64,000 bases of DNA, taken from Isoetes taiwanensis (taxonomy: Eukaryota; Streptophyta; Lycopodiopsida; Isoetales; Isoetaceae). A program made the position numbers and the translations under genes. Positions 1 through 64,000 of this stretch are shown in pieces. Each line of letters opens with the position of its first letter. The first letter of the stretch is position 1. The notes under the pieces were generated by a model, which was given only the letters and a program-made list of their open reading frames with translations, had not been told where the DNA came from and made no database searches. The stretch spans positions 4,761,823-4,825,822 of the forward strand of contig JAJEKV010000025.1 in NCBI GenBank assembly GCA_021234155.1, written 5' to 3'.

Positions 1-1079
1 GCCAGTTACGTAAATTGCTGAGGAAAGGAAGAATGATTATCAATTTCATGTAACTTCACTTTTGAGGTATGACTCAAGTACAATAATCATTATAATTCAC
101 TATGGGTGATCTAAAATGGAGATATACGTAAGAAGCAAATGTAAAGATTGATATAAGATTACCTCGTGATTTTGGCCACTTTGAGATGATTGAGTTTCAA
201 TAGGTTTACCCATGTGTGATAGAGTATGACATATTTAATACAAAATTTAGACTTATTCAAATCTAATAGAAAGACTTCAAGGATGCCATGATAAGACCAT
301 ATGTCTTTTTTAACTCTTGCTTAACTTTTTATAATTTAACTAACTTATCTTTACATGAAAAGGATGGCTATTAATGCAAGGAACTGATTCCATACTAATT
401 TTCACCTACTATATAAAATAACATTTTCATACGTAAAGAACTATATGATTTAAATGTTTGTCTATTCTACTCTATTCTATTCAACCTATTTAAGGAAGTT
501 TCCAAGTTGAATAGTTTATTATTGATGAATCAAATTATAAAATTGCTAAAAATTAATATAAATATATAATTCAACACAATAAACTATATTAAAAATAATC
601 TAAATCATAAATTCCTTTGAGTTAACTAACTTCAATTTTAAACTTTTTAAAAATATTTTTAAGAGTGACAAGAGTTTCCATATAATAATATTAAGTCAAT
701 CAGCTATCAAGCCATCAAGCTTCATACACTTATTATCGATTACAAATTTTATCGATGTTGACTTCCATTCATTTCATATAACCATCTTGGAAAGCAAAGT
801 GGTTCAAGGTTGTTTATAGAGGCGTAAATCGCATCCATGAGATCAAACTTTGGGTTTCTTTTACCGATTGATTCTTGAGAAATGAATGACCCATTTGTTT
901 ATGCTAAACAAGTGAATAGGTTTTCTTTTTGAAAACCCAATTAACCCAACGTGGTGAATTCTAGTTCATGTTGTACCCAAAAGCAGACGCCCCATTGATG
1001 CTACTACGCTAGGAGCCTAACAATGATGGATTATAAAGATGATTGATGATAATATCTTTGACTTGATTAAATCTCTTGT

Positions 1080-1735
1080 GAGCTTGTCACTTCAAAGTCA
1101 GGCTTTTATTGGCACTTTTTGTCATCCTATTGTCACTTCCAACGCCAACTTATTATCACCGATTGGAAACAACTTATCACACTTATAGTCACCCTTTTTG
1201 TCATCTTGTTCTTCCCTTTGTTAGATTCAGGCACCCTATTACAAGACCGCTGACACATTTGTGCCATTTGTTCTTCAACCTCTAAGTCAAAGTTATGACA
1301 TTTCATTGTCACAATATGGTCAAATGTATATCATTTCTCCGCTATTTCTCTCATGCCATTATAAAGTCATTTATTGACATATTTCATACACGGTTTATTA
1401 AGACTATTTTAGTCTATTGTCGAGATGCTGCCATTTGTTGCTACGTTATAGTCGATTATATCACTTGTTTGTCACCATTTTGTCAAGATAAGTCACCCAT
1501 TGTCACATTTTTCACATAGTTTTGTCAAAATCATGTCAATTCTATTTTCACATTATAGTCACATTTTCATCATCCTTTGTCACTTTTTTGTCACTAGTGC
1601 ATCAAGCATATTGTCATATTTATTGTCATTTGATTTCACTATTTTGTCATTGTTGTTTGTCATTTTTGTATGCTTTTTGACACATTATTTAGTGACAAAA
1701 AAAAAAGTGACAATAAATCACTATTCTTGTAGTGA
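1080..1735. repeat. TTGTCA-rich tract of the 2.5 kb unit (first copy)
   Basis: The tract is a degenerate run of short phrases built on ttgtca, tttgtcat and ttgtcac, ending in gtgacaaaaaa and gtgacaataaatcac, so the final part is the reverse complement of the repeated word. Homologous tracts occur once per unit at about 3,540-4,110, 41,090-41,760, 43,540-44,190 and 45,985-46,540. Short plus-strand open frames across it are by-products of the low-complexity composition and do not look like proteins. Confidence 0.75.
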
Positions 1736-2044
1736 GGCAAGATGGTTGCATGAAAAAAAGTCAAGCATAATTCTAATACAAATTTACATAGGTAAAAATA
1801 AAACCAGTAAGAAAAAATATTAAAAACTAAGGTGAGATACATTTTAAATGTACCTTACTAACACGCTTCACTCTTGTAATAATGCAATCATCACTCAAAT
1901 ATAAAACCGTATTGAAGAAGAAACAAATACTATAAGAAACATACAAAAAATACATCATAAATTATAGCTTTTGTGTATTTATTTATACGATAGAATAATA
2001 TAGAACTTTAAAGTCCATCCATTTTATTAAAAGCATGGATATGT

Positions 2045-2690
2045 CTAGGGTAACAATTACTCTCCCCCTCCATTACTCTCTACCTCCCCTCTACCACCAC
2101 GCATGTCCATTGACCCCACGAGTCCCATCTTGACCAAGTCTTTTCTGTCTTTCCAGGTCTAACTATATGGCCCATCCCCTCCTCATACTCCTGACCTCCT
2201 AAATCTCCATTCCTATATTCCCATTCCTCTCTTTCTCTTCCCTTCCTTTTAGGAGCTTTTTCTTTTCCTTTTATTGGGTGGACGAGGTGGGAGGATGAGC
2301 ATAATATGGAGGAGCATTAAACTTGATGAAGTTAGTGGAGGAACTCTGGAGGATTTGATACTAAGCTGGTTATTTTGACCACTTTGAGGTGAAGGAGTTG
2401 GAATATCATAATTGCTACTATTATTTTAACAAGTGGTGAGGGAACAACAAATGTAGGTGGTATATATGGAGGAAAGGAAGAATGATTATCAATTCTATGT
2501 GTAACTCTCACTTTGAGGTGATGGACTTAAAGTACAATCATTATAATTCACTATGGGTGATCTAAATGGAGATATACGTATTAGCTAAATAAAGATTGGA
2601 TATAAGATTACCGTGATTTTGGCCACTTTGAGATGATTGAGTTTCAATAGGGTTTACCCATAGGTGATGGAGTATGACATTTACAAAAAT
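2045..2690 (-). pseudogene. Pro/Gly-rich reading frame of the tandem unit, short form (unit A1)
   Basis: This is a copy of the minus-strand frame described in full at 46,850-47,640. It keeps the Pro-rich part and the PPR-basic stretch but lacks about 170 bp encoding the Gly/Asn-rich middle. The lysosome-like runs of frameshifts make it non-continuous. The same short form occurs at 42,075-42,690 and 44,520-45,120. No homologue is recognised. Confidence 0.4.
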
Positions 2691-4439
2691 TTAGACTTAT
2701 TCAAATCTAATAGAAAGACTTCAAGGATGCCATGATAAGACCATATGTCTTTTTTAACTCTTTTGTTAACTTTTTATAATTTTACTAATCCTATCTTTAC
2801 ATGAAAAGTGTATGATGGCTATTAATGCAAGGAACTGATCTCCATACTAATTTTCACTCCAAATTATATAAAATAATATTTTCTACATGTAAAGAACTAT
2901 ATGATTTAAAATGTTTTGTCTATTCTATTCTATTCTATTCAACCTATTTAAGGAAGTTTCAAAGTTGAATAGTTTATTATTGATGAATCAAATTATAAAA
3001 TTGCTAAAATTAATATAAATATATAATTCAACAATAATAAACTATATTAAAAATAATCTTAAATCATAAATTCCCTTGAAAGTTAATCCAACTTCAATTT
3101 TAAACTTTTTTAAAATATTTTTAAGAGTGCCAAGAGTTTCCATATATAATAATATTAAGTCAATCGCTTATCAAGCCATCAAGTTTCATACACTTATTAT
3201 CGTGATTGCCAAATTTTATTTCCATGTTGACTTCCATTCATTTCATATAACCATCTTGAAAAGCAAAGTGGTTCAAGGTTGTTTATAGAGGTGTAAATCG
3301 CACTTCATGAGATCACATCCTTTGGGTTTCTACTTAGATTGATTCTTGGAGAAATGAATGACCCATTTGTTTATGCTAAACAAGTGGAATAGGTTTTTTC
3401 TTGAAAACCCACTAACCCAACGTGGTGAATTGTAGTCTGGTATTGTACCCAAAGCAGACGCCCTCATTGATGCTACTACGCTAGAGCCTAACAATGATGA
3501 TTATAAAGATGATTGATGATAATATCTTTGACTTCTTGATTAAATTTTGTGAAATAGTCACCCTTTTGTCATCTTGTTCTCTCCCTTTGTTATTAGATTC
3601 AGGCACCCTATTGGCGCGATCGCTGACACATTTGTGCCATTTGTTCTTCAACTTCTAAGTCAAAGTTATGATACTACTGTCAAGCAATATGTATCAAATG
3701 TATATCATTTCTCCTGGCTATTCTCTTGTCATTATATAAAGTCGGGCCTATTGACATATTTTCGAAGCACATGGTTTTGTCAAGACTATTTTAGTCTATT
3801 GTCGAGATGTGTCATTTGTCAAGCATGCTATAGTCGGTTTATATCATTTATTTGTCACCATTTTTGTCAAGATGTTTAATCTATTGTCACATTTTTGACA
3901 CATAGTTTTGTCAAAAATCCATGTCATTCTATTTCCACATTATAGTCATATTTTCATCATCCTTTTGTCACTTTTCACATCGTATCACACTATTGTCATG
4001 TTTATTGTCATTTGATTTCTACTATTTTTGTCATTGTTGTGGTCATTTTTGTATCGGGCTTTTCCTCGACACATTATTTTAGTGACAAAAAAGTGACAAT
4101 AAATCAATTGCTCTCTTGTAGTGAGGCACCCATGGCTGCATGAAAAAAAAGTCACATAATTCTAATACAAATTCTTATATATAGGGTAAAAAATAAACTA
4201 GTAAGAAAAAAAATACAAAACTAGGTGAGATATACATTTTAAAATGTACTCATTAACACTTAATTTGCACAATGCAAGCATCACCAAAATATAAAACCGT
4301 GACAAGAAGAAGCAAATACTAAAAGAAAACATATAAAAATACATCATAAATTATAGTTGTGTATTTATTTATAATGATAGAATAATATAGTGAACTTTAA
4401 AGTCCATCCATTTTATTAAAAGCATGGATATGTCTAATT

Positions 4440-5215
4440 AACGCCACTATCTCCCTCCATTACTTCCTCTTACCTCTACCACCACCATGTCCATTGACCC
4501 CACGAGTCCCATCTTGACCAAGTTTTCTGCCTTTTCCACATGCACCATTGCTAAGAAACTGGGAAGATGATTTTGTTGCTACCATTGCCCCGGGATCCTC
4601 TAGGCCTCCATTCTCATCAAAGGCTGGCCCATTATCTCCCTCTCGGACCTCCGCCTCACCTTTTCATCATGCTTACAGTCCTCCATTGTCTCCATGGGCC
4701 TCCCAGACCTCCGTGGCCCAATCATATGGCCCATTCCCTCCGCTACCTCCCTCGGGACTCCAAATCTCCATTCCCATTCTCATTCCTCTTCTTCCCCTCC
4801 CTTTAGAGCTTTTCCTTTTTATTGGGTGGACGAGGTGGGAGGATGAGTATAATATGGAGGGAGCATTATTACTTGATGAAGTTAGTGGAGGAACTTGAGG
4901 ATTTGATACTAAGTCAGGGTTATTTTGACCAATTTCGAGGTGAAGGAGTTGGAATATCATAATTGCTACTATTATTTTTAACAAGTGGTGAGGAACAAAT
5001 GTTCGAAAGGTATATATGGAGGAAAGGAAGAATGATTATCACTCTGTGTAACTTCACTTTGAGGTATGGACTGAAGTACAATAATCATTATAATTCACTA
5101 TGGGTGATCTTAAAATGGGAGTATTAAGGCTTAAGAAGCAAATGATTGGATATAAGATTACCTTGATTTTACTACTTTGAGATGATTGAGTTTCAATAGG
5201 TTTTACCCATAGGTG
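4440..5215 (-). pseudogene. Pro/Gly-rich reading frame of the tandem unit, long form (unit A2)
   Basis: Long form of the unit's minus-strand frame. It contains the segment absent from unit A1, including the stretch antisense to ttgctaagaaactgggaag near 4,550. A minus frame at 4,673-4,984 shows VPPLTSSSNNAP, then a basic run and a Gly-rich GGSGGNGPYDW segment. Frameshifts separate it from the upstream Pro-rich part. Its position in the array matches the long form at 46,850-47,640 in array B. Confidence 0.4.
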
Positions 5216-5935
5216 ATGGAGTATACATATTTAATAAAATTCAGAATTTATTCAAATCTAATGTAAAGACTTCAAGGATGCCATGATAAGACCATATGTC
5301 TTTTTTAACTCTTGTTAACTTTATAATTTTACTAAATTCATCTTTACATGAAAGTAAGGATGTATATTAATGCAAGGGAACCGATTCCATACTAATTTTC
5401 ACTCCAAATATATATAAAATAATATTTTCATACGTAAAGAACTATATGATTTAAAATGTTTGTCTATTCTATTCTATTCTATTCAACCTTATTTAAGGAA
5501 GTTTCAAGTTGAATAGTTTATTATTGATGAATCAAGTTATAAATTGCTAAAAATCATATAAATATATAATTCAACAATAATAAACTATATTAAAAAATAA
5601 TCTTAAATCATAAATTTTGAGTTAACTAACTTCAATTTTAAACTTTTTTAAAATATTTTTAAGAGTGCCAAGAGTTTCCATATATAATATTAAGTCAATC
5701 GCTATCAAGCCATCAAGTTTCTTCATACACTTATTATCTGGATCGCCAAATTTTAAATTTATTAGATCACCTAAAATTGAAATTTTATATCTCTAAATGT
5801 CTAATTTTAAATAGACTCGATTGAAAAATTAGTCTAGAAAGTAATTTTATGCTTTGATAACCATCATACTTTTTAATCTAAAGATAAGTTTACATAATCA
5901 AAACTTATAAGAGTTATTAAAACCGGGTTGTTATT

Positions 5936-6150
5936 CTCATACACGCAGCTATAATCTTATATCGGTTAATTAGAACGCATCCTCGCCGGATAACGCTTAG
6001 GTTCTCAGGCGTTGGTGCCCAAAGATTAAAGGTGGGTATGATTTGGAACCGTGAAAATGTTGGGGTGCCTACCAACATCAGTATTTGTAACACTTTTTAG
6101 GTATAAACTACTACGGTATCGGGCATGTTATTGCCGCATTCTTCTAAATG
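5936..6150. other. Segment joining array A to downstream DNA, shared with copy B
   Basis: The sequence around ataacgcttagg, gttggggtgcctaccaac and gggcatgttattgccg is repeated at about 48,351-48,535, also immediately downstream of the tandem array. No reading frame is supported. It marks the collinear continuation of the A/B duplication past the arrays. Confidence 0.8.
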
Positions 6151-9100
6151 CCTACATCAATCTTGTTAATTTGGCTTCTTTTCCTTATTTTGGACTAAAA
6201 ACTTTTTTGCATTTTTCGTGTTGATTTTTCTAAGGTTGGGAAATTTTGCTGCGTAAACAATTTCCATTGTCTAAAAAAATTGAGAAATGTTTGTGTGTAT
6301 GATTTATGTTCTGTTTTACATGCAAATACAATTATTTTCGTAGATGTCCACTTAACCTTCTCCTTCCAAGATTTTCAGGTACCGGATATATGAACGTGGT
6401 TTGGGCCGATCGTAAGTATAATGCTGATCTTCATGATGCCAAAGTTAAGGGATTTAATTCTCACGCAAGGATCCTAAGATGCTAGATTAAGGGGTTTAGT
6501 TCTGGCCACGATCTCTAAGGCTGCTTTGCATCCAAATTGAATAGGTCAGTTGTGGTTTACTATAGATCCGGGCCGGTAAGTTATGTACATCCTTCTTTCC
6601 CCACAAGTGGTTGTCTTATGACCAATATACATGATATGCCTATATTGTCACCGCGAAGCTCTGGCTTTACCTCGGCGAAGACCGAACTATTCAATAAGGA
6701 AGACCTTTGGCTTTCATGCAAGAGTATTATCCGGATCCAAACACGAAAAAGGGGCATCACCTTCACATCAAAACTATATAGCAGGTTAGATATATAGCTT
6801 TGAGATTTTAGCCCATAGTTGCAAAAGAAGACACGGTATTAATTCTAACCATTTGTCTTCTACCTTGCAAAGGTTTTATCAGATCATGCCTAAGTGGATG
6901 CCCGCTATCTTTGCTCAAAAGTTGCAAGTGCATTTTTCTCAATCTCACTAATTTTGATGAGCTGTAATACAAACAAATTCCAAGCTCTTACAAAAGAACA
7001 TATTATTCATCATTGGATGCAATTAAGTAAAAAGTGCCCGTGTCAAAGCCCTGCTTCCACGCCCTGCATGCAAACACGCTGCCTCTATGTGGTATTTGCT
7101 TGATATTTAGGTGTACATGTGAGTGCTATCGCTTAGCCTTGATTAAGTTCTTCTTGGACAATTTCTCGAAGTCAATTTGGTCTCTTATTTTAGGTAGATC
7201 CATAAGTCATATATAAGGATGCAGATGGCTATAAATGTCGGAATTGTAAATTGTATTGTTTATTCATAAAAGTTTTGATCCCTTCTCGTAGTTTCTTGCT
7301 CTAAGAATGAGTCATAAAACACACAGAGGAAAGAAGTGCTGGCTCTACTAGAACAATCCCGAGTTGCAATAGTCTATATCTTCCTTCCCCGAAAGTATGA
7401 TTATGCTCTCCACACTAATTTAAGAATAATAAAAAGAAAAGGTTTATGTATTATCTAGCAAAAACAACTTTCTATGAGGGTATAGTATTTGTTTTACCTA
7501 GCCTATGCCGCTACTAGCATTGTGGTGTTGATGCTACTATATTAGCTAAGTTCATCTTCAAGACTATGCATCTTTCTATCTATGATACTAAAATGCACAC
7601 ATCCATGGACCTATCAGCCCAAAGAAGGAACATATAATATCACATTCATTTGTAGTAGAAAGAAGACCGGCTATTTCCACTAGAAGCATGCTAAATCTTC
7701 ATTGTGCAAGTCCAGATAAGTGTGCTGCCTTATTGTCGTGATGAGCTCAGTGGAAAATATTTGATTTCATGCATGGCGTTGGAAAGTCCCAGCTACTCAA
7801 GGATGTATAACTAATTTACTCACATTCTCGCAGCTTCTACCTTTTAATGACAAGATATGACTTTTGAGTTGTGGCATAACCATTGGTAAGTTTGGACTGC
7901 TGACTTAGCCGCTTATTTGGGCACTTAACCCTATTTGACTTGGTGGGCATTTCAAAGGAGTTGATAAGGGCTACAAGTTAGAGATAACAAGGTGTATTTG
8001 GTGATGTGCCCGGCTTTGAGGTAAAATGTTCAAGAAGATGAGGGCTGCGTATGGACAAAATGAACAATCACTAATGCAGCTGTACAGAGATCATTGGTAG
8101 TAGTATCTCTTCCATACATAAATCAAAAATGGAAAAGGGATTCTTCGGAGTGTCCCGATACTCTTGATCGCAAATAATCAAGACCGCCCTCGTAATGCAA
8201 GATAGAATAGAATACAAGAGATGCTGTTTGACGCACGTGCCACCGCCCACGCACGCCGATGGTATGATGTATGATTTGTTTCTCTTTGGAGCACGCAATT
8301 GTGCCTCAGCTTCCTTACAGCTTGTTCTGTCAAGATATATATATCCGAAAGTGTCCACATTTTCAATGGTCCCGGCCTTCAAAAAGCTGGATTTCTATAA
8401 ATATTCGATGCTTCAGATTGTCCCTATTAGTGTGTACAGATAAATAAATTCATTGTTTTGCGCAAAGATTCTTCTTTCAACTAATAGTAGGTTCAGAATT
8501 AGACATGAATAATAGTCAACTCGCAAGTAGCTCTACATAAGTTGTGTCAGCTGTGCAAGGGGTCATGTGTTGATGCTTTTCTTCGACATCTAGCCATGGT
8601 TTGTACCGGCTCTCAGAATGATGAAAAAGGTAAGTCAAACTACAAAACCCCTTCTTGCGTAATCCGTTTGGCAAAGGGAGGTCAGCCGCGAACATTGTTT
8701 TGTTATATAGCAAATTTTCAGCTAACTTATTATGCTTAGTGCCATCTCTGCTCTAGTCAAGATTAAACATATTTGCAATCAATTTGGCCCTGTGAGATCT
8801 CCGCTTTGCTGTGTTAAATAATTCGCTTCGCATAAGGTAAGCTATACAAGCCTTCATTCACTATTTTTGTTCAATCATTATGCTCATGAAGCTGCAACCT
8901 CGCCACAAATAAAGATATCCACTGCATTTTTAGTTTATAATGGCTTACAAGTTGCTTAAGATGGAGGAAAGCTTACATATGATCTTTAACATTGAAATTT
9001 CTATTAGTCTTTTCTTCCATAGTTTTGTTACTGAAAAGAAATTTTTGGATAGTCAAGATTTGTATGGTCAAAGATGGTTTATAAATTGCCATTTTAAATG

Positions 9101-10724
9101 CATTAAGTACAAAAAGTCTAACCTTTGGCAACGTCAAAAGATAGTAACAATGTGGCTTTCAACTCTTTAAAGAAAATTAACTCTTTAAAGAAGGTAATCG
9201 TTGATGATTGTGTGAACACTTTATATAAAACATATTTGTCCCTTTGGGCAAATACACTATTCCCCATTCTATTTCTCTCTTCGCTCATTTTCAAGTACAA
9301 CCATGTGATGTAATTGTCTACAAATTCATAATGCTTCACATCATGCAGATAACCATGTGCATGAAGGTAATCTAGCTTTTATAGGTCGCTTTTATCGCCA
9401 AGCCTCCAAAGAAGAGGGCTTTTCATATATTTCTATATAGACAATTATATCTTCGCTCACCCACAACGCTCTCTATCTCTTCAAAGTAATGCTCCCCATG
9501 TTCTCAGCTTCATCTCCTATTCAGCCAAGGCGCCTATATTTTAGTCTTCTACAAAACATTCTATATTTAGGCTTCATCGGGTCAACAAGTACATAATGCA
9601 CTGCAGACAATAAAAATCTAAGTACCAAGTATTATAAAGATAATTGCAAACTAACCATTTACAATCACTTGATTGCTCCTTCATTTTAGTGCGCCATTAA
9701 CAAATATAAAATCAGTACATCCCAAACTTCTTGCATCTTTCACTTACTATTATTTCTGAGTCCAAATTTTAAATAAAATAGTTGCTTCCATGATCTAGGC
9801 ATTTGTGATCTAGCCCCATTTTTAATATGACTTTGGTGCCTGCGTGAACAAGGCTTCATATACTTTTCTAATTTATCTAAAATATTGAACTATGATTTAC
9901 TTAACAAAATACAGTGTGTATTTGAGCTTGGTAAATAACCGTAAATCCCAAAACATCTTTGTATATCTTCACTTTATTATTTTTAGTCTTAAATCTTAAC
10001 AAAATAAGTGTTCCATGATCCGCATTTTAGGATCTACTCCATTCTTAATATGACATACTCAGAGCTAAGAAATGAAGCTTCCTGAAGATTAAAGTAGCAA
10101 ACTATTTTCCCTTTGGAGCAATATAAATGTAGTTAAGAGTATTAAACACAAATTGCATGCCACTTTTTCTATATTTAGTGAGTACATGCAACTTGGTGCT
10201 CAAGTGTCAACGGTTTCAAAGACTGCTTTTTTTAAATATAAAGTATAAAAACTAGGATCTACTTAAGAAAAAATACAATGTATATTACCTTGCAAATAGT
10301 TATTTGCACTATCCTACCAGACTAACAATGTGGCTTTGAACAAACAACTTTGTGTCTCATGTGTTTATGCAAACTTTATTAAATCCAATATATACCATTC
10401 GACATCGCTTAGAAATCCACTTTACTAAATATAAATGAAAAAGTGTGTAGTCATTTATCTCCTTCCTAAATAAAAAGCCACACCTGCAACACAACCTCCA
10501 TCCCAAAGAACCCGCACCAGAAAGATATTTTGATTCACAATAATCGGCCCACAACCAACACAAAGCTATATACGTAACTCTATGATGTCACGTAATCAAT
10601 GTAATTCATGGAATTTTCGTGCCATTCTATTACCCATCTAACAATTCCTAAATGGTGACGTGAGCTTTCTATATATCGCATACACTTCCGTCACCCAGAA
10701 CTACGCCTAACGCACCATAACTAG
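6151..10724. other. 4.6 kb insertion present only in copy A; content unidentified
   Basis: Copy B runs directly from cttctaaatgc to ttattattaactgg at about 48,520-48,545, whereas copy A is interrupted between cttctaaatgc (6,150) and gttattaaccg (10,725). The inserted 4.6 kb is AT-rich. Its longest open frames are under 105 residues, overlap each other on both strands and resemble no family I recognise. No terminal inverted repeat, LTR, poly-A tail or clear target duplication is visible. It may be a degraded or non-autonomous element, or copy B may carry a deletion. Confidence 0.7.
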
Positions 10725-11830
10725 TTATTAACCGTTTTAACTTTTCGCTTGCCGGTCAGAGACTTAAAAGTTTAGCTATGAAAAGAGGATGAGGATGCTT
10801 TGTTTGATATTCTTTCTTTGTTCAATGTCTTAATATTCCCTATGAATAGCATTTGAATATAAGGTTAATAGCTTTCAGTCAGTGATTCCCCAACAATAAT
10901 CTTATCATATGCCCCAGCTAAATAAGTGCGCAAACTTAACTAATAAATGGGTATCAGCCATTCAAATCTCGTAGATCGCAAATTGGAAGCATGTGATAGA
11001 TGATGTGTGCATAGATTGAACGTTCTCAAAAACATTTGCTATAGACCACCAAGTTTGCTATATTGTTGTAATGTCCATAAAGAGTATTTTCCGTAATAAC
11101 TTTGACTTGCAACCACTCTGAAGCTAAATTCATGAATCAACCTGTATGTAGATAAATCTTCCGAGGCTATATGCAAAATAACTATAAATTGGACAACACT
11201 GGCCCTATTGCTAACAATAATCATTCTTACAGCTTAAAATGCTAATCAAGTAATATCTTCGCCCATTGCTTCTTGCAAATTAAATAAAGCTCTTGAGTGA
11301 TCTAATATGGAAGGGAAAATGAAACACATAATCTAGCTCTCAAGTATAAAACACATAATCTAGCAGGATCAAGCTAGCCATGCAAAGTGAGACAGCATTA
11401 AAACACAATATGCCGCGTTTGAAATAGCACATTCACAAATATGATCATGAATTTAAGACATGCCTCTAAAGATAGAAATTTGACCGTGCTTAACTCACAC
11501 CTGTATAATACATATGATGACATATCTACGACCTTACATTTAGATTAAACTTACAATAAAGATAGGTGTGATATTTCTTTTGTTCTCAGACAAAAAAGCA
11601 AGTAAAAACAAAAGCATGATCGTTTCTCAAAGATTAAAACCAACTAAATAAACCAAAGAAACAAACCAAGAGGACCAACATGATAACATGACACCAATTA
11701 CAATCTAAGTTACCTTTATAAATCTCAGGCTCACACCCAAAGTGGTCCATCACCTACCATCGCTGTCAAATCTACAAACTACACTACAATACTAAGGGCT
11801 TAGATGGTCACAATGGCATGATATAATCTT
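10725..11830. other. Shared ~1.1 kb segment (copy A side)
   Basis: Collinear with about 48,540-49,680 in copy B, including ttttaacttttcgcttg at the left and gatataatcttagc near the right end. Minus-strand frames such as that at 11,039-11,224 contain a conserved VVASQS phrase also seen at 48,695-48,937, but they do not stay open in both copies. No gene is assigned. Confidence 0.7.
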
Positions 11831-12345
11831 AGCTTCAATCTAGGGCGCAGGTTCAAGACGTATATACAATAATTTTATAATATAGGATATAGGATCCTTG
11901 AAGTGCTATTTATTAAATATGAATAAGTCCATATTTTGTAAAATATGTCACTTGTGCCCGCTATAGGAAGGCAAATATGTAAAAGCTAGGGTGATGGAGT
12001 TTCAATAGATTTATTGATATAGGTGATGATGACTATCAAATTATATATGAGTTTGTTGTTGGACTTGAAAGTAGTATTTTATTTGGCAAGTTTGCATTGG
12101 GTTAGGGAAAGAAGAAATTGAATTCTAATAAGTTTAGTCAGAGGGTGGACTTGATAATGAGTCGGATGATGCTTCGATTTCGCCCCAGAAGCTTCCTAAG
12201 TACGTGAATCTATAAAATATCCATTGCCTTGATACACATTTCTATGCCATGTCAGCCATTTTGAAATCTTGGTTTGGAGCGCCTATGGTTGTGAAGATGC
12301 TAATAAAGATTAGAAATAAATGTAAAACGCTGGCCATATCTAATG
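11831..12345 (-). pseudogene. Decayed copy of the small Ser/Pro-rich secreted-type ORF (copy A, first)
   Basis: The antisense of this stretch matches the ORF at 18,828-19,295. The segment antisense to gttgtgaagatgctaataaa corresponds to its hydrophobic N-terminus, and the downstream part carries the same Pro/Ser-rich region. Several small indels break the frame. It is collinear with the copy at about 51,950-52,400. Confidence 0.55.
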
Positions 12346-12379
12346 AGGATAAACTAACCGACTTGGAAAAAGAACATCG

Positions 12380-14540
12380 TGGCTCTAGCTACCATCGCTA
12401 TGTAATTCTATGGTAATAAATACGTATTTTTTGTGTAGACTTGTATAATTATTGTAGGACTTCCTAAAACTTATTATTCTTTTTATTTAGGCCTATACTT
12501 GTAGTGTCTTAAACAACCTAGCAGGCAATCTTCAAGAGGATGCTTTCTTTTTTCCTCCTCAGTCCCTCCCTCCCTCCCTCCCCACCTCCCCCTCAGCACT
12601 CAATCAAACTTGCACCCTTTCCCGCCTTTTGTAGCCTATCCACATCGTAGATTCCGACCTCATCAAGATCCACCGAAGTATAAGTGAGGAAATATCGATT
12701 CCTTATTTTCTCGATCCAAGGCCATTAAAATTAGATAAGGCTTAAATTTACAAACACGGAGACATGTGAGGTCACGCTTTGTCCGGTGATACAAATCGGC
12801 CATCGCCATCTTTTTCTCGCTTGCTCAGCTCTCCCTTTTTTCTAACTCTCGCAAACTTTTTCTCTCATACGCTTTCTTTTCCTCTTGGTGGGTTATATCA
12901 GATTTCTATCATGATTCCTACTGACAGCTACAATAAGCAAAAAGGACCATATTTTGTAATTATCTTTTTTTCTTTTCGTGTAGGAGTTTTGCATATATAA
13001 ATTACAATAATGTAAGGTACAGGTCTTTTGATTGCATATATTTGGTTTCAAAATACTTTGCACCCATTGGATCTTGAGTTGAATTGGCACATATTTCAAT
13101 TGCTTTCTATTTTGTAGGAATGCAACCCTATCTTGCAGTGGAACAATGATATTTCGTGACTAACTTCTTTCATCCGACATGTCCTTTATACAATGAGTAT
13201 CGCCACCTTCATTACATAATGAAAAATCTTTACACATATATATTTGACCCACATCATTAAAGGACCTTCTGCCATACTTGTTTCCATATGGATACAAAGA
13301 CAGGAAATTGTAAACGCCATATCTACTTAGGATAAACTAGAAAAAGCAACAATTTTTGCTTAGATTATGTTCTTTGTACTAATACAAGAGAGTCAGATCA
13401 TGTTAAACACTAGCTCTAGCCATTACTACATGTAATTCTTATGGCAATAAATACGTATTTTCTGTGTAGACTTATATAATTATTGTAGGTAGGACTTTTA
13501 AAACTTATTATTCTTTTATTTTAGGTCAATAATTTGGTAGTTCAAACAACCCGGTAGGCAATCTTCAATAGTGATGCTTTTTTTTCCTCCTCACTCCCTT
13601 CCTCCCCCTTTTAGCACGCCATTCAATCAAACTTGCACCCTTCCTCGCTTTGTAGCCTATCCACATTTCCAAAGATATCTCCACCCATCAAGATCCAAAT
13701 ACCGAAGTATAGGAGAGAAACATTGATTCTATTCTATCTCTCTCATTTTCTGATCCAAGGCCATTAAAATTAGATAAGGCTTAAATTTCATAACACGAGA
13801 TGGCAGAGGTCACGCCATCCAGACACAAATCACACCGCCGCCTTTTCTCAAGCTTAAGTAATAGCCCCTCTTTTTCTAACCTGCAAACTTTTTACAAGGC
13901 TTTTCCTTTCTCAAGTTATAATCGCATTTCTATCATGATTCGTAACTCGGCTAAAAGGAATTATCGGTAATTATCTTCTTTTCTTCTTGCAGGAGTTTTG
14001 GTACATAATTCATAGTTTATCTTGCAAGGTACGCTGTGTCTTTGATTGCATATATTTGCTCTAGGAAATACTCTTGCACCCATTGGATCTCGAGTTGAAG
14101 TGGCACATATTTCACCCTGCTTTCTACTTTGTAGGAAATGCAAACCCCATCTTGCGTGAATTAATGATATTTCGCGGATCAAACTTCTTTCATCCATGTC
14201 CTTTATATTAATGAGTATCACAAATTTCGGCCATATACCTAAAAATCTTTACCACGCAGTTGTATATATTTGATCCATACCATTAAATGAGCTTCTCAGC
14301 TTAAGTAATTTGTTTTCCGATATTGTAGCTAGACTCAGATGTTGCATCTTGCTATATTGCCAACACCGTGATGGTTGAGTTCAGACATAAAGTCAATCAT
14401 GCACTACTATCAAAGTAGTATGCCCGCATCCTGGCTGGCATGATACTCGTCAGTCCCCGCATGATAAGAAGACTCAGGAAATGGATACTAGTATGGAACT
14501 TGGAAGATATTGAAAGCCTCCTTCGACGTACCATGTACAG
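12380..14540. repeat. ~1 kb sequence family, tandemly duplicated in copy A
   Basis: Two direct copies (about 12,380-13,400 and 13,413-14,540) share, in order, a polypyrimidine block, tgtagcctatccacat, gattcttatcatgattc-like and gtaggagttttg phrases, tttgattgcatatattt and gcacccattgg. Copy B has one copy at 52,430-53,540 and another dispersed copy lies at 28,540-29,242. The first copy stops near 13,400; the second continues through tatcaaagtagtatgccc to the L1 junction. No convincing reading frame is conserved among the four. Confidence 0.75.
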
Positions 14541-14544
14541 ATCT

Positions 14545-17500
14545 CTTGCTTGGTAATATTTCATGTGTACCTGTCCATATTGAATTCCCCAAGATTACTA
14601 TTGTGCCAGTTTTTATGAAGAGAGGTGGAGGAAATGGAGAAATCACCTAAGCCTAAAGAGTCTCTACCTATCAATCAGATTCATTATTGGCGTCTTTCAC
14701 AACTCGTGGTGCAAAAGATTCAGATGGTATTGTTTTGATAGTTGATGCACTGAGCAAATTAACATATTGCATCTATGTATTGATTCGCTTTGATATCGTC
14801 AGAGGTAACCTCTCGTTCATATGGTGTTAACACTAAGCCTATAATTCGTATGATACGCGTCAAAGTATGAAGTGGATCAAAATTGCATTTTTCAGCATTT
14901 GTGTATCACATTTGTAGTCTACTTCAAAGAATACCGCTCTTGAGAATAAGGCAGAGGAGCAACTATGGACATACCTTCATGAGACTCCCTACAGAGTTCC
15001 TCGAAAGATCGTATGAGGAAGAACTAATCGCGCCCCATAGAGAGGGAGATCTTGGAAACACTAAAAATCTATGGAATGCCTCAGCTACATCCTCGCAATT
15101 AATGCAGGCACATCACTATGATTCCTAAGGTGGATACCCCTGTGTCTCCGGGAGATTGAGACCTCACCACAATCGACTAAATACAATATGTTTATTTAAC
15201 CGTGTCAATCAAGATTCCTGCCCCAAAGGAATATGACGGATAAATAGTATAGTATAAACCCAAGGCTTCGGTATCGGGAAACAAATTGTCGTGCCAGCAA
15301 TGCATGCTACTGCTTGACTTTCGTGAGTATACACACCACATTGATTGAGGTTCTTACAAAAGGCTATAGCACACCTTGGTTTCCCGGGATACCATATACA
15401 ACAAAATTGGAGTTTCAATGCTAATGCTTCATCCGCCATTATTAATGGTACCCATCAAACCTTTCCAATGCCAGAGAGGGGTGAGGCAAGGATGCCCATC
15501 GCCCCATACTTATTCTGATCATTGCTGAAATGGTCACTAGAATGGCTATTAGTTTACGGTGAAAGGAAGCTAATTAATGCCTCGAAGATGCCACAAGGGG
15601 ATGAGGACTTCACAATAATGCAATATGTCAACATGACACCTTGTGTTTCTTAAGCATGGAGATAATAGTTTGCCAAATTTCCTGAGGCAATTGATAAATT
15701 TGGAGCAGCTGCAGGAGTTATGTTAAATAAAGCAAAAAGTGCAATAATTTATGACACTACGGAGGCAACTATCCAAGGCATCAAGGTTCTGGATAACAAG
15801 GCAGCTACAAAGATTTTGGGGATCCCTCTTGCTCTCAACCACTCTTTACATGGACTGTGGGAACCTATAGTCTCCGTGATTAAGGAAAAACTCCATAGGT
15901 ATCCTTCCACTTTATCTCTTGCTGGAAGAATTGAAATTGCTAACTCTGTGATTTGTAGTACACATGTTTTCTTCTCCTCAGTCCTGGTAGGAGATAAGGC
16001 CTCTTACAATCAAATTGAAAGGATTATCAGGAAGTTCATATGGCAAGGGTCACACAAAGTAGCATGGTCGATTTGGTCAAACCAAGGAAAGATGGGGGTC
16101 TCGCTGTAAGAACCTGCTCATACAAGCTCAAGCCTTAGCTGCCAAGATGGTGTGGAGAGCTCTATACCTTAATGCACCATCTCCCGCTCTTAAGCTCATC
16201 GATATTGGTTGCGGGTTTCTCACCCCGCTGGGAGTGTCACCTCAAGCATTGTCTACCGGATTCACCTTCTTTTCGCTTGACTCCGTGCCCCGGAACATCC
16301 AATATAATGAGAAGAATCCGGATGCATGGAATAATGCTGCATTATGCTACTGCACCACCTCGCTTTGGATGCCGTGAGTAAAGATACCAACTTCTTCTGG
16401 CACCCTGATTTAGCTCCTGAGGGCATTGGTTGCTTGGCCCTTCAATACCCCTCTAAGTACATGCAATGGTTTAATGCGGTATTACCAAAATTGAAGATCT
16501 AAGGACTCTTCTAATAGATGGCTCACCCGGGAGGAGATTAAGAACGAGAACTAAAGGTTCCAAATAGATAAAAAAAGATCTACCATATCATTATGGAACA
16601 TATGGGAGGATACCGGGAACTTAGCCGTAAAAGAATCAATGGCGGTTGAACAAAAAGAAGTATATTCCTACAAAGACATCTACAGGGCCTTACTTGAAAG
16701 AAAACCATCCAAAGCTACTCTACTATGGGATTGTGAGGAGGACAAATTAAGTTCTGTTTGTGCAAAAGGCTGGAAAATATACACTGCTGCTAGGATCAAG
16801 ACCTTCAAATGGATTGCTTTGCATCAGAGTCTAGCCACCAATCATAATCGAGCCAAATATGATCACACCTCAGATCAAGCCAATGCAAATTATGTGGGGA
16901 AGTAGAGAACTCAAACCATGTTTTTGTATGCAATTGGTTGCTAGAGTTTTGAGATGGACAAAGACAAATTAATAAGGGAGTGCCAACTATTAATAATTTG
17001 CTTTCCTTTGGGACAATGGTAGCAGTTGGTCAACACTATGAGAACTCTAACTTGTTGGGCCATATGGTTACACAGAAACAGAGTTATGATTGGAGATTAT
17101 GCACCATCTATGATTTGGCTGAAAAGAACTTTGCTGGATCTTATCCAAATCTCGGCCATTGCCCACAAAACACTAAAGGGGAAAAAATATGATACAGAAT
17201 GGGACAGTATTGGTTCTTTTAAGGGACCATTTGAATTTTTTATACTAAAACTAACATTATCTGATGATGTTTTGCACAGAAGCTATGAGGAGACTCAATA
17301 GAGCAGGAAGTTCTACTCGAGGAATGGGGCAAGCAGAAAATTTGGACGAGGAGGAGGCTATGTTGTCTCATACTGAAATGGAGGACATCTTCATCCAACT
17401 GAAGCAAGAGATGATTCACGCCCTGGCCATCAAGAAGTTACTGAAGAGGGAAGAGGTTTGGAGGAATAACGGGCTGAGGCCTTTCTTCCTCAACCTGTTT

Positions 17501-17877
17501 CATGCATGGCAGCAAAAAAGGGAGGCACATGTGCTCCTTCTGTTAGATTTCACTAATTTCCCTTGTGAGGAGCTCGATCTACTTCTGAATATCTATGGTA
17601 GACGCAGGGTGGCAAACCTGACCATACAGGATCTGATAGCAGCACAAGAAGGTTTCCAGGTTCCCAACTGATTTTCTGATATAACTGTACTTGCAAGTTT
17701 AAAACCTTTAAAGTTTATATTCATTCCATGATAGGAGTTCTTTTTGGACATGTCGAGAATCAGATTTCTGCATGCCAACTCTTGGTATATCTTTTTCCAA
17801 TGGATATATCTCTTTTTATGTACTTATTTTATTATTAATACCAAAAAAATCCTTGCCTTCAAAAAAAAAAAAAAAAA
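14545..17877 (+). mobile_element. 5'-truncated L1-type LINE (copy A)
   Basis: Plus-strand LINE remnant ending in a 17-nt poly-A at 17,861-17,877. Recognisable parts run from the start of the reverse transcriptase (a garbled WRPI / SYKILAK region in its partner) through the palm/thumb at 15,720-16,109 (containing AGRIEIANSVICS and IIRKFIWQGSHKVAWSIW) to the zf-RVT region at 16,639-16,905 (KTFKWIALHQSLATNHNR). The YADD site near 15,625 is scrambled here but intact in the paralogue at 54,675. No endonuclease domain is seen, so the 5' end is truncated. The junction near 14,545 falls inside the ~1 kb family, which diverges from its 28.5 kb relative at the same point. Non-autonomous. Confidence 0.85.
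16639..16905 (+). pseudogene. zf-RVT region of the L1 LINE (copy A)
   Basis: Open frame of 88 residues carrying the plant L1 zinc-binding region that follows the reverse transcriptase: W-aromatic context, KTFKWIALHQSLATNHNR, then DHTSDQANANYVGK. In the paralogue at 55,803-55,994 the next residues are QCKLCGEVENSNHVFVCNW, the expected Cys/His pattern. Here a small change near 16,872 removes the first cysteine pair and ends the frame. Confidence 0.75.
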
Positions 17878-18038
17878 TCTATATAAAATAATATTTTTAT
17901 ACAGAACGAACTATATGATTTAAATATTTATCTTTTCAACCTATTTAAAGGAAGTTTCAAGTTGAATAGTTTATTATTGATGAAGCAAATTATAAAATTG
18001 TTATAAATTAATATAAATATATAGTTCAACAATAATAA
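17878..18038. repeat. Internal fragment of the 2.5 kb unit next to the LINE tail
   Basis: Immediately after the L1 poly-A, the sequence tctatataaaataatattt onwards matches the AT-rich middle of the tandem unit (compare about 47,829-48,000). It continues to caacaataata before the pentanucleotide run at 18,033. Confidence 0.8.
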
Positions 18039-18506
18039 GATAAGATAAGATAAGATAAGATGAATTTTTAAGTCCACGGGAACCCAATGGGTAATGGGGG
18101 ATCTGCACATGCAAGGGCAACAACCCATCTAAAAACCCAGGGACTAAGCCCCATCACCAAACACAATAACCAAATATTAAAAGGCTACCAATAATAAGAT
18201 AAGATAATGCTAATGCTAGTGGTAAATTTATGTTTCTAAAATTATCTAGACATAGCCACCCAAGGATTGGAAGGCCATTGATCTAGAATAATTGTCGCCT
18301 CCCCCAAGATAACGCCAATTTCTTTTGCAAAGTGGCTGCCCTCACCTTGCAGAGCTCCTCCCTACGGTTACACAATTGAAGAGGGGAGAGGTCCTCCCAT
18401 CTTGAAAACTAGTCCCTCGAGATGGTTTCCATGTTGAAGATCATGTAAGCTGCTAAGAGTGTCTTGAAACCGAACCAAAAGATGGCGAGGGACGATCAAA
18501 TAAACT
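18039..18506 (-). mobile_element. LINE 3'-end fragment with (AAGAT)n tail
   Basis: The block starts with an (aagat)n run, then gaatttttaagtccacgggaacc, and ends near gggacgatcaaataaa, where tandem-unit sequence resumes with aacttcaaatttaaac. The layout (short-repeat tail, then a 'gtccacg' phrase) resembles the 3' end of the RTE-like LINE at 49,681. I infer a 5'-truncated LINE inserted in minus orientation into a 2.5 kb unit. Copy B has the same insertion at 57,064-57,563 with a longer (aagat)n run. A possible duplicated target, aataataagataagata, recurs near 18,190. Confidence 0.55.
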
Positions 18507-18827
18507 TCAAATTTAAACTTTTTTTTAAAATATTTTTAAGACTCGTCAAGAGTTTCCATATAATAGTATTAAGTCAATCGCTTATCAAGCCATCGGGTTT
18601 CATACACAAATTATCGTGGATTATGTAAATTTTAAATTTATTAGATCAACTGAAAATTAAAATTTTGTATTCTTGAAATGTCTAATTTTAAATAGATTCA
18701 ATTGAAAATTAGTCTAGAAAGTAATTTTATGCTTTGATAACCATCATACTTTTAATCTAAAGATAAGTTTACATAATCAAAGCTTATAGTTAGTAAAATC
18801 AAGAAAGAGTATACAATGCATATAATC
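18507..18827. repeat. Right-hand fragment of the 2.5 kb unit
   Basis: Matches the end of the unit from aaatatttttaaga through caagagtttccatata, tattaagtcaatcgc, gaaagtaattttatgc and aaagataagtttacataatc (compare about 48,040-48,330). It leads directly into the small secreted-type ORF on the minus strand. Confidence 0.8.
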
Positions 18828-19295
18828 TTATAATGGCATCCTTGAAGTGCTATTTATTAAATATAAATAGCTAGGGGATACAACATGTAAAGCTGGTGAT
18901 GAAGTTTGAATAGATTTATTAATAGGTGATGATGGACTATCAATTATAGATGAGTTTGGTGTTGGGCTTGAAAGTGGTATTTTATTTGGAGAAGTTTGCA
19001 TTGGGTTAGAAGAAGAAATTGAATTCTGAATAAGTTTAGTCGTAGGATGTGGACTTGATAATGAGCTGGATGATGCTGATATCGGGCTTGGAAGAAGAGC
19101 TTCAAGAGGGCATATGCATGAATATTTAGAACTTTGTTGGTTTCTCGTCTTATAGCTTCCTATATGTAAATCCATAAAATAGCCATTGCCTTGATACACT
19201 CTTATGCCATGCTCAGTCATTTTGAAATCTTGAATTTTGAGGGCCATGGTTGTGAAGATGCTAATAAACATTAGAAACAAGTTTGCAAACGCCAT
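18828..19295 (-). CDS. Small Ser/Pro-rich protein with N-terminal signal peptide; unknown family
   Basis: A 155-residue uninterrupted frame. It begins MAFANLFLMFISIFTTMA, a short hydrophobic segment typical of a signal peptide, so export is inferred. A moderately conserved part follows (GIRVYQGNGYFMDLHIG, residues ~30-47) with two cysteines in YSCICPLEA (~59-67). The rest is Ser/Pro/Thr/Asn-rich with repeated SP, PSP and SSP motifs (PSPISASSSSLSSPHP; DSPSSPINKS; TSSPALHVVSP). Such composition is common in hydroxyproline-rich wall proteins or peptide precursors, but I recognise no family. Paralogues: 60,287-60,744, 51,950-52,400 and 11,831-12,345. Compared with the 60.3 kb copy, about 35 bp near the C-terminus are missing here, so the last ~17 residues differ. 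The upstream sequence is AT-rich; no TATA box was assigned with confidence. Confidence 0.5.
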   Translation of the reverse strand: MAFANLFLMFISIFTTMALKIQDFKMTEHGIRVYQGNGYFMDLHIGSYKTRNQQSSKYSCICPLEALLPSPISASSSSLSSPHPTTKLIQNSISSSNPMQTSPNKIPLSSPTPNSSIIDSPSSPINKSIQTSSPALHVVSPSYLYLINSTSRMPL

Positions 19296-20429
19296 TATAT
19301 CTACGAGGATAAACTAGAAAAGCACAATTCGCTTAGGATTATGTTCTTTTGTACTAATAAAAGAGAGCTGATCATGGAAAGAACATGAGAGCTCTAGCTA
19401 GCACCATCATGTAATTCTTATGGCAACAACACAAATATTTTCTAGTCTAGACATATATAATTAAAAGAGCTTTAGGAGGGCATATGCATGAACCACGGCC
19501 CTCAAAATTCAAGTTTCAAAAGGACATGACGTAAGAGTGTATCAAGACATATATAATTAGAAGAGCTTCAGGAGGGCATATGCATGACCTTTTGGAGAAT
19601 TAGGCCATTCCTTTGATCAAAGGAATTATTAATGGAATAATGTAGTTCAGATGGATCTTACAGTTGTACCTGATCTGCCTTTTCTTTCCTTTTTTTTCTT
19701 TCATTTTGACAAATTTTGAAGTGCAAGTGTAGCATCTGAAGCATCTTGCAGTAGTTCAAGTGCAGATTTGATGTATTGTATACTGTGGTTCAAGTGCAAA
19801 TTTGAAGTATTGTGTACATGTTGATGAGAGACTATACAGATGAAGACCTTTATTGTCTTCATAAGCATCCTAATTTTACTTTTTTGGGGGTAATGTATTA
19901 TCCAACATTCTTAGAAAAATCGAAAAATCCTTCTATTGGAAATGAACACATTTATGTTTATGAGTTCAGAATTAAGTGAGTGAGAATTCTGTGCAAATGC
20001 GAAAAAATGTTTGCCACATTTCCTCTATTATTTTTCTGTACCTTTGGTTTGGGCATGTTTTTTTTGTAAGAAATTACTTTACAATTAATACCAGAGAACT
20101 AGAGCATTTGCTATTCAGCATTACCAAGGTAATACAAAACCAATGCCATTGGAGGCTATATATTTGCACAAACCAAGATGTGATGTTAACTACTTATATC
20201 TTCACATCTTGGAAGACTAAGTAGCAAGTTGATGTCTTGAGATTTATGTCTTTAAATGACGAAACATGAAAAAGAGCTTTTCTAAATTATAAGAGATATG
20301 CTTTGTAATTGGAGTGTTATTTGTTTCGACTACATTGTTGAAAATATATTGGTGGTATTGACCTAACAACTTTTGAAGTATATAATTGTTCACGCATGCT
20401 TAATTTGGTATAGGATTTTTGGGTTGCCC
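19296..20429. other. Shared non-coding segment (copy A)
   Basis: Collinear with 60,745-61,636 and then 63,207-63,420 of copy B. It contains three partial repeats of a phrase like agggcatatgcatga (near 19,476, 19,575 and in the ORF at 19,100) and a duplicated aagtgcaaatttgaagtattg/aagtgcagatttgatgtattg pair at 19,755-19,815. No gene is supported. At 20,165-20,207 the B copy instead carries the 1.6 kb element at 61,637. Confidence 0.6.
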
Positions 20430-20846
20430 CTAGGGGGGCAATCCCTTGTTTATGTGGGTTTTTGGCATATTCATGGTATATGCTAACATATGCCTAGAAT
20501 ATGCCAAAACTGCTAAAACCTCTTTGTAAGCTGTAAATGTTAGGTCATCCCCGTTGCCCGGGCGGCTGCCGTGCATACCGGGCTAACCGGGTCCGAAATT
20601 TTATATGTAGGCGGGGAGATCTAGAGTGGCATGGCAGGAAGCTTGAGGCATGGCACCATATGCTACAGAGGATTCTCTTTTTCTTCAGGGCTTCAGTGCA
20701 ACGGGAGTTTGAGTCACATGCATGTCCTTTGCTAGCAGAGAGGAGTTTGGCTGGATGGAAGCATTTTGCACAGATTTCCTTCTTTGTGTTGGTCTGTAAT
20801 TTACATTCGTAATCCCAATTAATGTTGCTCCAGTTTTCCTATGCCG

Positions 20847-22012
20847 TCCATTGGTTTCGAACTTGAAGTCTCCTCTTAACCTCGTCGGTCCTATTTGTTA
20901 GGACAGCTGTTGAGGTAACCCCTCTTTGTTATATTCGGATTATAAACCGCTTTTCAATTTTGTTATGGAATTCTTGTATGCTATGCTCGATTCTTGCTAC
21001 AAAACCAAAGCAATGAGAAACATAAGCCCTCAGAACTATCCTTAAGCTTATTTTTTTTCTCAAATAAAAGAAGACCTATCTTTTCTAGCAAAAAGAATTA
21101 GCAGAGTAAGTTCAGATCTTGTGACTTTTCTCTCGATAACTCAAGTAAAAACAGGCTCAAATGACTCACCACTGAAGTTACATGTGGGATACTGTTGCCA
21201 ACGTTTGGATATTGCTAGTTGTTGCTTATAGTTGATTAATGTACATGTGTTTTTATTGAAGTAGAACGTCTTAAGATGTTTACAAGCTCTTGCAAATTTC
21301 CAGTTAAATGTGTGCTAAGTTTTATACCATCTTTTTACTATGTTATGCAGGCAGGGTATCGACATATCGACTGTGCTCCAATATATGGGAATCAAAAGGA
21401 GGTTCTCTCTCTCCCTTTCTCTCTCCCTCCCCCGCTCTCACATGCACATACACAAACACACACACGCATTTAGGCGTAATGTGCCCAGACAACATTGAGC
21501 AATGTGGATCTTATGTGTGCATCTTTAATTGCTTTGCTTTTCATACATGCCTCTTGATAACATGTGCGCCATCCGTCGATTGGATTTGTTTTGCAAGACC
21601 TTATGCAGAATCGAACAGTCAAACGAGAAGATATCTGATCACTTCAAAACTCTGGTAATGTCATTTTCTTGCAATTCTTATGTTGATGCCAGCACATGGC
21701 AAACTTAGTGTTCCTACTTTATGTTGGTAAATCATTCAGGGTGTACAGATCATGCACTAAGATGTGCCTAAAGACCGACCAAACTTTACAGGACTTGCAA
21801 CTAGACTACCTTGATCTCTATCTTGTATGCATTCCAGCTAATACACATAAATTGCATCCGTACCATTTCTAATGTTGGCTTCTCTTTCTGCAGATACATT
21901 GGCCTTGTTAGATAAAGGGAACTTTTTGACAACATGAGTATGAGGAGTTGGACATAAAGGGACATGGCAAGCTATGGAGAAGCTTAAAGATGTTGGCAAA
22001 GTTTGTAATATA
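20847..22012 (+). pseudogene. Aldo-keto reductase, partial tandem duplicate (5' exons only)
   Basis: A truncated duplicate of the gene at 22,311-24,108. Exons inferred from homology and GT-AG ends are 20,847-20,914 (ends VRTAVE), 21,351-21,401 (AGYRHIDCAPIYGNQKE, holding catalytic Asp and Tyr), 21,579-21,654 (KREDI.. SKLW, catalytic Lys), 21,740 to ~21,828, and a start of the next exon from ~21,894. The next exon breaks off at 22,012 (KVCNI), where sequence jumps to the start of the second copy. Against copy two it has several small indels (e.g. aagaccgacc for aagcactggacc near 21,773), so it could not encode protein as read. The unit length is about 1,480 bp. Confidence 0.8.
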
Positions 22013-22310
22013 GGCGCCCCTCGTTGCCAGGCAGCTTTGTGCATACCGGCTAACCGGCCTGAATTTTATATGTAGGCGGGGAGATCTAGAGTGGCATGGC
22101 AGGAAGCTTGAGGCATGGCACCATATGCTACAGAGGATTCTCTCTTTTTCTTCAGGGCTTCAGCAACGGGAGTTTGAGTCACATGCATGTCCTTTGCTAG
22201 CAAAGGAGTTTGGCGGATGGAAGCATTTTGCACAGATTTCCTTCTTTGTGTTGGTCTGTAATTTACATTCTGTAATCCCAATTAATGTTGCTCCAGTTTT
22301 CCTATGCCAG

Positions 22311-24108
22311 CCCATTGGTTTTGAACTTGAAGTCTCCTCTTAACCTCGTCGGTCCTGCTGTTAGGGCTGTTGAGGTAACCCCTCTTTGTTATATTCGGAT
22401 TATAAACCGCTTTTCAATTTTGTTATGGAATTCTTGTATGCTATGCTCGATTCTTGCTACAAAACCAAAGCAATGAGAAACATGAGCCCTCAGAACTATC
22501 CTTAAGCTTATTTTTTTTTCTGTAAATAAAAGAAGACCTATCTTTTCTAGCAAAAAGAATTAGCAGAGTAAGTTCAGATCTTGTGACTTTTCTGATAACT
22601 CAAGTAAAAAACAGGCTCAAATGACTCACCACCGGTTACATGTGGGATATCAAGTACAACGTTTGATATTGCTAGTTGTTGCTTATAGTTGATTAATGTA
22701 CATGTGTTTTTATTGAAGTAGAACGTCTTAAGATGTTTACAAGCTCTTGCAAATTTCCAGTTAAATGTGTGCTAAGTTTTATACCATCTTTTTACTATGT
22801 TATGCAGGCAGGGTATCGACATATCGACCGTGGTTTCAATATATGGGAATCAAAAGGAGGTTCTCTCTCTCCCTTTCTCTCCCTCTCCCCGCTCTCACAT
22901 GCACATACTCAAACACACACGATTTAGATCGTAATGTGCCCAGACAACATTGAGCAATGTGGATCTTATGTGTGCATCTTTAATTGCTTTGCTTTTCATA
23001 CATGCCTCTTGATAACATGTGCTGCCATCTGTCAGATTGGATTTGTTTTGCAAGACCTCATGCAGAATCGAACAGTCAAACGAGAAGATATCTGGATCAC
23101 TTCAAAACTCTGGTAATGTCATTTTCTTGCAATTCTTATGTTGATGCCAGCACATGGCAAACTTAGTGTTCCTACTTTATGTTGGTAAATCATTCAGGTG
23201 TACAGATCATGCACCCGAAGATGTGCCTAAAGCACTGGACCAAACTTTACAGGACTTGCAACTAGACTACCTTGATCTCTATCTTGTATGCATTCCAGCT
23301 AATACACATAAATTGCATCTGGTACCATTTCTAATGTTGGCTTCTCTTTCTGCAGATACATTGGCCTGTTCGTATAAAGGGAACTTTTGGACAACATGAG
23401 TATGAGGAGTTGGACATAAAAGGGACATGGCAAGCTATGGAGAAGCTTAAAGATGTTGGCAAAGTTTGTAATATAGGAGTGAGCAATTTTACCGCAAAGT
23501 CACTTCAGAAGATACTGGACCATACAAAAATAGTACCTGCAGTGAATCAAGTAGAATGCCACCCAACGTGGCAACAGCATAGGCTGAGATCCTTTTGTGC
23601 TTCAAAGGGCATCCATCTGTCTGTAAGTGTTTAGTGCATTTTCTTACTAGTATGTACAAGCAACAGAGTTAAGGATCATTTCACTCATTTGTTTCTGCAG
23701 GGATGGTCACCCCTTGGCTCACCTGGAAGTATAAAGGATTGCAGATCTGTCCTTGAGTTGCCCTTAATCAAGGAACTTGCTGAAAAACTAGGACGTACAC
23801 CAGCTCAAATTGCACTGCGGTGGGGTTTACAAGCAGGAAACAGCGTTCTACCTAAAAGTATCACGCCCGAAAGAATTGAGTCTAACATTGACATTTTAAG
23901 ATGGAGCATTTCTGATGAAGATTTTAAACGTTTCTCTGAGATTGAACAGGTTAGTAAAGTTGTGCAACGTATTTTTATTAAGCAGCTTTGTTCCTTTCTG
24001 ATGTGTCAGGTAATAATGTTTCAGGAAAGGATCTTTAAAGCTAATTTCTTTGTAAGCGAGTCAAGTCCATATAAAAGTTTAGAAGAGTTGTGGGATGGTG
24101 AGTTCTAG
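22311..24108 (+). CDS. NADPH-dependent aldo-keto reductase, plant AKR4-like (5' end incomplete)
   Basis: Predicted to reduce aldehydes or ketones with NADPH in the cytosol. Exons: 22,311-22,374 ([10 protein letters not shown]), 22,808-22,859, 23,036-23,112 ([20 protein letters not shown]), 23,198-23,285 ([18 protein letters not shown]), 23,356-23,622 ([28 protein letters not shown]), 23,701-23,949 ([14 protein letters not shown]) and 24,025-24,108 (ELWDGEF then stop). All junctions are GT-AG and the last five exons join in frame. Catalytic Lys (TSKLW) and His (HWP) are clear. The Asp/Tyr exon carries a one-base change here but is intact in the duplicate at 21,351. The first exon seems to lack two G residues that would restore GFGTWKSP. 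The initiating exon is not identified; it may lie in 20.5-20.8/22.05-22.3 kb. Family call is firm; substrate is unknown. Confidence 0.85.
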
Positions 24109-25278
24109 AGCTGAGCCCTATAAGTTGGATGGCAAGCTGGTCAAGACTTCTTGTTGAAACCAGTGTGTGGCTTATTTTTGCATAACATTTTATTCCCCGC
24201 TAGTTTTGTCAAGGTTTTCAACATGCAATTGTGGGTCTAGCGTATCCACATCTGGCTTCTCCGTACCTTGCCTATGTGAGCAAGTTGTTACCTTGATATA
24301 ATTAAGAGAGCGCACTAGTAGTAAAACGAAAACCAGTTATCACCAAAATCAAATGCTCTTATGCATCCCCGCCAATGAAATTGTCATGCCTACACTCCCG
24401 TTCAGCCATTGTTGCTGGTTGTCCGAGGCAGAGCCTGAGCCAATCATGCCAGGTTGTATAGAAAAAGAAAGAAAGAGAGAGAAGACAAAGGCAAATGCCA
24501 ATCTTCGGAGCAAAACTTTCCAACATTATTTGCTACAAATCTTCCCTTGGCAACGCTATCAAATACCGAACTTGGCCATGACAACGTGCACTAAGGCTGG
24601 GATGGAATGATGCAATGCAAAACCTAACACAACATAATGGAAACGAAAATCAATCTAGGGCAATCATCAAGGCCTTTAAACTTCTTCTAATGGGAGGTCT
24701 TCACCTTAACGTCTTCTAATGGGAGTCTTCACCTTGACTTCTTTTAATGAAGGGTCTTCAAATTTAACAGAGTCTCCTCCTGCCATAGCATTAGCATTCT
24801 TTATTTGAAGGCAGATTTTTTTTTACTTTTGAAGGCAGCCAACCTCAATATCGGCAGATGATGGAGCCAAACATTAATACATTAATGTTACTAATGCATG
24901 TAGGCAAATCCATCCATGCATTTATGCATCAAGTTAGCCACAAGGACAAGGATATAATAACTACTATGGAAACCGTGGAATCAATGTCCAATCAAGCCAC
25001 ACTACTAGCTCCAAAAAATATAAATTAATTAAGTATGATATGTGCAGAACCTTTAATATGGCAGATTCCTACAAGGATCACTTATCAACATTGCTAGGTC
25101 CATATTGGAACCTGCAAAGAGGGCAAAAGAGTGGCAAGGATTTAATAAGTGGAATTTTGTCCATTAAACATTGGCAAGGTTTTGGCAATGATGTTAACAT
25201 ATACAAGAAACTTATCGCGACGACTTTCTCTTTACATACCCTGATTATGCCGTATTCTATTCTATTGCTATTTAGAAT
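24109..25278. other. Downstream of aldo-keto reductase; no gene seen
   Basis: Contains three imperfect ~26 bp direct repeats of the type cttctaatgggaggtcttca at about 24,683-24,762, and otherwise AT-rich unique sequence. The opposing open frames at 25,040-25,374 have no recognisable domain. No polyadenylation signal was assigned. Confidence 0.5.
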
Positions 25279-25732
25279 ATAGTTTTTGGGTTGCTTGTAG
25301 GGGGCAACCCTCTTGTTGGAGGGTGGAGGACCGCTCAAGGCTTGGATTTGTTTTGAGGATAATATGCCCCGCATATTCTATGCAAGCGGATGCGACGGCC
25401 GGGGCTTTTTAGGGTTTCGCGGACGGCAAAGGATGCTTAGACGGCAAGGATTCGCCTGGATGTGCCCGACGGTAGGGATTGTTCGCCTATGCTTTTCTTC
25501 GCTCCGCCTATCTATGGCAAATGGAAGCAAAATTGCGGTGCACGCTTTGTGTTCTAAATCGATGCCTTCAAAGCGATTTTGGGTCGATTGATGCAAATGA
25601 GGGTCTGGATTGATGTAGCTTTAATTCCTCAGATTATTCTTTCCATGATTTATGCTCGACATCAGCAAAACCGTGAGGCCACCGAGGGCAACCCTCCGTC
25701 TTGCAAAGACCTTGTTTTTTTTTTTGATTTAA
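25279..25732. mobile_element. ~450 bp element-like block with palindromic start and T-run end
   Basis: Begins tttttgggttgcttgtagggggcaaccc, where gggttgc and gcaaccc can pair, and ends after gagggcaaccctccg with a run of 11 T residues before gatttaataat. The same start appears at 20,424. The inner part is GC-richer with a repeated 'gacggcaaggat' phrase. It could be a short non-autonomous element whose insertion defined the ends of the 5.3 kb block; no superfamily can be named. Confidence 0.35.
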
Positions 25733-26362
25733 TAATATGAGAAGGATTTAAGGTCCATCTTTAGTGTTTTCAACAACATTATTGATACGGACAAACACAA
25801 TATGCGCATATACACATGGTAACTAATGATGCATATTGTACAATCATAATGTGCATATAGACATAGTTTCTAATCATAAATGTTGTACTACATTCTTGAA
25901 ATAATGTGATTATGTCAAAAGTTCATTGAAGTAACGTTCTTTGGGTGGTAATGTCGGGCACACATTTACTATAAATACACAACCTCTACTTATGTGCAGC
26001 AAAGGACGACTTCAAGGTAATAAATTGTTGTTAAGTTCAAGCTTAATTAGGGGTGAATCCGAGAACATGTAGCAATTATATAAAAATCGGAGCACCCATA
26101 TAAACCCTTTACTACAATGACTCTTCATTCCTGTGTTCAATACTTTCATATAGAAGCTAATGTCCTACTCGAGTCTTACTTTTGTTTGTATGTTTAAATA
26201 TGTAAATACCACATGTCCTTCGTCTTTATATAACTGCAAGGGTTGAATCCCATAACCTATGTGGGCAAAGATACAATGACCATTTCAATGTATTTTGTAA
26301 GTTTTCTATTCTATTCTATTATATCAAAGGTAGATAGTCTTTTTTATTTTTATGATATACAT
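25733..26362. other. Shared flank (copy A), near-identical to 63,422-64,000
   Basis: Direct repeat of the right end of the window, from atttaataatatgagaagg to the end. It contains a run of short words around cacaatatgcgcatata and aatcataatgtgcatata. No reading frame is supported. The match continues past the window edge, so the true length of the A/B duplication is not known. Confidence 0.85.
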
Positions 26363-26520
26363 ATGTAGCATAATAATAGGGGGTTTTCTTTGTGTTTTTG
26401 TACGTTTTTCACTAAGGTTTTCCTATGATTTCGTGATGTATTCAAATGGATGTAGTAATGCGTACATCTAGAGTGCACCATTTCTGAGCCATTGATTTTA
26501 GCCTTTTTTTTTTTCCAATG

Positions 26521-26632
26521 GTCAACAACCAATGGCTCACAACAAAAGCCCTTTTTTTTGTGCGTGTGGTGCATAATGTCAACAACCAATGGCTCACAAC
26601 AAAAGCCCTCTTTTTGTGTGTGTGGTGCATAA
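26521..26632. repeat. Tandem ~60 bp repeat within E1
   Basis: Two copies of a unit starting caacaaccaatggctcacaa, followed by aaagccc, a T-run and gtgtggtgcataatg. In the inverted relative E3, three to four copies lie at 62,820-63,065, so copy number differs between elements. Confidence 0.75.
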
Positions 26633-27688
26633 TGGGCACATGAAGGGCTTGAAGGGCGCATGTAGTGGCGGTTTCCGGCAAACACATTTCTTATCATAAC
26701 TTTTTGATCTAGAGCTACGCTTTGAGATGATTTTTATTATGCGTTGAAAAGCTCTCTCCGAGATCTTTTGATAGTGTATGATATGGATATGTTTGGTTAA
26801 GTTATCTATGCTAAAACAGCAATTTTTCGGCCGGGTTTGGTAGGCTTTCACATCCTACCAGCTGATTAATTGTTTTATGGCTCATTCGAATGAAGCTTGC
26901 AAAAAATTACCATGCATTTTAGATTTTGAGGGAGTTATTAAGCAAATTCCAAGGCTTCTAGATCCTTGTGTTAACAAGCAAATTGTGTGTGGTGCATAAT
27001 GGGCACATGAAGGGCTTGAAGGGCGCATGTAGTGCGCTTTCCGCAAGAACACAATTCTTATCATAACTTTTGATCCAGAGCTCTGCTTTGAGATGATTTT
27101 ATTGCGTTGGAAATCTCTCTCCGAGATCTTTTGATAGTTTATGATATGAATATGTTTGGTTAAGTTATCTATGCTAAAATATCAATTTTTTGCCGGGTTT
27201 GGTAGGCTTTCACATCCTACCGTTTGATTAATACAGATTGCGCTTATTGGATATTGTTTTATGGCTCATTCCAATGAAGCTTGCAAAAAAATTACCATGT
27301 ATTTTTAGATTTTGAGGCGCTTATTAAGCAAATTTCAAGGCTTCTAGATCCTTGTGCTAACAAGCGAAAAAGTTTCCCACTTTGGTTTCTCGTCACAAGA
27401 ATCCATGGAGGCCAAAGGTCAGCTGTTAAATTCAGTTGAAAAATGTTTGTGTATGGGTGTTGCAAACTTTATGACTTTCTAATAATGGAATAAATCTGCT
27501 CTATCTTTACGGTAACTTTTACTTATGTTCTATTTGTTTTATTGTGATGAAATTCAAAAGCTACAGGTGATGAAAGCCTCAAATGAATTCTAGTTTTTTT
27601 CTGGTTTGAATTCTAAAATTTTTGTCACGGGAGGGGGGGGGAGGGGCGTCCCTAAGGCCCCGAAGGGGCCAAAAATTTTTTTTTGCAA

Positions 27689-28283
27689 CACAAACCATTA
27701 ACATCCAACATATAAAAATTAAATCCCCAACACACATAACAACCATTGACATTAACAACCAACACATAACTACCATTGACATTAATTAACACAACCATTG
27801 GGTCCAACACATTTAAATTAAAATCCCCCTTAAATCCCCTTTGGTTTGGGTGCATATTCACACGAGGGGTGACGTAGGGCAGCGAGAGCCCTCATAATTG
27901 CATTTTGCACGCATCTAAATCAACACCATATAGTATTAAAGAGCGGAAATCTTATAGTATTTTGCGCATCTTGTTATACACAAGATAGCAAATTTTGTAC
28001 TTGCATACCCCACAAACGAGGAACTTTACGTGCGGTGTAGATTAAGGAATAAGGGGTGAATATGCCTATCCAACGGCTCGTTGCGGAGTCATCCCCCTGT
28101 GTGAATATGCACCCAAACCAAAGGGGGTTTAAGGGGATTTTAATTTAAATGTGTTGGACCCAATGGTTGTGTTAATTAATGTCAATGTTAGTTATGTGTT
28201 GGTTGTTAATGTCAATGGTTGTTATGTGTTGGTTGTTATGTGTTGGGGATTTAATTTTTATATGTTGATGTTAATGGTTTGTC
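27689..28283. repeat. Foldback: two ~180 bp inverted arms around a 235 bp core
   Basis: Left arm 27,689-27,863 (acaaaccattaacatccaac to gggtgcatattcacac) is the reverse complement of right arm 28,099-28,283 (gtgtgaatatgcaccc to gatgttaatggtttgt). Each arm contains internal short repeats of ttgttatgtgttggttg type. The core includes gcataccccacaaacgagg. A transcript through it would form a long hairpin. Related arms occur at 61,650-61,758/61,981-62,165, and a single arm at 57,985-58,070. Confidence 0.9.
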
Positions 28284-28539
28284 TTTCAACCGTGAAACAT
28301 TTATCCTTAGAGCTTGAGTTTATTCATGCCAATTAGGACTCCCTCGCCCCTCATACTTAAAAGTTTAAGACAACAACCACATACCTATAGAATGGGGACA
28401 TCCTATCCTCTCTTCTTAACTCCTACATATTTCATATTGCTTGATAGCAGTCTATCCTACCAACATTTTTGCAACCTCACTCTACTAAGTGATATCTCGC
28501 CTATTTAGACATAAATCCGCCACCGTCAATTAGTTTCTC

Positions 28540-29242
28540 CTTGCTCGTGGCCCCTTTTTTTAACTCTTGTGTAAACTTTTTCAAGGTTTTTTTTCCTTGT
28601 TGGGTTATAATTGTATTTCTATCATGATTCAAAACTTCGACAGGCTACAAAAGGACCATTTTGCAATTATCTCCTTTTTCTTTTCAGGTAGGAGTTTTGG
28701 TACATAATTCACAGTTTAGCTTGCAAGGTACAGATCTTTTGATTGCATATATTTGCTCTTAGAAATACTTTTGCACCCATTGGATCTTGAGTTGAATTGG
28801 CACATATTTCACCGCTTTCAATTTTGTAGGAATGCAAACCCCATCTTGCGGTGTGAATTAATGATATTTCGTGACCAACTTCTTTCATCCGATGTCTCCG
28901 GATACAATGAGTATCATTAGCTTCATTACATACTTAAAAACTCTTTACCACGCAGTTGTATATATTTGATCCACATCATTAAAGGAGCTTCGCCATAAGT
29001 ACTTGTTTTCTGAGATTGTAGCTAGACCTGTATGTTGCATCTTGCCTATTGCAAACACTGTATGGTTGAGTTCAGATTACAGAGTCAATTATGCACTACT
29101 ATCAAAGTAGTATGCCCATCCGGTTTGGCATGATACTTTTGTCGTCCCGCATGATAAGAAGACTTGAGGGAATGGATACTAGTATGGAACTTGAAGATGA
29201 TATTGAAAGCTCTCCTTTCGATGCTGATGTACATGATCTCTC
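28540..29242. repeat. Dispersed copy of the ~1 kb family
   Basis: Matches 13,850-14,540 and 52,900-53,540 from aaacttttt-caaggttttt through tttgattgcatatatttgc, atgagtatca, ttgcatcttgc and atggatactagtatggaac. It stops near gatgtacatgatctctc, which is also where the L1 begins in the other copies. A short acidic frame (MDTSMELEDD..) is open here but is not kept in the others. Confidence 0.8.
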
Positions 29243-29613
29243 GTCTTATATAGACTAATATGGTCAAAACAAAGAAACAACAAAATGCTGCAACAGAACC
29301 AAGTATAAGCCCTAGCATGGAACAGAATGAAATCTGTTTGGCCGAGGATGGCCTGCATAGCTTGAAGAAAGCAGCATAAGTTTGGTTAGGATGGCCTGCA
29401 TAGCTTGAAGAAAGTAGCATAAGTTTGGTTAGCATAACGAAGGCTGTTTACCTTGTCCACCACAAAACAAGAGCCCTGTTGCCTTTGATAAAATGCAGCC
29501 TTGCATGTTGATGAATCTGCACAGTTTTTTCTGCAGTTTTGGGAGATGCCATAACATCCAGACGCCACTCCACGGCCTCCCAAAAAAAGAGGGAAAAGGC
29601 GATTTACAAACAA
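29243..29613 (-). pseudogene. PAN-domain receptor-like kinase fragment (PAN and transmembrane part only)
   Basis: Two overlapping minus-strand frames together give the C-terminal half of a PAN/apple domain followed by a membrane span, as in plant G-type lectin S-receptor-like kinases. Visible are CRKNCADSSTCKAAFY and GSCFVVDKVNSLR (PAN cysteines and core) and then MLGLILGSVAAFCCFFVLTI plus a basic RRE stop-transfer. A 45-bp piece (NQTYAAFFKLCRPS) is duplicated between PAN and the membrane span, with a frameshift. The lectin domains and the kinase domain are absent: at 29,243 the sequence switches to the ~1 kb repeat family. A cell-surface receptor remnant; almost certainly not functional. Confidence 0.7.
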
Positions 29614-30777
29614 AAAATGGAAAATTTTAAAATTGCCCTTCTATTTTTGCATATTTCTCAAAATGCTGTGTATTTATGGTACCTGTCAAAATGCGCCCTC
29701 TTCCCTGCTTAATGTGCCCTCAAACTAGGGTCAGGTGTAATTTTAGTGACAGCTCATATGCGCAAAGTTGTAACCCAAGTTATGGAATGTAACACCTCAC
29801 ATAAATTCTGATTATAAACGATCCAAATTCTTAGAACAATTCTTTCTTTGTCATATTAGGAAAAGTCGCGATTCTAGTTCTTCTAGCTTGCCTAGCTTTG
29901 AGCAATTAGCAGATTTGAATCTTAGGAGATAATGCATATGCAAGTAGAAATGAGGGATGGATTGAAGATTGAGAGCCCAAAAACTGTGTGGCAGAAGAAC
30001 AACTAGACTAGAAAATAACATCATGGAAGATTTTTACAAATCCAAATCTCATTACCTGCTCATCATTACTTTCTGGGTTTAATACAAAAAATAAATAGAA
30101 CTCTAAAATTTGCACCCCTGAAGTACATTCTACAGTTAATAAGTTAATCAATGGTCTTCTTAAAGAATAAGAAGTGGGCTCTAATAGTTGCTTAAGAAAA
30201 TACATTGTTCTAGTTATTGGTCAACCCACAGTGCGACAAAACTTTTTTTTTTCATATGTTATTCAAATGTAGGGTTTCCTTGAATAGTTTAAGTGATCTT
30301 CTTATTCATGATGTGAATTCACATGACTTTCACAGATAGTAATGCCCCATATACAAAACTAAAGTTATAGAACGTGTTTCCAATTCAACATTCGGTGAAA
30401 GTTGTTAACACCTATGTGGCAAATTTGGATAGATCCAATAGACTATTAAATTTGGATTGTAAGATCCAATAGACCATTTTTAAAAATTAGGCTATCTTTT
30501 CAAATTGGATCCCTAGACCAATAGCACATGCACCCTTTGCAAATTGAATTCCTCGGGGAATAGAAATTTGGCTAGAGTTACACGTTATAATTTGCAATCA
30601 TATTGTATTTAGTGTACTCTAGGAGCAAGCTTCTAAGCCACACCTAATATGCCTACTGATCCTAGGGTGTTTAGCCCAAATGCTATATAACATTCTAGAA
30701 ATGCGCAAAAGCATACCATATCATACAAAGACTATGTACACGGTAGTACATGATTCAGCCACATTATACCCTGAATG
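29614..30777. other. AT-rich region, no gene seen
   Basis: No recognisable protein, RNA gene or repeat copied elsewhere in the window. Two adjacent phrases about gatccaatagacca at 30,432-30,480 form a short imperfect repeat. Confidence 0.4.
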
Positions 30778-30850
30778 GTAAGACCATAGAATAGAATAGA
30801 ATAGAATAGAATAGTTTTTTTATCGTCCACTGAGACCAATCGGCCTATAA
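30778..30850 (-). mobile_element. LINE 3' tail: (GAATA)n plus conserved 'cgtcc' end
   Basis: A (gaata)n run (about 30,788-30,814) followed by gtttttttatcgtccactgagaccaatcgg. The arrangement parallels gaaggaagg..gtttattttaacgtcccacggagg at 49,681, which is attached to an RTE-like reverse transcriptase on the minus strand. I infer a heavily truncated LINE 3' end. Confidence 0.5.
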
Positions 30851-32029
30851 CAAGGTTTAAAATGAAACGCACTTATTTAAGAAGTGCGTTTGAAAGATTC
30901 CTTCTAAAAATTTACAAAATTCTAAAATACCCCTAAAAAGGACTCTTTTACTATCTTGTGTCTAAAGATTTATAAAACCGCTCATGAAAAATGCACATTT
31001 TAGGAAGACTTAACATTAAGGAGAAGAACAACAAAGAAAAATATCTCATTTTAGAGGGAAAAAGGACCACTACGAAAGCCAAAGATTTATTATGGGGCAA
31101 ACTCATATGAAAAAATTAGACGCTTTTGTATCTTATCCCTTAGAACGTTTATATTGGTTACATTATAGAAGACAAAAAATTTGTTATTTCACAACCATTT
31201 TGGCTAAACATCCTAATTGACCTTAAAAGACATTGGGAGACAGTTTGAACAAACTGCTTGAATGAAAAATTATTGTTTTTGCATCATATGGTATTACAAA
31301 TGATAATACATCCACGAAATCATGCAGTTAGTTGAAGTTCCAACCGACGATGCCGTGAGTAAATTTATACCGAGGAAACAGGTTGAAGTAGTGAAGCTCG
31401 CGGGATTACATGGCCTTCTTTGTTGTTCTCGGAGATGTATTCATCATGTCTTTGGGCTTGCACAATACCAATCCACAATATAGTGATGTTGAGAAGATAG
31501 TCAAGCTCCTTGTCAATGTTGAGAGTCTTCAAAGACAATTCCATCATCTCAGAAATTGAAGGTCACTCGCACATTTCTCCACAGAGAAGTATTTGTCTAT
31601 CTTGCTTTTTTTTTCTGTTTGCAAAGAAATAGGTAAACTTTTGAGGGGTTGCTACCCCTCGCACCCCCTATGGACAAACTCACGTAGTTTCCTTCTCGTT
31701 GAACACATGTGTCTCCATAACATTTTGGGGTCCTTTTGCCTTTAGAAGCGCTTTTGAGCTGCCTAAAGTGAAGTTAGCATGTGTGTAGAGAAAAAAAAAA
31801 GTAAAAATAACAACGGGATTTGACTAATTTATGCTCTAACATTGCATTACAAGGTCAGAGAATTTAGAACTATTTTAGAACTTTTTGAACTAAAAAACTA
31901 AGAAAACTGCATAAAATTATCCCTTGAGTGTGTTATTTCAACAAGATAAGTTGCAAAAACCTTTGGGAGCAAGAAAGACCCCACAAGATTTTGCACAATA
32001 TAAACTTATACTCCTGGACTACATATTTT

Positions 32030-32265
32030 ATGTATATATATATCTATATACATCTTATACATGTTAATATATATATATATTCAATATATATACGTTCACA
32101 TATTTGTATATATAAAAAAAAAAACGGTATAAATTTATACCGCAGGAAGTCTCGCGGTATAGATTTATACCGCAAGACTTCTCTTTTTTTCGGATATATA
32201 TATGTAAATATATATGTTATATATATATTATATATTTATATAATATACATATATATACAAGAAAA
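32030..32265. repeat. AT microsatellite region with two palindrome copies
   Basis: Runs of (at)n and tatata at both ends. In the middle, ggtataaatttatacc (32,126-32,141) and ggtatagatttatacc (32,156-32,171) are separated by 14 bp. Confidence 0.8.
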
Positions 32266-32329
32266 TTAATACGTCCTACGGCGCATTGTTCCAATTTTAG
32301 CATGTTCCTACGTGCAAGTTCTTATAAAA

Positions 32330-33010
32330 GAATCTCTTGAAAATACTCTAAATTCATAGATTATCTAACATTCTACCAAGGTTCTCTCAGATTCTACCAA
32401 GGTTCTCTAAGATTCTACCAAGGTTCTCTAAATTTTATAAGATTCCCTAGATTTTCCAAGATTTTATGAAGATCCCCTTAGATTCTCTTAGATTCATTTA
32501 GATCTTATGAGATTGCCCTAGGTTCCCTTACATTATATGAGATTCAAAGAGATTCTATAAATATTCCCTTACATACTCTAAGATTTCATCAACATTTTCT
32601 TAGATTCCCTTAGATTTTATGAAGATTCCTTTAGATCCCCCAAATTTTAAGAGATTTCTAGATTCTCTTATATTTTATAAGATTTTCTTACATTTTATTA
32701 GATTCTTCTGGATTCCTTTACATTCAAGAACTTTTTAGAACATTCTAAGACTTTTTGGAACATTCTAAGACTTTCAATATATTCTAGAACTTTCTGGAAG
32801 TATTTTCCTAGATTTCCTTACATTCCCGTAGATTCCCCTACATTCTAGAACATTCTAAAACTTATTAGAACAATTTAGAACTTTTTGGAAGAATTTTCTT
32901 AGATCCCCACTAGATTCTCTTATGTTCTAGAACTTTCTAGAAGATTCTAGAACTTTCTAGAGCCTTCCAGAACATTCTAGAGCCTTCTTGAACTAGCTAG
33001 AATATTATAG
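32330..33010. repeat. Degenerate short-period minisatellite (gattctctta / ttctagaac)
   Basis: About 680 bp of imperfect words: first ggttctctaagattctacca repeated three times at 32,375-32,435, then gattcccttagattt-like phrases, then aactttctagaagattctag-like phrases rich in the XbaI-like tctaga palindrome. No reading frame. Confidence 0.8.
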
Positions 33011-33075
33011 GCTATTTTATCTTAATGGCAATATTACCCTTAAGTATATTTGAAACACAAATTATTCATTGAATT

Positions 33076-33141
33076 AATGCTTGGTCTAGTGGTTAGAGGG
33101 GGGGGTTTGGGGGGTTGAGGACCAGGGTTCGAATCCCCCCA
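33076..33141 (+). ncRNA. tRNA-like sequence (pol III A and B boxes); SINE head or tRNA pseudogene
   Basis: tggtctagtggttaga fits a pol III A box, and ggttcgaatcc is a canonical B box/T-loop about 45 bp downstream. Between them are long G runs and no clear anticodon arm. The acceptor ends (aatgctt / cccaataa) do not pair. An AT-rich stretch follows. This suits a tRNA-derived SINE or a damaged tRNA better than a working tRNA gene. Confidence 0.5.
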
Positions 33142-33189
33142 ATAATATAAAAAATTTTAAAAGCCTTTTCTCAAGGGACGAAAGCAAAT

Positions 33190-33612
33190 AACATGAGCCT
33201 TAGGATCTTAGACTCGATCAACGATCAAGATCTCACCATATAAAAGCAATATGAGTCGAGGATCATCCACATATAATTCCCAAAGCCATGTGGACCGTAG
33301 GATATGTGCCAAGCCACCCGAGCCGTAGGATCTCTGGATCGACCACCGGATCAAATCAACATGGACCGTAGGGATCGTTACATATAGTCTATATAAGAAC
33401 CCCCAACCCATCTCGGGCCTTAGGATACGCCTCAAAGCCACGCGGAGCCGTGGGATCTCGGATCCACGATCGTGATCGATCAACTTTGGGCCGTAGGATC
33501 GTGTCTATATGGGTTGTATGTAAACTCCCAAGCCATCCGGGCCGTGAGGATGTGTCCCCAAACAACGTGGAGCCAGTCGGATCTCGAATCGGACCCGGTC
33601 CTGGATAAAGCG
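33190..33612. repeat. Tandem ~125 bp repeats built on gccgtaggatc
   Basis: The word gccgtaggat and near-variants recur about nine times (33,195, 33,291, 33,321, 33,361, 33,416, 33,444, 33,487, 33,539, 33,572) in an alternating pattern, with agccacgcgg and ggatctcggatc between. The block is GC-richer than its surroundings. Minus-strand frames across it are repetitive and do not resemble a protein. Confidence 0.75.
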
Positions 33613-33647
33613 ACAAACATAAGAACATATATATGATTGATATCTTT

Positions 33648-33913
33648 GGTATAAATTTATACCGAAAACTCTTTGGTATAAATTTATACCGCTAATCCTC
33701 TTGCGGTATAAATTTATATCATTGTTCCTTTATGGTATAAATTTATACCGCTTCGAGTCCTTTTGTCAGTATAAATTTATACCGCTCGAAAGTTCTTTTT
33801 GTTGTATAAATCTATACCGCTCAAGTCTTCTTGCGGTATAAATTTATACCGTCATGAACTCTCTAGCATACTATGTCCACATATTACTATCTATTAAGGT
33901 ATAAATTTATACC
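33648..33913. repeat. Array of eight copies of a 16-18 bp palindrome (cGGTATAAATTTATACCg)
   Basis: Copies start at 33,648, 33,675, 33,705, 33,734, 33,768, 33,803, 33,835 and 33,898, with 27-35 bp between starts except the last gap of 63. Most are perfect GGTATAAATTTATACC; others differ by one or two bases. Spacers are related, e.g. ctc(t)tgc and cttcgag words. Additional copies lie at 32,126 and 32,156 and a half copy near 31,360. Confidence 0.95.
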
Positions 33914-34520
33914 ATCTTGAAATTTATTTGGAAGAAACTAAAGACTACAGAGAACAAATAAATTACAAAGTTTAAAAAGTCCAGATTGGATACATAAATT
34001 CGCCATCAGTATCTACGTATTCTATAGCAATTCGGAGGAGCAAATAAGAGCAAGTGTATAAAGCAAAGCGCCAAGCATCTTCTGACTTCACCTCGCGGTG
34101 AGGCATACTTTAAGGTGACAATATTTGCTTCATTGAGGCAATATCAAAATGTGTTGCATTTTTGCAATTTTGTTCATAATTTTGTAGTGAATTTATAAAC
34201 TTTGAACTAAATACATTTTGGGCACTCTTAAACGCTTTATTTTTTTTTCAATGTCTATTTTGTTTTGTCCTTAAAAATATTACTATTTCTCAAACCAAAC
34301 TAGGGGTCAAAAATGGTACCAAACAATTTTGAATGGAAGTCGAAAGTTCAAATTCCCTCCAAAAATGGTGCCTAAAATATTCAAATTGTCACACTTGTCA
34401 CAAATATACCAAGAAAAGGGCATTTTTTAGGGAATTTTAGGAATCTTTCAAAGATTCCTTTTGAAGTCGTTTCGCGGCAAAATAAATAAGTGCGCTTTCA
34501 TTTTAAACTTTGTTCTATGG

Positions 34521-35900
34521 GACCCGGAAGGAGCGCAAAGAAACTTATTACCGTCCGGGTTAAAAACCCCACCGAAAATTTTCGAGGGAAAAAAAAAGTG
34601 CATTAAGAATGCAATGGTTCTATGGCAACATAGAACCATCATTCTTGGAGAAGACGGGCCCTTTTTTGGAACGCCTATTTTTTCCATAAGATCTTTTTTA
34701 TGCATTATATATCTCATCAGCTTCTAGGTTTTTCATCATCGGCCTTCCTCTTGAGCGTTCCATCTTTTTGTGTTTTGCCTTCCTACTTTCCCACCCTCCC
34801 ATGCCCTTTTGCAATATACTTGAATGCGTGGTCTTTTTCCTCACTTCATTTGTCTATGTTTCCTTCATTTGTAATTTATGGACGGATGTTCTTCCCCACC
34901 CTTAGTTGCATTTGATATCTTTCTTCTAGGCGGATGTTCTTCCCCTTTGTTTTTCCTCGTTGAGTTATTTGGATGGATGTTCTTCCCCGCACTAGTTTGC
35001 GCTTGTCATTTCGGCTAGGGCGGATGTTCTTCCTCGTCCCTTCGCTTATGCTCATTCTATATGGGTAGCTTGCTCGGTTCTTGCTTCATATTTGAACGGA
35101 AATATTTTCCCGTATGAATGTTATGGACTTTGACATGACTAATGGTTCCTTTAACATGTTTTAGTTTCAAGTTTTCTTTTAGATCTATTCAAATCGCATT
35201 TGAATTCAGCCATGGCTTTATGACTATGGAGACTACTTCAAAGTTTGCATTCTGGTGGAGCCATGGCTTTATAATTAAGGATGAATTTTCGATAGCTTCA
35301 CATTCCTCGGCAAGCTATCATGGCCATTTGGAGTTTGCAATTGTTATGTGAAGATTGCGGATGCACAAGGATTATTTTGGCTTCATAACTATAGATGAAT
35401 TTTCAATGGCATCTCACTCTCGCCTATCATAGCCATTTGGAGTTTGCAATTGTTATGTGAAGAATGCGGATGCACAAGGATTATTGTCAATGATGGTTGG
35501 ATGATACACTTGTATGACTCCTAGTCCGTTATTTATCTCCATGGTTTTCCTCGAAACCCGAAAAACGAGGTTTTTATTCCAGTTGATAAATCCACGACTT
35601 TGAGATTCATTGTGGCTTATCTCTATTCTTATTGAAACCCTCGGAATTGTCTACTTCCGGGGTTTATTTAGCTTTCTATCTTCTTGACAATCATTTTTAC
35701 TACTATGCCTTTGTACTTTGATTTTGAACGCTCAATAAGGAAGCCACTTCACTTCATCGTGATGTTATTGTTGTTTTGCTAGAAAAGTCTTCCCAAGAAT
35801 GTTTGTCAAACCATAAGTATACATCATCATGAAATAAATGTGTATGTACATGTCAAGTAAGCGTGCCCGAGGACATAGCTGATCTCGCATGTCCATGACC
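34521..35900. repeat. Region with two small direct-repeat arrays, no gene
   Basis: ggatgttcttcccc occurs four times between 34,883 and 35,035 at roughly 45-55 bp spacing. A ~100 bp unit with gccatttggagtttgcaattg and gcggatgcacaagg is repeated at about 35,275-35,375 and 35,385-35,490. No protein family recognised in any frame. Confidence 0.6.
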
Positions 35901-37029
35901 TCCCTCAAGGTATGATCCTAGCATCCATACGGATGTCGTGGCTCAATGTCACATGTAGGCTGCCGGCCGCCCGACTAACTCAAAGATAGCGGCGTCCGGA
36001 TTTGATCATATCTTTGGGCAACTTTGAAGGGTATGAGATTCATCCTCACGACTCCCATTTGGCGGCATTGGATGAAAGCTCGTCCCCGACGGCTCACCAA
36101 TCCATCTCGCCTCCTCAATTCAAGATGATGTGCCCCTCTCGTAATGGAGGCAATGAGTCTGCCTTTTTCATGGGCAAGTGGGTGCGTAGGTAGCATTGTG
36201 GGCCTCGTTCCAATGTGGGATTTATGTGGCGCCTGTAGTGTGTTTGTCTTGACCTGTTCAAGGGCGCCATCCCAAAGCTTCTTGATGAAGCAAGTGTCAA
36301 GATATTGCCTCAAGCTATGGCGATCTGCCTCTCATTGCACATGTATGCACCTCGTGCTCCTGCACATTCCATCTAGCCATCCATTGAGCTCTCTTTTTCC
36401 TCCAAAGAAGCTTTGAGGCGTTGTGGCCCCATTGCCATGATATAAGCTAGTTTTGGGAGACGAGGCATCGTCCATGTTGACCACCTTCTGAAAATAGACA
36501 ATGTGGCGATCAAGGGGCGCCCTCCTAAGAGGCAAGAATCCTGCTTCCTCTTGTAGAATTTGATATGGGACTACGGACTTCACCCTAGTGCTCGTGCCAA
36601 GAAGGCTTTCAAAGACTGCCCAAGTCATTCCAAGTAGCGAGGGATACTACTGGGCCCCATACTTCAACCCCGTATAAAAAGGCAGGCTCCACTAAGACTT
36701 TGAACAGTGTGTGACTGATGGGTCCAATCATACAACTCCGCTCTATGACTATTGTTTTGCATTGCATATAGTGCTTTCCAGCCCTTGGTAACTCGTGAGT
36801 CAGTATGGATGTGTCCCAGTGCATAGTAGACTAAAACTCCACTCCCAAATATTTGTATGTGGATGCTACTTCCACATTCTTCCCCTCGATGAACGGAAGG
36901 AGGGGATCCTCATTGGCCGTGAAGATGATATGAAAACCACCTTAGTCTTGGCCAAGTTGATGCGCATATCGCCGCTTGACAAAATGTGTCCGTGGCATCG
37001 AGATGTCGTTGCATGTCCGGCTGGTGTGT

Positions 37030-37427
37030 AAGCTTAGAGGTCCACATCATCGCATATATTAACCGCTGATGATCCGGTAGAGAAGGTGAGCCCCATCACC
37101 CCCATTATCGCTGAAGCCCGCCTCCAATTGATCAATGTAAAGCCCAAACAATGTTGGGGAGAGAGGGCATCCTCGGCGAACCCCGATACTACTATCAAAT
37201 GGTTGGCTTGTCCACCAGAATGCAACTCGACCGGAGCATCTTTCATAAAGCTCATACCGTTTGCATTTCGCAAATCTCCGGAACCCCAGTCGTCGCAATC
37301 TTGCCCATAGTTTTTCCCGAGGCACGGTGTCAAATGCCTTTGCAAAATCCACGAAGCAACAATATAGATCCCGACGGTGGTTCCCGCCGCCTTCAACCAG
37401 AGCTTCGCAATGTGAAGATGTGGTCAA
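37030..37427 (-). pseudogene. LINE reverse transcriptase core
   Basis: The frame shows CCFVDFAKAFDTVPREKLWA (motif A, with the first catalytic Asp), then GVRRGCPLSPTLFGLYIDQL (the conserved RQGCPLSP region). In an overlapping frame, VNICDDVDL stands where the YADD box is expected. The codons there read atatgcgatgat, one base short of a normal tat-gct-gat-gat. Length and order fit the palm of a non-LTR reverse transcriptase. Confidence 0.85.
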
Positions 37428-38259
37428 TGGTTGAGTGTCGGGTCCGAATCCCCGCCTCGTGAGGGCCCGTGATCTGCCGCCCGCCCCGAGTCAAGCTAAC
37501 CCTTTCGAGAATCGAAGAAGCAATTTTTTGCAAACCTCACCTGACCATGATTGTTCGGTAATTGGGTCGGGCAAAGGCGGGTCACCGCCTTTATAGATGG
37601 GAACAACTCGCTATTGGTCCACCGATCGGGAAGCCTTCCTATAATGCCTTGTTGAACAAGGCGGTTAAGATCTTGGTATTATGGACGACCTGCCCACTTA
37701 ACAATTCTCGCTGCATGCCATCCGTGTCCCGGGGTTTTCCCATTGGCAAGACGGTGTAAGCCTTGTTCCATCGTCTGAATCGCGGATTTCGATCGGGCCT
37801 TCTTGCGGTGGTAATCCGCATATGCACCTCGAGGGTCGTGATAGTCGCTTGCAAGTATTGCCTCAACCGCCGGGAGTGATGTTCCCCTCGCGGGTATCGC
37901 CGCTTTCTAAGAACCCTTCGGGAAAGGTCCCGGGTGACGCCGGGAGATAAAACATTTCCCTTTGATGCTTCTGAATGTACCGCTTTCTTAGCTTTAAGGA
38001 AGACGCTAATCGGTCCTGACCGCATGTGGGCGAAGTCGAGGTTCGTGACTTGGCGGAGCCAGCGCTTGTGTTCCTTGCACTCTGCATCAAACCATTGATT
38101 ACGTGGGAAGGTTGTGTTCCTGGAGGTCCGTCAGCGCGGCTTATCCCAAAGCATCTACCAGCCTAAGTCTCATCGGGCCACCGGCCGTCATTTGCTCTAG
38201 TGTAGGATATTGCCAAAATTCCGCCAGTCATCTATAAGACCGGGCATAAGCCCCCATTC

Positions 38260-39129
38260 ATAATCCAATCGCACTGAGGCATGTGAGGAGTCGGTGGGTA
38301 CAGGGTTCGCCTGACCGCCAAGCCAACTTCAAGTAAAGTGGTAAGTGGTCCGAAATGATCTCTTCATCCCTATTAGTTGTTCCCACGGAAGTGCTTGACG
38401 ACATGCATATCCCCGCTGTGCACCAGCACATAGTCCACCACACTAGATCCTCCCCCTCGTTTTCCCCTGTCTACAAGTGCTCTTGCGGGTGGATTCGCCA
38501 CCGCGATCCATTGCATTACTGTGTCAAAGATACCACAGAGCAAAAGCAATTGTCTACCATAGCGTGTGACCCGATTGTCATCCGATGTCCGCGGGCCAAG
38601 CTGCCTGCAGGACGCAGCCTGCAATATATCATCACCAAGGGATCAAATCTCATGGATTGTTTACCCTTTGTGCCGCATTGAAGTCTCCAAGGAGTATGAC
38701 ATCGCCCAACCCCTATGGCCGGGCCAGATGTCATCATATAGATCGACATAGGGGTCCAGCCTTATCCACATCCGGAAAGGGGTGTGATAGAAGTTGCTTG
38801 TGGAAAGTAGCAGTCACACAAAGAGGGGTCTCATAGCTTTTGCACACACGCACCCACAAGTACCCATGTTGTTTGTCCCCGGTTTGAACAAGGAAACCGG
38901 ACAGGCAAGGCCGCTCGATAGTAGCAGTAACTTCCCCATGCCCCCGCTTCCCCGCAATCATTGAAGATTGAGTAGCCGGTATCCCCGCAAGTTGGGTATC
39001 CCCGTGGTCCCGTGATGCTCCCATGTTTCCATAAGGAAGATCGATCCATATCCGCAGCAGATCAGGTTTGACTATCTCCCTTCGCCATGGGAAGCCCCGA
39101 CAATTCTGTGAGACCAGCGCGAGGCACAA
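38260..39129 (-). pseudogene. LINE APE-type endonuclease region
   Basis: The minus frame at 38,734-39,129 begins with SQNCRGFPWRR, matching the N-terminal Asn/Arg motif of LINE endonucleases. Further on, GGGSSVVDYVLVHS and then SDHLPLYLKLAW form the conserved C-terminal Asp and SDHxPL motif that carries the catalytic His. Frames are interrupted between these. Confidence 0.7.
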
Positions 39130-40150
39130 TTCCTATTTGCCTGCTAGGGCGCAGCTTGGGGGATTAGTGGCGGCAAAGCAGTATGGGGATGGCAAAAGTA
39201 GAGGCGTCCGAGATGCGCGAAAGCAACATAAGGTGAAGCAACTTGAGCAGTGGGCGCGGGCGTCAGATGGGCTAAGAAGTGGTATGGTCGAGCTGCTGAG
39301 GGGAGTTAGTGCGGTGATTCAAGCAGCAGTATTTGGCGGTTTGAAAATTTGCATCTTACCCCCCCTAATCACCCCCGCAGCCTCCCTCGTCAAGCGAATG
39401 CTTTTAACTTTGGTTAACTTCCGTGGCTCGCCGGCCTTCCTGTTGGGTCAGTCGTCCTACAACATATTGCTATAAGTCCCACCCATTCCTGGCTGCAGGA
39501 TACCACCACATCGCACCGCGAACCGCGACCACCGCGGTCCGGCCGGCCTACGCCCGTTCCAACAATATGCACCGGCACCAGGAATGTCATTCGAGCAAGA
39601 ATCATCATTTTGAGCCGTTAACAGGTCCTCCCCTACCTCAAGCCAGCACGTACTCACCACATTGTGGCTTTCTCCGCCGGGCCTGAACTTCGATTTTAAT
39701 ACCCCGCCGCAAGACAGTCGAGTTGTTTGTTGGTTTCCGGGAGAGCAGGTCGTGGGCTCCGCTGGGGGTGGGGTGGTATAGCGCGGTTTTGGGGTGCAAG
39801 AGCGTGGGCCGTGGCTTCACACCTTGCACTCTTTTGGCGTGGATTGCCGTAAGGTGTATAGCTGTCTTCCTTTCCCCGCTTCGAGCTTAGCTCCTCAAAT
39901 TGTTGCCGCTTTTCAATTCACGCATGCACCGCTGCAATTGCTCATGAGCCTCGCATTGAGGCCCTTGCCTTGTTCAAAGGATGGCTGCCCGGCCTCCCCG
40001 CACCTTCCGATCTCGAAATGGACTATGCTCCCGGATTCCGCAGTTTGCGAGTCCAAAGATAGGGTTCATTGCGTGAGGCCACTTCTTGTGTCTCAACCCT
40101 AGTTTGAAGGGCTCTCAATTGTGACCGGCTCTTTCAAAAGCGAATTCAAC

Positions 40151-40758
40151 TTTTCGTGATCACAAAGAGCAGCCTCCCTCAAATTCTAGCAAATGCCCAT
40201 AGACTATACTTCTAGCGATATACTAGCAACTCGACATTTTTGCTTATGTATCACAAATGCTACCAAGAAATACCCCAAATATATGGTCTTTTTTATGCTT
40301 ATGGATTTCATAGTCTTCTATACAATATTGTTCAAATAAATGGGCAATCATACTTGGAGAACTTATAATCTTTTATATAAATATGTCTAAGTTTTCGGCT
40401 TAAAATTTCCCTAGCCCCCGAATATCATTCTCCAATCTCAAATTTCTCATGACTAATAATCTTTGCCCTCGCCATCTATTTGATAATTTCCTTAACGTAT
40501 ACACATTAGTTACTAATGTCATTCCTATGTTCTCAAGTAGGATATGATTAATTTGGTCAACTACATTGGTTAATCTAGCCATAGCTATCTATAAACACGC
40601 TGGCTAATTCTAAAGGTGACTATTGAAGAGATCTTTTCTCCTTTCCTAGTAGGATTGAATTTTTTCACAAGTCTTGTAGGACCAATGGTGAATGTGAAGA
40701 ATTGAAGCATATCAACGTGATCGGCAATCTATTACGGGTGATTCTACATTGAGCAAAT
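40151..40758. other. Unique AT-rich spacer before array B; no gene
   Basis: No recognisable coding, RNA or repeated sequence, except that tandem-unit sequence begins abruptly with gatgttgacttgctcatttc at about 40,759. Confidence 0.4.
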
Positions 40759-42074
40759 TACTAATATTATTGATGTTGACTTGCTCATTTCATATAACCA
40801 TCTTGAAAGCAAAGTGGTTCAAGGTTGTTTATAGAGGCGTAAATCCACTGAGATCACATCCTTCTCGTTTCTACTGAGATTGATTCTTGAGAAATGAATG
40901 AGCCATTTGTTTATGCTAAACAAGTGGAATAGATTTTTTTTGAAACCCAATTAACCCAACGTGGTGAATTATAGTTCATGTTGTACCCGGTAGCGCAGAC
41001 GTCTCATTGATGCTACTACGTTAGAGCCTAACAATGATGATTATAAAGATGATTGATGATAATATCTTTGACTTCTTGATTAATTTTGTCGACTTGTCAC
41101 TTCAAAGTCAATTTATTGGCAATTTTTTTGTCATCCTATTGTCACTTCAAAGTCAACTTATTATCACCGTGATTGCATTTTGAAATCAACTTATTGTCAC
41201 TTTATAGTCACCCTTTTTTGTCATCTTGTTCTCTCCCTTTTGTTAGATTCGAGGCACCCTATTGGTAGACCGCTGACACATTTGTGCCATTTGTTCTTCA
41301 ACTTAAGTCAAAGTTATGACATTTCATTGTCACAATATGGTCAAATGTATATCATTTCCTCCGTCATTTCTCTTGTCATTATAAAGTCACTATTGACATA
41401 TTTTTGACACATGGTTTTTGTCAAGACTATTTTTAGTCTATTGTCGAGATGTGTCATTTGTTGCTACGTTATAGTCAGATTTATATCACTTGTTTGTCAC
41501 CATTTTTGTCAAAAGATAAGTCAATCTATTGTCACATTTTTTGACACATAGTTTTGTCAAAACCATGTCATTCTATTTTCACATTATAGTCACATTTTCA
41601 TCATCCTTTGTCACTTTTTTTGTCACTAGTGCATCACACTATTGTCATATTTTATTGTCATTTGATTTCACTATTTTTGTCATTGTTGTTGTCATTTTTG
41701 TATAAGCTTTTGACACATTATTTTAGGTGACAAAAAAAAAAAAAGTGACAATAAATCACTATTCTCTTGTAGTGAGGCAAGATGGTTGCATGAAAAAAAA
41801 AAGTCACATAATTCTAATACAAATTTACATAGGGTAAAAATAAACCAAGAAGAAAAAAAAATACAAAACTAAGGTGAGATACATTTTAAATGTACTCATT
41901 AACACGCCACTCTGTAATAATGCAATCATCACCAAATAAAAACCGATATTGAAGAAGAAACAAATACTATAAGAAAAAACATACAAAAATACATCATAAA
42001 TTATAGTTGTGTATTTATTTATAATGATAGAATAATATAGAACTTTTAAGTCCATCCATTTTATTAAAAGCATG

Positions 42075-42690
42075 GATATGTCTAGTAACGCTAATTATCT
42101 CCCTCCATTACTCTCTACCTCCTCTACCACCTTCATGTCCACACCCCAAGAGTCCCATCTTGACCAAGTCTTTTCATCTTTTCCAGGCCCAATCATATGG
42201 CCCATCCTCTCCAAGTACCTCCTGGACCTCCTAAATCTCCATTCCCTATATTCCCATTCCTCTTCTTCCCCCTTCCCTTTAGAGCTTTTCCTTTTTATTG
42301 GGTGGACGAGGTGGAGGATGAGCATAATATGGAGGAGCATTATTACTTGATGAAGTTAGTGGAGGAACTTGAGGATTTGATACTAAGCTGGTTATTTTGA
42401 CCACTTTGAGGTGAAGGAGTTGAATATCATAATTGCCACTATTATTTTAACAAGTGGTGAGGGAAAAAACAAATGTAGGTGGCATATATGGAGGAAAGGA
42501 AGAATGATTATCAATTTCATGTAACTTCACTTTGAGGTGATGGACTTAAAGTACAATAATCATTATAATTCACTATGGGTGATCTAAATGGAGATATATA
42601 CGTAAGCAAATGTGATTGGATATAAGATTACCCGGTTTTGGCCACTTTGAGATGATTGAGTTTCAATAGGTTTACCCATAGGTGATAGAG
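42075..42690 (-). pseudogene. Pro/Gly-rich frame of the tandem unit, short form (unit B1)
   Basis: Minus-strand relative of the 46,850-47,640 frame lacking the Gly/Asn-rich middle. The frame is interrupted at several points; plus-strand open frames here are artefacts of the opposite strand. Confidence 0.4.
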
Positions 42691-44519
42691 TATGACATAT
42701 TTAATAAAATTTGGACTTATTCAAATCTAATAGAAAGACTTCAAGGATGCCATGATAAGACCATATGTCTTTTTTAACTTGTTAACTTTATAATTTAACT
42801 AACTTATCTTTACATGAAAAAGTATGATGGCTATTAATGCAAGGAACCGATTCCATACTAATTTTCACTCCAGTCTATATAAAAAAATAATATTTTCATA
42901 CGAAGAACTATATGATTTAAATGTTTGTCTATTCTATCCTATTCTATTCAACCTATTTAAGGAAGTTTCAAGTTGAATAGTTTATTATTGATGAATCAAA
43001 TTATAAAATTGCTAAAAATTAATATAAATATATATTCAACAATAATAAACTATATTAAAAATAATCTTAAATCATAAATTTTGAGTTAACTAACTTCAAT
43101 TTTAAACTTTTTAAAATATTTTTAAGAGTGACAAGAGTTTCCATATAATAATATTAAGTCAATCGCATCAAGCCATCAAGTTTCATACACTTATTATCGA
43201 TTGCCAAATTTTATTGATGTTGACTTCATTCATTTCATATAACCATCTTGAAAGCAAAGTGGTTCAAGGTTGTTTATAGAGGCGTAAATCGGACCATGAG
43301 ATCAAATCCTTTGGTTTCTACGAGATTGATTCTTGGAGAAATGAATGACCCATTTGTTTATGCTAAACAAGTGGAATAGGTTTTTTTTTGGCCCAATTAA
43401 CCCAACGTGGTGAATTCTAGTTCATGTTGTACCCAGCCAGACGCCTCATTGATGCTACTACTGCTAGAGTTTCAACAAATGATGATTATAAAAGATTGAT
43501 TGATGATAATATCTTTGACTTTGATTAAATTTTTGTGAGCTTGTCACTAAAGTCGCTTTATTGGCACTTTTTGTCATCCTATTGTCACTAATGTCAACTT
43601 ATTATCAATTTATTGGAAATCAACTTATGTCACTTTATAGTCACCCTTTTTGTCATCTTGTCTTTCCCTTTGTTAGATTCGAGGCACCCTATCGGCTGCA
43701 GACCGTTGACACATTTACATTTGTGCCATTTGTTCTTCAACCTCTAAGTCAAAGTTATGACATTTCATTGTCACAATATGGTCAAATGTATATCATTTCT
43801 CTGGCTATTTCTCTTTTGTCATTATAAAGTCATTTATTGGATATATTTTGACATGGTTTTGTCAAGACTATTTTAGTCTATTGTCGATGATGGCCATTTG
43901 TTGCTACGCTATAAATTTATTTATATCACTTGTTTGTCACCATTTTTGTCGGATAAGTCAATCTATTGTACATTTTTGACACATAGTTTTGTCAAAAATC
44001 ATGTCATTCCTATTTTCACATTATAGTCACATTTTCATCATCCTTTGTCACTTTTTTTTGTCACTATGCATCACACTATTGTCATATTTATTGTCATTTG
44101 ATTTCACTATTTTTGTCATTGTTGTTTGTCATTTTTTTATGCTTTTTTTGACACATTATTTTAGTGACAAAAAAAAGACAATAAATCACTATTCTCTTGT
44201 AGTGAGGCAAGATGGTTGCATGAAAAAAAAAAGTCACATAATTCTAATACAAATTTACATAGGTAAAAAAATAAAACCAAGAAGAAAAAAAATAAAAAAC
44301 AAGGTGAGATACATTTTAAAATGTACCCATTAACACGCCACTTGTAATAATGCAATCATCACCAAATATAAAACCGTATTGAAGAAGAAACAAATACTAT
44401 AAGAAAACATACAAAAATACATCATAAATTATAGTTGTGTATTTATTTATAATGATAGAATAATATAGAACTTTTTAAAGTCCATCCATTTTATTAAAAA
44501 GCATGGATATGTTCTTAGG

Positions 44520-45120
44520 TAACGCTAATTACCTCCCTCCATTACTTCTACCTCCTCTACCACCACGATGTCCATTGACCCCACGAGTCCCATCTTGACC
44601 CAAAAGTCTTTTCGCTTTTTCTGTGGCCCAATCATATACTTCCATCCTCTCCACCTCCTGACCTCCTAAATTCCATTCCCTATATTCCCATTCCTCTTCT
44701 TCCCTTCCCTTTAGAGCTTTTTATTTTATGGATCGAGGTGGAGGATGAGCATAATATGGAGGAGCATTAAAACTTGATGAAGTTAGTGGAGGAAACTTGA
44801 GGATTTGATACTGTCGGTTATTTTGACCACTTTGAGGGGTGAAGGGAGTTGGAATATCATAATTGCTACTATTATTTTTAACAAGTGGTGAGGGAACAAC
44901 AAATGTAGGTGGTATATATGGGAGGAAAGGAAGAATGATTATCAATTTCATGTGTAACTTCACTTTGAGGTGATGGACTTAAGTACAATAATCATTATAA
45001 TTCACTATGGGTGATCTAAATGGAGATATACGTATAGCTAAATAAGATTGATATAAGATTACCCATTTTGGCCACTTTTGAGATGATTGAGTTTCAATAG
45101 TTTACCATAGGTGATGAGTA
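44520..45120 (-). pseudogene. Pro/Gly-rich frame of the tandem unit, short form (unit B2)
   Basis: The minus frame at 44,721-44,963 shows PYIPPTFVVPSPLVKNNSSN, then DIPTPFTPQSGQNNR and APPYYAHPPPR, the same order as in the long form. It lacks the Gly/Asn-rich middle. Confidence 0.45.
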
Positions 45121-46849
45121 TGACATATTTAATAAAATTTAGACTTATTCAAATCTAATAGAAAGACTTCAAGGATGCCATGATAAGACCATATGTCTTT
45201 TTTTAACTCTTGTTAACTTTTATAATTTTACTAACTTATCTTTTACATGAAAAGTATGATGGCTATTAATGCAAGGAACCGATCTCATACCAATTTTCAC
45301 CCATATATAAAATAATAATTTTTCATACGTAAAGAACTATATGATTTAAATGTTTGTCTATTCTATTCATTCTATTCAACCTATTTTAGAAAGTTTCAAG
45401 TTGAATAGTTTATTATTGATTATTGAATCAAATTATAAAATTGCTAAAAATTAATATAAATATATAATTCAACAATAATAAAACTATATTAAAAATAATC
45501 TTAAATCATAAATTTTGAGTTAACTAACTTCAATTTTAAACTTTTTTTTTAAAATATTTTAAGAGTGCCAAGAGTTTCCATATAATAATATTAAGTCAAT
45601 CGCTTATCAAGCCATCAAGTTTCATACACTTATTATCGTGATTGCCAAATTTTATTGATGTTGACTTCCATTCATTTCATATAACCATCTTGAAAGCAAA
45701 GTGGTTCAAGGTTGTTTATAGAGGCAGAAATCAGACCATGAGATCACATCCTTTGGGTTTCTACGAGATTGATTCTTGGAGAAATGAATGACCCATTTGT
45801 TTATGCTAAACAAGTGGAATAGGTTTTTTTTTCTTGAAAACCCAATTAACCCAACGTGGTGAATTGTAGTTCATATTGTACCCAGGCGCAGACGTCTCAT
45901 TGATGCTACTACGTTAGAGCCTAACAATGATGATTATAAAGATGATTGATGATAATATCTTTGACTTCTTGATTAAATTTTTGTGAAATAGTCACCCTTT
46001 TTGTCATCTTGTTCTCTCCCTTTTGTTAGATTCGAGGCACCCTATTGGCGCACTGTTGACACATTTGTGCCATTTGTTCTTCAACTTCTAAGTCAAAGTT
46101 ATGACATTTCATTGTCACAATATGGTCAAATGTATATCATTTCTCTCGCCATTTCTCTTGTCATTATAAAGTCAGTCCTATTGACATATTTTTGACACAT
46201 GGTTTTGTTAAGACTATTTTAGTCTATTGTCGAGATGTGTCATTTGTTGCTACGTTATAGTTTTATTTATATCATTTATTTGTCACCATTTTTTGCGTGA
46301 TTAAGTCAATCTATTGTCACATTTTTGACACATAGTTTTGTCAAAACCATGTCATTCTATTTCCACATTATAGTCACATTTTCATCATCCTTTTGTCACT
46401 TTTTGTCACCGGGTGCATCACACTATTGTCATGTTTATTGTCATTTGGATTTCACTATTTTTTGTCATTGTTGTGGTCATTTTGTATCGCTTTTTTCGAC
46501 ACATTATTTTAGTGACAAAAAAAAGACAATAAATCACTATTCTCTTGTAGTGAGGCAACATGGTTGCATGAAAAAAAGTCACATAATTCTAATACAAATT
46601 TATATAGGGTAAAAATAAACTAGTAAGAAAAAAATACAAAACTAGGTGAGATACATTTTAAAATGTACTCATTAACACGCCACTTGTAATAATGCAAGCA
46701 TCACCAAATATAAAACCGTATTGAAGAAGAAGCAAATACTAAAAGAAAACATATAAAAATACATCATAAATTATAGTTGTGTATTTATTTATAATGATAG
46801 AATAATATAGAACTTTAAAGTCCATCCATTTTATTAAAAGCATGGATAT

Positions 46850-47640
46850 GTCTAATTAACGCTAATTATCTCCCCTCCATTACTTCCTCTACCTCCCTCT
46901 ACCACCACCATGTCCATTGACCCCACGAGTCCCATCTTGACCAAGTTTTTCCTTTTTCCACATGCACCATTGCTAAGAAACTTAGAAAGATGATTTTGGT
47001 TGCTACCATTGCCCTCTCGATCCTCGAGGCCTCCATTCTCATCAAAGGCGCGTCCATTATCTCCTGGACCTCCAGTCTCACCATCATGCTTACACCCTCC
47101 ATTATTCCATGGGCCTCCTGCACCTCCAGGGCCCAATCATATGGCCCATTCCCTCCCTATCCCCTGGACCTCCTAAATCTCCATTCCCTATATTCTCATT
47201 CCTCTTCTTCTTCCCCTTCCCTTTAGGAGCTTTTCCTTTTTTATTGGGTGGACGAGGTGGAGGATGAGCATAATATGGAGGAGCATTATTACTTGATGAA
47301 GTTAGTGGAGGAACTTGAGGATTTGATACTAAGCTGGTTATTTTGACCACTTTGAGGTGAAGGAGTTGGAATATCATAATTGCCACTATTATTTTTAACA
47401 AGTGGTGAGGGAACAACAAATGTAGGTGGCATATATGGAGGAAAGGAAGAATGATTATCAATTTCATGTGTAACTTCACTTTGAGGTGATGGACTTAAAG
47501 TACAATAATCATTATAATTCACTATGGGTGATCTAAATGGAGATATACGTATAGAAAAACAGATTGGATATAAAAGATTACCCATTTTGGCCACTTTGAG
47601 ATGATTGAGTTTCAATAGGTTTACCCATAGGTGATGGAGT
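46850..47640 (-). CDS. Pro-rich then Gly-rich reading frame of the tandem unit, best copy; unknown
   Basis: Three overlapping minus-strand frames give one continuous pattern of about 250 residues. From N to C: HTPSPMGKPIETQSSQSGQN; a stretch with PFRSPIVNYNDYCTLSPSPQ; PPYMPPTFVVPSPLVKNNSG; DIPTPSPQSGQNN; VPPLTSSSNNAPPYYAHPPP; a basic KKGKAPKGKGKKKR; then a Gly/Asn/Asp-rich part (GDLGGPGD, GGCKHDGETGGPGDNG, DENGGLEDREGNGSNQ). It needs two or three frame changes, near 47,335 and 47,125, to stay open. No signal peptide or start codon was fixed. Composition recalls structural wall or matrix proteins, but I recognise no family. It may be a degenerate coding exon amplified with the unit. Confidence 0.4.
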
Positions 47641-48350
47641 ATGACATATTTAATAAAATTTAGACTTATTCAAATCTAATAGAAAGACTTCAAGGATGCC
47701 ATGATAAGACCATATGTCTTTTTTAACTCTTGTTAACTTTTATAATTTTACTAACTTATCTTTACATGAAAAGTATGATGGCTATTAATGCAAGGAACCC
47801 GATCTCCATACTAATTTTCACTCCAGTCTATATAAAATAATATTTTCATACGTAAAGAACTATATGATTTAAATGTTTGTCTATTCTATTCTATTCTATT
47901 CAACCTATTTAAGGAAGTTTCAAGTTGAATAGTTTATTATTGATGAATCAAGTTATAAAATTGCTAAAAATTAATATAAATATATAATTCAACAATAATA
48001 AACTATATTAAAAATAATCTTAAATCATAAATTTTGAGTTAACTAACTTCAATTTTAAACTTTTTAAAATATTTTTAAGAGTGCCAAGAGTTTCCATATA
48101 ATAATATTAAGTCAATCGCTTATCAAGCCATCAAGTTTCGTACACTTATTATCGTGATTGCCAAATTTTAAATTTATTAGATCACTGAAAATTGAAATTT
48201 TATATCCTCAAATGTCTAATTTTAAATAGACTCCGATTGAAAATTAGTCTAGAAAGTAATTTTATGCTTTGATAACCATCATACTTTTAATCTAAAGATA
48301 AGTTTACATAATCAAAACTTATAAGAGTTATTAAAATCAAGAAAGATTAC

Positions 48351-49680
48351 TAGAACGATCCCGGCCAAGGATAACGCTTAGGTTTGTAAGTGTTGGTGCC
48401 CAATTATTGCTAGGTATGATTTGGAAACCGTAAAATGTTGGGGTGCCTACCAACATTGCATTGTAACACTTTTAGAAGGGAATTGTTTCTTGATGGTATT
48501 GGGCATGTTATTGCCGATTCTTCTAAATGCTTATTATTAACTGGTTTTAACTTTTCGCTTGTGAATAGAGACTTAAAAGTTTAGCTATGAAAAGAGGATG
48601 AGGATGCTTTCTTTGTTTGATATTCTTTCTTTTGTTCAATGTCTTAATATTCTCTATGAATAGCATTTGAATATAAGGATAATAGCTTTCAATGTTAGAT
48701 CTCAACAATAATCTTATCATATGCCCAGCTAGGGCAATAAGGTGCAAACTTAACTAATAAGCTCGCATTGTCATTCAAATTCAGAGATCGAAATTGGAAG
48801 CATGTGATAGATGATGTGTGCATAGGTTGAATGTTCAAAAAAACATTTAGCATATAGAAAACCAAGTTTGCTATTGTTGTAACGCCCATAAAAGAGTATT
48901 TTCCGTAATTACTTTGACTTGCAACCACTTGAAGCAACTATGAATCAACCCAGATGTAGATAAATCTTCGAGAGGCCATATGCAAAATAACTATAAATTG
49001 ACAACACTTTCGGTCCTATTGCTAACACAATCATTCTTCACGTTAAAAATGCTAACCGTTAATATCTTCAGCCCATTGCTTCTTCGCACCAAATAAAGCT
49101 CTTGAGTAATCTACTATGGAAGGAAAAAATGAAACACATAATCTAGCTCTACTATAAACACATAATCTAGCAGGATCAAGCTAGCCATGCAAAGAGACAA
49201 CATTAAAACACAATATGCCATGTTTGAAATAGGTACATTCACAGTTCATGATCATGAATTTAAGACATGCCTCTAAAGATAGAAATTTGATCAGGCTTTA
49301 ACTCACACTCCGTAAGCAAATACATATGACCTACATATCTTACGATCCTTACATTATAGATTAAAACTTGGCTAAGAGTATTAGGTAGATATTCCTTTGC
49401 TCTGTACAAAAAGCAAGTAAAACAAAGTTATTATTGTTTCTCAAAGATTAAAACCAACTAAATAAACCAAAGAAACAAAACCAAGAGGACCAACATGATA
49501 ACATGATAACATGACACCAATTACAATCTGAGTTACCTTATAAATCTTGTGCCTACACATAAAGGGTCCACTGTTCCACCATCGCTGTTGCGAAATCTAC
49601 AACCCACACCATAACACGTAAGGGCTAGATGATGCCCACATGGCATGATATAATCTTAGCCCCAATCTAGGGCGAGGTTC
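48351..49680. other. Shared segment (copy B side)
   Basis: Collinear with 5,936-6,150 plus 10,725-11,850. Minus-strand frames at 48,547-48,747 and 48,695-48,937 are open but are not conserved as frames in copy A, so no gene is called. Confidence 0.7.
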
Positions 49681-49786
49681 AAGGAAGGAAGGAAGGAAGT
49701 TTATTTTAACGTCCCACGGAGGCCTATGAGACGGCACGCAACAGCAAAAGCCAAAAAAGCCCCAAACCCCAAAAAAAAACAAACAA

Positions 49787-49818
<32 letters not shown>

Positions 49819-51935
49819 CAAAATAATGTAATCAGAGAACCCTACTACGGGATGAAAAAAACCCCACTTGGGAGGAAAAACCCAACAAAGAGGGCTCTCA
49901 AATACCATGCCCCGTGAGCAAGCAAGTCGGGCCGAATTCTAGGATGCAGGTGCCCGCCGCTACCATAGGTGATGCAGGTAACTCGATGTAGCGGTGTGTC
50001 GTGAAAGCATCTAAGATCGCTGTGCATCGCCGGACATGGGCATATGCCGGGCAATCAGCCGGAGGGCATGGTGCTCATCCTCTATCACGCATCTCACAAC
50101 ACCGACATATCCTCTCCTCCCCTGGGATCCCGTGCCCGCCATTCACCCCCAACCACTGCCTCAATTAGGAGGTAATGGGAATCATTCCTATGGCGGCAAT
50201 AGCTCTCCGCTTTCTTCACGTATGTGTGCTTTCAAGTACCGATGGGGTCCATGCTCAAGGCTGGGATTAATCTGAAAGTGGATAGTGCTCTGCCTTGGGC
50301 TTTGCAAGAGTAGAGGCATCCCACGTAGTGGCAGCATAGCCCTGCGATCCAATTGCCCATTCTGCGCGAGATCGACCGCCAGTGCGACCATCTCGTTGGT
50401 AATCCATAGACCACCTCCTAAACCATCCCTTACAGTGCTCGTGCCATACCCCTCTTCAGCCGCTGGGGCCCTCATTAACAACACGGGCCTCGTGGGGGCA
50501 AGTTTATGCTCATCCATCCCATCCACCTTATGGAAGCAAGTAAGATGCCTTCGCGATAGCGTATCGTCAGAAAGGCCGAGAACCCCGGGCCTCATACAAC
50601 AAAAATCGATACGGCACGGCAGTCCTTCACTCCCCAAGCTATAGGTCAAGAAAGCTTTCGCACCCTTCCAACCTATCCCACGTATTTTTGCTAATCGCTG
50701 GCCCCCAAACCTCCACCCCATATAGCAAAGACCGCTCAACCAAAGCTCTAAAAGCGGTGTGCTCTCCGCCCAATCCACAGATCTATCCTAAACACGCTGC
50801 TTTGCATTGATATAAAGCCTTCCACTGCGACCGCTCTTCTCTCCACACACTCATCCCACAAGATGTTAGTAGTGTGAAATCAATTCCCGATATACTTGAA
50901 GCTCCGCACCATCTCCACTTCCTCGGCCCCCGTATTGTGAACTCCTGGGATAGGGTGTTGCGAGGACAGGATCGCTGAAGCTTAGTTTTGTGCAGTTCAT
51001 CACATCATCTCGTGCCCCACGTAACCCATCGAGGGCATCCAAATGCTGCCAGATACTCGCTGGCGGTGAGCTAGCAAAGCTACATCATCCGCGATATAGT
51101 AACCGGCTCACAGAGGTCGACGATAATTGCACCCCGCTCCCCATGGTGCCGCATCCACGCCTCCAAGCTATCAATATACAACCCAAAAAGCGCTTGGAGA
51201 CAACGGCAGCCCCGCTTAACTCCCCATAGTGCTAGCTACCCGCCCGATCCTCATAAGGCGCTACAGCGATAAATCCCATCATAAAGCTGGTGCACTACAT
51301 TCGCAGAATCCCCGTGGAACTCGCACTTCTTGCAACCTCTCGGCCAAGATGTCTCGGGACTCTGATCATATGCGCCTTAAAATCTACAAAGCAAAGAATA
51401 CAAGTCTTGTCGCCATTCCCGGCTTGCCTCCATCAACACTCTCAAAGTGAAGATATGGCCTGGCCGCGGGAGTGGCCGGGCTTAAAGCCGCCGCCAATTG
51501 CCCGCGACCCCACATCCTCGCCCACTTAGTAAGTTTCTTCTCCACCACCCCGCCAGAGCTTTGCAAACGGCCGAGCTTACACATAATCATCGGTAATTCG
51601 CCCGCTCATCCGTATACCCGGCTTTTATGAACGAACAACCTTACTAACCATCCACTCGGGGGAGCCCCTCGCCGAGCACGGTTAATGATCACCGCCGGGG
51701 CCCTACCACGATGGGCCACCCGACTTTCAACGGCTTCGGCCTGCGGCCTGTAAATCCTTTGCCACCATTCGCCCGGATACCGAGACCTTGCTGAACATCC
51801 TCCCGTGAGCTGCAAAGCACCTCCTACCTGATCCGACCCTCGCATTAGCTCCTCCGGCGGTCATATAACTCACTCGCAAGCCCGGTGCATCCATTGCTCC
51901 ACACTTACATTACCAGCCACCGGGAAGCTTTATAT
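49681..51935 (-). mobile_element. 5'-truncated RTE-like LINE inserted in copy B
   Basis: Copy A joins aggttcaag to acgtatatac directly at about 11,850-11,860. Copy B has 2.25 kb between ggttcaag (49,680) and acaagacgtat (51,937), consistent with a short target duplication (caag). The minus-strand 3' end is a (ttcc)n-type tail next to a conserved 'gtttattttaacgtccc' phrase, with an A-rich run at 49,792-49,819. The frame at 50,188-50,778 is the C-terminal LINE region (LCYMGWRFGGQRLAKIRG). The reverse transcriptase catalytic site lies near 51,081-51,100 (tatatcgcggatgatgta, read as an ADD core). The endonuclease is absent. Confidence 0.8.
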
Positions 51936-51949
51936 AACAAGACGTATAC

Positions 51950-52400
51950 ATACACAATAATTTTATAATATAGGATCCTTGAAGTGCTATTTATTAAATA
52001 TGAATAAGTCCATATTTTGTCAAATATGTCACGAGTTCAAGCTATAGGGGATACAAATATGTAAAGCTAGTGATGGAGTTTGAATAGATTTATTGATAGG
52101 TGATGATGGACTATCAATTATATATGAGTTTGTTGTTGGACTTGAAAGTAGTATTTTATTTGGAGAAGTTTGCATTGGGTTAGAAGAAGAAATTGAATTC
52201 TAATAAGTTTAATGAGGGTGGACTTGATAATGAGCTGATGATGCCGATTCGCCCCCCGAAGCTTCCTATAATGTAACTCCATAAAATATCCATTGCCTTG
52301 ATACACTCTTATGCCATGCTCACCATTTTGAAATCTTGGGTTTTGAGCGCCATGGTTGTGAAGATGCTAATAAAGATTAGAAATAAATTTGCAAACTGGG
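51950..52400 (-). pseudogene. Copy of the small Ser/Pro-rich secreted-type ORF (copy B, first)
   Basis: Antisense to gttgtgaagatgctaataaa as in the other copies. The hydrophobic N-terminus, the VYQGNGYFM segment (frame at 52,118-52,306) and the downstream Pro/Ser part can be followed, but small indels break the frame after residue ~50. It is collinear with 11,831-12,345. Confidence 0.55.
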
Positions 52401-52429
52401 CCATATCTACGCAGGATAAACTAATCATC

Positions 52430-53540
52430 ATGGAAAGAACATCGTGGCTCTAGCTACCATCGCCATGTAATTTTTATGGCAATAACACGTATTTTCTTGT
52501 GTAGACTTATAATTATTGTAGGTAGGACTTTAAAACTTATTATTCTTTTATTTTAGGTCGACAATTTGGTAGTGTTCAAACAACCTAGTAGGCAATCTTC
52601 AATAGTGATTTTTTTTTTTCCTCCCCCCCTCCCCCCCTTTTTAGCACGCTAGCCCAATCAAACTTGCACCTTTCCTTTTGTAGCCTATCCACATCGCGAT
52701 CTCCACCTCATCAAGATCCAATGAAGTATAGGAGAGAAACATTGATTCTCTATTTTCTGATCCAAGGGCCATTAAAATTAGATAAGGCTTAAATTTACAA
52801 CACGGAGATGGCAGAGGTCACGCTTTATCCGACTCAAATCTGTCCCGTCAGTTTTTCCTCGCTTGCTTGTATCCCTCCCCTTTTTCTAACTCTCGTGCAA
52901 ACTTTTCTCACAAGGCTTTTTCCTTTCTCTCGGGTTATACTCAGATTTCTATCATGATTCAACTCGACAAAGCAAAAGGACCATTTTGCAATTATCTTTT
53001 TTCTTTTCGTAGGAGTTTTGGTACATAATTCATAATTTAGCTTGCAAGGTACAAGTCTTTTGATTGCATATATTTGCTCTTAGAAATACTTTTGCACCCA
53101 TTGATCTTGAGTTGAAGTGGCACATATTTCACCTGCTTATTTTGTAGGAATGCAAACCCCTTCTTGCAGTGTGAATTAATGATATTTCGCGGACCAACTT
53201 CTTTTCATCCGACATGTCTCGATATAATGAGTATTGTCACTTTCATTACATACCTGGAATCTTTACCACGCAAAGGTATATTAAATGAGCTTCAGCTAAG
53301 TACTTGTTTTCTGATATTGTAGTTAGACTCAGAGATGTTGCATCTTGCTTATTGCCAACACCGCATGGTTGAGTTCGATATAGAAGTCAATCATGCGCTA
53401 CTACCAAAGTAGTATGCCCATCGTTTGGCATGATACTTCCGTCAGTCCCGCATGATAAGAAGACTTTGAGGAAATGGATACTAGTATGGAACTTGAAGAT
53501 GATATTGAAAGCTCTCCTTTCGACTGATGTACGTGATCTC
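52430..53540. repeat. ~1 kb family, single copy in copy B
   Basis: Collinear with 12,380-14,540 but present once instead of twice. It ends at gatctcttgc, where L1 sequence starts. Confidence 0.8.
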
Positions 53541-56500
53541 TTGCTTGGTAATATTTCATGTGATACCGTCCATATTGAATTTCAAGATTACTATTGTATG
53601 TTTTATGAAGAGAGGTGGAGGAAATGGAGAAATCACCTGCCAGTAGCCCCACTATCAATTGCATTCATTATTGGTGTCTTTCACAACTCGTAAAGCATTC
53701 GATGCTATTGTTTTGGATAGTTGATGCACGGAGCAAAACAACATATTGCATCATATTGATTCGCCTTTGATATCAAGTCTCAGGTAACCTCTGTTCATAT
53801 GGTGTTAACACCCAATTTACAATTCTTGTATGATACGGGGTCAAAGCATGTTGAAGTGGATCAAAATTGTGCATTTTTTCCGCTACATTTGTAATGCCAC
53901 ATTTGTAGTCTACTTTCAAAGAGAATACCCAAGCTCTTTTGAGAATAAGCGTGCAGAGGAGCAAACTATGACATACTCTTCAAGGATATTCCACGTAGTT
54001 CGAAAGATCGAGGAAGAACCACCGCGCCTAATGAGAGGGAGATCTTGGAAACACTAAAATCTATGGAATGCCTCACAGTTACATCCCCGCAATTAATGCA
54101 GGCACATCATTATGATTCCTAAGGTGGATACCCCTCGTGTTCTCGGGAGAGATTGGAGACCCATCACACCCACTAATACAAGCTATAAGATCCTAGCCAA
54201 AATGATGGCTAATTGTGCTTAAATGTGTTTTTATATAAGCCGATTAGTCCGCGTCAATCCAGATTCCTCACCAAAGGAATATATCGACAATTATATAGGA
54301 GCAAATCAAGGCTTGCATTGGAACAAATTGTCGCCAGAATGCATGCTATCGAAGCTTGACTTTCGTCAGAGATATATGACACCATTGATTGAGAGGTTCT
54401 ACAAAGGCCATAGCACACCTTTGGTTTCCCGTGACACCATATACAAACAAAATTTGTAGTTTCAATGCTAATGCTTCATCTCAATTACATATTAATGGTA
54501 CTCCATCCAAACCTTTCCAATGCCGTAGGGTGAGGCAAGGATGCCCACCGGCCCCATACTTATTCTTGATCATTGCTGAAATGGTCACTAGAATGGCTAT
54601 TAGTTTACGGTGAAAGGAAGCTAATTAACAAATTTGAAGATGCCACAAGGGGATGAGGACTTCCAATAATGCAATATGCTGATGACACCTTTGTGTTTCT
54701 TAAGCATGGAGATAATAGTTTGCCAAATTTCCTCGAGGCAATTGATAAATTTGGAGTCGTCAGTGGAGTTATGTTAAATAAAGCAAAAAAGTGCAATAAT
54801 TTATGACACTACGGAGGCAACTATCCAAGGCATCAAGGTTCGATAACAAGGCAGCTACAAAGATTTTGGGATCCCTCTTTGCTCTCAACCACTTTTACAT
54901 GGACCGTGGGAACCTATAGTCTCCGTGGATTAAGGAAAACTCCATAGGTATCCTTCCACTTTTATCTCTTGGCCGAAGAATTGAAATTGCTAACTCGGTG
55001 GATTTGTAGTACACATGTGTTTTCCTCGCCTGTAGGAGATAAGGCCTTACAATCAAATTGAAAAGGATTATCGTGAAGTTCATATGGCAAGGGTCACACA
55101 AAGTAGCATGGTCGATTTGGTCAAACCAAGGAAAGATGGGGGGTCCTTGCAAGAACCCGCTCATACAAGCTCAAGCCTTAGCTGCCAAGATGGTGTGGAG
55201 AGCTTCCTATACCCTTAACAGACCATCTCCCCGCCTCTTAAGCTCATCGATATTGGTTGCAGGTTTCTACCCTCCTGGGAGTGTCACTCTCAAGCATTGT
55301 CTACCGGATTCAAATTCTTCAGGGCTTGACTCCAGGCCCCTGAACATCCAATATAATGAGAAGAATCTTGATGCATGGAATAATGCTGCATTATGCTACA
55401 GACCACCTCGCTTGGATGCCGGAGTAAAGATACCAACTTCTTCTCGCACCTCGATGAAGCCCCCGAGGGCATTGGTTGCTTGGCCCTTCAATACCCTCGA
55501 AGTACATGCAATGGTTTAATGCGTGTATTACCAAAATTGAAGATCTAAGGACTCTTCTAATAGACTACCACCGGAGGAGATTAAAAACGTAATCCAAAGG
55601 TTCAAATAGATAAAAAGATCTACCATCTCATTATGGAACATATGGGAGGATACCGTGAACTTAGCCGCACAAGAATCAATGGCGCTTGAACAAAAAAGAA
55701 GTATATTCTACACAAAGACATCTACAGGGCCTTACTTGAAAGAAAACCATCCAAAGCTACTCTACTATGGGATTGTGAGGAGGACAAATTAAGTTCTGCT
55801 TTGTGCAAAAGGCCGAAAAATATACACCGCTACTAGGATCAAGACCTTCAAAATGGATTGCTTTGCATCGAAGTCTAGCCACCAATCATAATCGAGCCAA
55901 ATATGATCACACCGTGACAAGCCAATGCAAATTATGTGGGGAAGTAGAGAACTCAAACCATGTTTTTGTATGCAATTGGTTGCTAGAGTTTTGAGCTGAC
56001 AACACAAATTAATAAGGAGTGCCAACTATTAATAATTTGCTTTCCTTTGGGGACAATGGTAGCAAAGTGGTCAACACTATGAGAACTCGGACTTGTTGGG
56101 CTATATGGTTACACGTAAAACAGAGTTATGATTGAGATTATGCACCATCTATGATTTGGCCGAAAAGAACTTTTTGTTGATCTTATCCAAATCTCGCCAT
56201 TGCCCACAAAACACTAAAGGGGAAAAATATGATACGTAATGGGACAAAGATTGGTTCTTTTAAGGGACCATTTGAATTTTTATACTAAAACTAACATTAT
56301 CTCCATGATGTTTTGCAATGTAGGCTATGAGGAGACTCAATAGAGCAGAAGTTTACTAGAGGAATGGGCAAAGCGTAAAATTGGACGCAGGAGGAGGCTA
56401 TGTTGTCTCATACTCAAATGGAGGACATCTTCATCCAACCAAGCAAGAGATGATTCACGCCCATCAAGAAGTTAATCAAGAGGGAAGAGGTTTGAGGAAT

Positions 56501-56909
56501 AACGGGCCGCAGGCCTTTCTTCCCTCAACCCTGCTTCATGCATGGCAAAGAAAAGGGAGGCACATGTGCCCTTCCGCTAGATTTCACTAATTTCCCTTTG
56601 TGAGGAGCCTGACCCATCAATATCTATGGTAGACCTAGGGTGGCAAACCCCCATACATATCAGATAGCAAAGACAAGAAGGTTTCGTGTTCCCAACCCAT
56701 TTTCCTCGATATAACCGCATTCTGCAAGTTTAAAACCTTTAAAGTTTATATTCACCCATGATAGGAGTTCTTTTGGACATGTTAGAATCAGATTAAGATG
56801 CAACTCTTTGGCATATCTTTTTCCAATGGATATACCCTTTTGATGTACTTATGTTAGTATGAATACCAAAAAAATCCTGCCTTCAAAAAAAAAAAAAAAA
56901 AAAAAAAAA
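53541..56909 (+). mobile_element. 5'-truncated L1-type LINE (copy B)
   Basis: Paralogue of 14,545-17,877, ending in a 25-nt poly-A at 56,885-56,909. It is the better copy for the catalytic centre: a RVRQGCPPAPYLFLIIAEMV segment (near 54,520-54,590) and QYADDTFVFLKHGDNS with YADD at 54,675-54,686. Later come MLNKAKSA, IVKFIWQGSHKVAWSIW (55,058-55,130) and the zf-RVT region with CKLCGEVENSNHVFVCNW (to 55,985). The upstream part shows the start of the reverse transcriptase (DWRPI, SYKILAKMMAN near 54,150-54,215). No endonuclease is seen. Many frameshifts; not autonomous. Confidence 0.85.
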
Positions 56910-57063
56910 TCTATATAAAATAATATTTTCATAATTATCTAACTATATGATTTAAATATTTATCTTTTCAACCTATTTAAAGGAAGTTTCGTTGAATAGT
57001 TTATTATTGATGAAGCAAATTATAAAATTGTTATAAATTAATAAAATATATAGTTCAACAATA
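56910..57063. repeat. 2.5 kb unit fragment next to the L1 tail (copy B)
   Basis: Same junction as 17,878: unit sequence tctatataaaataatattt resumes directly after the poly-A. The identical junction in both copies shows the L1 was there before the A/B duplication. Confidence 0.8.
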
Positions 57064-57563
57064 ATAAGATAAGATAAGATAAGATAAGATAAGATAAGAT
57101 AAGATAAGATAAGATAAGATAAGATAAGATGAATTTTACATCCACGAAACCCAACGGTTATGGGATCTGCATACATGGCAAGCAAATAAACCATCTAAAA
57201 ACCTGGACTAGGCCCCATCACCAAACACAATAACCAAATATTAAAAGGCTACCAATAATAAGATAAGATAATGCTAATGCTAGTGGTAAATTTATGCTTC
57301 TAAAATTATCTAGACATAGCCACCCAAGGATTGGAAGGCCATTGATCTAGAATAATTGTTGCGCTACATTAGACGCCAATTTCTTTTGCGGTATGGGCTG
57401 CCCTCACCTTGCAGATCCTCCTTACTACACAATAATTGAAGAGGGAGAGGTCCCTCCCATATGAGAAACTAGTCCCTCTGAGATGGTTTCCATGTTGAAG
57501 AACATGTTTTTACTAAGAGTGTCTTGAAAACCAACCAAAAGATGGCAAGGACGATCAAATAAA
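57064..57563 (-). mobile_element. LINE 3'-end fragment with expanded (AAGAT)n tail (copy B)
   Basis: Paralogue of 18,039-18,506. The (aagat)n run is about 65 bp here against about 28 bp in copy A. The rest is collinear, to gacgatcaaataaa. Confidence 0.6.
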
Positions 57564-58299
57564 CTTCAAATTTAAACTTTTTTTTTTTAAAATATTTTAA
57601 GACCGCCAAGAGTTTCCATATAATAGTATTAAGTCAATCGCTTATCAAGCCATCGGCCGATTATTAAATTTTTAAATTTATTAGATCACTAAAAATTGAA
57701 ATTTTGTATTCTTGAAATGTCTAATTTTAAATAGATTCAATTGAAAATTAGTCTAGAAAGTAATTTTATGCTTTTATAACCATCATACTTTTAATCTAAA
57801 GATAAGTTTACACATTCTCTCAAACCTTATAGTATTTTGCAAACCTTAATATACAGAAAACAAAACCCTGTACATGCATACCCCACAAACGAGGATCGCT
57901 ATGTATGGTCCGTAGATCTTGGAATAAAGGGCAATATGCCCATCCGACAGAAGGCGACTTTTCCTATGTAACCCTCGGTGAATATGCACCCAAACCAAAG
58001 GGGTTTAAGGGGGATTTTAATTTAAATGTGTTAAATGCAATGGTTTGTGCTAGATATTGTTAATGGTAGTTGTGTGTTTATTGTTAAAAACAATTTGGGC
58101 CCTTCGGGCCCTAACTAAAGCAAACATAAGGTAAACTTTATGGGCCTAAATATTAATTACTAATATCTAGCATTATAAAAAGCACAATAACATCAAGACA
58201 AACAAATTATTGAGTACATTTTATGTAGTCATTATATTCATTATCCTGTAATTTCAATATTGCAATACAAGAATCATGTAAACTATTGTAAATTGTCAT

Positions 58300-59800
58300 G
58301 CATAAGCAAACTTGTTTTGGCATTTGCTATCACCACATCAAACTCGAAACCCTTTTTGATAATTTGCTCATGAATATTTTTGCTCTATCCATGCCCCAAT
58401 GTCAATGCTTTCAAAATGGCAAGAAATATTATTGTGTCCGCATTATCCCCGCCTTCTTGTCAAAACGATCTATGGGAGAAAGGATGTCGCTTGTATTCAA
58501 AGATGTCCATTAATGCTAGATATTCATTGTACCCCAAGTGACCATATCTCGATTTCCAAATTGTCAAAGATTGCCAAAGCCTCATTTAATCTCCCAAATT
58601 TTGCATACATGTCCACCAATGTGCTACCCACAAAAAATAGCATTTTGAAACTTGATCCCATCACGCATGCTCATGAATGTACCGCCTCTTTCAATGGCCC
58701 TAATGCCGACATGCATTTTAAGATGCTTGAGAACGTATCTCATCCGGACTCATCCTTCTTTAAAGATTCATGAAAATATGCAACTCTTTCAAAAATCTTT
58801 GCATTGCATACACGATCCACCAAAGTACTTGTCACAAAAACATTAAGAGAGTGTGCACCGCAAATGATCCGATTATACACAAGTCTTCCCCGGCAAAGAT
58901 ATGATGCCGGGAGCATGCTTTTAGGGCGTAAACATAAATATGCTGGTCATCCTCACTATCCGATTGTTTCATTCTCAATAAAGTTCAATCAGACCTCACT
59001 GGCCCAAGGTCCACATTGGCCTACATTCCCGGTATATCCTAACCAATACCGGAGCGTAGATCATGTCCGCGGGACCCACCCCTCGACCAGGATCACTTCA
59101 GCAAAGCAGCCTCAACTCCTCTATTAGTCCGCGGGTGTGATTTGGCTCCTCGCTCGTGGAGCTGGAGCCGAGGCTCCCTGGACCGAAGCCGCAATCGAGC
59201 TCAACCCCCGCGCCTTTTCAAGCTATCTATAAATGAGGTCACATATAAATGCCCTTCATGCATGGACTATGCATATCGATCTTATAGCATGTACATTTGA
59301 GCTAATTTAGAAATTACCTCCTTACATAGAGCTTAATCTTGCAAGTTTTGGGAGGTCCAGAACGCCAAGCCAATCTGAGAAGCTCACCCATTAAACTCGA
59401 TTGTATAGAGGCACTAATATGAGGACCCCGCAAACCTTGTCGATCCTCCATCTAACGCATTATTTTTGGCAATCAAGAAGATGCAAATGCTAGCGGCCTT
59501 CTTAGTCCTTCCGCAATAACATGAAATTTACCTATTCTATATCTATAAGGGCAAAACCTTAGATCCCAACGCCCCCGGCGGTTTTAAAATTGACCTAACA
59601 TATCTAAAAAACTAAGATTGATCCAACAAGTTGAATTTCGCCAAACGACTTAGGATCCGACGCCAATTCCTTCACCACCCCATAATCGCTACACACCTCC
59701 GTTGCACTAAGTAAATTCCCAAGAAAAGAACATTTTGAGCCAATTGTCTTCATAAGTAGGATACCATGCAAAACCATTTGAGCAGCTCGTGGCAAACTTG
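58300..59800 (-). pseudogene. Pentatricopeptide-repeat (PPR) protein gene fragment
   Basis: The minus strand, read across frameshifts, gives successive plant PPR repeats. From high to low coordinates: FLGNLLSATEVCSDYGVVKE (59,604-59,795); IICGAHSLNVFVTSTLVD (near 58,840-58,890); FSSILKCMSALGPLKEA then FVGSTLVDMYAKFGRLNEAL, IFDNLEIEIWS (near 58,530-58,730); and DTIIFLAILKALTLGHG with HEQIIKKGFEFDVVIANA (near 58,310-58,450). The VDMYAKFGRL phrase is the typical first helix pair of PLS-type PPRs, which act in organellar RNA processing. No start, targeting peptide, E or DYW domain is seen, and a GC-rich interruption lies near 59,080-59,220. Plus-strand open frames here are shadows. Non-functional fragment. 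Confidence 0.75.
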
Positions 59801-59871
59801 CTTCCCTTCCTGATTCCTTTGAAAATCACCAAGGCTTTTCCTCAGCAACAATAAGCCATGCATGCTAGCCA

Positions 59872-59965
59872 ATCCAATCCAATCCAATCCATAGACCGCA
59901 CCCTAATCTACACAATCCAATCCAATCCAATCCAATCCAATCCATAGACCGCACTTAATCTACAC
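59872..59965. repeat. (AATCC)n microsatellite, duplicated with flank
   Basis: caatccaatccaatccaatc followed by catagaccgcac(cc)taatctacaca occurs twice in a row (from 59,872 and from 59,919). Confidence 0.9.
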
Positions 59966-60286
59966 AACCCTAAATGAACCCTAAAAATAATGGGAGGATA
60001 TTCACAACCAAAGACAAAAAGCCCCCACCGCAGGATTTGCCCCTTTCCAAAAATCAATCGGCTACAAAAGGGTGCACTCTAGAAATACTATTTAGTACAC
60101 CTGATGAATAAGGCCACCAAATCATATGAAAACCTTAGAGAAAACAGTACAAAAACACAAAAAGAAACCCCCTGTTATAATGCTACATATTCAAAGCTTA
60201 TAGTTAGTAAAATCAAGAAAGAGTATACAATGCATATAATCTTATAATGGCATCCTTGAAGTGCTATTTATTAAATATAAATAAGT

Positions 60287-60744
60287 CTATATTTTGTTGA
60301 ATATATCATGAGTTCTAGCTATAGGGGATACAACATGTAAAGCTGGTGATGAAGTTTGAATAGATTTATTAATAGGTGATGATGGACTATCAATTATAGA
60401 TGAGTTTGGTGTTGGGCTTGAAAGTGGTATTTTATTTGGAGAAGTTTGCATTGGGTTAGAAGAAGAAATTGAATTCTGAATAAGTTTAGTCGTAGGGTGT
60501 GGACTTGATAATGAGCTGGATGATGCTGATATCGGGCTTGGAAGAAGAGCTTCAAGAGGGCATATGCATGAATATTTAGAACTTTGTTGGTTTCTCGTCT
60601 TATAGCTTCCTATATGTAAATCCATAAAATAGCCATTGCCTTGATACACTCTTATGCCATGCTCACCATTTTGAAATCTTGAATTTTGAGGGCCATGGTT
60701 GTGAAGATGCTAATAAACATTAGAAACAAGTTTGCAAACGCCAT
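60287..60744 (-). pseudogene. Small Ser/Pro-rich secreted-type ORF (copy B, second), one frameshift
   Basis: Paralogue of 18,828-19,295, nearly identical over residues 34-137. The hydrophobic start is present at 60,744, but cacc replaces cagtc near 60,664, shifting the frame between the signal peptide and the body. The C-terminus reads HVVSPIARTHDIFNKI then stop, and is probably the ancestral end because copy A has a small deletion there. The frameshift is at a CAG and may be a sequence error, in which case this would be an intact ~150-residue gene. Confidence 0.55.
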
Positions 60745-61636
60745 TATATCTACGAGGATAAACTAGAAAAGCACAATTCGCTTAGGATTATGTTCTTTTT
60801 GTACTAATAAAAGAGAGCTGATCATGGAAAGAACATGAGAGCTCTAAATAGCACCATCATGTAATTTTTATGGCAACAACACAAATATTTTCTAGTCTAG
60901 ACATATATAATTAAAAGAGCTTTTTAGAGGGCATATGCATGAACCATGGCCCTCAAAATTCAAGTTTCAAAAGGACATGACGTAAGAGGTATCAAGACAT
61001 ATATAATTAGAAGAGCTTCGTGGAGGGCATATGCATGACCTTTTTGAGAATTAGGGCCATTCCTTTGATCAAAGGAATTATTAATGGAATAATGTAGTTC
61101 GATGGATCTTACAAGTTGTACCCTGATCCGCTTTTCTTTTTTTTTTTTTTCATTTTGACAAATTTTGAAGTGCAAGTGTAGCATCCAAGCATCTTTTGCA
61201 AGAGTTCAAGTGCGTATTTGATGTATTGTATAATCGTGGTTCAAGTGCGCATTTGAAGTATTGTGTACATGTTAATGAGAGATATACGATGAAGACCTTT
61301 ATTGTCTTCATAAGCATCCTAATTTTACTTTTTTTGGGTAATGTAATTCATTATCCAACATTCTTAGAAAAAATCGAAAAATCCTTCTAATCGAAATGAA
61401 CACATTTATGTTTATGAGTTCGTAATTAAGTGAGTGAGAATTTGTGCAAATGCGAAAAAATGTTTGCCACATTTCCTCTATTATTTTTCTCTGCATCCTT
61501 TGGTTTGGGCATGTTTTTCCGAAGAAATTACTTTACAATTAATACCAGAGAACTAGAGCATTTGCTATTCAAAGATTACCAAGATAATACAAAACCAATG
61601 CCATTGAGGCTATATATTTGCACAAACCAAGATGTG
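60745..61636. other. Shared non-coding segment (copy B)
   Basis: Collinear with 19,296-20,164. No reading frame is conserved between the copies. Confidence 0.7.
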
Positions 61637-63206
61637 ATAACCAATTATTATCGACCATTGATTAATCAATTAATAACTACCATTGACATTAATTAACACA
61701 ACCAACTCCAACACATTTAAATTAAAACCCCCCCCTGGTTTGGGTGCATATTCACACCTGGGTGACCGCAACGAGCTCTGGATAGGCATATTCACCCCTT
61801 ATTCCTTAATCTACACCGCACGAAGTTCCTCGCTTGTGGGGTATGCAAGTACAAAATTTTGCTATAATTGTATAACAAGATTTGCAAAATACTATAAGAT
61901 TTCAAGCCAAATACTATATGGTGTTGATTTCGTGACGCAAAATACAATTATGAGGGCTCTCGCCTTCCCACGCCACCCCCCGGTGAATATGCACCCAAAC
62001 CAAAGGGGGTTTAAGGGGGATTTTAATTTTAAATGTGTTGGACCCAATGGTTGTGTTAATTAATGTCAATGGTAGTTATGTGTTGGTTGTTAATGTCAAT
62101 GGTTGTTATGTTGGTTGTTATGTGTTGGGGATTTAATTTTATATATTGGATGTTAATAGTTTGTGTTGCAAAATTTTGACTCCCTTCGGCCTTTAGGACG
62201 CCACCCCTCCCCCTGGTGACAAAAAATTTTAGAATTCAAACCAAAAACTAGAATTCATTTGAGGCTTTCGTAGCTTTTGAATTTCATCACAATAAAACAA
62301 ATAGAACATAAGTAAAGCTACCATAAAGATAGAGCATTGATCCCATTATTCTCAAAGTCATAAAGTTTGCAACACCCATATACAAACATTTTTCAACTGA
62401 ATTTAAAAGCAGCCTTTGTCCTCCAAGGATCTTGTGGTGAGAAACTAAAGTGGAAAACTTTTCTCGCTTGTTAGCACAAGGATCTAGAAGCCTTGAATTT
62501 GCTTAATAACGCCTCAAAATCTAAAAATGCATGGTAATTTTTGCAAGCTTCATTCGAGATGAGCCATAAAACAATATCCAATAGCTAACTCAGATTAATC
62601 ACCGTAGGATGTGAAAGCCTACCAAACCCGGCCGAAAAATTGCTGTTTAGCATACATAGCTTAACCAAACATATCCATATCATACACTTTATCAAAAGAT
62701 CTGAGAGTGCTTTCCAACGCAATAAAAAATCATCTCAAAACGAGGCTTTGGATCAAAAGTTATAATAAGAAATGTGTTGCCATTGAAACCGCAGACTACA
62801 CGCCCTTCAAGCCCCTTCATGTGCCCATTATGCACCACACACACAAAAAGAGGGCTTTTGTTGTGAGCCATTGGTTGTTGACCATTATGCACCACACGCA
62901 CAAAAAAGGGCTTTGTCAGGAGCCATTGGTTTTCAAGCCCTTCACGTGCCCATTATGCACCACACAAAAAAAAGAGGGCTTTTGTTGTGAGCCATTGGTT
63001 GTTGACCATTATGCACCACACGACAAAAAGGGCTTTTGTTGGGGAGCCATTGGTTGTGACCATCAAAAAAAAAAAATCAACGGCTCGTAAACGGTGCACT
63101 CTGACGACGCATTAGTATATCCATTCAATACATCACGAAATCATAAAACCTTAAATAAAAGCCGCATAAAAACACAAAAACGAAAACCCCTCATATTATG
63201 CTACAT
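61637..63206 (+). mobile_element. Element E3 (foldback plus long body) inserted in copy B
   Basis: Replaces about 40 bp of copy A (20,165-20,207). It opens with the foldback arms (61,650-61,758 and 61,981-62,165), then cttcggcctttaggacgccacc, gcaacacccatatacaaaca and gatgtgaaagcctacc, and ends with four copies of the gagccattggttgttgacc repeat (62,820-63,065) and cccctcatattatgctacata. E1 is the inverted relative. The frame at 62,707-63,090 is the repeat read through and is not a gene. Confidence 0.65.
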
Positions 63207-64000
63207 ATGGAAGACTAAGCAGCAAGTTGATGTCTTGAGATTTATGTCTTTAAATGACGAAAACAAAAAAGAGCTTTTCTAAATTATAAGAGATATGCTT
63301 TGTAATTGGAGGTGTTATTTGTTTTCGACTACATTGTTGAAAATATATTGGTGGTATTGACCTAACAACTTTTAAGTATATAATTGTTCACGCATGCTTA
63401 ATTTGGTATAGGATTTTTTGGGATTTAATAATATGAGAAGGATTTAAGGTCCATCTTTAGTGTTTTCAACAACATTATTGATACGGACAAACACAATATG
63501 CATATACACATGGTAACTAATGATGCATATTGTACAATCATAATGCATATAGACATAGTTTCTAATCATAAATGTTGTACTACATTCTTGAAATAATGTG
63601 ATTATGTCAAAAGTTCATTGAAGTAGCGTTCTTTGGGTGGTAATGTCTCGGCACACATTTACTATAAATACACAACCTCTACTTATGTGCAAAAGAAAGG
63701 ACTACTTTCAAGGTAATAAAAATTGTTGTTAAGTTCAAGCTTAATTAGGTGAACCTTACATGTAGCAATTATATAAAATCGGAGCACCCATATAAACCAT
63801 TTACTACAATGACTCTTCATTCCTGTGTTCAATACTTTCATATAGAAGCTAATGTCCTACTCGAATCTTACTTTTTGTTTGTATGTTTAAATATGTAAAT
63901 ACCACATGTCCTTCGTCTTTTATATATAACTGCAAGGGTTGAATCCCATAACCTATGTGGGCAAAGATACAATGACCATTTCAATGTATTTTGTAAGTTT
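63207..64000. other. Shared flank (copy B), running off the window
   Basis: 63,207-63,420 matches 20,208-20,428 and 63,421-64,000 matches 25,732-26,320, so this is the uninterrupted form of the site that holds the 5.3 kb aldo-keto reductase block in copy A. Confidence 0.85.

What the first reader, a model, noticed from the sequence alone, without database searches (positions are those of the whole stretch)
1..64000. Small differences between paralogous copies cluster at CAG/CTG, suggesting base-calling error at CHG-methylated cytosines
Where two copies can be aligned, one often has CTG or CAG and the other a scrambled CCG, CG or deletion. Examples: gctgaaaag (17,121) vs gccgaaaag (56,159); gggctgaggcc (17,470) vs gggccgcaggcc (56,503); ctgtcagattgg (23,029) vs ccgtcgattgg (21,573); gcactggacc (23,232) vs gaccgacc (21,775); ctcagtcat (19,213) vs ctcaccat (60,661); tatgctgatgac (54,675) vs tatgtcaacatgac (15,625); cactccagtctat (42,866, 47,820) vs cactccaaatat (5,399) and cacccatat (45,297). 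The YADD codon at 37,050 also lacks the T of an expected CTG. Plants methylate CHG densely in repeats and long-read callers can fail there. If right, many 'pseudogenes' here are artefacts.
Basis: partly seen in the sequence, partly recalled or inferred. Interest (0 to 1): 0.75.

Follow-up and report, generated by a model that had tools for sequence, protein, structure and literature searches.

The report
Nanopore errors at methylated CAG/CTG sites
In repeat-rich parts of this plant genome assembly, CAG and CTG triplets have been scrambled, most likely because the nanopore base-caller misread methylated cytosines there, so some apparent mutations and broken genes are probably sequencing artefacts.

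Summary
The 16 quoted places are in the window. In 43 self-alignments CAG/CTG (CWG) is the least conserved trinucleotide: 476 of 664 disrupted against 23% overall. CWG is also depleted to 0.49 of expectation; the next lowest trinucleotide is 0.87. In HSP70 copies the changes are mostly indels and multi-base changes, not deamination, and often create CpG.

The strongest test is a locus present on two contigs (C1066/C1079). A 2.5 kb stretch over a tubulin gene is near-identical, 0 of 83 CWG changed. In the flanks one copy has lost 65 of 100 CWG against 6.8% of other non-CpG trinucleotides. The window's spectrum matches that locus (rho 0.79), not three ordinary sets (0.17-0.39).

Assembly size and sequence count fit Isoetes taiwanensis, sequenced with R9.4.1, Guppy 3.1 flip-flop, racon and Pilon. 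Default Guppy models are reported to fail at methylated CCWGG.

Limits: CWG changes are 389 of 2,855 window difference events; four of seven contig pairs show no excess. No reads or methylation data were available, so methylation as cause is inferred.

The parts
20..6154 (+). repeat block, paralogous to 42491-48533 (88.5% identical); CWG almost erased (5-6 per kb)
   Evidence: alignment: 261 gap openings and 283 mismatches; 53 of 59 CWG not conserved; O/E 0.28 for the first 4 kb
40757..48533 (+). repeat block with several local copies of the same family; CWG 3.5-5 per kb
   Evidence: O/E 0.23 at 40-48 kb; six full-length matches of 44001-44600 (itself included), all on this contig, among 40 of 180 candidates scored
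13429..18790 (+). repeat, relatively CWG-rich copy of the pair with 52464-57833
   Evidence: 114/156 CWG changed (both directions) vs 25.5% of other non-CpG trinucleotides
52464..57833 (+). paralogous copy with scrambled CWG
   Evidence: 6 CWG in the piece at 56039 where 19 of 22 compared copies have 18-27; 2 of 26 majority CWG kept
20549..23477 (+). two tandem copies (20549-22014, 22019-23477; 94.5% identical), milder CWG disruption
   Evidence: 26/76 vs 9.2%; O/E 0.81 at 20-24 kb, the highest 4-kb bin in the window
18770..20184 (+). repeat copy, pair with 60184-61638
   Evidence: 15/29 CWG vs 10.3%
60184..61638 (+). repeat copy, pair with 18770-20184
   Evidence: 15/29 CWG vs 10.3%
23350..23943 (+). 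aldo/keto reductase fragment (one TAG inside), the only Pfam match in the 10 ORFs scanned of 16 listed; lies in the 2 kb with the highest CWG density (22-24 kb, 33 per kb)
   Evidence: (C1029:4785172-4785765)

Best explanation
The scrambled CAG/CTG sites are consensus errors of the assembly, not mutations. In silenced repeats the C on both strands of CWG is methylated by the plant CHG pathway (inferred). The R9.4.1 signal of 5mC in that context was foreign to the Guppy 3.1 flip-flop model, which tended to replace it by a CpG-containing or length-changed word such as CGG, CG, CGT or CGAG (products shown; a link to a model that knew 5mC mainly in CpG is inferred). Because the miscall is systematic, consensus building with racon keeps it. 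Pilon could repair it only where short reads map well, so the genes tested are clean while repeats, or a second copy of a locus, are not (inferred from the pattern).
For: Depletion of CWG to O/E 0.49 in the window, every other trinucleotide >=0.87; O/E 0.92 in 7 stop-free HSP70 copies, 0.59 in 13 stop-bearing ones. Stop-bearing HSP70 copies against the nearest stop-free one: CWG changed in 200/504 vs 1517/16810 other non-CpG trinucleotides; three stop-free pairs of 96-97% identity give 42/460 vs 1026/10308. At CWG in stop-bearing copies 13.9% indels and 8.7% multi-base changes, but 3.2% C>T and 3.2% G>A. CWG-loss events create a CpG in 91/164 (HSP70) and 179/381 (window, counted in both directions), against 21/359 and 295/4930 of other events. 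Non-deamination products agree by sequence context between HSP70 and the unrelated window repeats: score 61, shuffled mean 36.9, 5 of 2000 shuffles as high. Locus on two contigs: 83 of 83 CWG kept in the near-identical 2.5 kb; beyond it 65 of 100 lost in one direction, 7 of 42 in the other. Spectrum correlation with the window 0.79-0.80 for that locus and stop-bearing HSP70, 0.17-0.39 for three ordinary sets; without CpG trinucleotides 0.69-0.70 against -0.19 to 0.14. Methods passages of PMC8566536 and the precedent at Dcm sites (passages of PMC6591954).
Against: No reads, raw signal or methylome were available. CpG contexts are also disturbed (CG 37.7%, CCG 49.6% changed in stop-bearing HSP70) and natural CpG deamination is mixed in; in that set three trinucleotides, none of them non-CpG, rank above CAG. 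42.6% of window differences are neither CWG, CpG nor homopolymer. Of seven contig pairs four show no excess at CWG (OR 0.9-1.3), one is borderline (OR 1.6, p 0.054) and one weak (OR 2.2). In stop-free HSP70 pairs 6 of 18 CWG-loss events also create CpG by ordinary substitutions, and in stop-bearing copies 42 events gain a CWG against 164 that lose one. The reference HSP70 copies (L026 for 12 of 13, L028 for one) themselves differ from stop-free relatives by 10-13 gap openings, so they may hold errors; the clean control pairs come from another HSP70 subgroup, and choosing stop-free copies disfavours indels. In the 600-bp repeat family 50 of 105 CWG changes are simple deamination types. The better copy of the two-contig locus is itself low in CWG in its 5' flank (O/E 0.57). 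The genome's name is inferred; 1,110 contigs here against 1,113 sequences in the paper.
Confidence: 0.85

Rival explanations
1. Unpolished nanopore error independent of methylation: the caller was weak at CAG/CTG anyway and Pilon fixed it only in unique DNA.
For: Clean stretches include genes and near-single-copy DNA, where short reads map; homopolymer errors accompany the CWG errors.
Against: Default-model errors at CCWGG in bacteria are attributed to Dcm methylation missing from the training data and nearly vanish after custom training (PMC6591954 passages). CAG/CTG stands out from trinucleotides of the same composition, such as ACT-type and GAC-type ones.
Confidence: 0.1
2. Real mutation: methylated CHG cytosines deaminated over time in old repeat copies.
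For: CAA and TAG products exist (31 and 19 of 105 CWG changes in the 600-bp family); CpG sites show deamination products.
Against: In HSP70 and at the two-contig locus most products are indels, multi-base changes or CpG gains. More diverged copies of one family keep 15-17 of 26 CWG (background change 0.37-0.50) while the window copy at 56039 (0.33) keeps 2. The change has an edge within one locus and is one-sided.
Confidence: 0.03
3. Alignment artefact or real subfamily differences between repeat lineages.
For: Gap placement is ambiguous in diverged pairs; the 43 window pairs used are 80-96% identical.
Against: Depletion of CWG needs no alignment. Pairs of similar identity aligned the same way show no excess (L058/59 OR 0.9, L064/65 OR 1.0).
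Confidence: 0.02

Closest known systems
Dcm-motif (CCAGG/CCTGG, 5mC) consensus errors of R9.4 nanopore basecallers (Wick et al. 2019, PMC6591954; passages seen)
   Same: 5mC in a CWG context, R9.4 pore, ONT default models, error survives in the consensus; about 70% of consensus errors of then-current ONT basecallers lay in Dcm motifs
   Different: There bacterial CCWGG only, Guppy up to v2.2.3 and a known truth sequence; here any CWG in plant repeats, with CpG-creating products, in an assembly already passed through Pilon
Reduced nanopore accuracy on native plant DNA (PMC9749173, passages seen; review PMC7501810, passages seen)
   Same: Methylation or base modification named as a likely cause of lower accuracy on plant DNA; species-specific models help
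   Different: PMC9749173 holds no word beginning with CHG or CTG (0 occurrences), and the passages seen give no product spectrum

Membership tests
Methylation-motif basecalling error (nanopore R9.4, untrained 5mC context) | Errors concentrate in one short methylatable motif | tested here: met
   CWG 0.72 disrupted vs 0.23 overall; 65/100 vs 272/3994 at the two-contig locus; CpG and homopolymers also affected
Methylation-motif basecalling error (nanopore R9.4, untrained 5mC context) | Native DNA, R9.4 pore, model of that time | tested here: inconclusive
   Methods passages of PMC8566536 fit, but that G000 is that assembly is inferred: 1,658,258,908 bases vs 1658.30 Mb, 1,110 contigs vs 1,113 sequences
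Methylation-motif basecalling error (nanopore R9.4, untrained 5mC context) | Error products are reproducible for the same sequence context | tested here: met
   HSP70 vs window products agree by context, 5 of 2000 shuffles as high
Methylation-motif basecalling error (nanopore R9.4, untrained 5mC context) | Affected sites carry 5mC in the sequenced tissue | not testable with these tools
   no methylation data or raw signal
Methylation-motif basecalling error (nanopore R9.4, untrained 5mC context) | Independent short reads contradict the called sequence | not testable with these tools
   no reads; the second copy of one locus serves as a partial substitute
Natural 5mC deamination | Changes are C>T / G>A at the methylated position | tested here: not met
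   in stop-bearing HSP70 64 of 400 CWG changes (strand-doubled counts) are simple C>T or G>A; in the 600-bp family, all copies pooled, 50 of 105

The most novel reading that the evidence does not exclude
The caller reads 5mC outside CpG as if it had to be followed by G, so CWG becomes CpG-containing words. A finished assembly then carries a readable, low-resolution map of CHG methylation: local CWG depletion with CpG gain would mark silenced, unpolished DNA in older nanopore plant assemblies without any raw data.
Probability: 0.45. Interest if true: 0.6.

Novelty: new member of a known kind. Interest (0 to 1): 0.45.

Why it matters
If right, repeat ages, LTR divergence, pseudogene and frameshift counts, and CHG-context statistics taken from this assembly, and perhaps from others of its time, are biased. 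In the divergent part of the two-contig locus the copies differ by 110 substitutions and 63 indels in 4.26 kb, about 4% apparent divergence, much of it apparently artefact. Of 12 readable 4-kb samples (round positions that I chose on long contigs), 6 had a CWG observed/expected ratio below 0.65, so the affected part of the genome may be large. A simple CWG observed/expected scan would flag such regions.

Tried and rejected
Plastid insertions as truth: the rbcL hits gave a low-GC plastid contig and a plant-type plastid stretch too far from it (89% identical in rbcL) to serve as a truth pair. Stop-free HSP70 pairs of all identities were too diverged to serve as a control, so only the three 96-97% pairs were kept. 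Natural deamination, alignment artefact and methylation-free caller weakness were considered and ranked low (see rivals). The divergent part of L066/L067 was delimited after seeing the profile; over the whole aligned pair the excess is 23.4% for CWG against 4.3% for CHH. The other six pairs: OR 0.9, 2.2, 1.2, 1.0, 1.6, 1.3. A search for the assembly by contig number found nothing. Searches for a printed account of CHG-specific nanopore miscalls in plants listed none by title or shown start of abstract, but the listings were cut (20 of 137 and 15 of 2,633 papers) and only five papers were opened, each by term search, so absence from print is not shown. A C/T over A/G excess on the window's + strand (913 vs 484) stays unexplained; HSP70 shows none (179 vs 182) and the divergent part of L066 36 vs 26 (sums).
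Full report
Observation. The window aligned to itself gives 47 blocks of at least 200 columns; the 43 of at least 80% identity were used. They hold 2,548 substitutions and 1,812 gap runs, far more indels than I would expect of ordinary repeat decay (general knowledge, not tested). Over all trinucleotides CAG/CTG is the least conserved: 476 of 664 disrupted against 22.9% overall. The next are the CpG-containing ones (CCG 70%, CGA 62%, CGC 58%, ACG 47%), then CCC at 38%. In the window as a whole CAG/CTG is found 755 times against 1,528 expected from its dinucleotides (0.49); every other trinucleotide is at 0.87 or more. By 4-kb bins the ratio runs from 0.23 to 0.81, highest at 20-24 kb, where the one Pfam match found lies (aldo/keto reductase, 23350-23943, one TAG inside; 10 of 16 listed ORFs scanned).

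What the changes look like. In one 600-base piece of a repeat family (two window copies and the 20 best-scoring other copies), 19 of 22 copies hold 18-27 CWG. The window copy at 56039 holds 6 and two genomic copies hold 10 and 15. The copy at 56039 keeps 2 of 26 majority CWG; 6 of its changes are simple deamination products, 16 are others and 2 are missing. Copies that are more diverged elsewhere (background change 0.37-0.50) keep 15-17. So loss of CWG is a property of particular copies, not of divergence. Over all 22 copies together 50 of 105 CWG changes are simple deamination types, so natural deamination is present too.

Coding test with HSP70. Seven stop-free and 13 stop-bearing HSP70 copies were cut, 20 of the 88 matches listed (55 of 865 candidates scored). 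Against the nearest stop-free copy, CWG is changed in 200 of 504 cases and other non-CpG trinucleotides in 1,517 of 16,810; three stop-free pairs of 96-97% identity give 42 of 460 and 1,026 of 10,308. In stop-bearing copies 13.9% of CWG carry an indel and 8.7% a multi-base change, against 2.5% and 0.9% of CHH; simple C>T and G>A are 3.2% each. Of 218 indels there, 108 lie at or next to a CWG, where 38 are expected. The claim that some apparent pseudogenes are artefacts is thus supported in number. Whether any given copy is sound was not tested. Caveats: the reference copies themselves differ from stop-free relatives by 10-13 gap openings and may hold errors, and the clean control pairs are another subgroup, chosen for lack of stops.

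Direction of the miscall. Events that lose a CWG create a CpG in 91 of 164 cases in HSP70 and 179 of 381 in the window (counted in both directions), against 21 of 359 and 295 of 4,930 for other events. Ordinary substitutions give 6 of 18 in stop-free HSP70 pairs; in stop-bearing copies 42 events gain a CWG. The commonest non-deamination products of CAG are CGG, CG, CGT, CGA and CA in HSP70, and CG, CGT, CGAG, AG, CGG and CA in the unrelated window repeats. By flanking context the two sets (81 and 164 events) agree better than 1,995 of 2,000 shuffles.

A locus on two contigs. Seven pairs of 10-kb stretches from contigs that share a gene hit or a sampled stretch were compared over their alignable parts. 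In one (C1066/C1079, tubulin gene) 2.5 kb are near-identical, with 2 substitutions, 1 indel and 83 of 83 CWG kept. Beyond this, and in the other flank, one copy has lost its CWG: 56 losses against 3 by column; by trinucleotide 65 of 100 lost, while 7 of its own 42 are absent from the other copy. Of 102 difference events there, 63 include a CWG of the better copy within two flanking bases. CWG observed/expected in the main divergent stretch is 0.39 in one copy and 0.90 in the other, in the 5' flank 0.39 and 0.57, and 0.99 in both in the clean part. I know of no mutational process that would stop at such an edge and act on one copy only. The flank belongs to a modest repeat family (39 matches). 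Of the other six pairs one shows a weaker excess (OR 2.2, p 7e-5), one a borderline one (OR 1.6, p 0.054) and four none; those four look like ordinary allelic or paralogous divergence (inference). The window's trinucleotide loss spectrum correlates 0.79 with the divergent part of this locus and 0.80 with stop-bearing HSP70, but 0.18, 0.17 and 0.39 with stop-free HSP70, L058/59 and L064/65.

Where the genome comes from. G000 has 1,658,258,908 bases in 1,110 contigs. The Isoetes taiwanensis assembly is 1658.30 Mb in 204 scaffolds plus 909 contigs. It was made from R9.4.1 reads called with Guppy 3.1 flip-flop, assembled with minimap2/miniasm, polished with racon and Pilon, gap-filled with LR_Gapcloser, from plants grown non-axenically under water (passages of PMC8566536). 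A low-GC plastid contig (C840, 27.6% GC over 9 kb; an alga is my guess) and a plastid rbcL copy whose start codon reads ACG fit this, since that paper reports much RNA editing in the plastome. The identity is an inference.

Mechanism. Shown: motif-specific, indel-rich, CpG-creating, context-reproducible, copy-specific change, at one locus with a sharp edge. Inferred: 5mC at CHG in silenced DNA gives a signal that the model of that time had not learned; the consensus keeps a systematic miscall; Pilon removes it only where short reads map. The precedent is the failure of ONT default models at Dcm-methylated CCWGG, about 70% of consensus errors there, nearly cured by custom training (passages of PMC6591954; Guppy up to v2.2.3, not 3.1). 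For plants the passages seen expect lower accuracy from methylation or modification (PMC9749173; PMC7501810); PMC9749173 holds no word beginning with CHG or CTG. Passages of PMC8514461 were seen for background on plant CHG methylation. A caller weak at CWG without methylation cannot be excluded from the assembly alone.

Limits. CWG changes are 389 of 2,855 window difference events; homopolymer-length changes are 753, CpG-involving 470, CWG in both copies 27, other 1,216. CpG contexts are affected too. Twelve readable 4-kb samples at positions I chose (3 of 15 read N) range from 0.23 to 0.97 in CWG observed/expected, 6 of 12 below 0.65. A middle piece of the lowest-ratio sample is repeated (73 matches, 40 of 874 candidates scored); one of the highest has two full-length matches, itself included, among 21.

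Noticed in passing
L001 (C840:16001-25000): A 34.6-kb contig with a plastid rbcL, 27.6% GC over the 9 kb read and 89% identical in rbcL to the plant-type copy on C1052: perhaps plastid DNA of a contaminating green alga (guess, not compared with algae).
   Followed up: partly
L002 (C1052:5412001-5421000), around 5287 on the - strand: Plastid rbcL/atpB stretch inside an 11-Mb contig; rbcL is open but its start codon reads ACG, as expected where C-to-U editing makes the AUG.
   Followed up: partly
C1068:3.97-4.41 Mb, C1055:7.1-7.3 Mb, C910:3.4-3.6 Mb, C1029:11.7-11.8 Mb: Local clusters of HSP70 copies, several without stops and many with stops (88 matches listed for the genome, a lower bound).
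   Followed up: partly
window 20-6154 and 40757-48533: A repeat family with six full-length matches of a 600-base piece, all on this contig within about 93 kb, while its first ~205 bases are dispersed over the genome (40 of 180 candidates scored).
   Followed up: no
window, self-aligned blocks: C/T differences outnumber A/G differences on the + strand (913 vs 484); HSP70 copies show no such excess (179 vs 182). Unexplained.
   Followed up: partly
L066 flank (C1066): Besides CWG, several CGT in the better copy read CGC in the other, a possible second systematic context.
   Followed up: no
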